A DNA stretch of 64,000 nucleotides. It comes from Jeotgalibacillus malaysiensis. GTDB lineage: Bacteria > Bacillota > Bacilli > Bacillales > Jeotgalibacillaceae. The notes under the pieces are model-generated. The model ran no database searches. It saw nothing but the letters and a program-made list of their open reading frames with translations, and had not been told where the DNA came from. This document shows, in pieces, positions 1 through 64,000 of the stretch. Where the stretch lies: positions 445,501 to 509,500 of the forward strand of contig CP009416.1 of NCBI GenBank assembly GCA_000818095.1. The letters run 5' to 3'. A program made the position numbers and the translations under genes. Every line of letters begins with the position of its first letter. Within the stretch, counting starts at the first letter, position 1.

Positions 1-477
1 CGTCCCGTGTTACCGTTAACAGATATTGAATACGGCATGTGGGCAGGTCTAAGCCTTCATGAAGTTGCCCATGTGGCACTTGCAGGGGAGCCGGCAGGGG
101 AAGATGGCCTTGCGATGGCGCTTCTTGCAAAGCTTGGGAGAGTATTCTTACTCATTCCGCTATGCTTTATACTGATGTACTGGATGAACCGGAAGTCAGC
201 AGAGTCGGCTGAAGCAAAAGTCAGCTTTCCGTGGTTTCTGATCGGGTTTTTACTGATGAGTATTGCAGGGACATATGTGATTGGGTCGGTCATTCCGGTT
301 TCAACTGAAGTACTGGAGTTTGTATCGAACCTTACAACGTGGCTCCTGACAGCGGCGATGGTCGGACTTGGGCTGAACGTAAGCCTGCAGGATATCCGCA
401 GCCGTGCGATGAAGCCATTCCTCATCATTTTAGCTGTGTCTGCTGTGCTGTCTGTATGGACATTTTTTGTTGTTTAA
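1..477 (+). CDS. YeiH family putative sulfate exporter, C-terminal part
   Basis: This is the 3' end of a gene that begins before the window; the frame is open from base 1. The visible 158 residues match the end of the YeiH/UPF0324 family of inner-membrane proteins, annotated as putative sulfate exporters. The family signature is visible as EYGMWAGLSLHEVAHVALAG followed by a conserved K-L-x-R-V-hydrophobic stretch. At least four hydrophobic segments follow, the last running to the C-terminus. The transported substrate is inferred from family annotation only. An intrinsic terminator starts 24 bases after the stop, so this gene ends its transcript. Confidence 0.85.
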   Translation, partial: RPVLPLTDIEYGMWAGLSLHEVAHVALAGEPAGEDGLAMALLAKLGRVFLLIPLCFILMYWMNRKSAESAEAKVSFPWFLIGFLLMSIAGTYVIGSVIPVSTEVLEFVSNLTTWLLTAAMVGLGLNVSLQDIRSRAMKPFLIILAVSAVLSVWTFFVV

Positions 478-500
478 CCATTAAAAAGGTAGTAGTTGGA

Positions 501-537
501 AACCCTGTTCGTTACAATAGACTGAACAGGGTTTTTA
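501..537 (+). terminator. Intrinsic terminator after the YeiH-type gene
   Basis: A perfect 10-bp stem, AACCCTGTTC at 501-510 and GAACAGGGTT at 524-533, is followed by a short T-run. Confidence 0.85.
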
Positions 538-561
538 TTATGTTCGAAAGGCAGTGGGGAA

Positions 562-1347
562 ATGAACGTTCAGATAGAAGCAGCTCAAAAAATAACTGAA
601 TCTTTAAAAAAGGATCCTTTAGTTAAAGCAGTGGTGCTGAAGGGTTCGCTTGGAAGAAATGAAGGAGATGAGTTTTCTGATCTTGATTTGTATTGCTTTG
701 TAGATCCGGAAAAGTCAGATGAATTTTTAGAGAAAAGGGTGGAGCACCTGGCTGTTTACAGACCCATGCTTTTTCACGAAAGTCTCTTTATCATTGCGCC
801 GCAGATCATTACGGTTTACGATAACCTGCTGCACGTAGACCTTTTTACTGTGACTGAAGAAACGTTTAAAACTACTGATTATTTTACCGTTTTATATGAT
901 CCGGAAAATATACTTGACCAGTTTAAAGATCTTCAGCATCTCACTTTATCTGCTGAAGAGGCAGAATATCAGGCGTTTGATATTGGCTGGTTTTTATTTC
1001 AATACCGTAAAGCCTGGAATAGAGGCAACGACATTTGGGCAGTAGAGGCCCTGCATTTGATGGCGAAATCTCTGGTGCGAATATTATTACACCGCTACGC
1101 ACCGCACCGTGCCCAGCTTGGAATGAAGGATGCGATGCGATCGCTGCCGGCAGAACCATTACAGGCACTGACTGACATACTTGAAAACATCACACCAAAT
1201 AAACATGAGCAGGCAATGAGAAAAACCGTTGGGCTCATGAAGGCTGAATCCCTATGGCTTGAGAACGCACTAGGAGAAGAGTCTGATGCATATCCATTTA
1301 TCAGGAAAATGATTGAAGTGCTTGATGGGGAGCGTGTCAGTAATTGA
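562..1347 (+). CDS. Nucleotidyltransferase-domain protein
   Basis: A 261-residue protein of the polymerase-beta-like nucleotidyltransferase superfamily. The motif GSLGRNEGDEFSDLDLY near residue 28 has the G-S of the nucleotide-binding loop and the D-x-D metal ligands. A further acidic residue appears in HVDLFTV near residue 91. The remainder is helical, as in aminoglycoside adenylyltransferase-like proteins, but nothing identifies the substrate, so resistance cannot be claimed. The start follows GTGGGGA, a modest ribosome site. Its stop overlaps the TTG start of the following GNAT gene by 4 bases, which suggests translational coupling and a shared role. Confidence 0.75.
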   Translation: MNVQIEAAQKITESLKKDPLVKAVVLKGSLGRNEGDEFSDLDLYCFVDPEKSDEFLEKRVEHLAVYRPMLFHESLFIIAPQIITVYDNLLHVDLFTVTEETFKTTDYFTVLYDPENILDQFKDLQHLTLSAEEAEYQAFDIGWFLFQYRKAWNRGNDIWAVEALHLMAKSLVRILLHRYAPHRAQLGMKDAMRSLPAEPLQALTDILENITPNKHEQAMRKTVGLMKAESLWLENALGEESDAYPFIRKMIEVLDGERVSN

Positions 1348-1814
1348 GCAGAGTCAGGCTGGAGCATTATTCAGATGTTTATCAGAAGGACCTGACAAAT
1401 TTTCTTTTGCCAAAAGAGCAGGAGCAGTTTACAACACACCCCGCAGATCAGCTGGCTCGCCTGACAGGAGACCAGACGCCTGTTGTCGTCACGACAGATC
1501 AGAAGGCAGTCGGTTTTTTCATAATGGAGCAGTCAGAGCGCTTAAAGCATTATACAGAAAATGAATCTGCGTATTTGCTGGCGTCCCTATCCATCACAAA
1601 GAGCCATCAGGGAAAAGGCTATGCTAGACAGGCAATGGAATTGCTCCCTGAATGGGTTGGAAAAGAGTTTCCTGGGTGCAATGAAATTGTATTATCAGTC
1701 AATCTGAAGAATGATGCTGCGTTCAGACTATATGAGCGTACAGGTTTTGAAGATACCGGCAGAAGAATTATAGGACCAGTAGGAGAGCAGCGGGTCATGA
1801 GTCTAAAATTATAA
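1344..1814 (+). CDS. GNAT family N-acetyltransferase
   Basis: A 156-residue GNAT acetyltransferase. The acetyl-CoA binding motif A is visible as SITKSHQGKGYARQAMELL (Q/R-x-x-G-x-G/A type), followed by a conserved N-x-x-A-x-x-L-Y-E-R-x-G-F segment near the C-terminus. The start is TTG inside the preceding stop region (TTGA overlap), with GGGGAG upstream; no ATG gives a full N-terminus. The acceptor substrate is unknown. Coupling with the nucleotidyltransferase gene suggests both modify small molecules, but this is inference. Confidence 0.8.
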   Translation: MSRVRLEHYSDVYQKDLTNFLLPKEQEQFTTHPADQLARLTGDQTPVVVTTDQKAVGFFIMEQSERLKHYTENESAYLLASLSITKSHQGKGYARQAMELLPEWVGKEFPGCNEIVLSVNLKNDAAFRLYERTGFEDTGRRIIGPVGEQRVMSLKL

Positions 1815-1834
1815 TTGATATTTTCCGCTAAAAA

Positions 1835-1860
1835 TGGAACCTTTCTTCTAGTTAACCGTA
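1835..1860 (+). promoter_or_regulatory. SigW-type ECF promoter of floT
   Basis: TGGAAC at 1835-1840 and CGTA at 1857-1860 are separated by exactly 16 bp. This matches the SigW consensus TGAAAC-N16-CGTA at 9 of 10 positions. The B. subtilis floT operon (yuaFGI) belongs to the SigW regulon, so position and neighbour agree. Confidence 0.7.
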
Positions 1861-1902
1861 CATATAGTTAGAACATTCAAATTTTATCTAGGGGGCTACA
1901 TA

Positions 1903-3450
1903 ATGGAATTATTTGCAGCGTTATCGATCATTATCCCGATTCTGGTCGTGCTTGCGATTGCGGGAGCAGTTGTCTTCATTTATTACAAAATCCGCTACCG
2001 TACTGCGCGTTCGAATCAGGCGCTGATTATTACAGGGCCGAAGCTTGGGGATCCTCAGAAGGAAACAAATATTTTTACAGACAATGAAGGGCGTTCAATG
2101 AAAATCATTCGTGGTGGCGGACACCTGCTGCGTATGCATCAGACCGCTACACCAGTTGAATTGACGTCATTCCAGCTGAAGCTGACAACACCGCGCGTGT
2201 ATACAAATGGTGGAGTACCGATTGTTGCTGATGCTGTAGCGATGGTAAAGGTCGCTGATACGTTAAAAGGAATTGCGAACTATGCGGAGCAGTTCCTCGG
2301 TAAGAAATCTGAAGAACTTGAAGATGAAATTGCAGAAGTACTAAGTGCAAATCTTCGTGCGATCCTGTCTAAAATGACAGTTGAGCAGATCAATGAAGAC
2401 CGTGAATCATTTAACAAACAGGTAACAGAAGTTGCGCAGAAGCAGCTTGATGATATGGGATTCCGTATCACATCGCTCGGGCTGACTGACCTTCGTGATG
2501 CTGACAGTGAAAATGGATACTTAGAAAACCTTGGACGTCCGCGTATTGCAGAGGTCCGGAAGCTTGCTGAAATCGCAGAAGCTAATTCTGAAAAGGAGAC
2601 ACGTATTCAACGTGCCAATTCAGATAAAGAAGCGAAGGAAGAAGAGTATAAGCGTCAGACGGAAATTGCTGCAGCGCAGAAGGATAAAGACCTGAAAGAC
2701 GCAGCAATTAAAGAAGAAACAGAACGTGCACGTGCGAAATCAGAGCAATCTTATACGCTTGAAAAAGCTAAGCTTGATAAGGAAGTTCAGCAGGAAGAAT
2801 TAATGCTGATTGCAAAGCGTAAAGAAGAAGAGCTGCGCATCCAGCAGGTTGAACGTTCACGTCAGGTAGATATTGAAGAAGAAGAAAATAAGATCCGTAA
2901 AGCAAAAGCGGATGCCGACTACTACTCTGTTACGCGTCAGGCGGAGGCAGAGGCTAGAAAAGCAGAAATCGACGGGGAAGCAAAAGCCCGCATCAAGCGT
3001 GAAGAAGGTCTTGCAGAGGCGCAGGTTATCTTAGAGCGCGGTAAAGCAGAGGCAGAGTCAAGACGACTGCTGACTGAGGCAATTGCTGAGCACGGTGAAG
3101 TGATTCTTGCAGAGAAACTGATTGAAATGCTGCCAATCTTTGCAGAGAAGGTTGCAAAACCGATGGAAAATATCGATTCTGTTAAAATCCTTGATACAGG
3201 CGGCGGTAACGGCGTGTCCTCTTATGGTAAGAGTGTGACGCAGACAATGGTTGAGATCCAGGAGCCATTAAAAGAGCTGACGGGCATTGACGTATCAAAG
3301 CTGTTATCTGATATGGTGAATCGTGGTAATACACATACTGTGGTAACCAATCAGGGTGAAAAGCAGGCATCTTCTGAGGGTGCACCGGCTAAAGAACAAG
3401 AAGTTAGAAATGATGCTTCTAAGGAAACGAAACAAACTGAACAGGGATAA
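1903..3450 (+). CDS. floT: Flotillin-like protein FloT (YuaG)
   Basis: A 515-residue flotillin that forms scaffolds in functional membrane microdomains. Residues 1-30 form an N-terminal hydrophobic hairpin segment. An SPFH/PHB domain follows (about 35-200, with the typical ALIITG and IRGGG stretches). From about 210 to 400 comes a long EA-rich coiled coil (AEAEARKAEIDGEAKARIK type repeats). The C-terminal part contains MLPIFAEKVAKPMENIDSVKILDTGG, very close to B. subtilis FloT. The ribosome site is AGGGGG. Unlike B. subtilis, no NfeD-family partner (yuaF) lies next to it. A SigW-like promoter precedes it, implying induction by cell-envelope stress. Confidence 0.93.
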   Translation: MELFAALSIIIPILVVLAIAGAVVFIYYKIRYRTARSNQALIITGPKLGDPQKETNIFTDNEGRSMKIIRGGGHLLRMHQTATPVELTSFQLKLTTPRVYTNGGVPIVADAVAMVKVADTLKGIANYAEQFLGKKSEELEDEIAEVLSANLRAILSKMTVEQINEDRESFNKQVTEVAQKQLDDMGFRITSLGLTDLRDADSENGYLENLGRPRIAEVRKLAEIAEANSEKETRIQRANSDKEAKEEEYKRQTEIAAAQKDKDLKDAAIKEETERARAKSEQSYTLEKAKLDKEVQQEELMLIAKRKEEELRIQQVERSRQVDIEEEENKIRKAKADADYYSVTRQAEAEARKAEIDGEAKARIKREEGLAEAQVILERGKAEAESRRLLTEAIAEHGEVILAEKLIEMLPIFAEKVAKPMENIDSVKILDTGGGNGVSSYGKSVTQTMVEIQEPLKELTGIDVSKLLSDMVNRGNTHTVVTNQGEKQASSEGAPAKEQEVRNDASKETKQTEQG

Positions 3451-3453
3451 ATC

Positions 3454-3488
3454 AAAAGCAGCCTTCCAGGTAGTGGAGGCTGCTTTTT
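3454..3488. terminator. Terminator between floT and the convergent membrane gene
   Basis: AAAAGCAGCC pairs with GGCTGCTTTTT around a 15-base interior. A-runs on the left and T-runs on the right allow use in both directions. Confidence 0.85.
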
Positions 3489-3501
3489 AAATGTATAAAA
3501 A

Positions 3502-4098
3502 TTATTCCTTGTGGTAGAAAAACAACACCAGCACTGGCCCTGCAATCGGAATCCACGCCAATCCTTTTCTTTTTGCATCAGGATAAAACCTGTGAACCGC
3601 GTAGACAGACAGCCACCATAAAATAAACCAATCTACTGTCATGACTGAAACCAGACTTGACTCCATAAAGGCTTCACTGTATCCGGACAGAGATACGCCC
3701 TGTAAAAGGGTAAGAAGATTGCCGAATGTGAAAACAAGTAAAAAGATCAGCCAGACTTTTGATCGCAGTATTCGCAAAATCCAGCGGGGAGTTCTTAATA
3801 CACGCTCTTTCGGACGGTCGCCGAATGCAAACCACGGAAGCAGCGCGAACGCACCTCCGGCAAAGGCTGCGAGCGAAAACGGCCATGCAGGCCACTTCTG
3901 ACGGTCGTTGCGTAATAAAATCGTAAGAAAAACCAATGGGAAAATACCTAATGAGTTAAAAACCGTCAGGACAAGTGGATCAATAGCATCCAGGTTTCCT
4001 GAGAATACCTGCTCCATCACCGGGTCTGAACCTTCAGAGCCGGGAGCCAGAAAAACCGCATAAGCTAAGAGCAATAACCAGATCACGATAAATTTCAT
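3502..4098 (-). CDS. Multi-pass membrane protein, DUF2834-like
   Basis: A 198-residue protein with about five hydrophobic segments: residues 2-18, 45-65, 75-95, 118-142 and 158-175. An Arg/Lys-rich cytoplasmic loop (RPKERVLRTPRWILRILRSK) lies in the middle. It is not recognised beyond a loose likeness to DUF2834-type proteins, so no function is claimed. The start at 4098 is chosen because AGAGGTGATG lies directly upstream; a longer reading from 4122 has no ribosome site. It is monocistronic and converges on floT, sharing its terminator. Confidence 0.7.
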   Translation of the reverse strand: MKFIVIWLLLLAYAVFLAPGSEGSDPVMEQVFSGNLDAIDPLVLTVFNSLGIFPLVFLTILLRNDRQKWPAWPFSLAAFAGGAFALLPWFAFGDRPKERVLRTPRWILRILRSKVWLIFLLVFTFGNLLTLLQGVSLSGYSEAFMESSLVSVMTVDWFILWWLSVYAVHRFYPDAKRKGLAWIPIAGPVLVLFFYHKE

Positions 4099-4324
4099 CT
4101 CATCACCTCTTTTCCATATCATACTTGATAAGTGTAAAAAGCGGGGAACGATTTGCCCCTGTAATATGGGTAGCCATGTTGAATCAGTAAATAATAATTA
4201 AAAGTTGAGCCGATTATCGTGATGAAAAACTAATAATGGATAGAGTATCCGCTAAAAGATAATAGTTAAAAAGTCTATTTTTAGGATTAGCAGTCAAATT
4301 TCCTTTTACCTCCTAAAATCATGC

Positions 4325-4352
4325 TATAATGCAAAAGATGAAAGCGTTTTAA
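4325..4352 (+). promoter_or_regulatory. -10 element and cre site upstream of the DASS symporter
   Basis: A TATAAT hexamer at 4325-4330 is followed by TGAAAGCGTTTTAA at 4339-4352. The latter fits the CcpA consensus TGWAANCGNTNWCA at 13 of 14 positions. A cre just downstream of -10 is the repressing arrangement, so catabolite repression of the transporter is expected. No convincing -35 was found. Confidence 0.6.
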
Positions 4353-4369
4353 TTTTAGGGGTGATGAGG

Positions 4370-6040
4370 ATGGAGAATGTAAAACGATTATGGCAGCGGT
4401 CGTGGGACAGTCACGACCGGATTAAGGAGCTATTGCTTTTTAAGCCGAATATGGGTCAGGATGGTCCGGCGAGTGACGATCCTGACAGAATGGCGAAGGC
4501 TTCAGGGAAATTAACCGGGACTTACAGGCAGCCTTCACCTGAGAAAAGAGATTTCTCTGCGAAACAGAAGGTTGGCCTGTTTTTAGGTCCATTGCTGTTT
4601 ATGATGCTCATGATGTTTTTCAATCCTGAAGGGCTCTCACCGGAAGCAAAAGGGGTGCTTGCGGGGACTGTATGGATTGCAACCTGGTGGATCACAGAAG
4701 CAATTCCAATTCCGGCCACTTCTTTATTACCGATTATTCTGTTCCCGCTTGCTGCAGGTGTAGGGGTGGGAGAGGTAACGCCGAATTACGGTGACCCTCT
4801 TGTATTTTTATTTCTTGGCGGGTTTATTATTTCCTTAGCACTTGAAAGGTGGAATCTTCATAAAAGGATCGCACTTGGCATCATTTCTTTCGTTGGTACG
4901 AGTACAAGCGGTATTATGCTTGGCTTTATGGCAGCGACAGGCTTTCTTTCTATGTGGATTTCAAATACTGCAACAGCCATGATGATGGTACCAATCGGGA
5001 CAGCGATCATTTTTCAGATGTCTTCATTAATTGGAGAAGGATCAGTAAAAAATGCTGAAGCTGAAAAAGATAAGTTTGCAAAAGGATTAATGATTGCGAT
5101 TGCGTTCTCAGCATCAATTGGTGGAATTGCAACAATCATCGGGACGCCGCCTAACACAATCCTGGCCGCTCAGCTTAGAGCCATCTATGATATTGATTTG
5201 TCATTTGCCCAGTGGATGCTGTTTGGCGTACCTTTTGCTGTAGTGATGATTTTATTTGCATGGGTGTACCTGATTAAATTTGCTTTTCCGATGGAGCTTA
5301 AAAAAATTCCAGGCGGAAAAGAAGTGATTAAGAATGAACGTGCAGCACTTGGGAAAATGAGTGCTGATGAAAAAATGGTTGCAGTTGTTTTTGGTACGAC
5401 TGCACTTGCATGGATTTTACGATCCTTTGTATTGCAGGAATACGTGAGCCCTGCGATTGACGATACGATGATTGCCATCACAGGGGCGCTTGTGTTATTC
5501 CTGATTCCATCTTTTCAGTATCAGGGCGTTAAACTGATGAACTGGGAAACAGCGAAGAATGTGCCTTGGGGCATTCTGCTGCTCTTTGGAGGCGGTCTTG
5601 CGATTGCAGGAGGTTTCGGTGCCACCGGACTTGATGTCTGGATCGGTGAACAGCTGACTGTGCTTCAGGGTGTTCAGTTTATCGTGATTATTGCTGTTGT
5701 ATCACTCGTAGTTGTATTCCTCACTGAAATTACATCTAATACGGCTTCTGCTACAATGCTGATGCCGATTATGGCAGCACTTTCTGTTGCTGTGGATGTT
5801 CATCCGTTTGCCGTCATGGTACCGGCTGCTGTTGCTGCATCATGTGCATTTATGCTGCCGGTCGCAACGCCGCCGAATGCTGTAGTATTTGGCTCAGGGT
5901 ACTTAAAAATGATCGATATGGTTAGAGCGGGGATCTGGATGAATATCGCAGCGACAATCGCACTCGTCGCATTTGTGATTCTGCTGCTGCCACTGGTCTT
6001 CGGGATCGACCTGACATCATTCCCGGATGCATTGAGGTAA
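4370..6040 (+). CDS. DASS family sodium:dicarboxylate symporter (SLC13/SdcS-like)
   Basis: A 556-residue transporter of the divalent anion:sodium symporter family. It moves C4-dicarboxylates such as succinate, fumarate or malate with Na+ across the cytoplasmic membrane. The two Ser-Asn-Thr signature motifs are present: WISNTATAMMMVPIG around residue 203 and EITSNTASATMLMPI around residue 455. Each is followed by a conserved proline-rich hairpin (GTPPNT and ATPPNA). About 11-12 hydrophobic segments lie after a hydrophilic N-terminus of about 65 residues. The start at 4370 is preferred over GTG 4361 because AGGGG lies 8 bases before it. A cre site at the promoter predicts carbon catabolite control. 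Confidence 0.9.
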   Translation: MENVKRLWQRSWDSHDRIKELLLFKPNMGQDGPASDDPDRMAKASGKLTGTYRQPSPEKRDFSAKQKVGLFLGPLLFMMLMMFFNPEGLSPEAKGVLAGTVWIATWWITEAIPIPATSLLPIILFPLAAGVGVGEVTPNYGDPLVFLFLGGFIISLALERWNLHKRIALGIISFVGTSTSGIMLGFMAATGFLSMWISNTATAMMMVPIGTAIIFQMSSLIGEGSVKNAEAEKDKFAKGLMIAIAFSASIGGIATIIGTPPNTILAAQLRAIYDIDLSFAQWMLFGVPFAVVMILFAWVYLIKFAFPMELKKIPGGKEVIKNERAALGKMSADEKMVAVVFGTTALAWILRSFVLQEYVSPAIDDTMIAITGALVLFLIPSFQYQGVKLMNWETAKNVPWGILLLFGGGLAIAGGFGATGLDVWIGEQLTVLQGVQFIVIIAVVSLVVVFLTEITSNTASATMLMPIMAALSVAVDVHPFAVMVPAAVAASCAFMLPVATPPNAVVFGSGYLKMIDMVRAGIWMNIAATIALVAFVILLLPLVFGIDLTSFPDALR

Positions 6041-6044
6041 CCTG

Positions 6045-6080
6045 AAAGCTGTCCTGAGAACACACTCAGGCAGCTTTTTT
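6045..6080 (+). terminator. Terminator after the DASS symporter
   Basis: AAAGCTG plus CCTGAG pair with CTCAGG plus CAGCTTTTTT, leaving one bulged base and a 6-base loop, then a T-run. Confidence 0.85.
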
Positions 6081-6118
6081 GTATAATCATATTAATACGA
6101 AAAAAGCAGGGTGAGGAA

Positions 6119-6658
6119 ATGGATATCAGACAGCTGCAGGAAAACGATTTATCATCACTTGATGAGATGATTTTTAAATGCCAGACCGCATTAATTTCAA
6201 ATGAAAATGTAACAGACAAAGAATGGCTGATCGAAAAAGAAACGGAACGGTTGCGTAAAGTTGCAAGAAGAATCCTTTTATCTGATGAGGAAACGATGTT
6301 TGTCGCACTAGAAGACACACAGGTGCTGGGAACAATTGCCTGTATGATTCCGGGAGAGTTGATCACGTGCGGACTCGAGCCTGAAGATGGCGTGTTTGAA
6401 GTCGGCAGTATTTACATACACCCTGAATATCAGCGGAAAGGGGTTGGTCATGCGCTTTTGCAGCATACACAGGGTTGGCTGCTTGAAAATGGTCATTCAA
6501 AGTTTTATCTGGATGCCGGATTTGTCAGCTCTCAGACCTATTGGAAAAAGCGGCTTGGTGAGCCAGATATTCTGCTTGAGGATTATTGGGGAGGCGGATT
6601 TAATCATATGATCTGGATTGGAAAATTAAAAAAATCTGTCACTCGTATAGACAAATGA
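6119..6658 (+). CDS. GNAT family N-acetyltransferase
   Basis: A 179-residue GNAT enzyme. The core shows VFEVGSIYIHPEYQRKGVG, the beta4-alpha3 acetyl-CoA site with Q-R-K-G-V-G as the pyrophosphate loop. It is followed by an aromatic C-terminal part (YLDAGFVSSQTYWKKRLG). GTGAGGAA precedes the ATG. The acceptor cannot be told from sequence. It stands alone, between the symporter terminator and the regulatory region of the actP-like genes. Confidence 0.8.
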   Translation: MDIRQLQENDLSSLDEMIFKCQTALISNENVTDKEWLIEKETERLRKVARRILLSDEETMFVALEDTQVLGTIACMIPGELITCGLEPEDGVFEVGSIYIHPEYQRKGVGHALLQHTQGWLLENGHSKFYLDAGFVSSQTYWKKRLGEPDILLEDYWGGGFNHMIWIGKLKKSVTRIDK

Positions 6659-6932
6659 TTGCAAAATTTTCAGAAACATTATAGAATCATAGAAATGGCT
6701 GTTGCTCTGTTATGGAGCAGTGGTCATTTTTTGTTTTTCCTCAAAAAACCCCTCATATTAAAGATTTCTAAAATAACTCTTTGTTTATCCAATAAAAATA
6801 GAAAGCTGGGAAGATCTTTTACTTTGTCATCTTTTCACTTTGATTAAATGCACTGGATATGATCATTCGAACCGCCTTTGTTTTAGCAATATAATGTCTA
6901 AAAATAAGTTTTCTAAAAATTTAAAATAATGA

Positions 6933-6961
6933 TTGACGGTGTTATATGACAGCGCTTACAA
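6933..6961 (+). promoter_or_regulatory. Promoter with overlapping cre for the actP-like operon
   Basis: TTGACG at 6933-6938 and TTACAA at 6956-6961 are 17 bp apart. TGACAGCGCTTACA at 6947-6960 matches the cre consensus at 13 of 14 positions and lies between and over the -10 element. CcpA repression is expected. The rest of 6659-6932 is AT-rich, with only a weak hairpin near 6700-6731 and no supportable gene. Confidence 0.55.
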
Positions 6962-7005
6962 TCAACTTGTTACAAAAATGTGAAGGGGGTATTTGATTTT
7001 AAAAA

Positions 7006-7044
7006 TGAGCGAACGCTCAGTCACGTAAAGTGAACGAACGCTCA
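7006..7044 (+). promoter_or_regulatory. Two palindromic operators TGARCGNNCGYTCA upstream of the symporter
   Basis: TGAGCGAACGCTCA at 7006-7019 and TGAACGAACGCTCA at 7031-7044 lie 25 bp apart, between the promoter and the first gene. A third copy lies upstream of the acyl-CoA synthetase gene at 46379. The form is typical of TetR-family repressors, but no such gene is in this window. Confidence 0.65.
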
Positions 7045-7090
7045 ATCAGGCTAGAAAAAATGGGGGAAATTTTAACAACGGAGGGATGAC

Positions 7091-7360
7091 ATGAAGGCTT
7101 ATAAAAAAGAAGTCCAGTTTACGATTTGGATGACTGCTGCATTTGTTCTCGCGGGGAATGTAGGACTGATCTTTTCAATCTTTCCTACAGAGGCAATGAT
7201 GTTCGGTTTTCCGGTGAAGTATATTGTACCGATCCTGATGGGGTGGTTCGGTGTATTCTTTTTGACAATTGTTGCAGGAAAGATCGGTAACAGAATTGAT
7301 GAAGAAATTGAACGTGAAAATGAAGCGACGTCATCATCTGAAGAAGCAAAGGGGGCGTAA
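7091..7360 (+). CDS. Small membrane subunit encoded beside the SSS symporter
   Basis: An 89-residue protein with two hydrophobic segments (about residues 11-32 and 42-63) and an acidic, Ser-rich cytoplasmic tail. Such small proteins are commonly encoded just upstream of large sodium:solute symporter genes and are taken to be accessory subunits. The next gene starts 3 bases after its stop, so the two are co-translated. The ribosome site is CGGAGGGATGAC. Two palindromic operators and a cre site lie upstream. Confidence 0.7.
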   Translation: MKAYKKEVQFTIWMTAAFVLAGNVGLIFSIFPTEAMMFGFPVKYIVPILMGWFGVFFLTIVAGKIGNRIDEEIERENEATSSSEEAKGA

Positions 7361-7363
7361 CAG

Positions 7364-9013
7364 ATGAACGGAGAGGGATGGCAGATATCCAATCCTATTA
7401 TGGGGATTGCAATGGTTGGGATCACATTTTTACTTTTTTATGTAGTCGGCTACGTGTCTAACCGCAGAAGTGCATCAGCACAGGAGCTATACGTTGGGAA
7501 GTCGAATGTAGGACCGATTACAAACGGACTGGCAATGGCCTCTACATATATGAGTCTTGCAACATTTCTTGGTATTACAGCACTTATACTTAATCTACAG
7601 GCACCATTTATTCTTTTATGGATTCAGCTGATTCTGGCGATTCCTTTGATTACAATCATTTACGGAACGAGTCTCAGACGGATGGGGGCATTCTCACCAA
7701 CCCACTTTATCCGTAACCGCTATGGCGTAAAAGCTTCAATTATTGCTGCTTTATTTATGATTCTTGTTTCAATTATGTATGCACTCGGTCAAATGATCGG
7801 AATTGCCGTTACATTTGAAACGCTGCTTGGTATCCCTTATATGACTGGTCTGATCGTTGGTGGTCTAATTATTGTTGGATATGTAACGATCGGCGGGATG
7901 GCTGGTGCGACAAATAATGCTGCGATTCAAATGGTCATTATGGCGCTTATGTTCATTGTGCCACTTGCAGCGATTATGAAAGCAGTTGGTGGGAGCGGCT
8001 GGTATTTTCCGCCATTACTTTACGCTGATATGGTTCCAGCTATGCTTGAAGCAGTTCCAACATTCTTTGATTATCAATTTTCCCCTAAGTGGTATTTTGC
8101 GATTATCCCAGCGCTGACAATTGGAGCGCTTGGCCTGCCTCACCTGGCAATGCGTGTGTATACAGCTTCAAGCTTAAAGAGCGCACGTTCAGCGATGGTC
8201 TGGTTCGCTTTTATTCTGGGACTCGTATTTTCAGCAACATACGCAATGGGCTTTGTTGGCGTATTCGCAACAGCTACGCAGGGCTTGAATGTATCAGCTG
8301 CTGATGCGGATAAGCTGACCATTATCCTGAATCTTGTATACAACCCTGAATGGGTAACTGCATTGGTTATTGCAGGAGCGATTTCAGCTGGTCTTTCAAC
8401 ATTAAGCGGAAACCTGCTTGCAATCGGGGCGCTGCTTTCTCAGGATATCGTTTCGACTCTTAAGCCGAATATTTCTCAAAAAATGAGCCTTCGTTTAGGT
8501 TATATCTCTATTTTTATCGGTGGAGTAATTAGTATCATTCTTGCAATCGAACCGCCTGCTTTCCTTGTTGTCAGCATCCTGTGGGCATTCGGGTTAGCTG
8601 GCGTTACAAACGCACCACTGATTATCGTAGGTGTCTGGTGGAAGGAAGCGAATAGATATGGCGCCATGGCAGCCGCTGTTGTGGGTGGTGCAATCTATAT
8701 TATCGTATCACCGTTCGTCTTCCCGAATATTGTACTCACAGGTCATGCAGTAACAGACGGTATGGGAATCTCAGGTGCGCTGCTTGCAGTACCGATCAGT
8801 TTTGCATTACTGATCGTCGTATCTTATATCACAAACCGCATTCCTTCGCTGGATAACCGCCTGACGAAGAAAGAAGATAGTGAACTGATCGAACAGATTC
8901 ACGGCTGGAAGGACGTTCAGCCATATCGTTATAACAGTACAATCGGAGCTGCCATTACAGTCGTGATTTCAGTAGCCGTAGCAATCTGGGCGCTGATGCC
9001 TTGGGGAATGTAA
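7364..9013 (+). CDS. Sodium:solute symporter, ActP-like (probable acetate or short-chain acid uptake)
   Basis: A 549-residue SSS family (SLC5-like) permease with about 13 hydrophobic segments. It most resembles the ActP/YhjB branch used for small monocarboxylates. Conserved stretches include ASTYMSLATFLGITAL near the Na+ site region of helix 1-2 and ALGLPHLAMRVYTASSLKSAR. The start is preceded by AAAGGGGG. It forms a two-gene operon with the small subunit. The shared operator with the acyl-CoA synthetase at 44754-46337 supports uptake of a short-chain acid that is then activated to its CoA ester. The exact substrate is inference. Confidence 0.82.
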   Translation: MNGEGWQISNPIMGIAMVGITFLLFYVVGYVSNRRSASAQELYVGKSNVGPITNGLAMASTYMSLATFLGITALILNLQAPFILLWIQLILAIPLITIIYGTSLRRMGAFSPTHFIRNRYGVKASIIAALFMILVSIMYALGQMIGIAVTFETLLGIPYMTGLIVGGLIIVGYVTIGGMAGATNNAAIQMVIMALMFIVPLAAIMKAVGGSGWYFPPLLYADMVPAMLEAVPTFFDYQFSPKWYFAIIPALTIGALGLPHLAMRVYTASSLKSARSAMVWFAFILGLVFSATYAMGFVGVFATATQGLNVSAADADKLTIILNLVYNPEWVTALVIAGAISAGLSTLSGNLLAIGALLSQDIVSTLKPNISQKMSLRLGYISIFIGGVISIILAIEPPAFLVVSILWAFGLAGVTNAPLIIVGVWWKEANRYGAMAAAVVGGAIYIIVSPFVFPNIVLTGHAVTDGMGISGALLAVPISFALLIVVSYITNRIPSLDNRLTKKEDSELIEQIHGWKDVQPYRYNSTIGAAITVVISVAVAIWALMPWGM

Positions 9014-9069
9014 AAATAGTATGGTTAAACCCTATTAGATTTGAATAAATAAAAATTTTTTAGACTCAA

Positions 9070-9190
9070 TTTAGTGTAGCGAAGCGTAAGGCGGCTCGCA
9101 GGAAGGGACGTGTGAGGCCAAGGCGAAGCCTGCGGGCTCACCGCCCGGCCGCGGAAAGCGTCCGCCTGAAGCGCAGCGAAACGATTTAAA
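9070..9190. repeat. GC-rich palindromic intergenic element, subfamily B, copy 1
   Basis: It begins TTAGTGTAGCGAAGCGTAAG and ends CCGCCTGAAGCGCAGCGAAA, so the ends form an imperfect inverted repeat. The interior carries GGCTCACCGCCCGG, shared with subfamily A. A weak GGTGAGAC/GTCACACC hairpin without a T-run follows at 9194-9215. Related copies lie at 44586 and 49071. Confidence 0.75.
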
Positions 9191-9238
9191 GAAGGTGAGA
9201 CAACCTAGTCACACCCTAGAGATATTGGAGTGGGTTAA

Positions 9239-9775
9239 ATGATCGGAAGAATGATGATGTTAGATGGGGCTGCATTTCATGATTATCTGCAGTCACCAAA
9301 AGTAGATAAAATCAGCCGTCTTCTGCTGATCGCTGTTGGGATCCTGTACGGTATTATATCAATTTTGACCAATTGGACGTATGTCTCAGGCTTTGACTCA
9401 CAGGTGCTTAAATTCTTTGTGGTACCTGGAATTTTTATCATATTTGGTCTGCTGACTGCGCTTATTACCAGACTCGGGTTATCCCTTTTATTGTGGGCGT
9501 CATCTAAAGGCTTCGGAGGGAAAGGGATGCTTGGGCAGGTTAATAAAGCAGCATCTGTTTCACTTGTCCCTGGTATTTTAAGTGTTCCATTTCTGGCTGG
9601 CAGCTTTAATATAGCCGTAATTGCTTTGCTTGGTGCGGGGCTGATCTGGATGTATCTGGTTAGTGTGCAGATTGTAAAGGCAACGCAGGGATTCGATGCG
9701 AAAAAGGCATATCTTGCAAGCCTGCTTTCTTTTGTATTTCTGGCAAGCATCTACTATATTATTGTGCCATCGTGA
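9239..9775 (+). CDS. Yip1-domain family membrane protein
   Basis: A 178-residue protein with five hydrophobic segments (about residues 27-45, 57-80, 102-120, 124-145 and 158-176), arranged as in the bacterial Yip1 family. The family has no well-defined role in bacteria. The ATG follows TGGAGTGGG. A GC-rich repeat separates it from the symporter gene and a terminator hairpin begins at its stop codon, so it is transcribed alone. Confidence 0.65.
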   Translation: MIGRMMMLDGAAFHDYLQSPKVDKISRLLLIAVGILYGIISILTNWTYVSGFDSQVLKFFVVPGIFIIFGLLTALITRLGLSLLLWASSKGFGGKGMLGQVNKAASVSLVPGILSVPFLAGSFNIAVIALLGAGLIWMYLVSVQIVKATQGFDAKKAYLASLLSFVFLASIYYIIVPS

Positions 9776-9800
9776 AGCATCTCTTTGTGGGATGCTTTTT
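9775..9800 (+). terminator. Terminator after the Yip1-like gene
   Basis: AAGCATC pairs with GATGCTT around a 9-base loop, followed by a T-run. The stem starts in the last base of the stop codon. Confidence 0.8.
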
Positions 9801-9817
9801 ATATTAAAGGACTTCAC

Positions 9818-10411
9818 ATGCAAAGTAGAGAATATAGTCAGATCACAAGTTTTGGAGTCTGGATGATGACAATATTATTTTCGATCGTAATTCCATATTT
9901 ACTTGGAAGTATAAACGGTGCTTATTACATAACAAAGCTTTTCAAGAAACAGGATGTCAGAACGCTTGGAAGTGGAAATGCCGGGGCGACTAATGCGGGA
10001 CGTGTGCTCGGAAAGAAAGGTTTTTTACTGACGATCCTGATTGATGCAGGTAAGACCTGGATCGCTTTATTTCTGGCATTATTGTGGTTTGGATCTTCGG
10101 AATGGGTACTGTTTTCTGTTGTTCTCTTTGTATTGCTTGGTCACCTCTACCCGCTCCATTTGCAATTCAAAGGTGGAAAGGGGATTGTTGTGTATCTGGC
10201 AGGTGCGTTATGGGCTGAACCACTGACACTCGCAGCAGCAGCTGTCATGATGGGCGTCAGTTATTTGATCACGCGCCGTTACACAATATCAGGCTTTCTC
10301 GCGATTGCAATGGTACCTGCTGCATTATGCTGGTCTTATGGTATTTCTATTTTGTCTGTTGGCATGTCTGCTGTGTTTTTCTTGTTGCTGATTGTACATA
10401 AAAGAATATAA
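9818..10411 (+). CDS. PlsY-family glycerol-3-phosphate acyltransferase paralogue
   Basis: A 197-residue integral membrane acyltransferase of the PlsY family. Known members transfer acyl from acyl-phosphate to the sn-1 position of glycerol-3-phosphate in phospholipid synthesis. The three signature regions are visible: GSINGAYYITKL; DVRTLGSGNAGATNAGR, near residue 45, with the GS and GN residues of the family; and HLYPLHLQFKGGKG. Five hydrophobic segments fit PlsY topology. The start at 9818 has AAAGG 7 bases upstream; a TTG reading from 9785 would run through the upstream terminator. No parE/parC neighbours, which usually flank the housekeeping plsY in Bacillus, are seen, so a second copy is likely. 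Confidence 0.82.
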   Translation: MQSREYSQITSFGVWMMTILFSIVIPYLLGSINGAYYITKLFKKQDVRTLGSGNAGATNAGRVLGKKGFLLTILIDAGKTWIALFLALLWFGSSEWVLFSVVLFVLLGHLYPLHLQFKGGKGIVVYLAGALWAEPLTLAAAAVMMGVSYLITRRYTISGFLAIAMVPAALCWSYGISILSVGMSAVFFLLLIVHKRI

Positions 10412-10428
10412 CTACATGACATTAAAAA

Positions 10429-10462
10429 AAGCTGTCGGAGCAATCACTTTACCGGCAGCTTC
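10429..10462. terminator. Bidirectional terminator between convergent genes
   Basis: AAGCTGTCGG at 10429 pairs with CCGGCAGCTT (one G-T pair) around a loop. Runs of A on the left and T on the right serve both strands. Confidence 0.82.
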
Positions 10463-10467
10463 TTTCG

Positions 10468-11226
10468 TCATTTTTCGATTGAAATAATGGATTGAAGACC
10501 CTCGTATACACTCTTATAAATCTTCACATCACGCTCAAGGCCGGTCATCTGAACGGCAAGTGATGGGGGAACCCCTACAATCATACACTCTGTTCCGATC
10601 AGCCGCAGACAGTCAATCAGCTTTTGAAACTGGAATGTCGTACAGTTTTCTTCATCAAAATGAATTTTATTAACATTGATCAGCGCATAATCGATTTGAT
10701 GAGCGGCACATTCCTGCAAAACATCGCTGACAAGCGCATCAAAACGCTCCTGGTCGAATGTTCCGATTAACGGAAGTGCAATCGCATTATGCCAGACTTT
10801 CATAATTGGAGTTGATAAATCCTTAATCAGTTTCTCTTTTTTAGCATCTTCATCTGCTTTAGTCGTTACATCCATCAGCATGACGACATACCCCTGAAGG
10901 CTGCTGTTCACATAAAGAGGTGTAATAACAATATCTGTGACGACCATTCCTTTAATGGTGATTCTTGCGCGATGAGTCGTATTGATATTTGGCATAATCC
11001 GCTTTTGATAATCGGGTGAGGTATGGAAAAGGTCCATGTTTTTCCCGATCATTTCCCGGCTGCCTGCAAGACCGTACATACGTGCAACATCATCCAGCAG
11101 AACTGCGGCTTTTTGATTCATCCACTGAATATCATAATCAGGACCAGCCAGCAGAATGGTTTCTCCAATACTATCTAATGCATGAATTGGTGATATGGTT
11201 TCAGGAATCGTTCCATACACAGTCAT
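10468..11226 (-). CDS. PAS-STAS protein, RsbR-like
   Basis: A 252-residue cytoplasmic sensor. Residues about 12-125 form a PAS domain (SIGETILLAGPDYDIQWMNQKA start, then a five-strand pattern ending GYVVMLMDVT). A short coiled linker follows. Residues about 140-250 form a STAS domain of the RsbR C-terminal type (LSTPIMKVWHNAIALPLIGTFD, then ALINVNKIHFDEE with the CTT site region). RsbR-type proteins control sigma-B through the stressosome and RsbS/RsbT, none of which are here. It lies alone, with GGAGAGATCATA before the ATG. Ligand unknown. Confidence 0.8.
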   Translation of the reverse strand: MTVYGTIPETISPIHALDSIGETILLAGPDYDIQWMNQKAAVLLDDVARMYGLAGSREMIGKNMDLFHTSPDYQKRIMPNINTTHRARITIKGMVVTDIVITPLYVNSSLQGYVVMLMDVTTKADEDAKKEKLIKDLSTPIMKVWHNAIALPLIGTFDQERFDALVSDVLQECAAHQIDYALINVNKIHFDEENCTTFQFQKLIDCLRLIGTECMIVGVPPSLAVQMTGLERDVKIYKSVYEGLQSIISIEK

Positions 11227-11554
11227 TATGATCTCTCCATCCCTTTGTCTTTATCGGACTAATTATCCGCTATCCTTAGAAAAACGCCTAAGTTAATCTT
11301 TACAGTAGAAACATGTATTGTACGGTAACCGCTATATATACATTCCACCAAATATATGAAACTCCTTTATTTTTAGCAATCTAACTGTGTTAAAGATCAT
11401 TGTTATTTCTACACAGCTATTGATTCTAGTGGAAAGCGTCAACTTAATACAATCAGCCGTCAACTTCACCGGACTTACTCTTAAATCACTGTTAATGTAA
11501 AAATGTCCACCTCACATGCGACAAAGTTGAATTTTCTATTCATTGTTTTGCATA
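11227..11554. other. Gene-free leader region upstream of the mannitol operon
   Basis: No gene is seen. The region holds an eroded subfamily-A repeat (11412-11466) and a weak promoter candidate, TTGAAT at 11527-11532 with CATAAG at 11551-11556 (18-bp spacer). It also has two direct repeats CGTCAACTT at 11437-11445 and 11458-11466, exactly 21 bp apart. The repeats could be the MtlR site, but nothing proves it. Confidence 0.4.
11412..11466. repeat. Eroded subfamily-A palindromic element
   Basis: CACAGCTATTGATT followed by AGTGGAAAGCGTC and AATCAGCCGTC matches the two ends of the subfamily-A elements with the centre deleted. It lies in the mannitol operon leader. Confidence 0.4.
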
Positions 11555-11568
11555 AGTAAGCGCTTTAT
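11555..11568 (+). promoter_or_regulatory. Weak cre-like site upstream of mtlA
   Basis: AGTAAGCGCTTTAT matches the cre consensus at about 11 of 14 positions and lies at the expected transcription start of the mannitol operon, an operon under CcpA control in other Bacillus species. Confidence 0.4.
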
Positions 11569-11620
11569 TATTAAGTTAACAACAAGTCACAGGACAAAAA
11601 CCTTAAAGGAGGAAAACAAA

Positions 11621-13072
11621 ATGGCGGAAAATAAGTCAGGTGTTAAAGCAAAGATTCAGAAGTTTGGTTCCTATCTAAGTGGTATGATTATGCCGAATAT
11701 GGGTGCCTTTATCGCATGGGGGTTAATTACGGCATTATTCATTCCGACGGGTTGGCTGCCAAATGAAGATTTAGCAACTGTCGTCGGCCCAATGATTAAT
11801 TATCTTCTTCCTTTACTCATCGGTTTCACCGGCGGACACATGATCTACGGTGTTCGAGGCGGGGTACTTGGTGCCACTGCTACAATTGGTGCCATTGTAG
11901 GAACAGAAATTCCGATGTTCCTTGGTGCAATGATTCTTGGACCGCTTGGTGGTTATCTGATCAAGCAGATCGATAAACTGTTTGAAGGAAAAGTAAAACA
12001 AGGGTTTGAAATGCTGATCAACAACTTTACAGCAGGTATTCTCGGAGGAATTTTAACACTTGTTGCTTACACAGGAGTCGGTCCTGTTGTACAGGGGCTG
12101 AACCAGGTAATGGCTACAGGTGTACAGGCAATTGTAAATGCTAACCTGTTACCGCTCGCAAGTGTATTCATTGAACCTGCGAAAGTATTATTCTTAAATA
12201 ACGCAATTAACCACGGTATCTTAGGACCGCTGGCGCTCGATCAGGCTGCAGATGCAGGGAAATCAATCCTCTTCATGGTTGAATCAAACCCTGGACCAGG
12301 TCTTGGTATCCTGCTTGCTTATATGGTTTTTGGAAAGGGTATGGCAAGAGTATCAGCTTCAGGAGCTGGTGTGATCCACTTCCTTGGAGGGATCCATGAG
12401 ATTTACTTCCCTTACATTCTGATGAAGCCGATCCTGATCATTGCAGCAATCCTTGGTGGTGCAACTGGTATTATGACATTCACTTTATTTGATGTAGGAC
12501 TTGTCGCAACACCGTCACCGGGTAGTATTTTCGCTTATCTCGCAATGACACCACGTGGAGATTATCTTGGTATGTTAGCAGGCGTATTTGCAGCAACTGC
12601 AGTGTCATTTGGTTCAGCAGGATTCCTGTTAAAGTTCACGAAATCTACTGAAGAAGACGGCGCACTGACTGAAGCTACTGAACGTATGCAGGAAATGAAA
12701 GGTAAAAAGAGCCAGGCTGCTTCTCATTTAACTGGAGGAGCTCAGGAGCCGGTAGCTGCTGATACTTCACTTGCAGGTCTTGGTCAGGTAAAGAAAGTCA
12801 TCTTCGCATGTGACGCAGGAATGGGTTCAAGTGCAATGGGTGCATCACTGCTCAGAAATAAATTCAAAAAAGCGGATATCGATATCCCGGTTTCAAACAC
12901 AGCAATCAATCAGATCCCGGATGACGCAGATATCATTATCACGCACAAAGACTTAACTGACCGTGCCAAAGATAAGCGTCCAGACGCAAGACACATCTCA
13001 GTCGACAACTTCCTCGGCAGTCCAAAGTATGATGAATTGGTAAATGAACTGAAGAAAAACGAATCAGCTTGA
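11621..13072 (+). CDS. mtlA: PTS mannitol-specific EIICB component
   Basis: A 483-residue membrane permease that imports and phosphorylates mannitol to mannitol-1-phosphate. The EIIC domain (about 1-340) shows the SYLSGMIMPNMGAFIAWGL opening and the conserved GGIHEIYFPY motif. After a flexible linker, the EIIB domain starts near residue 390 with CDAGMGSSAMGAS, where Cys397 is the phosphorylated residue. The EIIA domain is separate (mtlF). AAAGGAGG lies before ATG 11621, so a longer reading from 11543 is rejected. It is first in the operon mtlA-mtlR-mtlF-mtlD, with a GC-rich repeat between it and mtlR. Confidence 0.95.
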   Translation: MAENKSGVKAKIQKFGSYLSGMIMPNMGAFIAWGLITALFIPTGWLPNEDLATVVGPMINYLLPLLIGFTGGHMIYGVRGGVLGATATIGAIVGTEIPMFLGAMILGPLGGYLIKQIDKLFEGKVKQGFEMLINNFTAGILGGILTLVAYTGVGPVVQGLNQVMATGVQAIVNANLLPLASVFIEPAKVLFLNNAINHGILGPLALDQAADAGKSILFMVESNPGPGLGILLAYMVFGKGMARVSASGAGVIHFLGGIHEIYFPYILMKPILIIAAILGGATGIMTFTLFDVGLVATPSPGSIFAYLAMTPRGDYLGMLAGVFAATAVSFGSAGFLLKFTKSTEEDGALTEATERMQEMKGKKSQAASHLTGGAQEPVAADTSLAGLGQVKKVIFACDAGMGSSAMGASLLRNKFKKADIDIPVSNTAINQIPDDADIIITHKDLTDRAKDKRPDARHISVDNFLGSPKYDELVNELKKNESA

Positions 13073-13104
13073 TAAATGATTTAAAAGTACCATTATCTTT
13101 TCTG

Positions 13105-13182
13105 CACAGCTGATGGTTGGAGCGTAAGGGGCTCACCGCCCGGCAGCGGAAAGCGTCCCCCTGAAGCGGAAATCATCAGCCG
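13105..13182. repeat. GC-rich palindromic element, subfamily A, short copy
   Basis: The inverted ends are GCTGATGGTT (13109-13118) and AATCATCAGC (13171-13180), around TAAGGGGCTCACCGCCCGG and GGAAAGCGTCCCCCTGAAGC. The element sits inside the mannitol operon between mtlA and mtlR, where a hairpin could set relative expression or protect the mtlA message. Confidence 0.75.
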
Positions 13183-13218
13183 TTTTATGAAAAGCTATTT
13201 AAAAGGAGGTGCCTGGGC

Positions 13219-15318
13219 GTGTACATGACAGGAAGAGAACGCAAAATGCTTCATATACTGCTGACCGCTCAGCACCAGTATACGACGCTTGCAGAGCTTG
13301 CTGACCATCTTCAGGTGAGTCAGCGGACGATCCAGCGCGAACTGCAAAAACTTGAAGATATCTGTACTCAGTTCAATCTGAAAATTGATAAACAGGCGGG
13401 AAGAGGCATGAGGCTTGCTGGTGATGGCGCAGATTTCGAAAAACTGGAATCTGCGCTGCTCCAGGTTCCTTCATCAGAACTCGATCCCGGAGAAAGAAAA
13501 ATTCTGCTGCTTCATTATCTGATGAAAGAAAATGCAGTCGTAAAGCAGGCTGGACTTGCAAATGAATTCCAGATGACAAATGCTGCGCTCAGCCAGCTGC
13601 TTGATGAACTGGAAGAGTTTTTGAATCCTTACGGGGTGACGATTATCCGGAGAAGAGGATACGGCATTGAGCTGTCCGGTGATGAAAAGGCAAAGCGGCG
13701 GTCACTTGCAAACTTAATGATGGAGGAGCTTGAGAGCTCGTCCATTTATTCAATTCATGAAGGGCAGCTGTTTAATCAGCGAACACTTGACCATAGAGTC
13801 TTTTCAATCGTTTCGAGAGACGAGTTTGACCAGGTGGACAGGCTGATTAAGCCTGAAATTAGCGGTCTTCCGTATCCACTGACAGATAGCGCCTATGTAT
13901 CACTGCTCCTGCATATCTGCCTGTCGCTTGAGCGGATCCGCGCTGGTGCGACAGTTGAGCACCAGGAAAAGCTGCTGGCGGAATTAAAAGAGCTGCAGGA
14001 ATATGAGATTGCAAAAAAGATCACGCATCTGATTTCAGAGGCTTTTGATCTTAAGATAGAAGAGCAGGAAACCGGTTATATCACGATTCATTTAAAAACA
14101 GCGAAGCGGCGCTTTCAGGAGCAGTTTGTTGACCAGCTGACGGACCCGGAGCTCGCAGTAACCGTCCATCAGCTCGTCCGTGCCATTTCTGACCGTATGA
14201 ATGTGAATCTGATTGATGACCCGGACCTGATAGAAGGGCTGATCGCCCATATTGAACCGGGCATTCAGCGCGCGAAGGAAAAGAATTATACGTATAATCC
14301 GCTCACGAAAAGAATTAAAAAAGAATATCCGGAGCTGTTTGAAGCAGTCCGGGCAGGGCTTTCAGAGGTGCTGCCAGCCTATGAATTCCCGGATGGTGAG
14401 ATCGCGTTTCTCGCACTTCATTTCGGCTCGGCCCTTGAAGGTGTTACAGGACCGGATTCACTGAATGTCCTGGTCGTCTGTGCAAGCGGGATCGGAACTT
14501 CCAAGATGATTGGCAGCAGGCTCAATAAAGAGTTTGATGAGTTCAAATCCATCACACTCTCAAGTATCAGTGAAGTAGAGAAGCATCTTGAAGACGCACA
14601 TTACGATCTGATTGTCTCAACGGTTGGTCTGAGTGGCCTGGCAGAGGATTATCTGCTCGTCAATCCACTGCTGCCACAGCAGGATGCAGAACGGATCAGA
14701 GCAGCAATTCAGACGATTAAGCCAATGAAAAAACCTTCAGCCATGAAGCAAAAGCCGGATGATCCCGTCCCGTTTTTACACAGGCTGAAGCTGATGAATC
14801 AATATGCAACTTCAGTGGAGCAAATTCTGAAGCAGTTTCGAATTGAAGCGGTTGATTACCATAAAAAATTTGAAAAAGTATTAAGTAAAATAGATGCCTC
14901 GCTTTATGAAGAAGAGTTGATTCATAAAAAGGGAGCCGTCACAAAAAGTCTGACGGAGCGGGAGTCGCTCGGAGGGATGGCTATACCTGATACGGGCCTT
15001 GCGCTTTATCACTGTAAAGATCAGGCGGTAAGGCAGCCGGTTTTCAGGCTTTATGATCTGACATCACCCTATATGTTAAAAGGGATGGACGGAGAGCCAA
15101 CAGAAGTCAGCAGATTAATTCTGATGATTTCACCTGCAGATCCTGATCATAAAGGTGCTGAAGTGTTAAGCTCAATCAGCGGAAGCCTAGTTGAAGAGGA
15201 GTATACGATGCACTTGATCAGAAATGGTAACCAGCAGGAAGTTTTTCAATTTCTGCAAAAAACACTGAACCAATTTTACACAACTAAATCACATCAACTA
15301 ATGGAGGGTTCATCATGA
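13219..15318 (+). CDS. mtlR: Mannitol operon activator MtlR (PRD-type)
   Basis: A 699-residue PTS-regulated transcription activator. It has N-terminal DNA-binding winged-helix domains (about 1-180), two PRD domains (about 185-405), an EIIB-Gat-like domain (about 410-500) and a C-terminal EIIA-like domain (about 550-695). Residues matching the known control sites of B. subtilis MtlR are present: His344 and His401 in PRD2, Cys421 in VVCASGIGTS, and His598 in ALYHC. The EIIA-like part has IPDT where catalytic EIIA enzymes have IPHG, as expected of a regulatory copy. GTG 13219 is preferred because AAAAGGAGGTG is well spaced. Its stop overlaps mtlF by 4 bases. Confidence 0.93.
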   Translation: MYMTGRERKMLHILLTAQHQYTTLAELADHLQVSQRTIQRELQKLEDICTQFNLKIDKQAGRGMRLAGDGADFEKLESALLQVPSSELDPGERKILLLHYLMKENAVVKQAGLANEFQMTNAALSQLLDELEEFLNPYGVTIIRRRGYGIELSGDEKAKRRSLANLMMEELESSSIYSIHEGQLFNQRTLDHRVFSIVSRDEFDQVDRLIKPEISGLPYPLTDSAYVSLLLHICLSLERIRAGATVEHQEKLLAELKELQEYEIAKKITHLISEAFDLKIEEQETGYITIHLKTAKRRFQEQFVDQLTDPELAVTVHQLVRAISDRMNVNLIDDPDLIEGLIAHIEPGIQRAKEKNYTYNPLTKRIKKEYPELFEAVRAGLSEVLPAYEFPDGEIAFLALHFGSALEGVTGPDSLNVLVVCASGIGTSKMIGSRLNKEFDEFKSITLSSISEVEKHLEDAHYDLIVSTVGLSGLAEDYLLVNPLLPQQDAERIRAAIQTIKPMKKPSAMKQKPDDPVPFLHRLKLMNQYATSVEQILKQFRIEAVDYHKKFEKVLSKIDASLYEEELIHKKGAVTKSLTERESLGGMAIPDTGLALYHCKDQAVRQPVFRLYDLTSPYMLKGMDGEPTEVSRLILMISPADPDHKGAEVLSSISGSLVEEEYTMHLIRNGNQQEVFQFLQKTLNQFYTTKSHQLMEGSS

Positions 15319-15746
15319 GTGAAATTTTTAAAAAGGAAAACATCTATCTAAATGAAAGTGCATCTTCAAAAACAGAAGCGATTGAAAAAGCAGGTAACGT
15401 CCTGGCTGAAAAAGGCTATGTAGATGCTGACTACGTCACAAGTATGCTTGAGCGTGAACAGATCTCGACAACTTATATCGGTAATAAAATTGCGATTCCG
15501 CACGGTACTGAAGACTCTAAAAAACTTGTGAAGCAGTCAGGTATTTCTGTGCTTCAGCTTCCTGAAGGTGTCATGTTTGACGATAATCAAGTGAATATCG
15601 TGGTAGGGATCGCAGGGAAAGACGGCGAACATCTTGAGATTCTGTCCAAAATCGCGATTACATGCTCTGAAGAAGAAAATGTAGAACGCCTGATCAATGC
15701 AAAATCAGAAGAGGAGATCATCGCCATTTTCGAGGAGGCAGAATAA
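15315..15746 (+). CDS. mtlF: PTS mannitol-specific EIIA component
   Basis: A 143-residue cytoplasmic phosphocarrier that passes phosphate from HPr to the EIIB domain of MtlA. The active-site motif KIAIPHGT places the phosphorylated residue at His63. Length and fold pattern match EIIA-Mtl. The ATG overlaps the mtlR stop (ATGA) with ATGGAGGG upstream, and its own stop overlaps the mtlD start by one base, so mtlR, mtlF and mtlD are tightly coupled. Confidence 0.95.
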   Translation: MSEIFKKENIYLNESASSKTEAIEKAGNVLAEKGYVDADYVTSMLEREQISTTYIGNKIAIPHGTEDSKKLVKQSGISVLQLPEGVMFDDNQVNIVVGIAGKDGEHLEILSKIAITCSEEENVERLINAKSEEEIIAIFEEAE

Positions 15747-16885
15747 TGAAGGCTGTACATTTTGGAGCGGGTAATATCGGCCGGGGCTTTATTGGCGCAA
15801 TTCTTCAGCAATCCGGTTATGAAGTGACATTTATCGATGTAAATGCTGAGCTCATTGATCGTCTAAATAAGGACAAGGCTTACGAAGTGGTGCTCGCTGA
15901 TGAAACGAAAGAATCATTTACTGTCACGGGCGTGAGCGGGATTAACAGTAAAGAACATCCTGAGCAGGCGGCAGCTGCAGTTGCTGAAGCTGACCTTGTC
16001 ACAGCTTCAGTCGGACCACACGTACTTCCTTTTATCGCGCCTGTGATCGCGAAAGGACTCAGTGCAAGAGAAGCAGGATCTGAGGTAAATGTGATTGCGT
16101 GTGAAAACATGATTGGCGGAAGTGACCAGCTGAAAAAAGAAGTGGAAAAGCATCTTTCAGAAGATGAAGCGGCGCGTGTCTTTGCTTCATCCGGCTTCCC
16201 GAATTCAGCCGTTGACCGGATTGTCCCAATTCAGCATCACGATAATCCATTAACAATTGAAGTAGAGCGCTATTTTGAATGGGTGATAGAAACAGCACAT
16301 ATGAAAGGCACCCAGCCAGACCTAAAAGGCACGCTCTTTGTAGAGGATCTCGTACCGTTTATTGAAAGAAAGCTGCTGACAGTAAATACGGGGCATGCTT
16401 CAATTGCTTATAACGGTTTATTGAAAGGGTATGAAACGGTAAAAGAAGCAATGGCTGATCAGGAAATTTTAGATGTGCTCGAAGGTGTTTTAAGTGAAAC
16501 AAGCACATTTTTAACACAAAAATTCGAGCTCGATAAAGAACAGCACCAGATGTATGTCAGAAAGATTATTAGCCGCTATAAAAACCCTTATATTTCAGAT
16601 GGTCTGGACAGGGTGGGACGTGCTCCTCTCAGAAAGCTTTCAGCAGGAGATCGCCTGACTTATCCGGCAGTAGAACTCGACAGGCAGCAGCTCGTGCCTG
16701 TTCACCTTGAAAAAACAATTGCAGCAGCACTCGCTTTTAATATTGAAGAAGACCCTGAATCTGTTCAGCTGCAGGAATGGATCGCCGAAGAGGGACCGGC
16801 AGCAGCTCTTGAAAAAGCTTCAGGCATTGAGTCCGGCAGTAGCATGAGTGAACGAATTATACATTATTATCAGCAGATCAAATAA
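15746..16885 (+). CDS. mtlD: Mannitol-1-phosphate 5-dehydrogenase
   Basis: A 379-residue NAD-dependent enzyme that oxidises mannitol-1-phosphate to fructose-6-phosphate, ending the pathway started by MtlA/MtlF. The Rossmann motif FGAGNIGRGFIG is at residues 5-16. The polyol dehydrogenase catalytic helix is visible as KLLTVNTGHASIAYNG, with a Lys and the N-x-x-H pair. It is full length. GAGGAGGC precedes the ATG and a terminator follows the gene. The order mtlA-mtlR-mtlF-mtlD is that of Geobacillus and Alkalihalobacillus-type genomes rather than B. subtilis. Confidence 0.95.
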   Translation: MKAVHFGAGNIGRGFIGAILQQSGYEVTFIDVNAELIDRLNKDKAYEVVLADETKESFTVTGVSGINSKEHPEQAAAAVAEADLVTASVGPHVLPFIAPVIAKGLSAREAGSEVNVIACENMIGGSDQLKKEVEKHLSEDEAARVFASSGFPNSAVDRIVPIQHHDNPLTIEVERYFEWVIETAHMKGTQPDLKGTLFVEDLVPFIERKLLTVNTGHASIAYNGLLKGYETVKEAMADQEILDVLEGVLSETSTFLTQKFELDKEQHQMYVRKIISRYKNPYISDGLDRVGRAPLRKLSAGDRLTYPAVELDRQQLVPVHLEKTIAAALAFNIEEDPESVQLQEWIAEEGPAAALEKASGIESGSSMSERIIHYYQQIK

Positions 16886-16894
16886 GTGAGAAGG

Positions 16895-16919
16895 CAGCAC
16901 TGATGAGGTGCTGTTTTTT
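16895..16919 (+). terminator. Terminator of the mannitol operon
   Basis: CAGCAC pairs with GTGCTG around a 7-base loop, followed by a T-run. Confidence 0.8.
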
Positions 16920-17046
16920 ATTGAAGAAAAAAAGCTGAGATTTGGTATAGGAAGCTCAAAACACATCCAAATTCGATAGAACCAATATCATCCAGTACAA
17001 TGAAAAAGTAATATCTCGAATTCGAAGTAAATGCAGAGGAGAATGG

Positions 17047-17280
17047 ATGATGAACGAAAAGCATGTTCGGACATTACTGGAGACAATGAAGCAGTATAAC
17101 CAGAGCGGAATTACGCAGACGATCAGCAGCGAAGATCAGAAAAGGCTGCATGTGAACTATGAGAAAGAGTCAGATGCATTTATGATTAGAGATTTTGAAA
17201 GTAAAATGAATCAACAGATTAGTGATATTAATGATGCTGTAAAGGTAATTGCCACGCAGTTGAAAAAAATGATTACGTAA
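17047..17280 (+). CDS. Small hypothetical protein
   Basis: A 77-residue soluble protein without a recognised family. It is charged and mostly helical by composition, with a run of hydrophilic residues and one Met-Ile-Arg-Asp-Phe-Glu segment before the C-terminal helix. AGAGGAG lies before two adjacent ATG codons. A terminator begins directly after its stop, which supports it being a real transcript end. No role can be assigned from the neighbours. Confidence 0.6.
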   Translation: MMNEKHVRTLLETMKQYNQSGITQTISSEDQKRLHVNYEKESDAFMIRDFESKMNQQISDINDAVKVIATQLKKMIT

Positions 17281-17308
17281 AAAAGCCGGGCCAGTTGGCC
17301 GGCTTTTA
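17281..17308. terminator. Bidirectional terminator
   Basis: AAAAGCCGG and CCGGCTTTT form the stem, with A-run left and T-run right, between convergent genes. Confidence 0.82.
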
Positions 17309-17324
17309 TGCTATCTTTCATCAT

Positions 17325-17975
17325 TTATTTCCTGTCAAATGTCCACTCAGGCTGATCCTGTTTTTCAGTCATTTCAACCAGCTTTTCAGCGATATGATCA
17401 GGTGAAAAATGCGTATTCTCTTTTACAAATCCATTAATCGTTAATGTTCCAGCGTAGATGTTTTGCCCTTTCAGTTCCTGGTGGATGGCCAGGGCAAGCG
17501 CTCTGATGGCTGCTTTACCGACCGATACTGAAGTGAATTTCTTCATTGGCTTCACACCCAGTCCGCCACCTGTGAACAAAATAGAGCTTCCTTCCTGTAA
17601 AAAAGGCAGTACAGCTTTATATGCAGCAAGTGCGCCAATAACGTCTACCTGCAGATCGCTGGCAAATTCAATTGGATCCATTTCTGAAGGAAGTTCATTT
17701 CTGAATGTGAACGCGTTATAAAGCATAGCATCAATGCGGCCAAAGGTATCATAGGTGTGCTGTACAGCTTTTCTGATACTCTCATTTGCAAGGACATTTC
17801 CCTGAACAGCGATTGCCTCGATCCCTTCCTCTTTCAGTTGATCAGCATAATGACTGAGCTTTTCTTCATTCCGTGCAACCAATGCAACAGCGTAACCTTT
17901 TTGACCGAATTTCCTTGCAGCACTCAGACCGATACCGGGGCCGGTGCCGATGATACATATCACTTTATCCGCCAT
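17325..17975 (-). CDS. SDR family protein lacking the catalytic tyrosine
   Basis: A 216-residue short-chain dehydrogenase/reductase-like protein. The nucleotide-binding motif IGTGPGIGLSAARKF opens the Rossmann fold and NGFVKENT sits where SDRs have the PG motif. The expected Y-x-x-x-K reads V-S-V-G-K: the Lys is present, but the position of the catalytic Tyr is Val, and the N-N-A-G motif reads Y-N-A-F. It may bind a nucleotide without classical oxidoreductase activity. AAGGAGATG lies 9 bases before ATG 17975, so that start is chosen over 17984. Confidence 0.75.
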   Translation of the reverse strand: MADKVICIIGTGPGIGLSAARKFGQKGYAVALVARNEEKLSHYADQLKEEGIEAIAVQGNVLANESIRKAVQHTYDTFGRIDAMLYNAFTFRNELPSEMDPIEFASDLQVDVIGALAAYKAVLPFLQEGSSILFTGGGLGVKPMKKFTSVSVGKAAIRALALAIHQELKGQNIYAGTLTINGFVKENTHFSPDHIAEKLVEMTEKQDQPEWTFDRK

Positions 17976-18257
17976 GATGTTCATCTCCTTCAGATGTCAA
18001 AAAACATTTATTTCCTCTTGTCCTGACTTTAGCATCTGAATGGTAAGAGGGCAATTTTGGGTGTGTCGTGAAATACATCTATCAGGTAAAAAATGCTCAG
18101 TGAAATAAGAACAAAGTCATTGAACTATTTGAAAATCGACACTGTTCGATACGGTTCGCATTGACGAACACTTAATCGTGTCTTATAATTAAAGACAGAA
18201 TATTTAGTTAACTTATGCAGCGCTCATTCTAAGCCCAAAACGAAAGGAGAGGGAATT

Positions 18258-18614
18258 GTGGTACAGGGCACGCCGGGCATGAAGAAATCATCAACTGGCC
18301 TTCAGGAAAATGTGGGTGGTTTGCTGGCTTATCTGGTAGGGTTTATAAGTGGAATTGTGTTGCTGTTAGTGGAAAAGGAAAATGAGACAATCAGGTTTCA
18401 TGCAATGCAGTCAATTATCGTATTTGGTGCAATCTTCATTCTGAGTATCGTACTCAATTTTATTCCGGTCATCGGCTTTATTATTAGTCTGCTGATCGGA
18501 CCTGTTGCGCTCGTGTTATGGCTGTTACTTATGTTTAAAGCATATCAGGGTGAACGGTATCATTTGCCAATGGCGGGGAAAATGGCTGAGGATCAGCTAC
18601 GCAAAATGCATTAA
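18258..18614 (+). CDS. DUF4870/Tic20-like membrane protein
   Basis: A 118-residue protein with three hydrophobic segments (about 20-38, 50-70 and 72-95). It carries the family pattern GGLLAYLVGFISGIVLLLVEKENETIRFHAMQS near the N-terminus. The family is widespread in Bacillota and of unknown function. The GTG at 18258 is chosen because AAAGGAGAGGG lies upstream; an internal ATG at 18279 is the alternative. It is monocistronic with its own terminator. Confidence 0.78.
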   Translation: MVQGTPGMKKSSTGLQENVGGLLAYLVGFISGIVLLLVEKENETIRFHAMQSIIVFGAIFILSIVLNFIPVIGFIISLLIGPVALVLWLLLMFKAYQGERYHLPMAGKMAEDQLRKMH

Positions 18615-18627
18615 AATCTCCCATTTA

Positions 18628-18658
18628 TAGTACCTTCTGATGAAGGTGCTATTTTTTG
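18628..18658 (+). terminator. Terminator after the DUF4870 gene
   Basis: TAGTACCTTC pairs with GAAGGTGCTA (one mismatch) around TGAT, followed by six T. Confidence 0.82.
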
Positions 18659-18810
18659 TCCGTATTTTTAAAAAAAGGATCCTGATGTCCATTCATATCC
18701 ATTTTATACCATAAACAAAGGCTTATATTTCAAGTAAATCTATCCTTAGCACGATGGAAGCGCTCTCTAATATTTTGGTACGCTAAATATAGTTAAGCTT
18801 TGTTAAAGCC

Positions 18811-18946
18811 GGCTGTTGATTTACGCTTCAGGGGGACGCTTTCCGCAGGGTCGGCGGTGAGCCTCCTCGCGCTTTGCGCTGCGGGGTCTCACCTGTCCGA
18901 CTTCTCCTGCAGGAGTCGCCCCCTGCAGCTCCAATCAATAGCTGTG
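18811..18946. repeat. GC-rich palindromic element, subfamily A, long copy in reverse orientation
   Basis: The ends are GGCTGTTGATT and AATCAATAGCTG. The interior holds CAGGGGGACGCTTTCCGC and GGCGGTGAGCC, the complement of the core in the other copies. It lies about 60 bases upstream of the secreted carboxypeptidase gene, possibly in its transcript leader. Confidence 0.75.
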
Positions 18947-19003
18947 CATAAACATTAATGGGCTTTGACATAGTCTACAATCAAAATATTAGGAGGGGTT
19001 AAG

Positions 19004-20050
19004 ATGAAAAAACAAGTCATCGCATTATCAGTAGCAGGAGCACTTACTTTTAGTGGCGCATCATTCGCATTACCTTCAGCACAGGCAGTCGGAGAAGGTC
19101 CTGGTTATGGTGGAACTGAAACAATCAACACCTCAATTTTGACGACCTACTCAGAAATGGCGCAGTTTCTTGAAGAACAGGATGCAAAGCAAAAGCATCT
19201 TGAAGTTGAAAAGATTGGTGAGTCCGTTAAAGGAAGAGATCTTTTCGTAGCAAAGTACATACAAAATCCTGAGAATCCAACAATTTTATTCCTCACACAG
19301 CAGCATGGGAACGAGCAGTTGACAACTGAAGGTGCACTTGAATTCATTAAGCATATGGGCACAGGAAAAATGAAGGGTGTATTAGATGGTGTCAATGTAT
19401 TAATCGTACCGATGCTCAATCCTGATGGGGCGATGGGAGATGTTGATTTCTCACTTGATGACTATATCGCAAGCGGAGATCGCAACCTGACACGCTATAA
19501 CGCACTTGAAGTCGATTTGAACCGTGACCATGTTGATAAAATTCAGCCTGAAACAAAAGCGCTGCATGAAAATGTAATGCAGAAATACGATATTGATTAT
19601 ATGATTGACCTTCACCATCAGGGAGCTCAAAGTGAACGTGACGGTAAACTGGTTTCAGGATCTATTCTTTATCCGACTACTCCAAACGCTGATCCTGCAG
19701 TTGTAGAGAAGTCAAAGCAGCTTGGTTCAGTTGTATTTAACGCAATTGACTCAAAAGGCTGGGGACACCTTGGGAAGTATAACGGCGGATCTGCAGAAAC
19801 CATCAGCCGTAACGGAATTGCTGTAGAGTACGGTATTTCAACGTTACTATTTGAAATGCGCGGGATGTCTGATCATTTCTATGAGTCATATGTACTCGGC
19901 CAAAAGAGTAATGGCTATCTGATCAAGCAGACAGTGACAACACTTGATGCTGCAGTACGTGCGATTTCTGATGGATCGATTAATGATGCAGATATTTCTT
20001 TCTGGGATACACTTGCAACACAGCAGACACGTCCTTATGAAAGTGAATAA
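19004..20050 (+). CDS. Secreted M14 family zinc carboxypeptidase
   Basis: A 348-residue extracellular metallopeptidase that should remove C-terminal residues from peptides. A signal peptide covers residues 1-29 (KK start, hydrophobic core, LPSAQA cleavage site). The zinc ligands are seen as HGNE (His101, Glu104) and in the DLHHQG motif at 204-205. The catalytic glutamate lies in LLFEMRG (Glu284). DLNRDH matches the M14 substrate-pocket region. Length fits a single catalytic domain without wall-anchoring repeats, so the enzyme is probably released. The start has AGGAGGGG upstream and a terminator follows. Confidence 0.9.
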   Translation: MKKQVIALSVAGALTFSGASFALPSAQAVGEGPGYGGTETINTSILTTYSEMAQFLEEQDAKQKHLEVEKIGESVKGRDLFVAKYIQNPENPTILFLTQQHGNEQLTTEGALEFIKHMGTGKMKGVLDGVNVLIVPMLNPDGAMGDVDFSLDDYIASGDRNLTRYNALEVDLNRDHVDKIQPETKALHENVMQKYDIDYMIDLHHQGAQSERDGKLVSGSILYPTTPNADPAVVEKSKQLGSVVFNAIDSKGWGHLGKYNGGSAETISRNGIAVEYGISTLLFEMRGMSDHFYESYVLGQKSNGYLIKQTVTTLDAAVRAISDGSINDADISFWDTLATQQTRPYESE

Positions 20051-20055
20051 ATAAT

Positions 20056-20093
20056 AAAAAGGAGGGAGCTGGTTATTCAGCACCTTCCTTTTT
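20056..20093. terminator. Imperfect hairpin terminator
   Basis: AAAAAGGAGGG and GCTG pair with CAGC and CCTTCCTTTTTT, with small mismatches. It could also stop the tiny convergent gene. Confidence 0.7.
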
Positions 20094-20103
20094 TATGTTC
20101 TGG

Positions 20104-20226
20104 TTAGTTATTCTTGTTGTCTGAGTTACTGCTTCCCTTCGCGTGTTTCCCCTGGCGTCCATACTCTTTGTTAGTTTCTTCATTACGGTTTTCACCGCTC
20201 TTACCATTTTGATTATTTTCGCTCAT
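20104..20226 (-). CDS. Very small Asn/Lys-rich hydrophilic protein
   Basis: A 40-residue reading frame with a near-perfect ribosome site (GGAGGTGAACC) 5-6 bases before its ATG. The product is very hydrophilic, rich in Asn, Lys, Gly and Ser, with an EYGRQGKHAKG centre, and has no membrane segment. Its composition recalls small spore-type proteins, but no family is recognised. A cre-like palindrome lies 25 bases upstream of the start, so it may be under carbon control. It is below the usual size cut of gene finders. Confidence 0.6.
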   Translation of the reverse strand: MSENNQNGKSGENRNEETNKEYGRQGKHAKGSSNSDNKNN

Positions 20227-20250
20227 GGTGGTTCACCTCCAAAAGAGAAT

Positions 20251-20264
20251 AGTAAACGTTTACA
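20251..20264 (-). promoter_or_regulatory. cre site upstream of the 40-residue gene
   Basis: AGTAAACGTTTACA (reverse TGTAAACGTTTACT) matches TGWAANCGNTNWCA at 13 of 14 positions. Confidence 0.6.
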
Positions 20265-20605
20265 TTTATGTTTCTACCCGCCTAAGTGCCTCTAAAACAT
20301 TTCTGAGAAAAAACTGTTAAAAAATGATTTTTGTAAGCTGAATGCCGGGAATGATTTTCTCAGTAATATTTTTTAGTGCGATCTTTTTTCTTATTAGCAG
20401 GTATATTCGGGGGCAGATTATTCCGATGGTTTTTCCCTTTTACTGTAGTCATTACTTTGTAAAAAAATAGGTTTTTACATAGCTAAAGAAATAAATTAGT
20501 AATTTTTTTCGTTTTAAACCTTAAAGATGCGACCTACATATATTTAAAATTTAATGAATATAGTAAAATAGCACTAAATAATAGATTGTTCAATATGAGA
20601 GAAGC
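20265..20605. other. Gene-free AT-rich spacer
   Basis: This stretch separates the tiny minus-strand gene from rsbQ. I see no open frame with a ribosome site, no clear hairpin with T-run, and no convincing promoter hexamer pair. Confidence 0.5.
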
Positions 20606-20622
20606 GATAAAAGGAGTGGTTC

Positions 20623-21435
20623 ATGGTGAATACGGATATTTTAAAACGAAATCATGTTAAGGTGACTGGAAAAGGCAAGCAGCCCATTTTATTTGCGCAT
20701 GGCTTTGGCAGCAGCCAGGTAGCATGGGAGCAGGTAGTTCAGGCATTTGAAGAAGAATATCAGGTCATTTTATTTGATTATGTCGGCTCGGGAAATGCTG
20801 ATAAAAGTGCGTATTCATCAGACCGCTACCGTTCACTTCACGGCTATGCTGAAGATATGATTGAAGTTTGCAAGACGCTGGATCTGACAGATGTGATTGT
20901 TGTCGGCCATTCCGTCAGCGGTATGATCAGTATGCTCGCAGCACAGAAGGAGCCGGGACTATTCAGTCAGCTGATGATGCTCGCAGCCTCGCCGCGCTAC
21001 CTTAATGATGAGGGTTACATAGGCGGTTTCGATCAGGAAAATATTAATGGCATGCTTGATATGATGGAGAAGAATTTCAATGAATGGGCGAAGTATCTGG
21101 CGCCGGCAGCCGCTAAAAATGATGACCGGCCGGAGCTTGCACTTAATTTTGAAAAGCAGCTGTTATCAAATGATCAGCAGATTGCAAGAGAGTTTGCCGA
21201 AGCAACATTTCTCGTTGATCTCAGAAAAGAGCTGAGCCACACTGAGGTGCCGGTTGTTGTGATGCAGCCAAGTGACGACAATATTGTGCCGCATGAAGCA
21301 GCTTTATATCTTGCTGATGAGTTTCCTGACAGCGAACTTGTGATCTTGAGGGCAACAGGACATAACCCTCATATTAGTCACCCTGAAGAAGTGGTAAAAT
21401 ATATTAAAAAGTATATTGCAATAGAGGCGGTATAG
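20623..21435 (+). CDS. rsbQ: RsbQ-like alpha/beta hydrolase
   Basis: A 270-residue cytoplasmic alpha/beta hydrolase closely following B. subtilis RsbQ, which activates the PAS-PP2C phosphatase RsbP in energy-stress signalling. Family features are visible: KVTGKGKQPILFAHGFGSSQ, ILFDYVGSGNADKS, the nucleophile elbow GHSVSG (Ser97), an Asp in QPSDDNIVPH, and the catalytic His in ATGHNPHISHP. AAAGGAGTGG lies before the ATG. The partner encoded 16 bases downstream is not RsbP but a PAS-GGDEF protein, so the signal seems routed to c-di-GMP synthesis. Confidence 0.88.
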   Translation: MVNTDILKRNHVKVTGKGKQPILFAHGFGSSQVAWEQVVQAFEEEYQVILFDYVGSGNADKSAYSSDRYRSLHGYAEDMIEVCKTLDLTDVIVVGHSVSGMISMLAAQKEPGLFSQLMMLAASPRYLNDEGYIGGFDQENINGMLDMMEKNFNEWAKYLAPAAAKNDDRPELALNFEKQLLSNDQQIAREFAEATFLVDLRKELSHTEVPVVVMQPSDDNIVPHEAALYLADEFPDSELVILRATGHNPHISHPEEVVKYIKKYIAIEAV

Positions 21436-21451
21436 CGCAGGAGGGATGAGC

Positions 21452-22402
21452 ATGGATACGCAGCTTTATTACGCACCATGCGGTTACATCATATCAGAGC
21501 TCGATGGAAGAATCCTTGAGGCAAATGACATGATTAGTACAATGATCGGAGAAAGCAGTAAAGACTTAAAACAACGTCATATCACGTCTTTATTTACACT
21601 ACCTTCAAAGCTGTACTTTCAGACTTATTTTTCACCAATTATCTCAGCACATAAAAAAGTGGATGAAATGTACCTGACACTTCAAACAGCCGATGGTCAA
21701 ATGCCTGTACTGATGAATGCGCTGGAGAGAGATGATCAGTATGAATATGTATTTGTGAAAATGCAGTCGCGGGATGATTTTGAAAATGAACTGATTGCAG
21801 CAAAGCGACAGGTAGAAAAAATTCTTGAAGATACAGATTATGCGAACGGTGAGCTGCAGAAACTATTAACTGAGCTGGAATCTAAACGTGAAGAAATTAC
21901 AGCAGCAAATGCCAGACTGAAAAACCTTGCGTTGACAGACCCATTAACAAGTCTGAAAAACAGACGGTATTATGAAGAAGTACTCACTGAATTTCTGGTG
22001 TCTGCTGAAAAAGAGTCATTCACCTTTTCGTATCTTATCCTTGATATTGATCATTTTAAGCATGTAAATGATGAATTTGGGCATGCTGCCGGTGATCAGG
22101 TGCTTCAGGAGCTTGCATGGAGTCTTGAGCAGGAAATCAGAGAAGAAGATGTCCTTGTCAGGTTCGGTGGAGAGGAATTTGTGATCCTGCTGACCGGGAT
22201 TGATGAAAGACTTGCCCTGAAAATTGCTGATAGGATCCGTGTTAATATTGAGCATGCTGAATGGCCGCATTGCCAGATTACAGTATCGATCGGTGTCTCA
22301 GGTGTGAAGCCTGGCGATACAAAGGATACGATCTTCAAGCGTGCTGATGAAGCGCTCTATTATTCAAAGAAAAACGGACGCAATCGTACAACATTAAATT
22401 AA
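21452..22402 (+). CDS. PAS-GGDEF diguanylate cyclase with RsbP-like sensor domain
   Basis: A 316-residue soluble protein. Residues 1-120 form a PAS domain that resembles the RsbP sensor (YYAPCGYIISELDGRILEAN, then a YFSPII segment). A coiled coil follows (about 120-160). The GGDEF domain (about 160-316) has LTDPLTSLKNRRYY, the active-site loop FGGEEF, and an R-x-x-D inhibitory site (REED) five residues before it. It should make c-di-GMP and be product-inhibited. The start at 21452 is set by AGGAGGG at 21439-21445; the ATG at 21446 is too close. It forms an operon with rsbQ. Confidence 0.88.
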   Translation: MDTQLYYAPCGYIISELDGRILEANDMISTMIGESSKDLKQRHITSLFTLPSKLYFQTYFSPIISAHKKVDEMYLTLQTADGQMPVLMNALERDDQYEYVFVKMQSRDDFENELIAAKRQVEKILEDTDYANGELQKLLTELESKREEITAANARLKNLALTDPLTSLKNRRYYEEVLTEFLVSAEKESFTFSYLILDIDHFKHVNDEFGHAAGDQVLQELAWSLEQEIREEDVLVRFGGEEFVILLTGIDERLALKIADRIRVNIEHAEWPHCQITVSIGVSGVKPGDTKDTIFKRADEALYYSKKNGRNRTTLN

Positions 22403-22433
22403 TCACTTTACTTTGGAGAGAAGGAAAATATTC

Positions 22434-22482
22434 TTGCTTTCTTTTAGTTTCTAAAATATAATTAGTTACATAAAGTAACTAA
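22434..22482 (+). promoter_or_regulatory. Promoter and inverted-repeat operator of the catE-like gene
   Basis: TTGCTT at 22434-22439 and TATAAT at 22457-22462 are 17 bp apart. TTAGTTAC-N5-GTAACTAA at 22462-22482 is a perfect inverted repeat starting at the -10 element. B. subtilis catDE is repressed by the DUF24/MarR-type proteins CatR and YodB at TTAC/GTAA palindromes, so a like repressor is expected. Confidence 0.65.
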
Positions 22483-22499
22483 CGGAAAGGAGCATGATC

Positions 22500-23333
22500 A
22501 TGACATTTCATTCACCTCCTGCGACATTTGTCGAAGAAGTAGCACTGAATGTAACGGACCTTGAACGATCAGTTCAATTTTATACACAGATCATTGGATT
22601 CAAAGTACTCTCTGAAAATAAGAAAGAGGTACAGCTGACAGCGGATGGTCAAACACCACTGCTGAAGCTGATTCAGCCTGAAGGTGCGAGCCCGAAACAG
22701 CCAAGAACCACAGGACTTTATCATTTTGCAATTCTTTTGCCGACAAGAGGCGACCTTGCCGCAATCATTGAGCATTTGGCAGCACATAAAATTCAGCTTG
22801 GTGCATCTGATCACCTGGTAAGCGAGGCGCTTTACCTGTCAGATCCGGATGGCAATGGTATTGAGATTTACAGAGATCGTGAAAAAGAAGAGTGGGAGTG
22901 GAGCCGTAATGAAGTAAAAATGACGGTGGATCCACTTGATTTTGAAGCGGTACTCGGGGCGGATCACGGACAGTTCAACCAGCTGCCTGAGGACACAAAG
23001 ATGGGACATATTCACCTTCACGTTGCCTCTTTATCTGAAGCTGAAGCCTTTTATCGCAAGCTCGGATTTGAACCGGTGTGCCGATATGGCCAGCAGGCAT
23101 TATTCATCTCAACAGAAAAATATCATCACCATATCGGACTCAATATCTGGAACGGAGCAGGTGCACCTGCTCCATCTGAAGAGTCTGCAGGTCTTGTGCA
23201 TTATACATTGATCTATCCGGATGAAGCTGCATTAAAGGCAGCGGCAGAGCAGACAGGCGCAAAGCAGGTTGAAGCAGGCTGGTTCGTACAGGACCCTTCG
23301 AAAAACGGTATCTTATTAAAAACAGCTTCTTAA
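22500..23333 (+). CDS. catE: VOC family ring-cleavage dioxygenase, CatE-like
   Basis: A 277-residue protein with two vicinal-oxygen-chelate modules. It resembles B. subtilis CatE (catechol 2,3-dioxygenase), which protects against catechols and quinones. Conserved stretches include GLYHFAILLP, SEALYLSDPDGNGIEIYRDR, MGHIHLHV (metal-binding His) and the YHHHIGLNIWNG segment, with further metal ligands expected in the second module. AAGGAG lies 7 bases before ATG 22500, preferred over 22494. There is no catD neighbour. The operator at the promoter predicts induction by electrophiles. Confidence 0.82.
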   Translation: MTFHSPPATFVEEVALNVTDLERSVQFYTQIIGFKVLSENKKEVQLTADGQTPLLKLIQPEGASPKQPRTTGLYHFAILLPTRGDLAAIIEHLAAHKIQLGASDHLVSEALYLSDPDGNGIEIYRDREKEEWEWSRNEVKMTVDPLDFEAVLGADHGQFNQLPEDTKMGHIHLHVASLSEAEAFYRKLGFEPVCRYGQQALFISTEKYHHHIGLNIWNGAGAPAPSEESAGLVHYTLIYPDEAALKAAAEQTGAKQVEAGWFVQDPSKNGILLKTAS

Positions 23334-23347
23334 TGAGGCTGTTTTTT
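23318..23347 (+). terminator. Terminator overlapping the end of the catE-like gene
   Basis: AAAAACAGC pairs with GCTGTTTTTT. The stem begins within the last codons. Confidence 0.75.
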
Positions 23348-23397
23348 CATTTGATGCTTCAATGTATAATGAAATAAAAAGCGCAGGTGAATAGATC

Positions 23398-23910
23398 ATG
23401 AAGACGATTTACTGGTCAGAATTTAAAAACGGTGAAGATACTTATCAGCTTGCTGCAGCAGATGACAAGGTCTGTTATATCGGAGGGCCTAAAGAAGGTT
23501 ACGCTGCTCTTGAAAGATGGGCAGCAAAACATTACCCGGGTGCAGTGTTGATTGAAAATCACTCAGACATGCAGCCTTTTATTCAGGAATTTGCCGCTTA
23601 TTTCACCGGGAAAAAAAGGGTATTTGAGATGCCGATCGAACCGAAGGGGACACCTTTTCAACAGGAGGTCTGGGAAGCACTCCTTGATATTCCTTACGGA
23701 GAAACCAGAACCTATGCAGATATTGCAGCGCAGGTAGGCAGACCAAAAGCCTTTCGCGCAGTTGGTACTGCGATTGGGGCAAATCCGCTGTTAGTCGTCG
23801 TGCCATGCCACCGTGTAATCGCAAAAGACGGCGGGCTTGGTGGATTCAGCGCGGGTCTTGATGTAAAAAGAGCACTTCACCAGGTAGAAGGAATCCAGGT
23901 GAAATCATAA
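23398..23910 (+). CDS. ogt: Methylated-DNA--protein-cysteine S-methyltransferase
   Basis: A 170-residue suicide DNA repair protein that takes methyl groups from O6-methylguanine onto its own cysteine. The active motif VVPCHRVIAKDGGLGGFSAG places the acceptor at Cys137. The preceding helix-turn-helix (TYADIAAQVGRPKAFRAVG) with its Arg finger gives DNA binding. The N-terminal ribonuclease-like half is of normal length. The ribosome site GCAGGTG is weak. It stands alone between two terminators. Confidence 0.92.
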   Translation: MKTIYWSEFKNGEDTYQLAAADDKVCYIGGPKEGYAALERWAAKHYPGAVLIENHSDMQPFIQEFAAYFTGKKRVFEMPIEPKGTPFQQEVWEALLDIPYGETRTYADIAAQVGRPKAFRAVGTAIGANPLLVVVPCHRVIAKDGGLGGFSAGLDVKRALHQVEGIQVKS

Positions 23911-23911
23911 T

Positions 23912-23935
23912 AAAAGCTGGCCGCAGCCAGCTTTT
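23912..23935. terminator. Bidirectional terminator
   Basis: AAAAGCTGGC pairs with GCCAGCTTTT around a CGCA loop. It serves ogt and the convergent GlsB-like gene, whose stop lies in the right arm. Confidence 0.85.
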
Positions 23936-24194
23936 ATTTCTTTTTCGCAGCTTTTAAAATCAGGCTTAGTAAAAATACAAAGATAATTGCGCCAATTAAA
24001 GCCGGAATAATATGAATGCCTGCAAGGTCCGGTCCGAAATTACTGAATCCGCCAAGCAGTTCCCCGGCGATCCATGAGCCGATGATCCCTGCAATAATAT
24101 TACCAATGCAGCCCATTGGTACATCCTTACCAAGAATCAGCCCCGCAAGCCAGCCGATTAGTCCACCTACAATTAAATAAAGTATAAATCCCAT
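23934..24194 (-). CDS. GlsB/YeaQ/YmgE family stress membrane protein
   Basis: An 86-residue protein with three hydrophobic helices rich in small residues. The family pattern is visible: LIVGGLIGWLAGLILG, then CIGNIIAGIIGSWIAGELLG, then a final helix and a lysine tail. Members are general-stress or envelope-stress associated, but the mechanism is unknown. The start at 24194 is chosen because AAAGGAG lies 7 bases upstream; the open frame to 24239 has no ribosome site. No clear sigma-B promoter was found. Confidence 0.85.
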   Translation of the reverse strand: MGFILYLIVGGLIGWLAGLILGKDVPMGCIGNIIAGIIGSWIAGELLGGFSNFGPDLAGIHIIPALIGAIIFVFLLSLILKAAKKK

Positions 24195-24380
24195 TGTCAT
24201 TCTCCTTTCAAACAAATGATCTTTTTTATACATACCCATTTAAAGAAACGAATATGTATAAGGGGGGAAAAACGTCCGGTTTTTATTCAATGGCAGTGAA
24301 TAGGAAGTGTCTTCTTGTACGTTTTGAAATTGTCTGTGTTAGGATAGATGCAATCATATCTTTAAAAGAGGAGTATTAGG

Positions 24381-25226
24381 ATGAAAGAATTAACTGCGGA
24401 TCAGTTTTATATAGTCGAGCCTCTTTTGTCAGAGGAAGGCTCTGTCGAAGTCAGGGCAGTGATCGAAGGTGTGAACGAAGGAAGAGTGTTTGTGGATCAG
24501 GTACAGGAGCCGGCATCTGCTGTCGTATGGCTTGGAAACCTTGACGGCATTTTTGTCCTTGGGGAAGAAAGAAATCCCCTTTTCACATCGAAACTGAGAG
24601 ACTGCATTGACCTGGTCATCGGTCCTGCTTCAATTGCTGCAGGTGTGCAGGAAGCTGAAGTGTTATCCTATCATCCTAACTGGGATCTAGTGCTTGATGA
24701 CGTCTTTGGTGACCGGACAAATGAAAAATGGGAGCAGTTCATTTACCGTTACCCTGCGAATACTGCTAAATCACCTGAATGTCCGGAAGGCTTCCGGGTT
24801 GTCCCGATAGAAAAAGCATTGGCTCAGGCAAGCAGATTCAGCCAGTCATTAATTCAGGAGAAAATCTATACCTTCTGGACATCAGAAGAGGATTTCTTTG
24901 AAAATGGAATGGGCGTCTGTGTGATGAAAGGACGTGAAGTGGCGTCAATCTGTATGACCGGATTTCGTGCAGGGAATGTTCACGCTGTAGATATAGAGAC
25001 GTATAAGTCTTTTAAGAGAAGAGGGCTTGGCACAGCAGCAGCCAAAGCGTTTGTAAAAGAGTGCCTGGCACATGACGCTATTCCTTACTGGGATTGTGCT
25101 GCAGATAATGTCCCTTCAGTCAGAACTGCTGAAAAAGCCGGTTTTCTGCTACAGGGTATATACAGAGGTATAGCATTTGAATTTGATCCTAAGCGTGTTT
25201 TTCAAATGAATACAAGACAACAGTAA
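24381..25226 (+). CDS. GNAT acetyltransferase (PF12746-like)
   Basis: A 281-residue two-part protein. The N-terminal 130 residues form a divergent domain of the type found in the GNAT_acetyltran (PF12746) family. The C-terminal 110 residues form a GNAT fold, with VHAVDIETYKSFKRRGLGTAAAKAFVKECL as acetyl-CoA motif A (R-R-G-L-G loop) and a C-A-x-D-N-x-x-S-x-x-x-A-E-K-x-G-F segment. Substrate unknown. AAGAGGAG precedes the ATG. It is transcribed alone up to a strong terminator. Confidence 0.8.
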   Translation: MKELTADQFYIVEPLLSEEGSVEVRAVIEGVNEGRVFVDQVQEPASAVVWLGNLDGIFVLGEERNPLFTSKLRDCIDLVIGPASIAAGVQEAEVLSYHPNWDLVLDDVFGDRTNEKWEQFIYRYPANTAKSPECPEGFRVVPIEKALAQASRFSQSLIQEKIYTFWTSEEDFFENGMGVCVMKGREVASICMTGFRAGNVHAVDIETYKSFKRRGLGTAAAKAFVKECLAHDAIPYWDCAADNVPSVRTAEKAGFLLQGIYRGIAFEFDPKRVFQMNTRQQ

Positions 25227-25260
25227 AAAGAACTGCTTCAGATTTTGAAGCAGTTCTTTT
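25226..25260. terminator. Strong bidirectional terminator
   Basis: AAAAGAACTGCTTCA and TGAAGCAGTTCTTTT form a perfect 15-bp stem with a 5-base loop. Confidence 0.88.
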
Positions 25261-25273
25261 CTTATACAGCAGT

Positions 25274-25504
25274 TTACCACTGCTGGTAGTAATATGGATA
25301 ACCGCCATAGAAGCCGCCATAAGGTTGAAACAGTGTATTGGCAAGCAGGCCGCCAGCTAATCCGCCAAGGAAAGGCACTCCCCAGTATGGTCGCGGGCGT
25401 GGACGATAATAATTCGGTCTTCCATACGGGCGTGGACGATAATAATTTCTTTCGTCATGAGTCATACGTTCAAAGTCTGCCGGATGAATAAAGTACGGGT
25501 TCAT
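25274..25504 (-). CDS. Small Tyr/Arg/Pro- and Gly-rich protein
   Basis: A 76-residue protein. An N-terminal part is followed by repeated RPRPY/GRPNYYRPRPRPY segments, a Gly-Leu hydrophobic patch (PFLGGLAGGLLAN), and a Gly/Tyr-rich tail. This low-complexity composition resembles small surface or spore-coat type proteins of Bacillaceae, but no family is recognised. AAAGAGGAAG precedes the ATG. It lies opposite a GNAT gene and shares its terminator. Confidence 0.6.
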   Translation of the reverse strand: MNPYFIHPADFERMTHDERNYYRPRPYGRPNYYRPRPRPYWGVPFLGGLAGGLLANTLFQPYGGFYGGYPYYYQQW

Positions 25505-25584
25505 GATCTTCCTCTTTAAAGTCGAAATCTCTATATCATACGCGGAGGAAAGTGTGTGGCATGGGTAATCATCATGAGTCCATT

Positions 25585-25610
25585 AAAAAAACCGTGCCTA
25601 TGCACGGTTT
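25585..25610 (-). terminator. Terminator of the 86-residue membrane protein gene
   Basis: ACCGTGC pairs with GCACGGT around CTAT, and a run of seven A on the plus strand gives the U-run for the minus strand. Confidence 0.82.
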
Positions 25611-25613
25611 GGA

Positions 25614-25874
25614 TTATGATGCTAAATAAATAATGCTGAGACCAATTGCTGTTGTGACTAAAAAGCTGACATTCCCAAGCATAATCATGCTTTTATTCGC
25701 GCCGGCTTTTTGAATATATGCTTTCACATAATCTGTTATGACCCAAAAGAAAAACAGGAATGAAATCGCAAAAATTTTCGGTTTCGGCGTTTCATTTAAA
25801 ATCAGATAATAGCCAAGGACGCCAGCGAGAATAAGTCCGACATTGATCATGATAAAGTGTTTAGTATTTTTCAT
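25614..25874 (-). CDS. Small membrane protein of unknown function
   Basis: An 86-residue protein with three hydrophobic segments (about 8-25, 33-50 and 63-84), a short PKPK loop, and a Lys/Ala-rich loop before the last helix. No family is recognised. AAAGGACACACGCC precedes the ATG, and a good terminator lies 3 bases after the stop, which together support expression as a single gene. Confidence 0.6.
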   Translation of the reverse strand: MKNTKHFIMINVGLILAGVLGYYLILNETPKPKIFAISFLFFFWVITDYVKAYIQKAGANKSMIMLGNVSFLVTTAIGLSIIYLAS

Positions 25875-26007
25875 GGCGTGTGTCCTTTCCTTTGACTGTT
25901 ACTCGAAATGAATAACTGAAACATTATTATACGCCTGATTCTGATACGGAACAAGGTACTGAAGTAGCTAAAGAGCTGTTTTGAGGGGATTCTGCTAATT
26001 TGTTCAA

Positions 26008-26028
26008 TTTTGATTTTTGAAATCAAAA
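26008..26028. repeat. AT-rich inverted repeat upstream of the Bcr/CflA gene
   Basis: TTTTGATTT and AAATCAAAA are perfect arms around TTG. It lies about 80 bp before a TATAAT (26106-26111) and could be an operator. There is no T-run for termination to the right. Confidence 0.4.
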
Positions 26029-26138
26029 AGCTTAATAGGGTGGCTCTCTTAATGTAAATTTGTAAAAGTTGATTCTCTTGTATAGGTAAGTTCACGTAAG
26101 AGGTGTATAATAGGCATCATGTTTCGGAGATCGAATAA

Positions 26139-27380
26139 ATGAAAGGTCTGATCATGATGAATACACTATCCGGTTCAAAACGGACGCGGCTCGCATTGAT
26201 GCTTGGTGCACTTGGTGCGATGGGTCCTTTAACAATTGATATGTATCTGCCTGCTTTCCCAACGATTGCAGCAGATTTAATGACTAGTGCATCTTCTGTA
26301 CAGCTTAGTCTGACCGCCTGTCTGCTGGGACTTGGTCTTGGACAGTTAATTAACGGTCCATTAAGTGATGTACATGGAAGGAAGAAGCCGCTTGTCATTG
26401 CACTGATGGCTTATGCAATTGCTTCGTTTGCCATTGCGTTTTCACCAAATATATATGTGCTGGTCGCACTGAGGTTTCTGCAGGGATTCTCTGCTTCAGC
26501 GGGGATCGTCATCTCCCGTGCGATTGTCAGAGATTCATACAGCGGCAGAGAGCTGACCAAGTTTTTTGCGCTCTTAATGCTGATTAGTAACCTGGCGCCG
26601 ATCCTGGCACCGATTGTCGGCAGTACCATTTTGCTGTTTACTGACTGGAACGGTATTTTTATCGTCTTAAGTGTTGTAGGGTTATTATTATTTGCGCTTA
26701 TTACTATGCGCCTTGAAGAAACATTACCTGAGACGTCAAGAGTGCCGAGTAATATTGGAACAACGGTTAAAAACTTTAAGTCGCTTATCACAAATCAGCA
26801 GTTCCTGGGCTATTCACTCGCGCAGGGCTTTATGATTGCAGGAGTATTTGCTTATGTATCCGGAACGCCATTTGTCTATCAGAATATTTATGGTTTTTCA
26901 GAGCAGGAGTTCAGTTATCTGTTTGGACTGAACGGAATCGGGCTGATTATTGGGACACAATCTGTCGGCCGTATGTCTCATAGAATTTCAGAAAGGCAAT
27001 TCCTGCTTTATGGCTTATCACAGGCTGTTACAGCAGGAGCGGTTCTGACGATTACAGTGCTGCTCGATGGACCATTCTTCTTTGTAGCATTACCATTATT
27101 TTTCTTTGTTATGTCAATCGGGATGGTTGCGACGGCTTCATTTTCACTCGCAATGCAGACGCAGGGCCATATTGCAGGAAGTGCATCTGCATTTCTCGGA
27201 ATGCTGCCGCTTGTCCTTGGCTCATTGACTGCACCGCTGGTTGGGATTGCAGGTGAATATTCTGCTGTGCCGATGGGTCTGATTATCTTAAGTGCCAGTC
27301 TGCTAGCATTGACCGCGTACTTCGGTCTTGCCCGCCGTGCCGAGAAGAAGGCGGATCAGTTGTTTAGAGATCAAAGGTAA
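26139..27380 (+). CDS. Bcr/CflA family MFS drug exporter
   Basis: A 413-residue 12-helix major facilitator of the DHA1 drug:H+ antiporter type. The family opening is visible as LGALGAMGPLTIDMYLPAFPTIAADL, and the loop 2-3 motif as GPLSDVHGRKKPLV. FLQGFSASAGIVISRAIVRD matches the fourth-helix R-Q-G/R-A-I-V-R-D region of Bcr and CflA. It probably exports amphiphilic antibiotics; the substrate is not predictable. ATG 26139 has CGGAG upstream; ATG 26154 with AAAGG is an alternative. No regulator is adjacent. Confidence 0.88.
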   Translation: MKGLIMMNTLSGSKRTRLALMLGALGAMGPLTIDMYLPAFPTIAADLMTSASSVQLSLTACLLGLGLGQLINGPLSDVHGRKKPLVIALMAYAIASFAIAFSPNIYVLVALRFLQGFSASAGIVISRAIVRDSYSGRELTKFFALLMLISNLAPILAPIVGSTILLFTDWNGIFIVLSVVGLLLFALITMRLEETLPETSRVPSNIGTTVKNFKSLITNQQFLGYSLAQGFMIAGVFAYVSGTPFVYQNIYGFSEQEFSYLFGLNGIGLIIGTQSVGRMSHRISERQFLLYGLSQAVTAGAVLTITVLLDGPFFFVALPLFFFVMSIGMVATASFSLAMQTQGHIAGSASAFLGMLPLVLGSLTAPLVGIAGEYSAVPMGLIILSASLLALTAYFGLARRAEKKADQLFRDQR

Positions 27381-27381
27381 G

Positions 27382-27413
27382 AAAAAAGCAGCCATTAAAC
27401 CGGCTGCTTTTTT
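27382..27413. terminator. Bidirectional terminator
   Basis: AAAAAGCAGCC pairs with GGCTGCTTTTTT around an 8-base loop. The stop of the convergent 61-residue gene lies in the loop. Confidence 0.85.
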
Positions 27414-27580
27414 CGTTCCTGATTTTTGACAGTCGCAAACGTAATCATGGCACCTAAAAATAAAATGGTATTGATCGTCATGACGATCCCATCATATGCA
27501 CCATCAAATACAGAAAGATTGATCAGAAAAGAAAAATGCATGAATGTGATAAGTACAATCAGGATGTTCAATGGGTTCAT
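27395..27580 (-). CDS. Small two-helix membrane protein
   Basis: A 61-residue protein with two hydrophobic segments (about 5-20 and 31-50) and a basic tail (KNQERKKQPV). Function unknown. GGAAAGG and GAAGGA lie upstream of the ATG. It converges on the Bcr/CflA gene and ends inside the shared terminator. Confidence 0.5.
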   Translation of the reverse strand: MNPLNILIVLITFMHFSFLINLSVFDGAYDGIVMTINTILFLGAMITFATVKNQERKKQPV

Positions 27581-27722
27581 TCCTTCAAATCCTTTCCAGC
27601 CTTATTAAGTACAGTGTAGCATGACCTGATCCTCAATTGTCACGCTGCATTTAAATAGATTTATATTCTGTGTTTATCATCAGCTCCTAAGTGAAATATT
27701 GGTAATAAGGAGTGAAAGTAAT

Positions 27723-28265
27723 ATGAAGAAAACTGCTTTATTACTAATAGATATGATGAACCATATGGAATTTGAAGGTGGGGATGACCTGCTGAAACAC
27801 ACGCTGAATATGATTGATCGTCTGGCTGCATTAAAAAAGCGGGTGAAGGAAAAAGATATTCCGGTTATTTATGTGAACGACAACTTTGATCACTGGCAGG
27901 ATAACACGGATGCTGTAGTGGAAGAGTGTCTGAATGCTAAAGGAAAGCCTGTGGTGGAAAAAATCAGACCTGAAGATGACGACTATTTTATCATCAAGCC
28001 AAAGCACTCAGGCTTTTTTGGTACACAGCTCGATATTCTGTTAAAGCAGCTTGAGGTTGAGCGGGTCATCATTGCAGGCGTGGCAACTGATATCTGTGTT
28101 CTTTTTACAGCAAATGATGCGCATATGCGTGAGTATGAAATCTGTGTGCCGGAGGATTGCTCAGCAGCAGAAACACAGGAAGCTCATGATAGCGCCATGA
28201 GAATCATTGAACAATCACTTGATGCGGATATACGTAAGGGTGAAGAAATCCCGATTGGAGAGTGA
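27723..28265 (+). CDS. Isochorismatase-family cysteine hydrolase
   Basis: A 180-residue cytoplasmic amidohydrolase of the isochorismatase/nicotinamidase fold. The triad is seen as Asp in LLIDMMNHM (residue 9), Lys in FIIKPKHSGFFGT, and Cys in AGVATDICVLFTA, with the conserved cis-peptide V-A-T segment. Substrate unknown. ATG 27723 follows AAGGAGTGA; the longer open frame from 27699 would place the ribosome site inside the gene. A 60-residue membrane protein gene begins 5 bases after its stop, so both are likely co-transcribed. Confidence 0.85.
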   Translation: MKKTALLLIDMMNHMEFEGGDDLLKHTLNMIDRLAALKKRVKEKDIPVIYVNDNFDHWQDNTDAVVEECLNAKGKPVVEKIRPEDDDYFIIKPKHSGFFGTQLDILLKQLEVERVIIAGVATDICVLFTANDAHMREYEICVPEDCSAAETQEAHDSAMRIIEQSLDADIRKGEEIPIGE

Positions 28266-28270
28266 ACAGG

Positions 28271-28453
28271 ATGGAAAACGAAACAGCGAAAGAAAAGCGT
28301 GAGCGGCTTCAGCGTGAAGAATTGAATCCGGAAACTGATACGACAGTCGAATCTCCATCAGAAAAGCCGGGCAGAACAGGTATCGGGGCAAAAGGTTATC
28401 TGATTATGTTTCTAGTCGTTGTGATTGCAGCTATCATCTATCTGCTCGTATAG
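28271..28453 (+). CDS. Small C-tail-anchored membrane protein
   Basis: A 60-residue protein. A charged Glu/Lys/Arg-rich N-terminal 40 residues is followed by a single C-terminal hydrophobic helix (GYLIMFLVVVIAAIIYLLV). It is probably a tail-anchored cytoplasmic-facing protein; no family is recognised. ATG 28271 has GGAG about 10 bases upstream; GTG 28262 is possible but sits on top of the ribosome site. It follows the isochorismatase gene closely and ends at a strong terminator. Confidence 0.6.
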   Translation: MENETAKEKRERLQREELNPETDTTVESPSEKPGRTGIGAKGYLIMFLVVVIAAIIYLLV

Positions 28454-28454
28454 G

Positions 28455-28491
28455 AAAATCCGCGTGAATCGTTACTTCACGCGGATTTTTT
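28455..28491. terminator. Strong bidirectional terminator
   Basis: AAAATCCGCGTGAA pairs with TTCACGCGGATTTTTTT around a 6-base loop. Confidence 0.88.
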
Positions 28492-29151
28492 TCACCATTT
28501 TAATATTCCTTTTAAATCATCATATATTGCATCAGGTGCCAATTGTAATTCTTCAACAGGAAGGTGATTGCGGTTAATCCAGGCAGTATGAAAGCCAAAG
28601 CTCTTAGCCCCTGAAATATCCCATCCGTTTGAAGACATAAATAAAACTTCTTCGCGTTTTACACCAGCTTTTTCAAGTGCATATACGTAAGCGGCGGGAG
28701 AAGGTTTATACTGCTTGATTTCATCAGCACTAATGGCATCTGTAAATAATGATTGAAGGCCTGAAAATTCCATCAGTGGATGCAGCATATTGTCTGATCC
28801 GTTTGAAAAGACGATCAGCTCTTTTCCCTGCAGCTGCTTCAGCACTTCTTCAACCTCATCAAAGTGCTTTAATTGACGGTACTGCTCAAGCATGTGTTCA
28901 ATCTGCTGCTCCCCGATCGACTGACCGCTTTCATTGACTGCATATACGAGTGAATCGCGCGTCACCTGATCAAAAGGCTTATAGCGCCCCATAACCTGTC
29001 TGAGGAAAAAATACTCAACCTGTTTTTTCCGCCAGGTCTGACTGATTGCCTCTCCGTGATCCGGAAAAAGTTCTTCTAACTCCTTCATAACTGAATGAAC
29101 GTCAAATAGTGTGCCATACGCATCAAATATGTACGCTTTGATCTTTGTCAT
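28492..29151 (-). CDS. HAD superfamily hydrolase, haloacid dehalogenase type II
   Basis: A 219-residue HAD hydrolase like L-2-haloacid dehalogenases. The motif I nucleophile is in IFDAYGTLFD (Asp near residue 8). FSNGSDNML gives motif II. Lys in EIKQYKPSP gives motif III. The SSNGWDISGAKSFGF segment is characteristic of the haloacid dehalogenase subgroup. The natural substrate may instead be a phosphate ester. AAAGGAG is 9 bases before ATG 29151; the ATG at 29160 is directly against the ribosome site. It is monocistronic. Confidence 0.85.
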   Translation of the reverse strand: MTKIKAYIFDAYGTLFDVHSVMKELEELFPDHGEAISQTWRKKQVEYFFLRQVMGRYKPFDQVTRDSLVYAVNESGQSIGEQQIEHMLEQYRQLKHFDEVEEVLKQLQGKELIVFSNGSDNMLHPLMEFSGLQSLFTDAISADEIKQYKPSPAAYVYALEKAGVKREEVLFMSSNGWDISGAKSFGFHTAWINRNHLPVEELQLAPDAIYDDLKGILKW

Positions 29152-29273
29152 GTCGATCATCTCCTTTTCAGTTATTTTCCCGCCAAATATTAAAAATAAC
29201 TTGAAAGACCTGCAACTTTTTCCTATTTCAGACGTCTGTTAATTGAAGAAAAATTTTCAAGGAGTACACCATC

Positions 29274-29672
29274 ATGAGAAAACCCGTCATCATCGCACTC
29301 GTCTTGTTTTTTGGTCTTGCAGGTATGATTTTCGCATCTAATCAGTTTGAAAAAAGCCGTGTTGCTACTGTTCAGCTTTGGGACGAAGACTTGCAGGTAT
29401 ATGAGGAAGTATCAATGGTGCTGAATGATCAACAGCAAAAAGATCTCAGAGCAGTATTAAACAGCTCTGATTATAAAGCCCGCCAATCCGAGATGGCTGT
29501 ATTTGCGGATGTGAAAATCACATTTACATACGAAGATCAGCGCAATGAAAGCATTTATCTCTGGAAGGAAAGCGGGCAGTTCACAAGGTTCACCAGTTCA
29601 GAAAAAGAAGGCACATTCATTTTAAAAGATTCTGAAGCGAAAAGGACAATTGAAGAAATCCTGACACGCTAG
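29274..29672 (+). CDS. Membrane-anchored hypothetical protein
   Basis: A 132-residue protein with an N-terminal hydrophobic signal-anchor (residues 4-22) and a soluble extracytoplasmic domain of alternating strands (VATVQLWDEDLQVYEEV and FADVKITFTYEDQ). No lipobox is present, so it is anchored or cleaved by signal peptidase I. No family is recognised. AAGGAG lies upstream. Its stop codon TAG overlaps the ribosome site of the next gene, so the two form one unit. Confidence 0.65.
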   Translation: MRKPVIIALVLFFGLAGMIFASNQFEKSRVATVQLWDEDLQVYEEVSMVLNDQQQKDLRAVLNSSDYKARQSEMAVFADVKITFTYEDQRNESIYLWKESGQFTRFTSSEKEGTFILKDSEAKRTIEEILTR

Positions 29673-29683
29673 GAGTGGAAGAA

Positions 29684-29968
29684 ATGACAGCAGCTCAAAA
29701 AGGCATGATCGCGATCGGTCTGACGGTTCTGTCAGGTGTCCTGGCTATTCAGGGCTATAACCTGATGGAAACACTTGAAGTCAGAGACGGAGCCGGAACA
29801 GGCGTATACTTTTTATTTTTTGAAATCAATGACCGTGTAATATGGTCTGATGTGGCAGGGTCTGCTTATGGATTTTGGACAGCGAGTCTGATTGTGTTTC
29901 TGACAGCAGTGCTGGTAGTGAAAAGCGTGAAAGTGAATAATCTGTTTTTGAGCGCAAGAAAATCCTGA
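29684..29968 (+). CDS. Small two-helix membrane protein
   Basis: A 94-residue protein with two hydrophobic segments (about 8-27 and 62-84) flanking an acidic loop. Function unknown. ATG 29684 is chosen since AGGAG is 8 bases upstream; GTG 29675 lies on the ribosome site. It is translated just after the anchored protein gene, and its stop abuts a terminator shared with a tiny minus-strand gene. Confidence 0.6.
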   Translation: MTAAQKGMIAIGLTVLSGVLAIQGYNLMETLEVRDGAGTGVYFLFFEINDRVIWSDVAGSAYGFWTASLIVFLTAVLVVKSVKVNNLFLSARKS

Positions 29969-29992
29969 GTCACTCTGACTCAGGATTTTTTT
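29960..29992. terminator. Bidirectional terminator carrying both stop codons
   Basis: AATCCTGAGTCA and TGACTCAGGATT form a near-perfect stem followed by T7. The stop of each convergent gene lies in this hairpin. Confidence 0.85.
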
Positions 29993-30068
29993 CTTGATCT
30001 TTTTCACTCATGAATTTCATTGCAATTGCTGCGAATACATCACCTAAGATGGTGAATAAAGCGGCCAC
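29970..30068 (-). CDS. Tiny 32-residue protein
   Basis: A 32-codon frame starting with GTG and preceded by a perfect GGAGG 7 bases upstream. The product has a hydrophobic first half (VAALFTILGDVFAAIAMKF) and an acidic, charged tail. It starts 18 bases after the stop of the 64-residue membrane protein gene on the same strand, so it is probably co-transcribed. Its stop lies in the terminator hairpin. The ribosome site and spacing are the main evidence. Confidence 0.5.
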   Translation of the reverse strand: MAALFTILGDVFAAIAMKFMSEKDQEKNPESE

Positions 30069-30086
30069 AATTAAACCTCCAATATG

Positions 30087-30281
30087 TCACACTGTATTTT
30101 CTTCATCATCACCGGACTGCTTTTCAGCATATTGCCAGAGGAAGTAAATAATCCAGGCTGCAATGACAGGTGACATCGCAAGCAGACTTCTGCTTTCAGG
30201 CAATATGTAGAGCAGTACGATACTAAGAATAAACGTCGGGAGTACGAGCATCAGATATTTCACTTTAGGATCCATCATCAT
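30087..30281 (-). CDS. Small two-helix membrane protein
   Basis: A 64-residue protein with two hydrophobic segments (about 8-27 and 35-52) and an acidic tail (KQSGDDEENTV). No family is recognised. GGAGGAAAC precedes the first ATG, and a TATAAT (minus strand, 30305-30310) lies just upstream. A degenerate copy of the 21-bp periodic array (30349-30480) points toward this start. Confidence 0.6.
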   Translation of the reverse strand: MMMDPKVKYLMLVLPTFILSIVLLYILPESRSLLAMSPVIAAWIIYFLWQYAEKQSGDDEENTV

Positions 30282-30348
30282 GTTTCCTCCTCTTGAATAA
30301 AATTATTATAACATTTTGACAATGAAAATGCGAATGGAAGCGGTTTCT

Positions 30349-30480
30349 TTTTTGGGGAGGGGGATGGTGGTTCGGTGATTAGAGACGTTTGTTCGGAGAA
30401 AAATAGTTGAGGTTCGGCGTTCAGCAGGGCATGTTCGAAGGTAATTCGGGTATGTTCGTGGAATAGTGTAATTTGACCTG
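30349..30480 (-). repeat. 21-bp periodic array, copy 1 (degenerate, minus strand)
   Basis: Read on the minus strand, the leader (30464-30480, AGGTCAAATTACACTA) is followed by motif positions at 30454, 30433, 30412, 30391, 30370 and 30349, exactly 21 bp apart. Only the fourth (GTTCGGAGAA) is close to consensus; the first is GTTCGTGGAA and the sixth is unrecognisable. The phase is kept while the sequence has decayed. Confidence 0.7.
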
Positions 30481-30503
30481 CTTTTAAAGTTATTTTTTGC
30501 TCC

Positions 30504-30517
30504 CCGTCCCGGGACGG
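30504..30517. repeat. GC-rich perfect palindrome
   Basis: CCGTCCC and GGGACGG form a 14-bp perfect palindrome, 52 bases before the APH-type gene, next to the leader of array copy 1. It is much more GC-rich than its surroundings and may be an operator. Confidence 0.45.
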
Positions 30518-30568
30518 AGGCAGCCTGAAAAGAGATCCTGTACACTTTGACTAAAAATGGAGGCCGCT

Positions 30569-31585
30569 ATGGAACAGTCAGTTGAACGTTTATTTTCGCA
30601 GCAATTATTATCAGAAGCAGCATCACGTTTCTCAGCAGATGCCAATCAGGCTAAAAACCTGAACGGCTTTGAGAACTATGTATATGAAGTGTACAAAAAC
30701 GGGAATCCGTATGTACTGAGGTTAACGCATTCATCTCATCGAACGAAATTACAGGTTGAAAGTGAACTCATTTGGATTAATGACCTTCACAGCAGAGGTA
30801 TCAATGTTTCACTGGTGAATCAGTCAGTGAACGGAAATCTGGTGGAAGCAATTGAAGCAGAGGATACATACTTTTATGCCTGTCTCTTTAACAAAGCACC
30901 CGGTGCATCTGTAAAATTGGATGATCCGTTCTTTGACGTTCCTCTATTTGAAAAGTGGGGGGAGATCACAGGTGAGCTACATTCAGCGGCAAAGGATTTT
31001 GATACGTCAAAAATTAATCGCCCACACTGGTATGAAGATGACCTGATTGAACTTGAAAGGTATTTGCCTGAACAAGACCGGAAAATCATTGGAGGAAATC
31101 GTGAGCTGGTCGGTCAGATCAAGGAGCTGCCTAATCACAAAAATGTATACGGATTAATCCACTCTGATATTCATATGGGTAATTTCTTTGTACATAAAGG
31201 AGAGATTCACCTGTTTGATTTTGATGATACGATGTATTTCCACTACATCAGTGATATTGCGATCCCGCTTTATTATATGACGCTGTGGAAAAACAGGGAG
31301 CTGCCGCTTGAAGAGCGATCCAGACAGGGCGAAGTATTTCTAAAAGCATTTTTAACTGGATACGCGAGAAAAAGCGTAATTGAGCAGGAGTGGATTGAAA
31401 GGCTGCCAATGTTTTTGAAAATGAGAGACTATACGCTGTATGGCGTTTTTCATAAGCAAGTGGACCTTGAAAAGGCAAGTGAGCGTGAGCGGGCGCTTGT
31501 GAAAAGTTTGCGGGAACGTCTCATCAGCGGGGAGCCGATTGTTGAGCTGGATTATGCAGAAATTTTTAACGGCGTAAATCGGTAA
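30569..31585 (+). CDS. Aminoglycoside phosphotransferase-family kinase
   Basis: A 338-residue protein with the APH/choline-kinase fold. The Brenner motif GLIHSDIHMGNFFV carries the catalytic Asp and the metal-binding Asn. HLFDFDDTMYFHYISDIAIPL carries the D-F-D metal motif. The N-terminal lobe has the VLRLTHSS-type Lys/nucleotide region. Members phosphorylate antibiotics, sugars, homoserine or choline-like substrates; this one cannot be placed. ATG 30569 is preferred because GGAGG lies 5 bases upstream. A 14-bp GC-rich palindrome (30504-30517) lies in its leader. Confidence 0.8.
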   Translation: MEQSVERLFSQQLLSEAASRFSADANQAKNLNGFENYVYEVYKNGNPYVLRLTHSSHRTKLQVESELIWINDLHSRGINVSLVNQSVNGNLVEAIEAEDTYFYACLFNKAPGASVKLDDPFFDVPLFEKWGEITGELHSAAKDFDTSKINRPHWYEDDLIELERYLPEQDRKIIGGNRELVGQIKELPNHKNVYGLIHSDIHMGNFFVHKGEIHLFDFDDTMYFHYISDIAIPLYYMTLWKNRELPLEERSRQGEVFLKAFLTGYARKSVIEQEWIERLPMFLKMRDYTLYGVFHKQVDLEKASERERALVKSLRERLISGEPIVELDYAEIFNGVNR

Positions 31586-31666
31586 GTCTGACTGCTGATA
31601 GAATATTTCTCCTCAATAAGGGTATGGTTACTAACAGAATATACATATTGACAGGAGGAGAAGCTG

Positions 31667-32179
31667 ATGAACAGAGGCGTTGTGACTTCATTATCAGCAA
31701 TCGGGATCGCCCAGGCGCTGAAGATTGTGACACATAAGAAAGTGACAGGAAAGTGGGAATTAAAGCCGCTCGTACAGACTGGCGGAATGCCAAGTTCTCA
31801 CTCAGCGGGGGTTGCTTCGCTGGCAGCATATGTAGCTGCTAATAGAGGAACCAGACATATTGAAACGGCACTTGCGATCGTATTTGGAACGATTGTTATG
31901 TATGATGCACAAGGTGTTCGCCGTCATACGGGTGAAATTGCAAGACTTGTAAACGACCTCGAAGATCACTTTGAGATTATTTCTGACGATTATCCAAGCC
32001 TTCAGTTTGAAAAACGTGATAAAGAGCTGAAGGAATTGCTTGGTCATCAGCCTCTTGAAGTGCTGGCCGGAGGAATCTTTGGAATTGTTTACGGAATTGC
32101 ATCTGCCAAGCTAGAAGACCGTAAGCTTAGAAAAGAAGAGCCAAAACCAATGATTGCACGTGATTTTAAAAACGAATAA
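31667..32179 (+). CDS. yuiD: Divergent PAP2 family membrane protein YuiD
   Basis: A 170-residue membrane protein of the DUF212/divergent PAP2 family, like B. subtilis YuiD. It has the phosphatase-like motif GGMPSSHSAGVASLAAY and the second half YDAQGVRRHTGEIARL with a conserved R-x-x-x-G-x-x-A. Acid phosphatase activity toward a lipid phosphate is plausible but unproven. AGGAGGAG precedes the ATG. A terminator follows. Confidence 0.88.
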   Translation: MNRGVVTSLSAIGIAQALKIVTHKKVTGKWELKPLVQTGGMPSSHSAGVASLAAYVAANRGTRHIETALAIVFGTIVMYDAQGVRRHTGEIARLVNDLEDHFEIISDDYPSLQFEKRDKELKELLGHQPLEVLAGGIFGIVYGIASAKLEDRKLRKEEPKPMIARDFKNE

Positions 32180-32187
32180 TATGATTT

Positions 32188-32236
32188 CCCGCAGCGGTAT
32201 AAGTTGTAAAACAGCATATTCGCTGCGGGTTTTGTA
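32188..32236 (+). terminator. Long-loop terminator after yuiD
   Basis: CCCGCAGCG at 32188-32196 pairs with CGCTGCGGG at 32221-32229, followed by TTTTG and more T. Confidence 0.65.
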
Positions 32237-32315
32237 TTTTTACAAAAAAATTTTCAAAAACCTGCTTGCACTGAGAACGATTTTCATTTACTATCAGATG
32301 TGGGAAGGCAAAAGG

Positions 32316-32765
32316 ATGGATATTATGGATGAAAAACAATATTTCCTCAACGATTCCCTGGGCTATAAGCTGTTTCATGCTTCAAGACTGATGAACAGCC
32401 GGTTGAACCGTAATTTTAAGGAACATGGTTTTAACCTTACATATGAACAGTGGCAGATTCTTACGCGCTTATATGAACGCGATGGCCAGACACAAAATGA
32501 TCTTGCAGCGCAAAATGAGCGGGATCAGGCCAGTGTATCTAGGCTGATCGATAATCTGATCAAGCGGGGATATGTGAAAAGAGAGGTTCACCCATCAGAT
32601 CGCAGGGTCAACAAGATCATATTAACTGCAGAAGCAAAGCGTGATCAAAAGGAACTGGAAACCTGTGCTCAAAAAACCATTGTCCAGGCATCAGAAGGAC
32701 TTTCTGAAAAAGAGCTTTCAAAGATTTTATCAGTGCTTGATAAAATCAGATCGAATTTAGCATGA
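32316..32765 (+). CDS. MarR family transcription regulator
   Basis: A 149-residue winged-helix dimer. The recognition helix region QNDLAAQNERDQASVSRLIDNLIKRGYVKREVHPSDRRVNKIILT has the MarR wing signature D-x-R. N- and C-terminal helices form the dimer interface. No Cys suggests thiol sensing. ATG 32316 has GGAAGG 7 bases upstream; ATG 32325 with AAAGG is equally possible. Two palindromic operators lie just after the gene, upstream of the siderophore transporter operon, which it probably controls. Confidence 0.85.
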   Translation: MDIMDEKQYFLNDSLGYKLFHASRLMNSRLNRNFKEHGFNLTYEQWQILTRLYERDGQTQNDLAAQNERDQASVSRLIDNLIKRGYVKREVHPSDRRVNKIILTAEAKRDQKELETCAQKTIVQASEGLSEKELSKILSVLDKIRSNLA

Positions 32766-32782
32766 GCTTTTTTGCGTCAAAC

Positions 32783-32832
32783 ACTTGTTGGAACAAGTAT
32801 TAATTTTTACAGCATTAGTTGTCTAAACAAGT
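32783..32832 (+). promoter_or_regulatory. Two MarR-type operators ACTTGTT-N2-AACAAGT
   Basis: ACTTGTT-GG-AACAAGT at 32783-32798 is perfect. AGTTGTC-TA-AACAAGT at 32817-32832 differs at two positions. Their centres are 34 bp apart. They lie between the MarR gene and yclN. Confidence 0.65.
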
Positions 32833-32840
32833 ATTTGACG

Positions 32841-32864
32841 GAGAGAAAACTCTCTCTTTTTTTT
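32841..32864 (+). terminator. Small hairpin terminator upstream of yclN
   Basis: GAGAG-AAAA-CTCTC is followed by a run of T. It may end the MarR transcript or act as an attenuator before yclN. Confidence 0.55.
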
Positions 32865-32873
32865 AGAATACAG

Positions 32874-32888
32874 TGAGAATAATTATCA
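32874..32888 (+). promoter_or_regulatory. Fur box of the siderophore transporter operon
   Basis: TGAGAAT-A-ATTATCA matches the 7-1-7 Fur consensus TGATAAT-N-ATTATCA at 13 of 14 positions, 31 bases before the yclN start. Confidence 0.8.
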
Positions 32889-32919
32889 TTTTCACTTTAA
32901 GGAAAGTCGGGTTCCAATT

Positions 32920-33873
32920 ATGAAAAAACGATATCTGGCCAGTGCACTCGTTCTTTTCGCTGCAGGATCTCTATTTGTAGGGGTGTCATCACTTTCCCCA
33001 ATGGATTTATTTCATTTGTCTGAGGAACAGCTGCATGTCTTATGGAACAGCCGGCTGCCGCGATTGATGAGTATATTGCTTGCGGGAGCGGGGATGAGTG
33101 TGTGCGGGCTGATTATGCAGCAGCTCTCACGTAACAAGTTTGTATCACCAACGACTGCAGGGACAATGGACTCTGCAAGACTCGGTGTGCTGGTGTCGCT
33201 CATGCTATTTACCAGCGCATCACCACTGTTAAAAATGAGTATCGCATTCCTTTTTGCTTTACTCGGCACGTTTATATTTATGAAAATTTTAGACCGTATT
33301 AAGTTCAAGGATGTCATTTTCGTACCGCTCGTCGGTTTGATGTTCGGGAATATTATCAGTTCGATCACAACCTTTTTTGCTTATGAGCGGGATCTCATTC
33401 AGAATATGTCAGCCTGGATGCAGGGCGACTTTTCGCTGATCGTGACCGGCCGTTATGAACTGATGTTTTTAAGTATTCCATTCATGATTGCCGCCTACAT
33501 ATTTGCCAATAAGTTCACGATTGCAGGGATGGGTGAGGACTTTGCAGTCAGCCTCGGGTTGAAATACAGAACCGTTGTGAATACAGGACTTGTACTTGTT
33601 GCCTTTGTTACTTCATCTGTTTTGCTGACAGTTGGCATGATTCCTTTTCTTGGCTTGATTGTACCGAATATCGTGAGCCTTTATCAGGGAGATAACCTGA
33701 AAAAGAACCTGCCGCACACAGCGATGCTTGGTGCATTATTTGTACTTATCTGTGACATTCTCGGCCGCATTGTGATTTACCCGTATGAGCTGCCAATCAA
33801 CTTAACTGTTGGCGTACTTGGAAGCGGAATCTTTGCGTGGCTGCTGATCAGGAGGCGATCACGTGAAGCATAA
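32920..33873 (+). CDS. yclN: Petrobactin-type siderophore ABC transporter permease YclN
   Basis: A 317-residue FecCD/BtuC-type permease with about nine hydrophobic helices, closely following B. subtilis YclN (petrobactin import). Shared stretches include SRLPRLMSILLAGAGMSVCGLIMQQLSRNKFVSPTTAGTMD at residues 43-83 and a coupling segment near GMIPFLGLIVPNIV. It pairs with YclO to form the membrane channel. AAGGAAAG precedes the ATG. It is first of four genes under a Fur box and probable MarR operators; the next gene overlaps it by 11 bases. Confidence 0.92.
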   Translation: MKKRYLASALVLFAAGSLFVGVSSLSPMDLFHLSEEQLHVLWNSRLPRLMSILLAGAGMSVCGLIMQQLSRNKFVSPTTAGTMDSARLGVLVSLMLFTSASPLLKMSIAFLFALLGTFIFMKILDRIKFKDVIFVPLVGLMFGNIISSITTFFAYERDLIQNMSAWMQGDFSLIVTGRYELMFLSIPFMIAAYIFANKFTIAGMGEDFAVSLGLKYRTVVNTGLVLVAFVTSSVLLTVGMIPFLGLIVPNIVSLYQGDNLKKNLPHTAMLGALFVLICDILGRIVIYPYELPINLTVGVLGSGIFAWLLIRRRSREA

Positions 33874-34807
33874 GCTGATTTTAACCATACTTGCCGTTCT
33901 GGCTGTCACGATGATTGCGATCTATATGACGATCGCATCCGGCGGCAACTGGGATTATATTCTCCCGCGCCGGGGCATGAAGGTGCTTGCTATGGTCATT
34001 ACTGCAAGCACGATCGGGATTTCCACGGTCATCTTTCAGACGATGACTAACAATAGAATTCTTACTCCGAGCATTATGGGAATGGATTCACTTTATATGC
34101 TGCTTCAGACAGCACTCATTTTCATCGTTGGCTCAGGGAGTGCGCTGATTATGAACCGCAATCTCAATTTTGTCGTATCAGTTTTACTCATGATGGTGTT
34201 TGCCATGCTGCTGTATAAGCTCCTGTTCAAAAAAGAAGGATCAAATCTGTTTTTCCTTTTGCTGCTTGGTCTGATTTTTGGAACGTTCTTTTCAAGCATC
34301 TCAACCTTCATGCAGGTGCTGATTGATCCAAATGAGTTTCTCATGATTCAGGACCGGATGTTTGCAAGCTTTAACAATGTCAGTGCTGATCTCGTGTGGG
34401 TGGCACTCGGCTGTATAGCAGTGACTGTGATCTGGATATGGAAGGACCTCAAATATCTCGATGTACTTTCACTCGGGCGTGATCAGGCACTGAATCTGGG
34501 TGTGGATTATGAGCGCGTTGTCAGAAAACTGTTTTTGGTTACAGCAGTATTCGTTGCGATCTCAACGGCGCTGGTCGGTCCGATTCTATTCCTCGGACTG
34601 CTTGTCGCAAATGTCACGTATGAAGTCATGAAAACCTATCGTCACGCTTATCTGATGGCTGCATCTGCTTTAATCAGCATTATCGCAGTAATCGGCGGCC
34701 AGCTGCTTGTGGAAAGAGTGTTCAGCTTTACCACAACACTCAGCGTCATCGTGAACTTCATCGGTGGTGTGTACTTTTTATACTTACTATTAAGGGAGCG
34801 ATCATAA
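33863..34807 (+). CDS. yclO: Siderophore ABC transporter permease YclO
   Basis: A 314-residue FecCD-type permease, the second membrane subunit. It contains FQTMTNNRILTPSIMGMDSLYMLLQ, equivalent to the QxxxRNxLAxPxxLG region of the family, and a coupling helix near LVGPILFLGLLVANVTYE. It starts with GTG 11 bases inside yclN, with AGGAGG upstream. The ATP-binding gene begins directly after its stop. Like its partner it lies in the cytoplasmic membrane and moves iron-siderophore inward. Confidence 0.92.
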   Translation: MKHKLILTILAVLAVTMIAIYMTIASGGNWDYILPRRGMKVLAMVITASTIGISTVIFQTMTNNRILTPSIMGMDSLYMLLQTALIFIVGSGSALIMNRNLNFVVSVLLMMVFAMLLYKLLFKKEGSNLFFLLLLGLIFGTFFSSISTFMQVLIDPNEFLMIQDRMFASFNNVSADLVWVALGCIAVTVIWIWKDLKYLDVLSLGRDQALNLGVDYERVVRKLFLVTAVFVAISTALVGPILFLGLLVANVTYEVMKTYRHAYLMAASALISIIAVIGGQLLVERVFSFTTTLSVIVNFIGGVYFLYLLLRERS

Positions 34808-35566
34808 ATGGTTTCAGCCAGTAACGTAGTGAAATTTTTCGGTAAAAAGAAAGTCGTACAGGACGTTTCAATTCAGGTCGAAAAAGGAAAAATCACTTCT
34901 CTGATCGGTCCAAACGGTGCGGGTAAAAGTACACTGCTATCGATCGTCAGCAGGTTGATGACGTCTGACGGCGGCGAAGTGAAAATCGATGAGCTCGACG
35001 TCGCTAAATGCCGCGGCAGTGAGCTTGCAAAAAAGGTATCAATCTTAAAACAGGCCAACCATATGACACTGAAATTAACCGTCAGGGAGCTTGTCTCATT
35101 TGGACGATTTCCCTACTCACAGGGCAAGCTGACAGCTGAAGATAAACGCTTTGTGGACGAAGCAATTGCATATATGCAGCTTGAAGACATGCAGCATTCT
35201 TACTTAGATGAACTGAGTGGCGGACAAAAGCAGCGTGCGTTTCTCGCAATGGTCATCGCACAGGATACAGAATATATCCTGCTTGACGAACCACTCAACA
35301 ACCTTGATATGAAGCATGCGGTTCAAATGATGAAGGTGCTGCGCCGACTTGTTGATGAGCTTGGTAAAACGGTAGTCATCGTGATTCACGACATCAATTT
35401 TGCCTCCTGCTATTCAGACAATATCATTGCGATGAAAAATGGCCGCGTCGTGAGAGAAGGCACCGTCAATGACATCATCAAACCGTGCGTACTGAAAGAA
35501 ATATACGATATGGATATTAATATTGAAGATGTAAATGAAAATAAAATCTGCGTGTATTACGCTTAA
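34808..35566 (+). CDS. yclP: Siderophore ABC transporter ATP-binding protein YclP
   Basis: A 252-residue ABC ATPase. Walker A is GPNGAGKST (residues 36-44), the signature is [10 protein letters not shown], Walker B is YILLDEPLNNLD, and the H-loop is in VIVIHDINFAS. It drives the YclN/YclO channel. It begins immediately after the yclO stop with GGGAGCG upstream, and the binding-protein gene follows after 15 bases. Confidence 0.93.
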   Translation: MVSASNVVKFFGKKKVVQDVSIQVEKGKITSLIGPNGAGKSTLLSIVSRLMTSDGGEVKIDELDVAKCRGSELAKKVSILKQANHMTLKLTVRELVSFGRFPYSQGKLTAEDKRFVDEAIAYMQLEDMQHSYLDELSGGQKQRAFLAMVIAQDTEYILLDEPLNNLDMKHAVQMMKVLRRLVDELGKTVVIVIHDINFASCYSDNIIAMKNGRVVREGTVNDIIKPCVLKEIYDMDINIEDVNENKICVYYA

Positions 35567-35581
35567 AAGGACGGATCACAT

Positions 35582-36520
35582 ATGAAAAAACTACTATTTC
35601 CAGTCATCGCTGGTGCCCTTGTATTAGGTGCATGCGGATCAGAAGAAAATGCAGAAACAACAACCGGATCAGCCGCTGAAAAAGAGGAAATGACCATCTC
35701 ACATCTGTTAGGTGACACAACGGTTGAAAAAAGTCCGGAATCAGTCGTAGTATTCGACTTCGGCACGCTCGATACACTGGATGCACTTGGTGTTGAAGTG
35801 GCAGGTGTCCCTCAGACCAACATTCCATCTTACCTTTCGAAATATGAGGGAGAAGACTATGAAAACGCAGGCGGACTGAAAGAACCTGACTTTGAAGCGA
35901 TCAATGCAATGGATCCAGACCTGATTATCATCTCAGGTCGTCAGGCAGATCTCTATGAAGAATTCGAAGCGATCGCCCCAACCATTTATATGGGTGTAGA
36001 CACTGAAAACTACATGGAATCATTCGAAGAAAACGTCAATACACTGGCAGCGCTTTTTGAAAAAGAAGAAGCTGCTGCTGAAAAGCTGGATGAGATTAAC
36101 GTATCCATTGATGAACTAAATGAGCAGGTCACTTCTCAGGATCTTGAAGCGTTAGTGACACTTGCAAATGACGGGAAAATCAGTGCATACGGTGCAGGCT
36201 CACGCTTTGGCATCATTCATGACGTATTCGGTTTTACCCCTGCAGACGAAACAATCGAAGTATCCACGCACGGACAAAGTATTTCCTATGAATATATTGT
36301 CGAAGAGGATCCGCAGTATATCTTTGTTGTCGACCGCGGCGCAGCAGTTGACGGTGAATCTTCAGCAAAGCAGGTCGTTGAAAATGAATTCATTGAAGGC
36401 ACACAAGCCTACGAAAATGGCAACATCATCTACCTTGACCCGGACTACTGGTACCTGTCAGGCGGCGGATTAGTATCCGTTCAGGAAATGGTAAACGAAA
36501 TTCAGTCAGGTATTGAATAA
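35582..36520 (+). CDS. yclQ: Siderophore-binding lipoprotein YclQ
   Basis: A 312-residue class III substrate-binding protein anchored by lipid. The lipobox is LVLGAC (Cys18), followed by an acidic linker. The two lobes are joined by one long helix (about 165-185). The start of the mature domain, TVEKSPESVVVFDFGTLDTLDALG, matches FepB/YclQ-type proteins. B. subtilis YclQ binds petrobactin and its photoproduct; the same ligand is likely but not shown. AAAGGACGG precedes the ATG, and the gene ends the operon at a terminator. Confidence 0.92.
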   Translation: MKKLLFPVIAGALVLGACGSEENAETTTGSAAEKEEMTISHLLGDTTVEKSPESVVVFDFGTLDTLDALGVEVAGVPQTNIPSYLSKYEGEDYENAGGLKEPDFEAINAMDPDLIIISGRQADLYEEFEAIAPTIYMGVDTENYMESFEENVNTLAALFEKEEAAAEKLDEINVSIDELNEQVTSQDLEALVTLANDGKISAYGAGSRFGIIHDVFGFTPADETIEVSTHGQSISYEYIVEEDPQYIFVVDRGAAVDGESSAKQVVENEFIEGTQAYENGNIIYLDPDYWYLSGGGLVSVQEMVNEIQSGIE

Positions 36521-36529
36521 ATCAGTCAG

Positions 36530-36555
36530 CTCCTCTGCAGTGCAGGGGAGTTTTA
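36530..36555 (+). terminator. Terminator of the yclNOPQ operon
   Basis: GCTCCTCTGCA pairs with TGCAGGGGAGT (one G-T pair), followed by TTTAT. Confidence 0.75.
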
Positions 36556-36633
36556 TCGTGGGTTCAAAAAAGATTCCACCTGAGATCTCTGTTATACTGA
36601 ACAAAACTTTCAACGCTAAAGGAGTGTCTACAT

Positions 36634-37467
36634 ATGAAAACAGCATTAGTCACAGGCGCCAACTCAGGCATGGGACTCACAACAACGATTGAACTTGTAA
36701 AGCAGGGATATCACGTCATCATGATGTGCCGCAACACGCGCCGCGGAAAAGTGGCCTGGATCTCGGCGAAAGAGCAAACACGATCAGAGGAACTGACATT
36801 AATGCAATGTGATCTTGGCAATCTCGGAAGTATCAGAAGTTTTGCAGAAGAGTTCAAAAAGAAATTTTCGAAACTGGATGTGCTTGTCAATAACGCAGGG
36901 GTCGTTTCTTTAAAACGCAGACTGACAGACGACGGCTTTGAATCGCACCTGGGTGTTAACCACCTTGGTCATTTCCTGCTGACAAACCTGTTACTGGACG
37001 AACTAAAGGCCGCGGAGCAGGGCAGGGTTGTAACGATCAGCTCCGGCGCGCATAAATGGGGTAAAATGGATTTTGATGACCCTCATTTTGAAAAAGGCTA
37101 TAACGTCGCAAAAGCTTACGGCCGATCAAAGCTTGCGAATGTTCTGTTTACAAAAGCACTGGCAAAGCGACTGGAAGGCACTGCTGTCACGTCCAATGCG
37201 GTGCATCCGGGTGCGGTATCAACGAATATTGGGATCGATCGGAAAACGGAGTTCGGGAAAGGTGTTCATAAAGTATTGAAGCCGTTTTTCCAGACAGCTG
37301 AAGAAGGTGCTGCGACAGCAGTATATCTGGCTACTGCACCGGAACTTTCAGATGTGAGTGGCAAATACTTTTATCAGATGAAAGAGATTGATGTGTCAGA
37401 GGACGCGTCCAATGAATGGCTGGCTGAGGAGTTATGGGGCTGGAGTGAGGAACGCGTGGGATTGTAA
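36634..37467 (+). CDS. SDR family oxidoreductase (retinol dehydrogenase-like)
   Basis: A 277-residue short-chain dehydrogenase/reductase. The cofactor motif is TGANSGMG (residues 7-14), NNAG is at about 89-92, the catalytic Ser is in TISSGAH, and Y-G-R-S-K gives the catalytic Tyr and Lys. The long C-terminus and HLGHFLLTNLLLDELK match the retinol/protochlorophyllide-type SDRs, which are often NADP-dependent. Substrate unknown. AAAGGAG lies upstream; it is transcribed alone to a terminator. Confidence 0.85.
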   Translation: MKTALVTGANSGMGLTTTIELVKQGYHVIMMCRNTRRGKVAWISAKEQTRSEELTLMQCDLGNLGSIRSFAEEFKKKFSKLDVLVNNAGVVSLKRRLTDDGFESHLGVNHLGHFLLTNLLLDELKAAEQGRVVTISSGAHKWGKMDFDDPHFEKGYNVAKAYGRSKLANVLFTKALAKRLEGTAVTSNAVHPGAVSTNIGIDRKTEFGKGVHKVLKPFFQTAEEGAATAVYLATAPELSDVSGKYFYQMKEIDVSEDASNEWLAEELWGWSEERVGL

Positions 37468-37481
37468 AATAGTTTGAGTGA

Positions 37482-37513
37482 GACCCCGTCTGTGTAGTGC
37501 AGGCGGGGTTTTG
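37482..37513 (+). terminator. Terminator after the SDR gene
   Basis: ACCCCGTCTG pairs with CAGGCGGGGT (one G-T pair) around a 7-base loop, followed by TTTG. Confidence 0.8.
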
Positions 37514-37538
37514 TTGTGTGTTAAACGTGGTTGTGGGA

Positions 37539-37669
37539 TAGGTCAAATTACACTTTTCTAAGAACTATCACAGTTTTTCTTTGAACTTCGCTATTTTTCT
37601 ACGAACATGACATGCTATTCTCCGAAACGGACACATTTTTCTCCGAACATCACACATTGATCTACGAAC
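37539..37669 (+). repeat. 21-bp periodic array, copy 2, upstream of the RpiR regulator
   Basis: The leader TAGGTCAAATTACACTT starts at 37539. Six motif copies start at 37556, 37577, 37597, 37618, 37639 and 37660, with steps 21, 20, 21, 21 and 21. Units are TTCTAAGAAC, TTCTTTGAAC, TTCTACGAAC, TTCTCCGAAA, TTCTCCGAAC and ATCTACGAAC. This is the only copy with one 20-bp step. Confidence 0.85.
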
Positions 37670-37722
37670 CTCGACTCGGGCTAGTCATTCAACCGATAAA
37701 TTCAGAAAATTCCCCCAATACA

Positions 37723-37752
37723 CTTGCAGGAATTCCTGCAAGAAGATACAAT
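37723..37752 (+). promoter_or_regulatory. RpiR-type promoter with 20-bp palindromic operator
   Basis: TTGCAG at 37724-37729 and TACAAT at 37747-37752 are 17 bp apart. A perfect 20-bp palindrome, CTTGCAGGAA and its complement TTCCTGCAAG, covers 37723-37742, over the -35 box and most of the spacer. It is a likely autorepressor site of the RpiR protein encoded 44 bases downstream. Confidence 0.7.
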
Positions 37753-37795
37753 GTAACTAGTTTATTGTTGCAAATCATTTTTTGGAGGCTATGAA

Positions 37796-38647
37796 ATGCA
37801 GGATATACTGCAAAAATTAGAAAATTCTTATACGAAACTCAGCGCGGGACAAAAGAAGGTTGCACGATTATTTTTCGACAACCCGAGCGTCATTGCTTTT
37901 TCATCTGCACTTGAGGTAGGGAAAATGGTCGATGTAAGTGAATCTACTGTCATTCGTTTGACACAGAAGATTGGTTACAAAGGCTACCCTGAAGCACAGC
38001 AGCAGATTCAGCGAAAACTTGCTGAAGCGAGGTTTTATGCCGATCAGCGCGAGCATGCAGAAGACAAAAGCGAAGATCAGGCATTTTTGCATAGTCTGCT
38101 TGACGCGGATATTGCCAATATCGAAAAGCTCAAGCAGTCATTAAAAGAAGAAGATCTGCTGAGAGTCGTTGATATCATCAGTCATGCGAAAAAAGTCTAT
38201 GTAACTAGTAATCTGTTCAGCTACGGACTTGGCCATTTATTTACACAGTGGATGAGTATGGTGCTTGATAACACGGAGATGCTCATGCAGGGTGATGTGC
38301 AGTATTACCAGCAGCTGTCGAAAATGGACGAGTCAAATGTCGTTATTGTCCTCGCGTTTCCCCGCTATACCAAAAATATTCTTGAGACCGTCAAAACGGC
38401 AAAATCCCAGGGTGCTACAGTGATTTCAATTACTGATTCAAAGGATTCCCCGGTTGCAGCTCATTCAGATATTTTACTCGAAGCAGCGATGAATGCGAAC
38501 TTGAAGATAGATTCATTCACAGCAGTAGTGGCATTGTTAACCTCCATTATGAGATTTGTATCAGTAAAAGAGCATGAGAAAGTCAGTGCGAACTTAGAAC
38601 GTGTTGAAAAAATGTACGAGGAAAAAGAAATTTTTTACCGTGACTAA
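37796..38647 (+). CDS. MurR/RpiR family transcription regulator
   Basis: A 283-residue regulator. The N-terminal HTH_6 domain (about 1-77) shows KVARLFFDNPSVIAFSSALEVGKMVDVSESTVIRLTQKIGYKGYPE. A C-terminal SIS domain (about 125-260), which binds a phosphosugar or other metabolite, shows VYVTSNLFSYGLGH and SITDSKDSPVAAHSD. GGAGG lies before the ATG. It precedes an amino-acid ABC transporter operon by 48 bases; RpiR control of amino-acid uptake is less usual than control of sugar genes, so the effector is unclear. Confidence 0.88.
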   Translation: MQDILQKLENSYTKLSAGQKKVARLFFDNPSVIAFSSALEVGKMVDVSESTVIRLTQKIGYKGYPEAQQQIQRKLAEARFYADQREHAEDKSEDQAFLHSLLDADIANIEKLKQSLKEEDLLRVVDIISHAKKVYVTSNLFSYGLGHLFTQWMSMVLDNTEMLMQGDVQYYQQLSKMDESNVVIVLAFPRYTKNILETVKTAKSQGATVISITDSKDSPVAAHSDILLEAAMNANLKIDSFTAVVALLTSIMRFVSVKEHEKVSANLERVEKMYEEKEIFYRD

Positions 38648-38663
38648 AGGTTTTTAACCTTTA
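38645..38663. repeat. Inverted repeat between the regulator and transporter genes
   Basis: TAAAGGTT and AACCTTTA are perfect arms around TTT, starting at the last bases of the RpiR gene. It may act as an attenuating hairpin; the T-run after it is poor. Confidence 0.4.
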
Positions 38664-38695
38664 AAAATAAAACACAAAAAAGGGGAGCATTACTT

Positions 38696-39544
38696 ATGAA
38701 AAAGAAGGTATTGTTTGGTTTGTCATTATCAGCAGCAATGGTGTTAGCAGCATGTGGAGGCGATGATTCAGCTGAAGATTCAGGTAACGCGGAAGGTGGA
38801 TCATCTGAAGCAGGCAGTGAATTCAACCTGCTTGAAGAAGGCCAGTTGACGTGGGCATCCAGTGGTCTTTACAAGCCGTTTAACTATGAAGAAGGCGGAG
38901 AGCTGAAAGGCTTTGACGTTGAAATTGGTTATGCAATTGCTGAGAAAATGGGTCTTGAACCAAATCCGATTACAACACCGTGGGAAACGATTCTCCAGGG
39001 GCTGACGAGTAACCGTTTTGACGCAATCATTGGAAGTATGGCGATTACAAATGAGCGTGCAGAACAGGTGAATTTCTCAGATCCTTACTATTACTCAGGC
39101 GGGATGATCTTTGTAAATGAAAATAATAATGACATCACGTCGCCAGAAGACCTTGAAGGTAAGACAATCGGTGTAGTAGCACAGAGTACGTATGACGAAG
39201 CTGCACAGGAATACACAGATGAAGGCAATATCCAGTATTACAACAGTGACGTTGTAGCGCTGAATGACCTGACGATTGAAGGGCGACTTGATGCCGTTAT
39301 TACTGCTGACGTAGTTGGCTATGAAGCGCAGGCGCAGGGACTTGAGATTAAAGAAGTCGGTGACCCGCTATGGATTGAAAAAGCAGCAATTGCTGTTAAT
39401 AAAGATGATGAAGCACTGCTTGAAGCGATCAATGAAGCATTAGCTGAAATCATTGAAGATGGTACGTATGATGAGATCTCAAATGATCTGTTCGGACGTA
39501 ACCTGCTTGAAACAGAAACAGAAGGCATTGAAATCTTAGAATAA
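38696..39544 (+). CDS. Amino-acid ABC transporter substrate-binding lipoprotein
   Basis: A 282-residue SBP_bac_3 family lipoprotein. The lipobox is MVLAAC (Cys20), followed by an acidic Gly/Ser linker. The fold start is LTWASSGLYKPFNYEEGGELKGFDVEIGYAIAEKMG and the substrate-loop region is FDAIIGSMAITNERAEQVNFSDPYYYSGG. The family binds polar amino acids such as cystine, glutamine or arginine. AAAAGGGGAGC precedes the ATG. It is followed by permease and ATPase genes in one operon, after the RpiR gene. Confidence 0.9.
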   Translation: MKKKVLFGLSLSAAMVLAACGGDDSAEDSGNAEGGSSEAGSEFNLLEEGQLTWASSGLYKPFNYEEGGELKGFDVEIGYAIAEKMGLEPNPITTPWETILQGLTSNRFDAIIGSMAITNERAEQVNFSDPYYYSGGMIFVNENNNDITSPEDLEGKTIGVVAQSTYDEAAQEYTDEGNIQYYNSDVVALNDLTIEGRLDAVITADVVGYEAQAQGLEIKEVGDPLWIEKAAIAVNKDDEALLEAINEALAEIIEDGTYDEISNDLFGRNLLETETEGIEILE

Positions 39545-39570
39545 GTCCATGAGAGTAGGAAGGTGTTAGT

Positions 39571-40239
39571 ATGCCAGAGATATTGGTGACATTGTATGAT
39601 GTATTTACAAGAACGCTTTCCGGCTTTTTGGACGCCACTGTCATCACCCTGCAATTAACAGCAGTCGGGGTTATCCTCGGCTGTCTGTTAGGGTTATTCT
39701 TTGCGCTTCTGAAATTGTCGAAAGCAAAACCGCTTCAAATGATTGCGAACTTCTATATTACGGTCATCCGCGGAACGCCGCTGATCGTACAGATTATGTT
39801 TTTATATTTTGGAATCACTGAAATTATTACACTGTCCAACTTCTGGGCAGGGGCGATCGCACTTGGTGTGCACAATGGTGCCTATATCGCGGAAATTTTC
39901 CGTGGCGCAATACAGGGTGTGGATAAGGGGCAGACTGAAGCCAGCTTTTCGCTTGGTATGACGAAGTCCCAGACGATGAAAAGAATCGTCTTCCCGCAGG
40001 CCCTGCGCCGCTCAATTCCGCCACTTGGCAACCAGTTTATCATTGCGCTGAAGGACTCTTCTCTTGTCTATGTCATTGGGGTAGCCGAGCTATTCTCCCT
40101 TGCAAACAGAGAAGCCGCACAATCCTTCCAGCCATTTGAAACATATCTAATCGTCGGACTGTATTACTTAGTCCTCGTAATGATCTTCACATACCTGCTC
40201 AGATGGTATGAAAATAAACTCGATTTTGATAAAGATTAA
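39571..40239 (+). CDS. Amino-acid ABC transporter permease
   Basis: A 222-residue His/Glu/Gln/Arg-type permease with five hydrophobic helices. The family segments TVIRGTPLIVQIMFLYFG and the EAA-type coupling loop GQTEASFSLGMTKSQTMKRIVFPQALRRSIPPLGNQFI are clear. It resembles TcyB-like cystine permeases of B. subtilis. It is likely a homodimer, since only one permease gene is present. GGAAGGTGTTAGT precedes the ATG; the ATPase gene follows after 12 bases. Confidence 0.9.
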   Translation: MPEILVTLYDVFTRTLSGFLDATVITLQLTAVGVILGCLLGLFFALLKLSKAKPLQMIANFYITVIRGTPLIVQIMFLYFGITEIITLSNFWAGAIALGVHNGAYIAEIFRGAIQGVDKGQTEASFSLGMTKSQTMKRIVFPQALRRSIPPLGNQFIIALKDSSLVYVIGVAELFSLANREAAQSFQPFETYLIVGLYYLVLVMIFTYLLRWYENKLDFDKD

Positions 40240-40251
40240 GGAGGGTCGCAT

Positions 40252-40974
40252 ATGATTAAAGCGAAAAATATTCATAAATCATTTGGTGACCTCGAAGTAT
40301 TAAAAGGCATTGATCTCGAAGTCCAGCCATCAGAAGTAGTGGTACTGGTCGGCGTCAGTGGATCCGGTAAAAGTACGCTGCTGCGCTGTTTCAACTTTCT
40401 TGAAATGATCAATGACGGTGAAATTACGATTGACGGCACCACGATTAATCATAAAAAAGATAACCTGTCTAAAGTACGTGCAGAAGTAGGTATGGTGTTC
40501 CAGCACTTTAACCTTTTTCCGCACAAAACAGTGCTAGAGAATATCATCGAAGCCCCTATGCAGGTGAAGAAAAAGAAAAAGGATGCGGCAGTAAAGCATG
40601 CAAAAGAGCTGCTGGATAAGGTTGGCCTGGCAGACAAAGCCGATGTCTATCCTAACAAACTCTCAGGCGGTCAAAAACAGCGTGTGGCAATAGCGCGCTC
40701 ACTTGCGATGGAACCAAAAGTCATGCTGTTTGATGAACCAACGTCAGCACTAGACCCTGAGCTTGTTACTGAAGTACTTCAGGTTATGAAAAACCTTGCT
40801 GAAGAAGGGATGACCATGGTTGTCGTAACGCACGAAATGCGTTTTGCGCGTGAAGTGGCAGACCGCATCATCATGCTCGATCAAGGTGTGATCATCGAGT
40901 CAGCTGATCCGAAGACGTTTTTTGAGAATCCGACTAATGAACGGACGAAGCAGTTTATTCAGCTGGTAGAATAG
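40252..40974 (+). CDS. Amino-acid ABC transporter ATP-binding protein
   Basis: A 240-residue polar amino-acid importer ATPase of the GlnQ/TcyC type. Walker A is GVSGSGKST (residues 36-44), the Q-loop is [12 protein letters not shown], the signature is [10 protein letters not shown], Walker B is [14 protein letters not shown], and the H-loop is [26 protein letters not shown] lies before the ATG. It ends the operon; only a weak hairpin near 41010-41027 was seen as a possible terminator. Confidence 0.93.
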
Positions 40975-41076
40975 AATAAAGTAAGTATAGTGAAGACCGC
41001 TGCGCGGAGTCAGGATTTCTGGCTTTGTGTGGGGGTTTTTGTTTGTTTGGAAGGGCCACGTGACATGGCGTGAGTA

Positions 41077-41208
41077 TAGGTCAAATTACACTATTCTACG
41101 AACGAAGATGTTTTTTCTAAGAACACGATCTACTTTTCTAAGAACCTTACACCTATTTCTAAGAACAAAGGGCACTTTTCTCCGAACCATGAATGTTATT
41201 CTACGAAC
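41077..41208 (+). repeat. 21-bp periodic array, copy 3, upstream of the response regulator
   Basis: The leader TAGGTCAAATTACACTA (41077-41093) is followed by six units at 41094, 41115, 41136, 41157, 41178 and 41199, each step exactly 21 bp. Units are TTCTACGAAC, TTCTAAGAAC (three times), TTCTCCGAAC and TTCTACGAAC. The 11-bp spacers are unrelated to each other. Total length is 132 bp. Confidence 0.9.
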
Positions 41209-41239
41209 GTTGCAGTCAGCCCCCACCAAAAACCCCAAC

Positions 41240-41271
41240 TTCACTCAAACTTCACACAAAACTGATACAAT
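41240..41271 (+). promoter_or_regulatory. Direct-repeat operator and -10 of the two-component operon
   Basis: TTCACT (41240-41245), N5, TTCACA (41251-41256), N9, TACAAT (41266-41271). This is the form of B. subtilis PhoP-type boxes overlapping a -35 region. The same arrangement with the same spacing is found upstream of the lipoprotein gene at 44007. Confidence 0.65.
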
Positions 41272-41308
41272 AGCGTTATCATTTTAATTAGAGCAGGTGA
41301 ATCAACAG

Positions 41309-41986
41309 ATGTCCGGCTATAAAGTGTTAATCGTTGAAGATGAACAGCCGATGAGAGAGCTGATCGCTTCTTTTTTAATAGAAGAACATTATGAAGTTGT
41401 CCAGGCGGCAAACGGGGTAGAAGCGTTGCAGCTTTTTAGGCGTGAGCAGCCGGATGTGATGGTTGTGGATATTATGATGCCTTTTATGGATGGCTTTGAG
41501 CTGCTTGAGGAAATAAGAAAGCGATCTGACATTCCATTTATTTTTTTATCTGCCAGAGGTGAGGAGCTTGATAAGGTAAAGGGACTCAGGCTTGGAGCGG
41601 ATGATTATATGGTGAAGCCGTTTCACTCAGGTGAGCTGATCGCCAGGATTGAAACAGTCATCAGACGCGCCGGCGGAAAACAGTCCTCGCAAACGATCAC
41701 TTCAGGCGGACTGATTCTTGATCTTGATTATATGGAAGCAAAAAGCGCCGGCAGACTTGTCACACTGACCCGAAAAGAGTTCCGCCTGCTCGAGCTTTTA
41801 ATCAAACATGAAAACCACACAGTGACCCGATCAAGAATGATGGAGCTGATCTGGGGACCTGATTATCCGGGATCTGAGCGGACGGTGGATACTCACATGA
41901 AAACACTTAGGATGAAGCTGCCTGAAGAAAGCGAGCGGATTAAGACGGTCCGTGGAGTCGGATACCGGCTGGAGGCGCCAAAGTGA
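41309..41986 (+). CDS. OmpR/PhoB-type response regulator
   Basis: A 225-residue response regulator. The receiver domain (about 1-118) has the acidic pair ED, the phospho-acceptor Asp in MVVDIMMPFMDG and the Lys in YMVKPFH. The C-terminal winged helix (about 130-222) shows LTRKEFRLLELL and SERTVDTHMKTLRMKL with VRGVGYRLE. ATG 41309 has AGGTGA 8 bases upstream and is preferred over GTG 41297. The kinase gene overlaps its stop by 4 bases. A PhoP-like direct repeat at its own promoter suggests autoregulation. Confidence 0.9.
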   Translation: MSGYKVLIVEDEQPMRELIASFLIEEHYEVVQAANGVEALQLFRREQPDVMVVDIMMPFMDGFELLEEIRKRSDIPFIFLSARGEELDKVKGLRLGADDYMVKPFHSGELIARIETVIRRAGGKQSSQTITSGGLILDLDYMEAKSAGRLVTLTRKEFRLLELLIKHENHTVTRSRMMELIWGPDYPGSERTVDTHMKTLRMKLPEESERIKTVRGVGYRLEAPK

Positions 41987-43359
41987 CATTTAGCAGAAAG
42001 ATTCTACTGTTGTTGATCGGAAGTATTGGGATTACATTGCTGGCAGCCTTCATTTTTCTGCATTTTACCTATCGTGACCTGTATCTATCAACGGTTAGAG
42101 AATCGGTTGAGTCACAGGGTCAGCGCACCGCCGCTCACTATCATTCCGGTCAGTTGACTGAAGAAATTATTGAGAAGATCCACTGGTACAACGTGGTATC
42201 AGAATATGAAGTGGTTGTGGCAGATGATCTGGATGAGCTGAATCGTCTGTTTCCGTATGAGATAGATGGTGAAATGCTTGTGGAGAATGCCGACCGAGAT
42301 TCACTGCTTGCGGGGCAGTCGATGATGAAGGAAGGATACGTGGATCATTACGGGCGCCAGGTCATTGGTGGTGTATATCCGATTACAGACGGTGTTTCAA
42401 CCGCAGGATACGTTTATATTTTTGTGCCGCTTGAAGGACTTACACAGGTGTTTGGCAGCAGTATTCCATTATTAATTAGCGTTGGGATCTTATTTTTTAT
42501 CGTACTGAGCCTGCTTGTCGGCAGAATCCGCCAGTCGCTTTTCAGACCGCTTGCGTCAATTGAATCTTTTTCGAAAAAAGTGTCAGCGGGTGAGTATGAT
42601 CAACGACTTGAAGTGAAGCAGATGGATGAGATTGGACAGGTATCAGCTGCGCTCAATCAGATGAGTGAGGCATTGCAGCATCAGGAGGAGCGTCAGAAGG
42701 AGTTTCTTGCTGATATTATGCATGAAGTCAGAACGCCGCTTACTTATATTCAAGGGTATACAGAGCGGCTGAAAAAATCTGATCAGGATAAAGAGATCAT
42801 CCTTACAACGATTGAAAGTGAAGTGCAGCGGATGAATTCACTACTGTCTGATCTGGTGGAACTCAACAGGCTTCAGGAAGGGTATGCTGAGTTTGACCGG
42901 CAGCCAATTGCAGCAGCAGATCTCCTTTATGAGACAGTTCAGGTTTTTTCACTACCGGCAAAAGAAAGGTCGCTCGCATTTAAAATAGAAGCGGATGAAG
43001 AGCTTGTGATGATTCAGGATGCGAAAAGACTGCAACAGATTTTTTATAATCTGATTGAAAACGCAGTGAAGTATGCGCCGGCAAATTCAAAGATTACGCT
43101 TAAGTTAATAGAAGAAAATCACACCATGAAACTCTCAGTCATAAATGACTCAACCCTTTCTGCTAAAGAAAAAGAGCGGATCGGCGAACGTTTTTACAGA
43201 GCGAACCGGGACCGGAACCGTCAGACTGGCGGGACAGGGCTTGGGCTGGCCATTGTAAAAGAGCTTGTGAGACTGATGGACGGGGAGTTTGAGATCGATC
43301 TGAATACACATGCATTTAAAGTGGATATTATAATACCGAAAGAAGGCTATACAGAATGA
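41983..43359 (+). CDS. Sensor histidine kinase
   Basis: A 458-residue membrane kinase. It has TM1 at 7-27 and an extracytoplasmic sensor region of about 135 residues. TM2 lies near 160-180 (LLISVGILFFIVLSLLVG). A HAMP domain follows. The HisKA phosphorylation site is FLADIMHEVRTPLTY and the ATPase domain has N-box LIENAVKYAP and G-box GTGLGLAIVK. It starts with GTG within the regulator stop, with GGAGGCG upstream. The co-encoded Sco1 gene suggests a copper- or redox-linked signal, but the signal is not known. Confidence 0.9.
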   Translation: MTFSRKILLLLIGSIGITLLAAFIFLHFTYRDLYLSTVRESVESQGQRTAAHYHSGQLTEEIIEKIHWYNVVSEYEVVVADDLDELNRLFPYEIDGEMLVENADRDSLLAGQSMMKEGYVDHYGRQVIGGVYPITDGVSTAGYVYIFVPLEGLTQVFGSSIPLLISVGILFFIVLSLLVGRIRQSLFRPLASIESFSKKVSAGEYDQRLEVKQMDEIGQVSAALNQMSEALQHQEERQKEFLADIMHEVRTPLTYIQGYTERLKKSDQDKEIILTTIESEVQRMNSLLSDLVELNRLQEGYAEFDRQPIAAADLLYETVQVFSLPAKERSLAFKIEADEELVMIQDAKRLQQIFYNLIENAVKYAPANSKITLKLIEENHTMKLSVINDSTLSAKEKERIGERFYRANRDRNRQTGGTGLGLAIVKELVRLMDGEFEIDLNTHAFKVDIIIPKEGYTE

Positions 43360-43910
43360 AAAAATTGATGATATTAATCGCAGTGACTTTATTGCTTGCA
43401 GCATGCGGCAGTGAGCCGGATGGACCGCCTGTGAGCGGATTTACTTATACAGATCAACACGGTGAGGAATTCAGCAGCAGTGAACTTGAGGGGAAGGTAT
43501 GGATCGCAGACTTTATCTTCACCAATTGTGATACGGTCTGTCCGCCGATGACATATAAAATGGCTGATATTCAGTCTACACTGAAGGAGCAGGGGCTTGA
43601 TGCTGAGATTGTGTCATTCAGTGTGGATCCTGAAGTCGATACACCTGAAAAGCTGTCTGAGTTTTTAGCTCAGTTCACAGAGGACGACAGCAACTGGCAT
43701 ATGTTAACTGGGTACGGGCAGGAAGAGATTGAAACATTTGCGCGTGAAGAGTTCCAGTCGCTTGTGAATAAGCCTGAAGACGCTGACCAGGTACTTCATG
43801 GTGTGACTTTTTATGTTATGGATCAGGAAGGCAGAATCTTCAGCGAGTACAACTTTACCGAAGAAGGCGTCGTCGATAAAATTATAGATGATGTTGAGGC
43901 ATTACAGTAA
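43356..43910 (+). CDS. Sco1/SenC family lipoprotein
   Basis: A 184-residue thioredoxin-fold lipoprotein of the SCO family, which delivers copper to the CuA site of cytochrome c oxidase. The lipobox is LLAAC (Cys17). The copper-binding C-x-x-x-C is in FTNCDTVCPP (Cys58 and Cys62) and the conserved third ligand His is in VLHGVTFYV (His148). The start overlaps the kinase stop by 4 bases, so it is co-translated with the two-component system, an unusual partner that may report on copper loading or thiol state. Confidence 0.9.
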   Translation: MKKLMILIAVTLLLAACGSEPDGPPVSGFTYTDQHGEEFSSSELEGKVWIADFIFTNCDTVCPPMTYKMADIQSTLKEQGLDAEIVSFSVDPEVDTPEKLSEFLAQFTEDDSNWHMLTGYGQEEIETFAREEFQSLVNKPEDADQVLHGVTFYVMDQEGRIFSEYNFTEEGVVDKIIDDVEALQ

Positions 43911-43942
43911 GGCTGTGAATAAAATGTGAAGGTTAGAACGAC

Positions 43943-43974
43943 TTCACCTTCATTTCACATAAGGTGTTTATACT
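43943..43974 (+). promoter_or_regulatory. Direct-repeat operator and -10 upstream of the His-rich lipoprotein
   Basis: TTCACC (43943-43948), N5, TTCACA (43954-43959), N9, TATACT (43969-43974). It matches the layout at 41240-41271 base for base in spacing, so the response regulator probably controls both promoters. Confidence 0.65.
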
Positions 43975-44006
43975 AAAGTTATTGTTGATATAAAGGAGAA
44001 ACTAAT

Positions 44007-44531
44007 ATGAAAAAATGGATGATCGGATTAGCAGCAGTCATGATGCTTGCTGCGTGTTCTCAGGAAGAGGAGCAGACGTCCTCAGATGAACTGCCGCAAA
44101 TGGTTGAGGTTGAGATCTCAGTGCCTGAAGATGCGGTACCTGGAGAAGAAACCGTTCTGCAGGCTGAAGTAACGCAGGGCGGGGAAGTGGTTGAAGATGC
44201 AAATGAAGTACTGTTTGAGATCTGGGATGACGCTGCCGGAACAGAGAGTGAGCGAGTAGAAGGCACTCACACTGAAAACGGTGTCTATGAAGTTGCTTAT
44301 ACGTTTGAAGAAAGTGTCTATACCGTTCAGGCACACACAACGGCACGTGATATGCACGTCATGCCAAAAACACAGTTCCATGTAGGCGAGCCGACTGACG
44401 AACAGATTGCAGCGGCTGAAGAGAACGTTGAGAATCAGGAGAGCAGCCATATGGGTGGCGATGAGGAGCACGATGAAGCAGCTTCTCATGGTGATAGCCA
44501 TGAAGATGAAGAAGAACACGATGGACATTAA
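44007..44531 (+). CDS. YtkA-like lipoprotein with His-rich tail
   Basis: A 174-residue lipoprotein. The lipobox is MMLAAC (Cys17). A YtkA/FixH-like beta-sandwich spans about 30-125 (VEISVPEDAVPGEETVLQAEV, then GVYEVAYTFEESVYTVQAH). The C-terminal 40 residues are rich in His, Glu and Asp (HMGGDEEHDEAASHGDSHED type), suggesting metal binding at the outer face. It lies 96 bases after the Sco1 gene with its own promoter carrying the same operator, so it seems to be part of one copper or metal response. A repeat and terminator follow. Confidence 0.85.
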   Translation: MKKWMIGLAAVMMLAACSQEEEQTSSDELPQMVEVEISVPEDAVPGEETVLQAEVTQGGEVVEDANEVLFEIWDDAAGTESERVEGTHTENGVYEVAYTFEESVYTVQAHTTARDMHVMPKTQFHVGEPTDEQIAAAEENVENQESSHMGGDEEHDEAASHGDSHEDEEEHDGH

Positions 44532-44585
44532 GAAAACTGGATAACAAGACTACCATTTGTAAGTAACAAAATTTACGATTGATAA

Positions 44586-44714
44586 CTTAGTGTAGCGAAG
44601 CGTAAGGCGGCGACTCCGGGACGAATAGAGCGAAGCTGAGACCCCGCAACCGAAGGTGATGAGGCTCAGTAAGCTCCGTCCGGAAAGCGTACGCCTGAAG
44701 CGCAGCGAAACGAG
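44586..44714. repeat. GC-rich palindromic element, subfamily B, copy 2
   Basis: It begins TTAGTGTAGCGAAGCGTAAG and ends CGCCTGAAGCGCAGCGAAAC, with internal CTGAGACCCC and GAGGCTCAG arms. It directly abuts the terminator at 44716, as copy 3 does at 49203. Confidence 0.75.
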
Positions 44715-44715
44715 T

Positions 44716-44752
44716 AAAAAAGCGCGAGACACCATCTAGTCTCGCGCTTTTT
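44716..44752. terminator. Bidirectional terminator after the element
   Basis: AAAAAAGCGCGAGAC and GTCTCGCGCTTTTT form a perfect stem with an 8-base loop, between convergent genes. Confidence 0.88.
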
Positions 44753-44753
44753 C

Positions 44754-46337
44754 TTATGACTGCTGCTGTTCCTTCTGTCTCAATTCAATCCGGCGAATCT
44801 TACCTGAAGTTGTTTTAGGCAGCTCAGTAATGAACTCGATTTGTCTCGGATATTTATATGGCGCTGTCATTTCTTTCGTATGATTTTGAAGCTCTTTGAC
44901 AAGTGCCTCATCACCAGTCGCATTGTCATCTCTCAGGACAACATACGCTTTTACAATGCTGCCGCGGATCTCATCCGGCGCTGCAACGACTGCACATTCA
45001 CGTACGGCAGGATGCTTCAGCAATGCATCCTCCACTTCAAATGGTCCGATCGTATAGCCTGAGCTGATGATGATATCATCACTGCGGCCTTCAAACCAAA
45101 AGTAGCCATCCTCATCGCGTGACGCCTGATCGCCTGTTAAATACCAGTCGCCTCTATAAGCGGCCTGCGTACGCTCATGATCGTTATAGTATTCAGTAAA
45201 TAGGGCAGGGCAGTCTTTATGAACCGCGATATCTCCAACTTCACCAGTCTTCGTCGGCTGGCCGTGTTCATCAATGATTTCAACATTGTTGCCCGGTGTC
45301 GGTTTACCCATTGAGCCGGGCTTTACTTCCATCCCCTGAAGCGTGCCGACAAGCAGTGTGTTTTCTGTCTGGCCGTAACCATCACGTACAATCACGTTAA
45401 AAGCATTTTTAAACGCTTCAATCACAGGACGGTTCAGCGGTTCACCAGCTGATACTGCGCTGCGCAGCTCAGGCAGGTTATATGAGCTTAAATTTTCAAG
45501 CTTTGCCATCAGACGATACTCAGTCGGTGTACAGCAAAGCACATTAATCTTTTCTTTTTCAAGGTATTCCATATATGTTTCAGCTTTAAAGCCTCCGTGA
45601 TAAACGAATGCTGTTGCGCCTAGTGTAATTGTTGATAAGAATGGACTCCAGATCCACTTTTGCCAGCCAGGTGCTGCAGTCGCCCAGACAAGGTCGCCTT
45701 CCTGTACGCCAAGCCATTCTTTTGCAGCGGTACGCACGTGCGCATAACCCCATGCATGTGTATGAATAACCCCTTTCGGATTACCCGTTGTGCCTGATGT
45801 ATAAGGAAGAAACGCTGTATCATGGCGTGAAGTCGGCTCGCCGTCATAGTCAGTTGCCATTTCACCGGCAAGTGATTCAAGCGACTCCCAGCCGCTTTCA
45901 GTGCCACCAACGATGAATTTATTATGTAGTGCCTGCAGATCTTCATCAATTGCATTTACCTCTGAAGTCGTCTCATGAAACGCAATAACCCCTTTTGCAT
46001 CTGAATGCTTCATGCGGTAAGTAAGGTCCTTTTTACGCAGCATCTCAGAGCACGGAATCGCAATGATGCCGGCTTTCAGACACGCAAGATAGCTCATATA
46101 AGCTTCAGGAATACGCGGTAAAATGATCAGTACTTTATCCCCTTTAGCAATCCCTTTGCTTTTCAGCGCAAGTGCAAACTGATTCGTACGTTCTACGAGT
46201 TCCTTGTAGGACACATCGCGTCTGTTCTGTTTGTCATCAAGCCATTTGATCGCAATTCTCTGATCATCTGATGCGAACTGATCCAGTTCTTTTGCGATGT
46301 TGTACTGCTCCGGTGCGATTAAATTTTCAGCATTCAT
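44754..46337 (-). CDS. mbcS: Acyl-CoA synthetase, MbcS-like
   Basis: A 527-residue AMP-forming acyl-CoA synthetase. It resembles medium/branched-chain acyl-CoA synthetase MbcS (YtcI of B. subtilis). The P-loop motif is YTSGTTGNPKG, the adenylate motif is GYGQTE, the hinge is WYLTGDQASRDEDGYFWFEGRSDDII, and the catalytic Lys lies in LPKTTSGKIRR. It should activate a short or branched-chain acid with ATP and CoA. The start at 46337 follows GGGGGA; upstream codons to 46355 lack spacing. A cre and a TGARCGNNCGYTCA operator, the latter shared with the symporter at 7364, control it. Confidence 0.88.
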   Translation of the reverse strand: MNAENLIAPEQYNIAKELDQFASDDQRIAIKWLDDKQNRRDVSYKELVERTNQFALALKSKGIAKGDKVLIILPRIPEAYMSYLACLKAGIIAIPCSEMLRKKDLTYRMKHSDAKGVIAFHETTSEVNAIDEDLQALHNKFIVGGTESGWESLESLAGEMATDYDGEPTSRHDTAFLPYTSGTTGNPKGVIHTHAWGYAHVRTAAKEWLGVQEGDLVWATAAPGWQKWIWSPFLSTITLGATAFVYHGGFKAETYMEYLEKEKINVLCCTPTEYRLMAKLENLSSYNLPELRSAVSAGEPLNRPVIEAFKNAFNVIVRDGYGQTENTLLVGTLQGMEVKPGSMGKPTPGNNVEIIDEHGQPTKTGEVGDIAVHKDCPALFTEYYNDHERTQAAYRGDWYLTGDQASRDEDGYFWFEGRSDDIIISSGYTIGPFEVEDALLKHPAVRECAVVAAPDEIRGSIVKAYVVLRDDNATGDEALVKELQNHTKEMTAPYKYPRQIEFITELPKTTSGKIRRIELRQKEQQQS

Positions 46338-46378
46338 ACCCATTCCCCCGTTCAATATTCTCTGTTGTGTTCGGCGAT

Positions 46379-46392
46379 TGAACGCTCGCTCA
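46379..46392 (-). promoter_or_regulatory. Palindromic operator TGARCGNNCGYTCA, third copy
   Basis: On the minus strand it reads TGAGCGAGCGTTCA, the same pattern as the pair at 7006-7044. It lies 42 bases before the acyl-CoA synthetase start. Confidence 0.65.
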
Positions 46393-46415
46393 GCGCACGT
46401 TCTTACTCTGATTAT

Positions 46416-46429
46416 TGTAAACGTTTACA
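46416..46429 (-). promoter_or_regulatory. Perfect cre palindrome
   Basis: TGTAAACGTTTACA is a full match to the CcpA consensus and fully self-complementary. It lies about 80 bases upstream of the acyl-CoA synthetase start. B. subtilis acsA is also CcpA-controlled. Confidence 0.8.
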
Positions 46430-46559
46430 AAAACATCCGTCAAGATCGTTTTGGGAATTTTCAAACAAATAAGATCTGTAAAATAAATGAATCAGTGTTA
46501 AAATAACGATCGTCTAACTGGTAACAATTTATTATTATCGAAGTCTTTTATTCTATCTA

Positions 46560-46690
46560 CACAGCTGTTAATTGGAGTGAAAGGGGGCGACTCCTGCGGC
46601 GGAAAGGTACAGGTGAGACCATACGGCGAAGCCGGAGGGGCTCACCGCCCGGCCGCGGAAAGCGTCCCCCTGAAACGGAAATTAACAGCC
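46560..46690. repeat. GC-rich palindromic element, subfamily A, with perfect inverted ends
   Basis: GCTGTTAATT (46564-46573) and AATTAACAGC (46680-46689) are perfect inverse complements. Inside are GGGGGCGACTCC, GGCTCACCGCCCGG and GGAAAGCGTCCCCCTGAA. It ends 42 bases before the sigma-factor gene, probably within its transcript leader. Confidence 0.8.
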
Positions 46691-46731
46691 AAGATTATAA
46701 GAGTAAACAATTTAAAAGAGGAAGTGAGTAA

Positions 46732-47274
46732 ATGGATCATTCTTCTGTCAGAAAACGCGATGGCTTAGAAGCCGTGATGAACGAATACGGCACAGCAGTC
46801 AAGCGCTTTATTTATACATATGTGAAGAATTGGGAGACAGCAGGTGACCTTTCCCAGGATGTATTTGTCACCGTCTATGAGAAATGGGAAACATTCGAAG
46901 GAAGATCATCTATGAAAACATGGATATTTAAAATTGCAGCAAATAAAGCAAAGGATCACCTGAAAAGCTGGAATCACAGGAAAGTGAGTTTATTTGAACA
47001 CTCATTTGAAAATGAAAAAGCAAACCGATTGTCACTTGAAGAGGAAGCCGTACTGAAGGAAGAGAAGCAGCACCTTTTATCCATGATGATGGAGATGCCA
47101 GTGAAATATCGTGAACTCTTACTCCTTCACTTTGAACACGAACTGTCCTATCAGGAAATCTCGGATATTTGCAGTCTGCCGGTTTCAACAGTTAAAACAA
47201 GGATCAGACGTGGCAGTGAAAAGTTGAGAAAGTCCTACGTATACCAGGAGAGGAGGGGAACTGGTCATGAGTAA
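46732..47274 (+). CDS. ECF-type RNA polymerase sigma factor
   Basis: A 180-residue sigma-70 family factor with regions 2 and 4 only. Region 2 shows LSQDVFVTVYEKWETFEGRSSMKTWIFKIAANKAKDHLKS. Region 4 shows MEMPVKYRELLLLHFEHELSYQEISDICSLPVSTVKTRIRRGSEKLRK, with the helix-turn-helix at about 135-160. It is not SigW by sequence. AGAGGAAGTGAG precedes the ATG. The downstream membrane protein gene overlaps its end by 8 bases, the usual layout for a cognate anti-sigma factor. Confidence 0.9.
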   Translation: MDHSSVRKRDGLEAVMNEYGTAVKRFIYTYVKNWETAGDLSQDVFVTVYEKWETFEGRSSMKTWIFKIAANKAKDHLKSWNHRKVSLFEHSFENEKANRLSLEEEAVLKEEKQHLLSMMMEMPVKYRELLLLHFEHELSYQEISDICSLPVSTVKTRIRRGSEKLRKSYVYQERRGTGHE

Positions 47275-48328
47275 AAATAAGTTTCCGGATCGACTGAACT
47301 GGCCTGATCAATCAGAATTTACAAGTGAAGACAGGAATGCAGTATGGGATAAAATTAAACACGGTGAGAAAAAACGGACCGTAAAATGGCTACCTTACAG
47401 CCTCTCTGCGGTTGCAGCGGCTGCAGCGATCTTTTTAATCGTGCAGATCACAGGTGTGGAAGAGCAGGCGCCGGTGGATCAGCCGGAGGAAATTGATAAA
47501 AATGAAGAGAGCATAGAGGAAAACGTTAAGCCGGTTGAAGAACAGGATATTGATATGAGAGATTTTGAAGTTGGTGATGAATTGAATGGATGGACTGTTA
47601 CAGATATATATTCTTCTGAAGAAAATGATGGATACTCTTATGTGAAATTTGACAAAACCATTGATATGACAGGAGTTATTCAACCATATTCCGAGGATGC
47701 ATCCTGGCCGGTTTTTGTGCCTAATTCAAATGAAAATGAAATATTTCCAATTGATTTAGATGAAAGTCAGCTGAGGATGCAGAGAAGATTGAATTTCTAT
47801 GAAAATTATTTTGAATTTGAAGGTACGTCGGATGAAAATATAGAGCTCCGATTTAGTGGGATATATATTAATTTTGATCGTGAAACTGGAAAGCATAATT
47901 CAGAAGCGCTTTTGGAAGTGCCTATTGGACCTCCGTACTTGCAGTTTGATGAAAGGTCTATTGAGGAGAAACCACTTTTTGATGGTGTTACAAATTCTTT
48001 GGAGATAGCAGACAAAATAATAAATAACGAAATATTGCCGCATGAGCTTACCCCTTCAGAAATCGTAACTATATTGGATGTAATAGGTTATTACAATCAG
48101 GAGATTTTCTTTGCGACTGAGGCATTGCATGAAACATATCAATTAGTAGGAGAAAAGATATCACCTACGGGGAATGGATTACCTGAAGAAGCTTCGGTAA
48201 TTGAGGTAACACTAAGTGAAGATCAGATATATATAGGAATGGTAAATGATGGTCATCAAATAATTGAGTTATTCAGATTTCAAAAACAGGAGAATATGTG
48301 GAAGATTACTTATCTACACGAGGAATAA
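47267..48328 (+). CDS. Probable anti-sigma factor, membrane-anchored
   Basis: A 353-residue single-pass protein. A short cytoplasmic part (residues 1-43, DRLNWPDQSEFTSEDRNAVWDKIKHG) is followed by one hydrophobic helix (about 45-66), an acidic linker and a large extracytoplasmic domain of about 260 residues. There is no zinc-binding H-x-x-x-C-x-x-C motif, so it is not a ZAS-type anti-sigma. The role is inferred from overlap with the sigma gene. The 3' two-thirds is visibly richer in A+T and uses more AT-ending codons than its neighbours, possibly reflecting fast divergence or transfer. Confidence 0.65.
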   Translation: MSKNKFPDRLNWPDQSEFTSEDRNAVWDKIKHGEKKRTVKWLPYSLSAVAAAAAIFLIVQITGVEEQAPVDQPEEIDKNEESIEENVKPVEEQDIDMRDFEVGDELNGWTVTDIYSSEENDGYSYVKFDKTIDMTGVIQPYSEDASWPVFVPNSNENEIFPIDLDESQLRMQRRLNFYENYFEFEGTSDENIELRFSGIYINFDRETGKHNSEALLEVPIGPPYLQFDERSIEEKPLFDGVTNSLEIADKIINNEILPHELTPSEIVTILDVIGYYNQEIFFATEALHETYQLVGEKISPTGNGLPEEASVIEVTLSEDQIYIGMVNDGHQIIELFRFQKQENMWKITYLHEE

Positions 48329-48411
48329 TATAAGAGAAAATCTTTTAGTGGTACGGACCTCTTCTCCGTGTTAAGATATTCTGGTAGATCTTAAAAAGAA
48401 GAGGTGCAATC

Positions 48412-49041
48412 TTGAAAAAAGGTTTTGTAATAGGAATGTTTTATCTGCTTGGATTACTGCTGCTGTCATTTGGAATCAGCATGATGATCGTTGCGGATCT
48501 TGGCGTTGGACCATGGGATGCATTGTATGTTGGATTATCAGAAACAATCGGTTTTACGGTTGGGACCTGGGTGTTTATACTTGGAATCATTTTGATTCTG
48601 TTAAATGGATATTTGATGAAGAAAACGCCAGACTTTCTGGCGATTATTACGATTTTTCTGATCGGGGTATTTATGGACTTCTGGCTGCTCGTTGCATTTG
48701 CCGGAGTTGACGCACTGACAATGCCAGTCAGAGCAATGATGCTGGTTGCGGGTGTGTTGATTATCGCGCTTGGTATCACATTCTATCTTCAGGCGAACTT
48801 CGCGAGAAATCCGATTGACAGCCTGATGATGGCGATTAAAATGCGTACAGGCAAAAGCCTGGCATTCTCAAAAACGATTATGGAAGTCAGCGTACTGGTC
48901 ATCGCATTTTTATTTGGCGGACCAATCGGACTAGGTACAGTGATTGTGGCATTTGGTATCGGAACACTGATCCAGCTATTCATCACGCCGGTTACAAATA
49001 CACGTAAACGACTGACGAATGAAACGGAAGTTGTGCTTTAA
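48412..49041 (+). CDS. YczE/YyaS/YitT family membrane protein
   Basis: A 209-residue protein with five to six hydrophobic helices. The YczE opening is visible: GFVIGMFYLLGLLLLSFGISMMIVADLGVGPWDALYVGLSE, followed by GFTVGTW. Relatives are 5-helix proteins of unknown transport or regulatory role; B. subtilis YczE affects surfactin and bacillaene production. The start is TTG 48412, the only codon at the right distance from AAGAAGAGGTG. Confidence 0.82.
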   Translation: MKKGFVIGMFYLLGLLLLSFGISMMIVADLGVGPWDALYVGLSETIGFTVGTWVFILGIILILLNGYLMKKTPDFLAIITIFLIGVFMDFWLLVAFAGVDALTMPVRAMMLVAGVLIIALGITFYLQANFARNPIDSLMMAIKMRTGKSLAFSKTIMEVSVLVIAFLFGGPIGLGTVIVAFGIGTLIQLFITPVTNTRKRLTNETEVVL

Positions 49042-49070
49042 AATCATGCCAAAACCTGATTTTAATAAAC

Positions 49071-49200
49071 ACTAAGTTTAGCGGAGCGTAAGGCGGCGAC
49101 TCCGGGACGATTAGTTGGAAGCTGAGACCCCACAGCCGAAGGCGAGGAGGCTCAGCAACAACCGTCCGGAAAGCGTCCGCCTGAAGCGCAGCGAAACGTT
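49071..49200. repeat. GC-rich palindromic element, subfamily B, copy 3
   Basis: It begins CTAAGTTTAGCGGAGCGTAA and ends CCGCCTGAAGCGCAGCGAAA, with internal CTGAGACCCC and GAGGCTCAG arms as in copy 2. It runs directly into a terminator hairpin. Confidence 0.75.
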
Positions 49201-49202
49201 TT

Positions 49203-49237
49203 AAAGAAGAGATGGGACACAATTGTCTCATCTTTTT
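49203..49237 (+). terminator. Terminator abutting the element
   Basis: AAGAAGAGATGGGAC and GTCTCATCTTTTTT form a stem with one G-T pair, followed by a T-run. Confidence 0.8.
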
Positions 49238-49318
49238 TCATGCGATAAAATTTTTGAAAATTCAAATTTTAATGTGCTGAAAATGGTATAATTATTAGCA
49301 AAAGGAGGCGTATTTCCC

Positions 49319-50419
49319 ATGAAAAAGTTCGGGATTTTAGCAGCGGCTTCCATTCTGTTATTTTTACTTTTTCCTAACTAGGCAAAGGGGGTTGTGTCAT
49401 TTGATGATGTGCCGATGGATCACCCGTTTGTATGGGAAATTATCTACCTTCACGAACAGGTGATCATCGACGGCTATCCTGATGGGACGTTCAGATCTGC
49501 GAACAACGTCACCCGGTCACAGGCGATGAAAATGATTGGGGAAGGGATTTATCTTTACAAGGAACAGCGGGAAACACCATTTAGCGACGTGCCGGCAGAT
49601 GCTTATTATTCAGGGTATGTGACGTCAGCGCATGAACTTGGCTATATTAATGGCTACGGTGATGGAACGTTCAGACCGCACAATCAGCTGACAAGGGGAC
49701 AGGCGGCATTGATTTTTGCACGTGTATTTCAATGGCCGGATGCCCCGGACTCGGGATTCAGTGACGTTTCAGGGGATGGTGAGATGGCCAGAGCAATTGC
49801 CAAGATGAAAGAGCATGGTGTGACAACAGGTTATCCGGACGGCACTTTCAAGCCTTATCAGAATATTACCCGCGGTCAATTTGCTGCTTTTCTTGCCCGC
49901 GCGCTTGAACCGACATTTGTTCCACAATATGAAGCGCTACTGGATACTGCGAATGAAATTCTTGTACATCTTCAAAACGAAGAGTTTGGAGAGCTTCCTG
50001 CTTATATGGGAGAAGGTTCGCTTACGTTCTGTCCTTATGCAGGAAATTGCATTGACCACGGAGGTGTGCAATTCACTTCAGCAGAGCTCGATGGTTTTAT
50101 GGATGACCCGACCGTATACGACTGGGGTGACCAGGATGGATCAGGGTTTCCAATTGAACTGACACCGGCAGCCTATTACGATGAGTGGCTGATGGATGCA
50201 ACATATGAAGAAAAATACCGGTATGACCGCTCAAAACATTTTTCAACACAGGAGCTGATCAAACAAAAGTACCCTGCAGGAAGAGTAGTAGAATATTACT
50301 TTGAAGGTACTGAAGAATTTGACTATATGGACTGGCAAAGTCTGAATCTTGTCTTTGAGAAAAACAGCAGTGGTGAATGGAAACTGATTGCAATCATTAA
50401 TGACCGCTGGACGATTTGA
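49319..50419 (+). pseudogene. Three-SLH-domain surface protein with an amber codon in the signal peptide
   Basis: A gene with a perfect AAAAGGAGG and ATG 49319 encodes a signal peptide (MKKFGILAAASILLFLLFPN). It is then interrupted by an in-frame TAG at 49379-49381, and the same frame continues from AKGVVSFDDV to 50419. Downstream lie three SLH domains (starting near FDDVP, FSDVP and FSDVSG, each with a DGTF motif and TRxQ/TRGQ), then about 150 residues of unknown type ending in VFEKNSSGEWKLIAIINDRWTI. SLH domains bind pyruvylated secondary wall polymers. Without readthrough, only a signal-less product from GTG 49394 could be made. It may be a point mutation or a sequencing error. Confidence 0.8.
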
Positions 50420-50436
50420 AGAATATAAGAATGTTA

Positions 50437-50467
50437 AAGCCTGGTACATCTTTGTATCAGGTTTTTT
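50437..50467 (+). terminator. Terminator after the SLH gene
   Basis: CCTGGTAC pairs with GTATCAGG (one G-T pair) around ATCTTT, then seven T. Confidence 0.8.
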
Positions 50468-50555
50468 TACAGTTATTTGTTATTGACTAAATATTCACAT
50501 CACGTAAAATAAATACAAAGTACTATTTTTAGCTCGTAGGATTGGGGGTGGGAGG

Positions 50556-52856
50556 ATGAAGCTTCAAACACAGACATTAGTTGTGATTATAGGCAGTATG
50601 TTTTTATTTTTAATTCTGCTGACCACATTGATTCGACCGATGTTGTTGTCAGACGCATTGGCTATGGATGAAGAAAGCATGTATAAGGATATGGAGCGGA
50701 TTGAGAATGCGATCCGGCTGGAGCAGGACCTCCTCACCCGTCTGAATCAGGACTGGGCGCAATGGGATGATATGTACGAGTTTGCCACTGGAGAAAGACA
50801 GGATTTTGTGGCGTCAAATGTAGATGAAAATACATTCATGAACAACCGGATCTGGCGCATGATCATTGTCAGCGAGGAGGACGAGGTGCTGCTAGACCGA
50901 AGTTACGGTTTGAGTGAAGAAGCAGACCAGCTTAGTGAACAGTTAAATCGTCTGACCCCCTCATTAAATAATTATCTGATCGGTGCTGAAGATTCATTTT
51001 TTATTGCATCTGTTCAGCGGATCCTACCCACATCAGGGATTGGTGATGCTGCAGGAAAGGTTATTCTGGTGCGGGATATCAGTGGGAACTATATTAAGCG
51101 GCTTGGGTATGACCTGTCTCTTGATCTGACTGCAAATACCGGAGCGGGAGTTGAGGGAAACAGGTTTGTCAGAACGGTCAGTGAAGAGCGGATGGAGGGT
51201 CAGCTGACGATTCAGAGTACCAATGGAGACAGTCATTTGATTTTAACAATCGATAAGCCCCGCAGCTATTATTTGTCTAAAAGAGACGTCATTACAAATT
51301 TCGTTTTATATCTACTCGTACTATTAGCGGTTATTGCAATTGTGTTGTACTTCATGCTCGACAGACTGATGATTTCAAGAGTAACAAGTCTGTCAAAGCA
51401 ATTAAACCAGATACGACAGACGAGAGAGATCAGTTCCAGAGTGAAGTGGAAGCTGCATAACGGTGATGAAATCCATCATCTTGGCAAGTCGATCAACGGC
51501 ATGCTTGATTCCGCTGAAGAGTCTCACAGAGAAATCACTGACATGGCGCTTCATGATCAGTTAACTGGACTGCTGAATCGCTATGGCGTAATTGAAGCAT
51601 TTCACAGATTAACAGATCGTAAGGAAACTCATATTGCCTTTATGTTTTTTGACCTGGATGGATTCAAAAGGATCAATGACTCCCTCGGTCATAAAATGGG
51701 CGACACGCTGTTAAGAAAAGTAGCGAACCGTCTAACTGAATTTGTTGATCATGAAAACGAAGTCATCGCAAGGATGGGCGGGGATGAATTCCTGCTGCTT
51801 GTTCACAGTCCGGACCCTGAGCATCTGCAGCAGCGTGCAGCATATATGGTGCGGGAACTGAAGCAGAATTATATACTGAGTGAGATCAAGACGTTTGTCA
51901 CATCCAGCGTAGGGGTCGCAGTCTACCCGGATGATGGGGAATCGTTTGATGAAGTATTGCAGGCTGCGGATATCGCTATGTATGAGGCAAAGCGGAAAGG
52001 GAAGAATCAAGTCGTCTACTACCACAGTCTTGCAGAGGATCTGGAATACAAAAACACCCTGACACTTGAAAATGACCTGAAATTTGCGCTGAAAAATGGT
52101 GAGCTTTATTTAGATTATCAGCCGATCTATATAGGCTTTAAAGAGAGCATGACAGGTGTAGAGGCGCTGATCAGATGGGATCATCCGGTAAAAGGAAGGA
52201 TTCCTCCTAACGTGTTTATTCCGATTGCTGAAAATGGAAGCTTTATCAGTGATATTGGCGAATGGGTACTTGAAGAAAGTATTAAGCAGTCGGTGAAATG
52301 GCGTGAAAGTGGTCTTGGTCAGATCGGCGTCGCTGTAAATGTGTCCAAGATGCAGATGAGAAACAAGAACCGCTTCCTTGAGAAAATGGATCTGTTACTT
52401 GATCAGTACCAATTTCCACCGGAACAGCTGCAGATTGAGATTACAGAAAGTGATATTTTCTTTTTCGATGGTGAGATTATTGAGTTCGCTAAAGAGCTGC
52501 GGGAAAAGGGCGTCAGAGTCGCACTTGATGACTTTGGAGTAGGGACCTCGACCTTATTTAATCTGAAAAATATGCCTGTCAATGTTGTCAAAATAGACCG
52601 ATCATTTATTCAGCATGTGCCTTCAGAGGAGTTTGATTGCAAGCTGTTAAAGGGGCTTTATCAGGTACTCGAAGGAATTGGTATGTACGTCATTACTGAA
52701 GGGGTTGAAACGGCTGAACAGGCTGATTTCATCAGACGGTTCAGTGACTCCAAAATCCAGGGCTATTACTTTGGCAGACCAATGAAGCCCGCACAGATCG
52801 CACTTTTATTACAGCAGGAATTTGCTTTTCATCAGGCAGCTTCTGATCATAATTGA
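50556..52856 (+). CDS. Membrane GGDEF-EAL protein with CHASE4-like sensor
   Basis: A 766-residue c-di-GMP turnover enzyme. TM1 lies at about 8-28, then a CHASE4-like extracytoplasmic domain (RLNQDWAQWDDMYEFATG) and TM2 near 248-268. A HAMP domain follows. The GGDEF domain has active loop RMGGDEFLLLV but no R-x-x-D inhibitory site. The EAL domain has EALIRW, the ITESD acid and LDDFGVGTSTLFNLKNMPVNVVKIDRSF (DDFGVG instead of the usual DDFGTG). Both active sites look intact, so either synthesis or breakdown may dominate. GGGGGTGGGAGG precedes the ATG. It is monocistronic. Confidence 0.9.
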   Translation: MKLQTQTLVVIIGSMFLFLILLTTLIRPMLLSDALAMDEESMYKDMERIENAIRLEQDLLTRLNQDWAQWDDMYEFATGERQDFVASNVDENTFMNNRIWRMIIVSEEDEVLLDRSYGLSEEADQLSEQLNRLTPSLNNYLIGAEDSFFIASVQRILPTSGIGDAAGKVILVRDISGNYIKRLGYDLSLDLTANTGAGVEGNRFVRTVSEERMEGQLTIQSTNGDSHLILTIDKPRSYYLSKRDVITNFVLYLLVLLAVIAIVLYFMLDRLMISRVTSLSKQLNQIRQTREISSRVKWKLHNGDEIHHLGKSINGMLDSAEESHREITDMALHDQLTGLLNRYGVIEAFHRLTDRKETHIAFMFFDLDGFKRINDSLGHKMGDTLLRKVANRLTEFVDHENEVIARMGGDEFLLLVHSPDPEHLQQRAAYMVRELKQNYILSEIKTFVTSSVGVAVYPDDGESFDEVLQAADIAMYEAKRKGKNQVVYYHSLAEDLEYKNTLTLENDLKFALKNGELYLDYQPIYIGFKESMTGVEALIRWDHPVKGRIPPNVFIPIAENGSFISDIGEWVLEESIKQSVKWRESGLGQIGVAVNVSKMQMRNKNRFLEKMDLLLDQYQFPPEQLQIEITESDIFFFDGEIIEFAKELREKGVRVALDDFGVGTSTLFNLKNMPVNVVKIDRSFIQHVPSEEFDCKLLKGLYQVLEGIGMYVITEGVETAEQADFIRRFSDSKIQGYYFGRPMKPAQIALLLQQEFAFHQAASDHN

Positions 52857-52963
52857 TCAGGAGCTGTTTTTACGTCTAAATGCCTGATTCGAAAAAGTTG
52901 TGTAACTTTTCTTCTGCTCATACGCACTAATCACTTTACGCCACTGTATTTGAGGAGAGAAAC

Positions 52964-54097
52964 ATGAAGAAGCTTCTACATTCATTTCATTTACCATTAT
53001 TAATATTTACGATTGGATTAGGCGCTTTCGGACTGGTGATGGTCTATAGTGCAAGTTATTTCGTAGCGCTCGAGGCAACCGGGGATGCAGCATCCTTTGC
53101 TAAAAGACAGGGTCTGTGGTTTATCCTCGGACTCAGTGTGTTTTTCTTTGTATCCACTTTTAAATTTACAGCCTATAAAAAGCTGATGCCGATTATTCTC
53201 GGTGTCACGATTTTTGCACTGCTGCTGATCTTTATCCCGGGAGTGGGGACTGAAAGGAATCAGGCATTACGCTGGATCTCATTCGGGCCACTGGTGATTC
53301 AGCCATCTGAGCTTGCAAAAATTGCCATTCCTTTGTACGTCAGCTTTTTACTGGTACATAAGAAAGATCAATTACACGATTTTAAGAAAAGTATTTTACC
53401 GTCCATGATTGTAGTGTTAATGATTGCATTTTTAATTATGCTGCAACCTGACCTTGGAACGGTGATTTCACTTGCGGCAGGATACCTTGCATTATTGATT
53501 GCTGCTCAGGTGCCGATTCGTTATCTGCTGGTTTTTGGAGCGGGAGGCGTGCTAGCAGTCACAGTTTTGGCGATTACAAGCCCATATAGACTTGAACGGC
53601 TGACAAGCTTTATGGCTCCGTTTGAAGATCCGGACGGCGCTGGTTATCAGCTGATTCAATCATGGACGGCAATGGCAAATGGCGGATTTACCGGATCGGG
53701 ATTCGGGGAAAGTGTGATGAAGCTAGGCTATTTGCCTGAATCCCACACAGACTTTATTATCGCCATTATCGCTGAAGAGTTCGGTTTTATTGGTACTGGC
53801 GGTGTGATTCTTGCATTCGGGGCATTTCTTGTCATCGGTTTTTCAATTGCGATGAAATCAGTCTATCCAGTCGGACGGATTCTCGGGATCGGGATCACGA
53901 TTCAAATTGCAACTCAGGCGATTATGAACCTTGCAGCCGCAGGAGGTGTAATGCCGATTACTGGTATTCCACTGCCGCTTGTCAGCTACGGCGGCAGCTC
54001 GTTATTAATTACGATGACGCTGCTTGGTATCCTGATGAACATTCACAGAATGACGTATAATCAGCAGGTGAGGGAAGAGAGACAAGTAGCTGCTTAA
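52964..54097 (+). CDS. FtsW/RodA/SpoVE family peptidoglycan polymerase
   Basis: A 377-residue SEDS glycosyltransferase with about ten hydrophobic helices; these polymerise lipid II with a partner class B penicillin-binding protein. Family segments include IQPSELAKIAIPLYVSFLL, MLQPDLGTVI (catalytic Asp region), ESHTDFIIAIIAEEFGFIG and PLPLVSYGGSSLL. The sequence leans to FtsW/SpoVE but the subtype is uncertain. No penicillin-binding protein gene is adjacent. Genomes of this group carry several SEDS genes. TGAGGAGAG lies upstream and a terminator follows. Confidence 0.88.
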   Translation: MKKLLHSFHLPLLIFTIGLGAFGLVMVYSASYFVALEATGDAASFAKRQGLWFILGLSVFFFVSTFKFTAYKKLMPIILGVTIFALLLIFIPGVGTERNQALRWISFGPLVIQPSELAKIAIPLYVSFLLVHKKDQLHDFKKSILPSMIVVLMIAFLIMLQPDLGTVISLAAGYLALLIAAQVPIRYLLVFGAGGVLAVTVLAITSPYRLERLTSFMAPFEDPDGAGYQLIQSWTAMANGGFTGSGFGESVMKLGYLPESHTDFIIAIIAEEFGFIGTGGVILAFGAFLVIGFSIAMKSVYPVGRILGIGITIQIATQAIMNLAAAGGVMPITGIPLPLVSYGGSSLLITMTLLGILMNIHRMTYNQQVREERQVAA

Positions 54098-54105
54098 ATG
54101 GATTC

Positions 54106-54143
54106 AAAAAAGGTGACGCTCCTGCATGGAACGTCACCTTTTT
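54106..54143. terminator. Bidirectional terminator
   Basis: AAAAAAGGTGACG pairs with CGTCACCTTTTT around a 13-base loop, between convergent genes. Confidence 0.85.
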
Positions 54144-54150
54144 AAAATAC

Positions 54151-55485
54151 TTATACTTCACGTCGCATTGCTTTTAGGACGTCAATTTCAGTGGCACGCT
54201 TCGCTGGTCGTAAACCAGACAGCATTGTTACCGCGATACAGATGACAACTGCGATCAGCACAAGGCTGAATGGAATCGATGAAAACTGCAGTCCGGCAGG
54301 CAATTCTTCCTCAAAAGCAGCTTCAAGAATCATTGGAAGAGCAATATTTACACCGATACTGATCACATAAGAGACTGCAATCCCAATCAGTGCACCAACA
54401 AGCCCGATATACGTGCTTTCAAGCAGGAAGATCCGCTTGATCACTTTAGGACTCGCACCAATTGCCTTCATAATCCCAATGTCAGGCGCGCGTTCCGTTA
54501 CTGCCATTGTCATCGTGTTGAAGATGCCGATCGAAGCAATGAGGATTGCAATTGTGCCAATGAAGATGAGACCGGCTTTTGCAATATTAAACAGCGTATT
54601 GATCTGACCCATTTCACTGACAATCGAATAGACAAAGTATCCTTCTTCTTCGAGAGAAGTCATCACACTTTTAACGGCTTCAAGGTCATCTGCATAGACA
54701 ATGGCATTGTCATAGCCATTGTCTTCCTCAGCATTTGCGGGATCCGTCAGCATTGCCTTTGATGTCCCGGTAATTCCTTCAATCTCAGCAAGCTTTTCAT
54801 CTGTAATGTAAACTTTCTGATCCCATGCCCATTCACGTCCGGGTTTTTCAAGAACGCCGGTCACCGTCACAGGCACCGTTTCAGTGATCTCCTCGCCGTC
54901 TTCCATTCTTTTAAACTCAAGATCAAAAGTCTGACCGATGATATCACCTGTAAAACGATATTCCGGTAAAAGATGACCGTCTTCACCATATTCAACTTTT
55001 TCCGGATCAACATCATCCTTCATCAGGTTCAGTGCAAAATGATAACCGACAGCCACTTCATCTTTTGCTTCTGGAATTGCACCTTCTCCTAATTCAATTC
55101 CGGCGTTTTCCATAGAAGGGAAGTGGCTCTGAATCGTTTGTGTGTTGATTTCATAGCCGTCTGTCACATAGCGTGTTTCCTGTCTGATCTGCTTTTGGCG
55201 GGTAACCGCATTGACGCCATCCAGCGCTTCAATCTCAGCGATGTTTTCATTAGTGAGACTCTCGGCATTGCCATTCCCTGTATCTTTTCCTGCTACTTCA
55301 ATCTGCGTAACATCAGGTGATTCAATCGTATCTTTAATGACTGTATCATGCAGCCCGAACGCAACAGAAGCCAGCACGATCAGAAAAGCCACACTCATTG
55401 CAGAGGCCAGAATCGTCATAAATACGCGCATTCTGTTTTTCTTCATATTCTGCCTGATAAAACGGAACTGATCCTTCAGCTTCAT
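54151..55485 (-). CDS. ytrF: MacB/FtsX-type ABC transporter permease, YtrF-like
   Basis: A 444-residue permease. An N-terminal helix (about 20-42) is followed by a large extracytoplasmic MacB-type domain (about 45-290) and three C-terminal helices of the FtsX domain (about 300-320, 355-385 and 405-425). MTMAVTERAPDIGIMKAIGASPKVIKRIFLLES is the coupling region. It is the last gene of a GntR-headed operon matching ytrABCDEF of B. subtilis, which affects cell-wall thickness and competence. It overlaps the ATPase gene by 4 bases. Confidence 0.85.
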   Translation of the reverse strand: MKLKDQFRFIRQNMKKNRMRVFMTILASAMSVAFLIVLASVAFGLHDTVIKDTIESPDVTQIEVAGKDTGNGNAESLTNENIAEIEALDGVNAVTRQKQIRQETRYVTDGYEINTQTIQSHFPSMENAGIELGEGAIPEAKDEVAVGYHFALNLMKDDVDPEKVEYGEDGHLLPEYRFTGDIIGQTFDLEFKRMEDGEEITETVPVTVTGVLEKPGREWAWDQKVYITDEKLAEIEGITGTSKAMLTDPANAEEDNGYDNAIVYADDLEAVKSVMTSLEEEGYFVYSIVSEMGQINTLFNIAKAGLIFIGTIAILIASIGIFNTMTMAVTERAPDIGIMKAIGASPKVIKRIFLLESTYIGLVGALIGIAVSYVISIGVNIALPMILEAAFEEELPAGLQFSSIPFSLVLIAVVICIAVTMLSGLRPAKRATEIDVLKAMRREV

Positions 55486-56174
55486 ACGAACACCCCGCTT
55501 CGAATGAGCTCACCATCAGCAATTTCAATCGTGCGGTGGCCAATTTTCGCCACTTCATCATCATGCGTGATAATCACAAACGTGATACCGCGCTCTTTAT
55601 TCAGCTTTTTAATAAATGCCAGCAGATCCGCTTCCGTTTCACTATCGAGACTTCCGGTCGGCTCATCCGCTAAAATGAGCGGCGGCTCAAGAATGAGGGC
55701 TCTTGCAATACTGACACGCTGCTGCTGTCCGCCTGAAAGCTCACTCGGATAATGGTCCTTAAAGCTCTCAAGTCCAACTGTCTTCAGCATCTCAAGTGTC
55801 ATCTGCTTTCTGGCCTGCTCAGACATTCCTTTTAAAATGAGAGGCAGCTCTACGTTCTCATAAGCTGTCATACTCGGAATCAGCTGAAAGCTTTGAAAAA
55901 TAAAGCCCATATTCTTCAGTCTGAAATCAGCAAATTCTTCTTCAGTAAATTCGCTGACCTTTTCATCTAAAATGATGATCTCACCTTCAGACGGGCGGAT
56001 AAATCCACTGATCAGATTTAATAATGTGGATTTTCCTGATCCGCTCCGTCCGATAATCGATACAATTTCTCCTTCAGACACGTGAAATGAAATATCCTTC
56101 AACACATCAAGGTGGGACTGCTGACCCTTTTTCCCCAGTGTGAAATGATGGCTAACCTGGTTAATTTCGATCAT
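55482..56174 (-). CDS. ytrE: ABC transporter ATP-binding protein, YtrE-like
   Basis: A 230-residue ATPase of the MacB/LolD group. Walker A is GRSGSGKST, the Q-loop is IFQSFQLIPSMTAYENVELPL, the signature is LSGGQQQRVSIARAL, Walker B is LILADEPTGSLDSE, and the H-loop is FVIITHDDE. It pairs with the overlapping permease gene downstream. ATG 56174 has AAAGAGGAG upstream; the open frame to 56204 begins too early. It lies 71 bases after the large permease gene, with only a weak hairpin (56209-56240) between. Confidence 0.9.
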   Translation of the reverse strand: MIEINQVSHHFTLGKKGQQSHLDVLKDISFHVSEGEIVSIIGRSGSGKSTLLNLISGFIRPSEGEIIILDEKVSEFTEEEFADFRLKNMGFIFQSFQLIPSMTAYENVELPLILKGMSEQARKQMTLEMLKTVGLESFKDHYPSELSGGQQQRVSIARALILEPPLILADEPTGSLDSETEADLLAFIKKLNKERGITFVIITHDDEVAKIGHRTIEIADGELIRSGVFV

Positions 56175-56245
56175 AAAAACACTCCTCTTTCTTATTTTTG
56201 GCATAAATAAAGAAGGGACCCTGAAAACAGATCCCTTTCATTCAA

Positions 56246-58234
56246 TTAGTCGAACTGACTCGTGATAAATTCCGGTGCTTCAGACTCATCAATACCAAGA
56301 TAGCTATAGCCGTCATTGATCCGGTAGAAAATCACATAATCGCCGTAGCTGTTGGAATCGCCAAGATCAAATAGCTCTTCAATCTGCTCCTGATCTGTGA
56401 TTGTAATCGTCGGCACATTCAGTTCATCCGGTGAAAGCCTGTTTTCATATACAACGGTATCCACTTCCCGGAAAAATTCGTCACCTTCAGATTTTGCAAC
56501 CGTTACTTCTTCAAGGTTCTCCGGAAGAAATAGGGCATCACCGTAGCCGTTCTCATTCATCCACTCAATCGTATTTTCATGATCTTTTGTAATGCCTGCA
56601 TGGTAATCATACGGCAGATTCATCGAGAACTGGATTTCGCCGGCAGACTTTGGGCTCCAATCAAGTGCTAATTCCTCAGAAGGAAGGACCTCAAGATCAG
56701 CCTTCATCGCAGCGATCAATTCCTGCATCTCTTCTTCATCAGCAATTCTGATTGGCTCACCGTTCTGATTAGAATAGAACATAATATAATTCAGCTGGTC
56801 ACTTGCCGAAGCTAAATACACAGGGTCATATGCTTCTTTAAATGCCTGAGTATTTCTTAATTCAAGCGTGACTTCTTTTAAGAAATCATGGTTGACATCA
56901 TACTCTCTTGATAAAGTACTGCCATCTTCCAGCGTATAGTTAATGGACACTGTACTCCAGTCACCTGCAAGCCTGTTATAAGTGTGATCAATGAGCTGAT
57001 CGTGAATCGCAGTCACCATTTCAACTGCTTCAGGATTGGTTAACGAAGGCGTTTCGGTTCCTTCTTCGTAATATGAGAAGTTGTTCCGTGAATTCGGACT
57101 TGTAATCTCAACCGATTCTACTGCACCGGCATCAGGCACCTTATTTTCATAAAAGCCTGCTACAAGATTCACTGGAATAATCAGCAGCGTAATCACAACT
57201 GCGTAGACAACAAAACCTTTCCATGGCCACGTCAGACGCAGCGTTTTCTGAAGGATCATCTGTAAAATGGTGTAGGCAATAAATGCACCAAGCACGTAAC
57301 CGACAATCGTCCAAATAAAGCTGCCCTGCTGGATTTCTGTAAAGTAAAAGCCTGAGATCAGCATCACAAACAGTGTCAGACTATACAGGAAAACATAGCG
57401 GAAAAACGAAAATACAATCGTCTGATCAGTCGCTTCTGAAGGGCGCTTCGCATAAGCAAAATATGAGAAAGCGACAAGTGCAGCAGCAATCAGCGTATAG
57501 ACCAGATATTCAAGCAGGCTGAACGGCGTCTGCGTTAATTCAATCAGTCTGCCAAAGAAAATCCCGTTTGTCAGCAGCGTTTCCGTATAAGTTGTCAGCG
57601 CCAGACCCTGTACGTAGTACTGCAGATTCGTCAGTGCCAAAAGAATAATCAGCGCCGGTACAACAATCACTGTATAAGTCAGCGCCCCGTGAAGCAGCGC
57701 ATTCCCAACAAAAATACCAATGGCAATCGTCAGTATAAACATAAATAGCATAATCAGATAAGACAGCCCGATCCATTTAAAAATATCAGGGATCGTATAG
57801 AACTGATCCATCAGGAAAGGGTAAAGTACAGCCGTCAGAATCCCCGTAATCACAAGTGGCACAAAGAGTGTGATCGCACCTGTAATATACACATTTGTCA
57901 GGATTGTTCCTCTTTTAAAAGGAAGGCTGTGAAAGAAATCCGTTGCTGATTTATTCGTCATAAAGTTCAGCAGGATGATCCCGATCAGTACTGGAAATGA
58001 GCAGAATGCCATCAGTTGAAAAGGAATAGAGAATTCAAACAGCGGATTTAAAATATCATTATAATTCGTGTATCCTCCGAAAAACTGATCATTTCTGAAT
58101 GTCATTTCACGGATAAACATACTGAGCGGCAGCATAATCACAAGCGCAAGTGATAAAAATACGCCGATCCACGTAACAGCTCGCAATTGCTGTCTGAACA
58201 GCCCCTTATTCCACAATAAGATTCCGGATCTCAT
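56246..58234 (-). CDS. Large ABC transporter permease, YtrC/YtrD-like
   Basis: A 662-residue membrane protein. Residues 1-360 hold about nine hydrophobic segments, including NKSATDFFHSLPFKRGTILTNVYITGAI typical of YtrC/D-type exporters. Residues about 365-662 form a large extracytoplasmic domain (DUF6449-like) with YDPVYLASASDQLNYIMFYS. In B. subtilis two separate permeases, YtrC and YtrD, occupy this place. The start at 58234 follows GGGAGGTG and overlaps the upstream ATPase gene by 29 bases. Confidence 0.8.
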   Translation of the reverse strand: MRSGILLWNKGLFRQQLRAVTWIGVFLSLALVIMLPLSMFIREMTFRNDQFFGGYTNYNDILNPLFEFSIPFQLMAFCSFPVLIGIILLNFMTNKSATDFFHSLPFKRGTILTNVYITGAITLFVPLVITGILTAVLYPFLMDQFYTIPDIFKWIGLSYLIMLFMFILTIAIGIFVGNALLHGALTYTVIVVPALIILLALTNLQYYVQGLALTTYTETLLTNGIFFGRLIELTQTPFSLLEYLVYTLIAAALVAFSYFAYAKRPSEATDQTIVFSFFRYVFLYSLTLFVMLISGFYFTEIQQGSFIWTIVGYVLGAFIAYTILQMILQKTLRLTWPWKGFVVYAVVITLLIIPVNLVAGFYENKVPDAGAVESVEITSPNSRNNFSYYEEGTETPSLTNPEAVEMVTAIHDQLIDHTYNRLAGDWSTVSINYTLEDGSTLSREYDVNHDFLKEVTLELRNTQAFKEAYDPVYLASASDQLNYIMFYSNQNGEPIRIADEEEMQELIAAMKADLEVLPSEELALDWSPKSAGEIQFSMNLPYDYHAGITKDHENTIEWMNENGYGDALFLPENLEEVTVAKSEGDEFFREVDTVVYENRLSPDELNVPTITITDQEQIEELFDLGDSNSYGDYVIFYRINDGYSYLGIDESEAPEFITSQFD

Positions 58235-59111
58235 AGCCAACACCTCCCAACTCATAAATAAAGATTTCTTCAAGCGTCAACGGTAGCAAATCAAATATCG
58301 CCGGATTGAAGCTTTCAACATAAGGAAGAATTTCTTCCTCACGTCCTTTAACAATAATCAGCAGCACACTGCCGCGTTTCTCGTAATGCAGTACATCTAA
58401 GCCGCTCAGGAATGCCTCTTTTTCAGGCAGCTTCTTAAATGCGATCTGAAGCTTATGGATATCTGTCTTTAATTCGTCCAAATCCCGCTCAAATAATAGT
58501 CCGCCGTTATGCATGATCCCGACGTAATCACAGAAATCCTCCATCTCACGCAGATTATGCGAAGACACAATCAGCGTCAGTCCACGGTCCGCCACATCCT
58601 GCAAAATCGCATTCTTCATCTGCTGACGCACAACCGGATCGAGTCCATCAAACGGCTCATCTAAAATCAGCACATCCGGCATCGCAGAGAGGGTAAGAAT
58701 AAATGAAGCCTGGCGCTGCATTCCTTTAGACATTTTCGTCAGCTTCTTATCAGGATTCATCCTGAAATGCTTCGTCAGCTGCTGAAACCGTTTTTCGTTC
58801 CATCTCGCATACACTTCTTTATAAAACCCCGCCATATCATTCAGCGAAGTCTGATGCAAAAAGTGCGGCTGGTCCGGGATAAACAGCACATGCTGCTTCG
58901 TTTCAGGTGTTTCAAACACAGGATTGTCAGCGATTTTCACTTCTCCACTGTCATATCTATAAATGCCGGCAAGTATTTTAAGGAGGGTCGTTTTACCGGC
59001 GCCGTTTGATCCGAGCAGTCCGTAGATGGATCCCTTTTTCACATGGAGTGTGAGATTCTCAACAGCCTGCAGATCATCAAAACGCTTATTTACTGCGGTT
59101 GCCTGAATCAT
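58206..59111 (-). CDS. ytrB: ABC transporter ATP-binding protein, YtrB-like
   Basis: A 301-residue ATPase. Walker A is GSNGAGKTT (residues 36-44), a degenerate signature reads MSKGMQRQASFILTL, Walker B is VLILDEPFDGLDPV, and the H-loop is IVSSHNLRE. A C-terminal 80-residue extension (HKLQIAFKKLPEKEAFLSGL) is typical of YtrB and bacitracin-type exporters. AGGGAGGGTGACAA lies before the ATG. It overlaps the GntR gene by 4 bases and the permease by 29. Confidence 0.88.
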   Translation of the reverse strand: MIQATAVNKRFDDLQAVENLTLHVKKGSIYGLLGSNGAGKTTLLKILAGIYRYDSGEVKIADNPVFETPETKQHVLFIPDQPHFLHQTSLNDMAGFYKEVYARWNEKRFQQLTKHFRMNPDKKLTKMSKGMQRQASFILTLSAMPDVLILDEPFDGLDPVVRQQMKNAILQDVADRGLTLIVSSHNLREMEDFCDYVGIMHNGGLLFERDLDELKTDIHKLQIAFKKLPEKEAFLSGLDVLHYEKRGSVLLIIVKGREEEILPYVESFNPAIFDLLPLTLEEIFIYELGGVGYEIRNLIVE

Positions 59112-59491
59112 TTGTCACCCTCCCTTTCCGCCACTTCAATTTTTTGAATCAAATTGATGAGATCATCCTTCGATCCGCCCAAAAATAAAAACTCACTCAC
59201 AATTTTTTCTAAGTCCTGTCTCAGCATCTCCAATCTCTCCTCATTCCCATCATTCTGTAACGGTGCCACAAAACTGCCTTTTCCAGGAACGGAATAAATA
59301 AATCCCTCGCGCTCAAGCTCACGGTAGGCTTTCTGTATCGTATTCGGATTAATCGTCAATTCCTGTGCCAGACTCCTGACAGACGGCAACTGCTCATCCT
59401 GCTGCAGCACATCCCGGATCATCAGCGTCTTCAGCTGATCCATCAACTGCTCATAAATCGGCACCCGGCTGCGCGTATCCAACGTAAACAT
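59108..59491 (-). CDS. ytrA: GntR/YtrA family transcription regulator
   Basis: A 127-residue repressor. The GntR winged helix spans residues 5-75 (PIYEQLMDQLKTLMIRD, then LPSVRSLAQELTINPNTIQKAYRELEREGFIYSVPGKGSFV). A short C-terminal YtrA-type helical dimerisation part of about 45 residues follows. It is first in the operon and presumably binds the inverted repeat at its own promoter. Relatives respond to wall-acting antibiotics. ATG 59491 follows GGAGGAGGG; GTG 59497 is possible. Confidence 0.9.
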   Translation of the reverse strand: MFTLDTRSRVPIYEQLMDQLKTLMIRDVLQQDEQLPSVRSLAQELTINPNTIQKAYRELEREGFIYSVPGKGSFVAPLQNDGNEERLEMLRQDLEKIVSEFLFLGGSKDDLINLIQKIEVAEREGDK

Positions 59492-59515
59492 CCGCACCCT
59501 CCTCCAAATATTAGT

Positions 59516-59562
59516 GTATTACCTGTACTACTTATTGTAATACGGTTGATACGGTTGGTCAA
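59516..59562 (-). promoter_or_regulatory. Promoter and GntR operator of the ytr operon
   Basis: On the minus strand, TTGACC (59557-59562), 17 bp, TACAAT (59534-59539). The inverted repeat GTATTAC-N14-GTAATAC (59516-59543) covers the -10 element, a typical YtrA-family operator position. Confidence 0.75.
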
Positions 59563-59624
59563 TACTATTTTTTGTAATTATTTTTTGCCCTTGGTGCAGT
59601 TGGGAAACTGGGGGTGGTGTGGGG

Positions 59625-59756
59625 GTTCGTAGAATAATTGCGGTTGTTCGTAGAAAAACAGGTATGGTCCTTAGAACAGACAATGGTGTTCTTAGAAAAA
59701 CACGAGTGGTTCGTAGAAAAAACAATCATGTTCTTAGAAAAGTGTAATAAGACCTA
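59625..59756 (-). repeat. 21-bp periodic array, copy 4, upstream of the GntR regulator
   Basis: Read on the minus strand, the leader TAGGTCTTATTACACTT (59740-59756) precedes six units. On the plus strand these occupy starts 59730, 59709, 59688, 59667, 59646 and 59625, all 21 bp apart. Units read TTCTAAGAAC or TTCTACGAAC, with one TTCTAAGGAC. Total length is 132 bp. Confidence 0.9.
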
Positions 59757-59781
59757 TGATGAAAATAAAAAAACACGCTGA

Positions 59782-60762
59782 CTAATCAGCGCGATATGGC
59801 TTTCTCAAACAATATCTCCTTTTACTTGTTTTATATTTAGCGAGCAAGTTTGCTCTTTGCAGCAAAGCCCACATAGTTGCTGGACTGTTTACATTTAGAA
59901 ATACTCTAGCTTCCCGATTTGAAATAGTAGGGTTAATAAATGTTAAATAAACAAACAGTGAATCCAGATAGCTTTCATCATTTTGCAAGCCGCATAATTC
60001 GCAGCGAAAGCGTCGGGCAATCCATTTAACAGTCAAACTCATACATGCGTTACACCAGACGCCAGATTCAAGTATATCGGTTGCGATATTATGTTTATTT
60101 AACACATTATAAATTTTTTCATTAACTGTAGATGATGCAAGGCCATTTGAGATTTTTCTAAGTGCACTTAGGTCATATTGTTCTTTATCATTAGCTGCTA
60201 AAATTTCTCTAAGCTTCATCGTGAAACGATCTGCCCTGAAAATGTTTTTGGGGAGAAGGTTAGACGAGCCAACTGCTTCGAGATGGACGCCAGGGTGGGT
60301 AAAGGGAATCAGAGAATATATTGGAAGGTCAGTATTTATTTGAGTAAAAAGATGCTTGAGACCTGCGCGGTGACGTTCGACCTGGAGAGAGGGGTGAGTC
60401 GTGGTGAAAATGGATCCGTCTGTTTCAAGACGATACATTTGCTCATTTTCAAGATCGAGTTTCATATGGCCTTTATAATGCTTTGTCTCAATTGTCAGGG
60501 CAAAAGCCGGAGTAAGAATCAGGTGATCAATTTGAATCGTCTCACCTTCATAAGGGAGTAGCAAGTTATGACCAATCAGGAATTTGTCAGAAGCAAAAGG
60601 ACTGAGCAACTGGTCAATTCTCTGTTCTCCAAACTCACCGGCTCTCATTAAATCAGCGTCTTTTAAAATTTCATGCTTTGCAGGAAGATGATCTGGGATG
60701 TGGCGTGCTAACAGTTCGTACGCATGGGCACGTAGAGAAGGTTTTCTTGTGTGGAAAATCAC
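59782..60762 (-). CDS. NERD domain protein with C-terminal zinc finger
   Basis: A 326-residue protein. The NERD (nuclease-related) domain spans about 38-160: GEFGEQRIDQLLSPF, then LLLPYEGETIQIDHLILTPAFALTIETKHYKGHMKLD, with the D and E-x-K of the nuclease-like core. The C-terminal part has C-x2-C pairs (WCNACMSL and RCELCG) for zinc binding. NERD proteins are common in Bacillota and presumed DNA-acting, but the role is unproven. It starts with GTG after AAAGGAGG. A periodic array lies on each side, leaders facing the gene. Confidence 0.82.
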   Translation of the reverse strand: MIFHTRKPSLRAHAYELLARHIPDHLPAKHEILKDADLMRAGEFGEQRIDQLLSPFASDKFLIGHNLLLPYEGETIQIDHLILTPAFALTIETKHYKGHMKLDLENEQMYRLETDGSIFTTTHPSLQVERHRAGLKHLFTQINTDLPIYSLIPFTHPGVHLEAVGSSNLLPKNIFRADRFTMKLREILAANDKEQYDLSALRKISNGLASSTVNEKIYNVLNKHNIATDILESGVWCNACMSLTVKWIARRFRCELCGLQNDESYLDSLFVYLTFINPTISNREARVFLNVNSPATMWALLQRANLLAKYKTSKRRYCLRKPYRAD

Positions 60763-60861
60763 TAGTGTATTCCTCCTTTTTGAGTGGGTTGAGAAGATTA
60801 TATAACTTTTATAGGAAGAGTGAACATAATATTTTGTTGATTTGTTAACGAGATGATCGGC

Positions 60862-60993
60862 TAGGTCTATTTACACTATTCTACGAACAAGGGTGGTTTT
60901 TCTACGAACCGGGCTGTATTTTCTAAGAACATGACGGCCTGTTCTAAGAACACCAATCACTTTTCTAAGAATAAGACAGTTTTTTCTACGAAC
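60862..60993 (+). repeat. 21-bp periodic array, copy 5, upstream of the sucrose hydrolase gene
   Basis: The leader TAGGTCTATTTACACTA (60862-60878) precedes units at 60879, 60900, 60921, 60942, 60963 and 60984, all steps 21 bp. Units are TTCTACGAAC or TTCTAAGAAC, with one TTCTAAGAAT. Total length is 132 bp. Confidence 0.9.
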
Positions 60994-61070
60994 ACCCATA
61001 ACCCCCAATTTCCCAACGGCATCCCACTAAGTGCTAAAATAAACCCAACAACCCGAAAGCAGGTGACGTG

Positions 61071-62531
61071 ATGGAGAAGGAGATTCAAATTGTAGAGGCG
61101 TCGATTCAGGAGAAGGAACAGGAGGCGCAGGCGCATCATTGGTATCCGCGATTTCATGTGGCGCCGCGGGCATACTGGATGAATGACCCGAATGGTTTTT
61201 CTTATTTCAATGGGAAGTATCATTTGTTTTATCAGCATCACCCGTTTTCGCCGGAGTGGGGGCCGATGCATTGGGGCCATGTGGTGAGCCGGGATCTGGT
61301 GAACTGGGAGCACCTGCCTGTGGCGCTCGCTCCGAGTCTGCCGGATGATGCGGATGGATGTTTTTCGGGCAGCGCGATTGAGGTGGATGGAAAGCTGGTT
61401 GCAATGTACACCGGAAATGTATGGACAGGCCCGGATCACGATACGGATCTGAAGCAGGTGCAGATGATTGCGGAAAGCAATGATGGCATTCATTTTACGA
61501 AATGGGAGATTCCCGTGATCAGTGAGGCGCCTGAGGGCGATATTCATCCGTTTCATTTCAGGGATCCGAAGGTGTGGAAACGTGAGGATACATATTACTG
61601 TGTGCTTGGTTCGAGAACGAAGGATCATACAGGGCATGTGCTACTTTACAAATCTGATGATCTTAAAAACTGGGATTTTGTAGCCGTTTCAGCTAAAAAA
61701 GAAGAGAATGGCGGATTTATGTGGGAGTGTCCGGACTTCTTTCATTTAGGTGAGAAGGACGTGCTGGTGATGTCGCCGCAGGGCGTAAAGCCTGAAGGAA
61801 ACAAGTTTCATAATCTCCACCAGGCAGTTTATGTGCTTGGTGAGCTGAATTATGAGTCAGGTCAGTTCACACATAGAGATTTTCATATGCTCGATGCAGG
61901 GTTTGACTTTTATGCACCGCAGACACTTGAAGATCCGGAGGGCAGACGTGTGATGATCGGCTGGATGGATATGTGGGAGAGCGAGATGCCGACGCAAGAG
62001 CATGGATTTTGCGGCGCGATGACGATTCCACGCGTGCTCGTGCCTGCCGGAGACCGCCTGCTCATTCAGCCGCTGCCTGAGCTTGCTGAGCTGAGAAAAG
62101 AAGAGATATACGTTGAAAATGAACCCATTTCAGCTAAACGAACGTTTGATTCAATCAGCGGCACATGTCTTGAAATGAAGCTGGAAGTAGATGTGAAGAG
62201 TGCGGATGCTTTTCGTGTAAACTTCCGTTGCGGTAATGGCGAGAAAACGGTTCTCAGCTGGTCGAGAAAAGAATCTGCAGTCACGCTCGACCGTACTGTA
62301 TCCGGTGCGGGTGTCAGCGGGATGAGAACAGTGGAAGTGAAGGAACAGGATCGATTAACACTGCACTTTTTCCTTGATCAATCTTCTGCAGAGATCTTTA
62401 TTAATCATGGTGAAGCTGTGATGACAGCGCGGATTTATCCGGGAGAGGCGTCTGACGGAATTGAGTTTAAGGCTGAGGGTGAAGCTATTATTGAGCGGCT
62501 TTGGAAGTGGGATTTAAATTCAGCTTTTTAA
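61071..62531 (+). CDS. Sucrose-6-phosphate hydrolase (GH32)
   Basis: A 486-residue cytoplasmic beta-fructosidase. The three GH32 motifs are present: WMNDPNG with nucleophile Asp39, FRDPKVW with the transition-state Asp, and WECPDFF with the acid/base Glu. A C-terminal beta-sandwich follows (about 340-480). It cleaves sucrose-6-phosphate or sucrose. No sucrose PTS gene or SacT/ScrR regulator is adjacent, so uptake must be encoded elsewhere. ATG 61071 has AGGTG 5 bases upstream. A flavin reductase gene follows 18 bases after its stop. Confidence 0.9.
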   Translation: MEKEIQIVEASIQEKEQEAQAHHWYPRFHVAPRAYWMNDPNGFSYFNGKYHLFYQHHPFSPEWGPMHWGHVVSRDLVNWEHLPVALAPSLPDDADGCFSGSAIEVDGKLVAMYTGNVWTGPDHDTDLKQVQMIAESNDGIHFTKWEIPVISEAPEGDIHPFHFRDPKVWKREDTYYCVLGSRTKDHTGHVLLYKSDDLKNWDFVAVSAKKEENGGFMWECPDFFHLGEKDVLVMSPQGVKPEGNKFHNLHQAVYVLGELNYESGQFTHRDFHMLDAGFDFYAPQTLEDPEGRRVMIGWMDMWESEMPTQEHGFCGAMTIPRVLVPAGDRLLIQPLPELAELRKEEIYVENEPISAKRTFDSISGTCLEMKLEVDVKSADAFRVNFRCGNGEKTVLSWSRKESAVTLDRTVSGAGVSGMRTVEVKEQDRLTLHFFLDQSSAEIFINHGEAVMTARIYPGEASDGIEFKAEGEAIIERLWKWDLNSAF

Positions 62532-62549
62532 TCTAAAGGAGGAATTTAA

Positions 62550-63161
62550 TTGTTATCTATTAACCCCGAAAATCAATCAGAACGAGATAACTACAAGCTG
62601 CTGACAGGAGGGATCATTCCCCGTCCGATCGCATTTGTTACTACTGAATCCGAGGCAGGCGTTTTGAATGCAGCCCCATTTAGTTATTTTAATATTGTAT
62701 CTGCTGACCCGCCGATGATCTCGGTGTCCGTTCAGCGTAAAGCAGGCGAGCAGAAGGATACTGCTCGTAACGCGGAATTTAAAAAAGAGTTTGTCGTTCA
62801 CATTGTGGATGAATCGAATGTTGAAAAGGTAAATCAGACTTCCGCTAATTTGCCTTTTGACGAGAGCGAGGTTGAACTGACCGGTCTGACGCCTGTTGAG
62901 AGTGAAGTGGTAAGCGTACCAGGCTTGGCAGAATCCAGATTCAGAATGGAATGTGTGCTTGAGCAGAACATCCAGCTTGGCGGGCATGAAGGGAAGTCTT
63001 CTGCTGACTTGCTGATCGGGCGGATTGTACGGTTTCATATTGATGAGGCGATTTATGAGAAGGGGCGTATTCACGCGGACGAGCTGAAGGCTGTGAGCAG
63101 GCTGGCTGGAAGTAATTATGCGAAGCTGGGTGAGATGTTTTCGCTGGAGAGGCCGAAATAA
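62550..63161 (+). CDS. Flavin reductase-like FMN-binding protein
   Basis: A 203-residue split-barrel flavoprotein of the flavin_reduct (PF01613) family. The core TGGIIPRPIAFVTTESEAGVLNAAPFSYFNIVSADPPMISVSVQRKAGEQKDTARN shows the FMN-phosphate loop. It may reduce flavin or act on a small molecule; the substrate is not clear. The start is TTG 62550, set by AAAGGAGG 7 bases upstream. It closely follows the sucrose hydrolase gene without a terminator, yet the functions do not obviously connect. Confidence 0.83.
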   Translation: MLSINPENQSERDNYKLLTGGIIPRPIAFVTTESEAGVLNAAPFSYFNIVSADPPMISVSVQRKAGEQKDTARNAEFKKEFVVHIVDESNVEKVNQTSANLPFDESEVELTGLTPVESEVVSVPGLAESRFRMECVLEQNIQLGGHEGKSSADLLIGRIVRFHIDEAIYEKGRIHADELKAVSRLAGSNYAKLGEMFSLERPK

Positions 63162-63219
63162 TAATATTGATGATGACCGGGGAGCGGGGTGCTTTCCGGT
63201 TTTCTATGTGGTTAAGGGG

Positions 63220-63351
63220 TAGGTCTTTTTACACTATTCTACGAACCGAGCTGTTTTTTCTAAGAAGAACCTCGATTTTTCTTAGAACATCACTCTCTGT
63301 TCTAAGAACCTTATCAATTTTTCTACGAACGAACACACTAATTCTAAGAAC
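63220..63351 (+). repeat. 21-bp periodic array, copy 6, upstream of the XRE regulator
   Basis: The leader TAGGTCTTTTTACACTA (63220-63236) precedes units at 63237, 63258, 63279, 63300, 63321 and 63342, all steps 21 bp. Units are TTCTACGAAC (twice), TTCTAAGAAC (twice), TTCTAAGAAG and TTCTTAGAAC. Total length is 132 bp. Confidence 0.9.
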
Positions 63352-63397
63352 CACACACATCATTACATTAACCAACACAGCTGAAAGTAAAACAAAC

Positions 63398-63426
63398 TTT
63401 ACAAAATGACAAGTCTACTTTACAAT
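63398..63426 (+). promoter_or_regulatory. Promoter of the XRE regulator gene
   Basis: TTTACA at 63398-63403 and TACAAT at 63421-63426 are 17 bp apart. The boxes lie in two direct repeats ACTTTACAA (63396 and 63417) spaced 21 bp, which could also be the regulator's own site. Confidence 0.6.
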
Positions 63427-63454
63427 CTAATTAACATGTACTGGAGGAGATCAA

Positions 63455-63664
63455 ATGGCGATTAAAAATCGGGTGAAGGAGCTCCGGGCGCGAGACGGTC
63501 TGACTCAGGGAGATCTCGCTAAGAAAATTGGTGTCACAAGACAGACCATTGTGTCGCTTGAAAAAGGCAGTTACACGCCGTCACTTTTGCTGGCGTTAAA
63601 TATTGCAGAGGTGTTCGGGGAATCGGTAGAAGCAATATTCACAAAGGAGGAGGAAGGTCAGTGA
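63455..63664 (+). CDS. XRE family helix-turn-helix regulator
   Basis: A 69-residue Cro/C1-type DNA-binding protein consisting of one HTH domain: RVKELRARDGLTQGDLAKKIGVTRQTIVSLEKGSYTPSLLLALNIAEVFG. It belongs to the short YozG/YgzD-like class often paired with a membrane protein. CTGGAGGAG precedes the ATG. Its stop overlaps the GTG of the next gene by 4 bases, so the pair is co-translated. Confidence 0.9.
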   Translation: MAIKNRVKELRARDGLTQGDLAKKIGVTRQTIVSLEKGSYTPSLLLALNIAEVFGESVEAIFTKEEEGQ

Positions 63665-64000
63665 AACGGGTGTTAATTGAAACGGTATGCAGTGTCATTT
63701 TTTATATACTTTTAGCAGTTGCAGTCAGCAGCACGATTCATGCAATGAAGGAAATTGATGAAGGATATGAGGCGATGGCCGTTGATGAGGTTCTTGGTAA
63801 GTCTGTTGAAGTATCTTCAGAGATGAACATCGGATCTGCAGGTATGAACTTCGAGGCAGTACAGGAAGTGACAGATGTGGAGACGGGTCAAACTGAAACA
63901 GACGCAGTTAACGTCACCATGAGTCCCATTCCATGGCTGCTTTTGTTCATTTTTACAATCCCCTGGATGATCTACAGTTATAAAACACGCGACCGTTCTA
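63661..64000 (+). CDS. Membrane protein encoded with the XRE regulator, cut by the window end
   Basis: The first 113 codons of a gene that runs past the window. The product has a hydrophobic helix at about residues 5-24, an extracytoplasmic acidic stretch of about 60 residues, and a second helix near 94-110 (PWLLLFIFTIPWMIYSY). It starts with GTG, overlapping the XRE stop, after GGAGGAAGG. XRE-membrane protein pairs of this type are frequent in Bacillota; the membrane partner may modulate the regulator, but its function here is unknown. Confidence 0.7.
   Translation, partial: MKRVLIETVCSVIFYILLAVAVSSTIHAMKEIDEGYEAMAVDEVLGKSVEVSSEMNIGSAGMNFEAVQEVTDVETGQTETDAVNVTMSPIPWLLLFIFTIPWMIYSYKTRDRS

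What the first reader, a model, noticed from the sequence alone, without database searches (positions are those of the whole stretch)
30349..63351. Six-copy family of 132-bp intergenic arrays: 17-bp leader plus six 10-bp motifs at exact 21-bp phase
Seen directly: arrays at 30349, 37539, 41077, 59625, 60862 and 63220 share the leader TAGGTCWWWTTACACTW, then six TTCT(A/C)(A/C)GAAC units. Steps are exactly 21 bp in all but one interval, and the 11-bp spacers are unrelated. Five of six are 131-132 bp long. Fixed copy number, fixed phase and free spacers point to a protein assembling on one face of DNA every two helical turns, not to slippage repeats. I do not know a described family of this design.
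Basis: partly seen in the sequence, partly recalled or inferred. Interest (0 to 1): 0.88.

Follow-up and report, generated by a model that had tools for sequence, protein, structure and literature searches.

The report
Terminator-guarded six-site DNA arrays
About sixty copies of a strictly built 132-base DNA element, six sites spaced two helix turns apart, sit just beyond the ends of genes on the origin-side two-thirds of this bacterium's chromosome, and look like landing strips for an unknown DNA-binding protein.

Summary
The window lies in a Jeotgalibacillus chromosome whose first gene is dnaA; a profile search finds 61 sense copies of the element there and none on the 0.6-Mb second contig. 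In four species, 100 of 113 arrays have exactly six units and 546 of 555 steps are 21 bp. The leader is a modified unit in phase: its GGTC lies 21 bp before the first GAAC. At one locus the motif differs between species (TTCTMMGAAC, AACGYCGAAC-like or AATYTCMTGAAC-like) while GAAC, phase and count stay. Of 60 relatives' arrays, 56 lie at the same place as an array here. Arrays follow gene 3' ends, and an intrinsic terminator's U-tract often ends 12-15 bp before the leader (36 of 85). They thin out away from the origin and are missing around the terminus, although a 200-kb sample there is collinear between species and rich in terminators. No RNA pairing supports them. Best reading: a protein assembles on one DNA face in transcription-shielded gaps and marks the origin-proximal chromosome, as Noc or SlmA sites do. 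Binder and function are untested. 20-21-nt constant-length repeats of unknown function are published for Bacillus; fixed count, cap unit, terminator register, origin bias and motif switching were not in what I read.

The parts
30370..30480 (-). array, leader CAGGTC..., five clear units, mixed A/B unit types; orthologous to an array in G011 (J. alimentarius)
   Evidence: (pair L266)
37539..37669 (+). array, leader plus six units, one 20-bp step and one GAAA core; inward terminator U-tract ends 26 bp upstream, a second inward terminator downstream
41077..41208 (+). array, leader plus six exact TTCTMMGAAC units at 21 bp
59625..59756 (-). array, leader plus six units, between the NERD-domain gene 3' end and the GntR gene; same locus holds B-type arrays in G006 and G011 and a C-type array in G007
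60862..60993 (+). array, leader plus six units, one of two divergent-context cases (NERD gene on -, GH32 gene on +)
63220..63351 (+). array, leader plus six units, after the flavin-reductase gene; terminator U-tract ends 16 bp upstream
59767..59773 (-). T-run of the inward intrinsic terminator of the NERD gene, ending 10 bp before the array leader
   Evidence: sequence
63200..63203 (+). T-run of the inward intrinsic terminator upstream of the 63220 array
   Evidence: sequence

Best explanation
Each element is a double-stranded DNA binding array: a cap unit (GGTC plus a conserved spacer) followed by six GAAC-centred sites at exactly two helix turns, so that an as yet unknown protein can assemble on one face of about 130 bp. 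The arrays sit in gaps between transcription units, often behind intrinsic terminators whose U-tract ends 12-15 bp before the cap, about where the front edge of a terminating RNA polymerase would stop (recalled, not measured). About 60 such complexes mark the origin-proximal two-thirds of the chromosome and spare the terminus, as the unrelated Noc and SlmA sites do, so the likeliest job is chromosome organisation or timing (segregation, nucleoid occlusion or domain anchoring). Shown: anatomy, near-fixed count and phase, terminator register, position bias, vertical inheritance, motif switching at constant architecture. Inferred: that a protein binds, its oligomer size, and the chromosomal role.
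For: Count and phase: 100 of 113 arrays with six units, 546 of 555 steps of 21 bp (one further fetched array dropped for low score; the step finder looked only at 19-23 bp and favours 21). Same place in relatives: 56 of 60. Orthologous spacers 1662 of 3080 identical against flanks at a median of 84%, so spacers decay while phase stays. One locus, four species, three vocabularies, six units at 21 bp, with the neighbouring promoter-like stretch conserved. Terminator register: 36 of 85 distances at 12-15 bp; own genome 17 of 39, p about 5e-9 against a uniform 0-40 bp model. Context: 49 of 51 arrays face at least one gene 3' end, 2 of 51 are divergent. Chromosome: 61 arrays in distance bins 18,10,20,5,5,3,0,0 from dnaA, none found on the second contig; all 26 leader matches with at most one mismatch are on C1 and none lies between 0.94 and 2.35 Mb (whole genome). 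G008 shows no match in about 1.36 Mb of the same zone. A 200-kb terminus sample is 94% collinear with G008 at 81% identity, has 4.85 terminators per 10 kb against 5.0-5.9 in array-bearing stretches, and no array. No significant covariation, no Rfam family. Noc and SlmA sites are underrepresented near Ter (PMC4726725, passages).
Against: No binder identified. ParB-family count is 2 in all 12 genus genomes, so no extra ParB paralogue tracks the arrays. The genome has its own Noc and two near-matches to its site apart from the arrays, so nucleoid occlusion is already served. Five of 12 genus genomes show no match or only two weak ones, so the job is dispensable or done otherwise there. GAAC agrees no better between orthologues (1243 of 1344, 92%) than between unrelated own arrays (94%), so its conservation is a family property inflated by how arrays were chosen. 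Orthologous arrays and G008's terminus gap are not independent observations. The strand-asymmetric flanks (G-rich before, C-rich and G-poor after) are not explained.
Confidence: 0.4

Rival explanations
1. Transcription bumper: the protein-bound array mainly stops RNA polymerase that leaks through the terminator, insulating neighbouring transcription units from either side. The 12-15 bp register lets the bound complex hold polymerase on the U-tract.
For: Terminators point at the array: upstream 39 of 54, downstream 13 of 54, against outward 14 and 5 of 54. Register peak at 12-15 bp. Arrays lie in gaps between co-directional genes (23 on the array's strand, 8 on the other) and convergent genes (18) out of 51.
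Against: The sampled terminus stretch has about as many terminators but no arrays, which a general termination aid does not predict. 15 of 54 arrays have no detected upstream terminator. Rho is present in all 12 genus genomes, so arrays do not replace it.
Confidence: 0.25
2. Frozen descendants of an insertion element that targeted terminators. The fixed distance reflects insertion specificity, and the six sites were its transposase or regulator sites.
For: At the dipeptidase locus three outgroups (G003, G005, G010) show terminator-like hairpins and no array in the 430 bp printed, where own, G007 and G011 have one. The distance to the U-tract is often the same.
Against: 56 of 60 arrays in three relatives are at the same place, so there is no sign of recent movement. 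No terminal inverted repeat is seen by eye in the aligned 132 bp. Strict phase is kept while spacers decay, which a relic would not do. Nothing found by one exact-pattern scan of viral contigs, one blastn search of phages with one array and one of plasmids with another.
Confidence: 0.15
3. RNA-level element: a read-through transcript with six sites (for example a hexamer-binding or Rho-loading RNA, C-rich and G-poor downstream) acts as terminator aid or sponge. Subirana & Messeguer raise the small-RNA option for such repeats.
For: The 3' flank is C-rich and G-poor in three gene contexts (C 0.46-0.49, G 0.08-0.09 over 20 nt, 49 of 51 arrays). Array strand follows the upstream gene in 41 of 51.
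Against: No pairing run exceeds the largest of 20 row permutations; the top-ranked one is the upstream terminator region, and the best inside the array (8.2) lies within the permuted maxima (6.9-10.0). Mean fold z of the array is -0.35 sense and -0.53 antisense over 17 arrays. Exact 21-nt spacing has no reason in flexible RNA. Many arrays lie after terminators.
Confidence: 0.08
4. Wrapping site for a general DNA-bending machine such as gyrase or HU: about 130 bp, helical periodicity, gene 3' ends where positive supercoils gather (the gyrase comparison is recalled, no call).
For: Element length and 21-bp period; gene 3' ends.
Against: Specific GAAC core and cap; clade-restricted; species vocabularies differ at one locus; absent from the sampled terminus despite similar terminator density.
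Confidence: 0.07

Closest known systems
20-21-nt constant-length tandem repeats of Bacillus (Subirana & Messeguer 2021, PMC8161180; abstract, introduction, methods, results 3.1-3.4, discussion, figures and tables read; results 3.5, conclusions and supplements not read)
   Same: Repeat length 20-21 nt, variable sequence, short conserved motif, several families in a genome, mostly non-coding, uneven among species; two-helix-turn length noted; protein polymerisation on DNA or small RNA proposed, function unknown.
   Different: Here the unit count is nearly fixed at six, there is a cap unit, arrays are in register with terminators, biased to the origin side, at the same loci in several species, and switch motif at constant architecture. 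The words Jeotgalibacillus, terminator, origin of replication, intergenic and downstream do not occur in that main text.
Noc binding sites of Bacillus subtilis and SlmA sites of E. coli (PMC4726725, passages read)
   Same: Dozens of chromosomal sites (about 70 and 24-52), underrepresented in the terminus region.
   Different: Those are short palindromes (14 bp for Noc); here six direct sites in phase. Noc and near-matches to its recalled consensus exist separately here.
REP/BIME elements of enterobacteria (recalled, no call)
   Same: Dispersed extragenic elements at gene 3' ends that bind DNA proteins.
   Different: Palindromic hairpins tied to a REP transposase; here no hairpin in the array and no inverted repeat seen.
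TAACTGA direct repeats of Beggiatoaceae (PMC4679880, abstract in the search listing and passages read)
   Same: Abundant intergenic direct-repeat sets of two to six copies with unknown role.
   Different: Direct repeats of a 7-bp unit, not a motif-plus-free-spacer unit of 21 bp.

Membership tests
20-21-nt Bacillus tandem repeats (PMC8161180) | constant repeat length of 20-21 nt | tested here: met
   546 of 555 steps are 21 bp, 6 are 20
20-21-nt Bacillus tandem repeats (PMC8161180) | variable sequence with a short conserved motif, several families per genome | tested here: met
   GAAC core with unit types A, B and C in one genome
20-21-nt Bacillus tandem repeats (PMC8161180) | at least four repeats, found by SATFIND | tested here: inconclusive
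   four or more units in 111 of 113 arrays by my chain count; SATFIND itself not run; TRF reports four of the six window arrays, one nearly whole
20-21-nt Bacillus tandem repeats (PMC8161180) | families are species-specific | tested here: not met
   the same element at the same loci in several species; 56 of 60. Unit vocabulary does differ between species at a locus
Noc binding sites | 14-bp palindrome (consensus recalled as ATTTCCCGGGAAAT) bound by Noc | tested here: not met
   arrays lack it; Noc is present and two one-mismatch matches to the consensus lie elsewhere in the held 0.55 Mb, 0.09 expected
Noc/SlmA-type site sets (works-like only) | tens of sites, depleted near the terminus | tested here: met
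   61 sites, bins 18,10,20,5,5,3,0,0
MITE or insertion-sequence relic | terminal inverted repeats and target-site duplication | tested here: inconclusive
   no inverted repeat at the ends by eye; one outgroup-empty locus, too diverged to show a duplication
structured RNA | covarying base pairs | tested here: not met
   no pairing run over the permuted maxima; no Rfam match in window 30000-64000
CRISPR array | near-identical repeats of about 23-47 bp with adjacent cas genes (definition recalled) | tested here: not met
   10-bp motif plus 11-bp spacer, about 60 loci; cas genes not searched

The most novel reading that the evidence does not exclude
A new chromosome-addressing system: a cap plus six helically phased sites, parked in terminator-shielded gaps, mark the origin-proximal two-thirds of the chromosome, and the recognition motif of the array is rewritten between species while count, phase and address are kept. 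This would be a rapidly evolving site code read by a polymerising protein not known today.
Probability: 0.33. Interest if true: 0.9.

Novelty: new variant of a known kind. Interest (0 to 1): 0.74.

Why it matters
Constant-length 21-nt repeats have been reported across Bacillus without a function. This genus gives them fixed anatomy, a genomic address and a natural experiment: sister species with and without arrays, and one locus with three vocabularies. That turns an open question (why two helix turns, who binds) into a pull-down and a phase-shift test, and may reveal a new chromosome-organising or insulation system.

Tried and rejected
Slippage repeat: rejected, the spacers differ and count and phase are nearly fixed. 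Coding heptads: unlikely; small ORFs of 75-125 aa cross some arrays and one ORF of 336 aa overlaps the array at C1:673700, and by eye the motif TTCTAAGAAC puts TAA in one frame and many B units put TGA or TAA in another. RNA structure: not supported. Replacement of lost Rho: rejected, Rho is in 12 of 12 genus genomes. Extra ParB/Noc paralogue as binder: rejected, two ParB-family proteins in each of 12 genomes. Origin bias as a by-product of lost synteny or few terminators: rejected on one 200-kb terminus sample. That sample has nine places where some tetramer recurs at 21 bp in at least 4 of 6 slots, against 0-2 at other steps; eight of the nine lie in long ORFs and the ninth is T-rich, so I read them as protein heptads and chance; random stretches are covered by such ORFs in 161 of 200 cases. 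GAAC as a universal Bacillales core: not supported; the reversed pattern used as control gives many hits in some other genera (G015 89, G046 174). Order-wide, in the 22 non-genus genomes with a match the best E is 1.7e-10 against 1.6e-25 here, and most matches start late in or after the leader (that search scored 11 candidates a genome with stricter filters, so weak matches are lost). Papers: of eight searches, 21 gave PMC8161180, 22 gave PMC4679880, 28 gave PMC6749651 (whose main text held none of six terms but 'helix' in a reference) and 82 gave PMC4726725; the listings showed no other description of this design. A DOI recalled as the authors' earlier survey is not held. That polymerase's front edge lies about 12-18 bp beyond the RNA end is recalled; one search listed nothing that I opened for it. 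PADLOC on two window proteins gave nothing of use.
Full report
OBSERVATION. The six arrays exist as described, with small corrections. TTCTMMGAAC occurs 24 times in the window against 0.62 expected, and 0 of 100 shuffles reached 24. Four arrays are 132 bp with cores at 23, 44, 65, 86, 107 and 128 from the leader; the 37539 array has one 20-bp step; the 30349 array has five clear cores. The leader is not outside the phase: its GGTC starts 21 bp before the first GAAC, so it is best read as a cap unit.

WHOLE GENOME. The window is C1:445501-509500 of a genome with contigs of 3,516,439 and 603,070 bp. C1 begins with what I read from the translations as dnaA, dnaN, recF and gyrB. A sequence-only profile of 51 aligned arrays gives 77 matches in the own genome, of which I count 61 on the sense strand; the other 16 are antisense shadows of the same arrays. 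The tool scored 150 of 707 first-look candidates, so the number is a lower bound. None of the 77 is on C2. As a whole-genome check, the leader pattern has 26 matches with at most one mismatch, all on C1 and none between 0.94 and 2.35 Mb; at two mismatches it is near its control level. Distances of the 61 from dnaA fall into eight equal bins as 18, 10, 20, 5, 5, 3, 0, 0; 8 of 61 are in the terminus half (binomial p about 1.5e-9).

GENUS. The profile hits 8 of 12 genus genomes: seven with 40-77 matches (shadows included), one with 2, four with none (again 150 candidates scored in each). At the M20-dipeptidase locus the seven array-bearing genomes are those with 90% or more identity to the own protein; the others are at 78-84%, and G001 has no match at the threshold. 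Order-wide, 30 of 299 genomes match at 1e-5, but in the 22 outside the genus the best is 1.7e-10 against 1.6e-25 here and most matches start late in or after the leader.

STRICT BUILD. Over 113 arrays (54 of the 61 own, 20 G008, 19 G006, 20 G011; one G006 array dropped for low score) the chain count is six units in 100, seven in 5, other in 8. Steps are 21 bp in 546 of 555, 20 bp in 6, 22 bp in 2, 19 bp in 1. The finder looked for steps of 19-23 bp only and favours 21, and the relatives' arrays were the best-scoring ones of a profile trained on own arrays, so both counts lean towards regular copies.

INHERITANCE AND SWITCHING. Of 60 arrays fetched from three relatives, 56 have flanks matching an own array's flanks and 4 have no flank match in the fetched own loci. 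In fixed register, orthologous pairs agree at 1243 of 1344 GAAC positions, 749 of 952 leader positions, 1240 of 2016 hexamer positions and 1662 of 3080 spacer positions; non-orthologous own arrays agree at 94, 66, 51 and 37%, so GAAC is a family property and not better kept between orthologues. Flanks align at a median of 84%. At the NERD-GntR locus (window 59625-59756) the own array is of type A (TTCTMMGAAC), G006 and G011 have type B (AACGYCGAAC-like), G007 type C (AATYTCMTGAAC-like), all with six units at 21 bp (one core in G011 is GAAT), while the promoter-like stretch before GntR is nearly unchanged; G004 and G009 show, by eye, only a short, different 21-bp pattern. Mixed arrays with A and B units occur (for example C1:3002570 and its G011 orthologue), so the types seem interchangeable within an array. 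At the dipeptidase locus three outgroups (G003, G005, G010) show terminator-like hairpins and no array in the 430 bp printed, and G006 keeps only a leader-like remnant; for G002, G004 and G008 the printed side was the wrong one.

CONTEXT. Of 51 own arrays, 23 lie between co-directional genes on their strand, 18 between convergent genes, 8 between co-directional genes on the other strand and 2 between divergent genes (simple ORF calling). Inward-pointing intrinsic terminators were detected within 160 bp upstream in 39 of 54 and downstream in 13 of 54; outward ones in 14 and 5 of 54. Over four species, 85 of 113 arrays have an upstream one, and the U-tract end to leader distance is 12-15 bp in 36 of 85 (own alone 17 of 39, binomial p about 5e-9 on the 35 within 0-40 bp). 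The four-species figure counts orthologous loci more than once. The 12 bp before the leader are G-rich (0.34-0.45), and the 20 bp after the last core are C 0.46-0.49 and G 0.08-0.09 in three gene contexts (49 of 51 arrays).

DNA OR RNA. In 51 arrays with 60-bp flanks, the top-ranked pairing run is the upstream terminator hairpin region at -49/-16 (9.2); neither it nor any run inside the array (best 8.2) exceeds the largest of 20 row permutations (maxima 6.9-10.0). Mean fold z-scores of the array alone are -0.35 sense and -0.53 antisense (17 of 51 arrays folded). Rfam finds nothing in window 30000-64000. This favours DNA.

TERMINUS CONTROL. A 200-kb sample at C1:1.60-1.80 Mb is 94% covered by G008 C2:200-400 kb at 81% identity, has 97 terminators (4.85 per 10 kb; window 5.94; L159+L160 4.96), and no array. 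Its one GAAC chain of three cores runs up to what looks like a gene end, and eight of nine other 21-bp tetramer recurrences lie in long ORFs. G008 has no match in C1 beyond 633.7 kb nor in C2 up to 964.6 kb, about 1.36 Mb, with 55 sense matches elsewhere by my count; C2:964593 corresponds to own 2,354,197, so this is the same zone and not an independent test. So, for the sampled stretch, neither loss of synteny nor lack of terminators explains the gap.

MECHANISM. Strict 21-bp phase with free spacers, a polar cap, terminators pointing at the array, and a terminus gap fit a protein assembled on one DNA face in transcription-shielded places, acting at chromosome scale. Noc (about 70 sites) and SlmA (24-52 sites) show the same terminus gap and are proposed to act as division timers (PMC4726725, passages). 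The window's genome has its own Noc and, in the held 0.55 Mb, two one-mismatch matches and one two-mismatch match to the recalled Noc consensus, so the arrays are not Noc sites. The binder is unknown; Rho and ParB-family counts do not track arrays.

KNOWN AND NEW. Subirana & Messeguer 2021 (abstract, introduction, methods, results 3.1-3.4, discussion, figures and tables read) describe 20-21-nt and 52-nt constant-length repeats in Bacillus, with the two-turn remark and protein or RNA proposals. Jeotgalibacillus, terminator, origin of replication, intergenic and downstream do not occur in that main text. Eight literature searches showed no other description of this design in their listings.

Noticed in passing
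   Followed up: partly
L222: 2493, 2679, 2868, 3057: In G040 a four-unit GAAC array recurs four times at 186-189 bp, a higher-order repeat of arrays.
   Followed up: no
G000:C1 749458 and 754286; 3405389 and 3413871; 3468123 and 3469803: Neighbouring arrays within 2-9 kb are much alike by eye, suggesting local duplication or gene conversion between arrays.
   Followed up: no
G000:C1 483039 and 3159919: Two arrays share a single 20-bp step at the same interval (unit 2 to 3), the rest 21 bp.
   Followed up: no
G000:C1 upstream terminator distances: In the own genome, beyond the 12-17 bp peak, 7 of 39 terminator distances cluster at 32-36 bp, about one 21-bp unit further; not tested statistically.
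   Followed up: no
window 16486: A parS-like 16-mer with two mismatches to the recalled consensus; chance not excluded.
   Followed up: no
genus genomes G004 and G009: Their arrays seem to use another hexamer before GAAC (such as WATCTTRC or TTTTGY) and often a GAAG- or GAAA-like first core; at the NERD locus they have only a short CTCACRAAC pattern at 21 bp, by eye.
   Followed up: no
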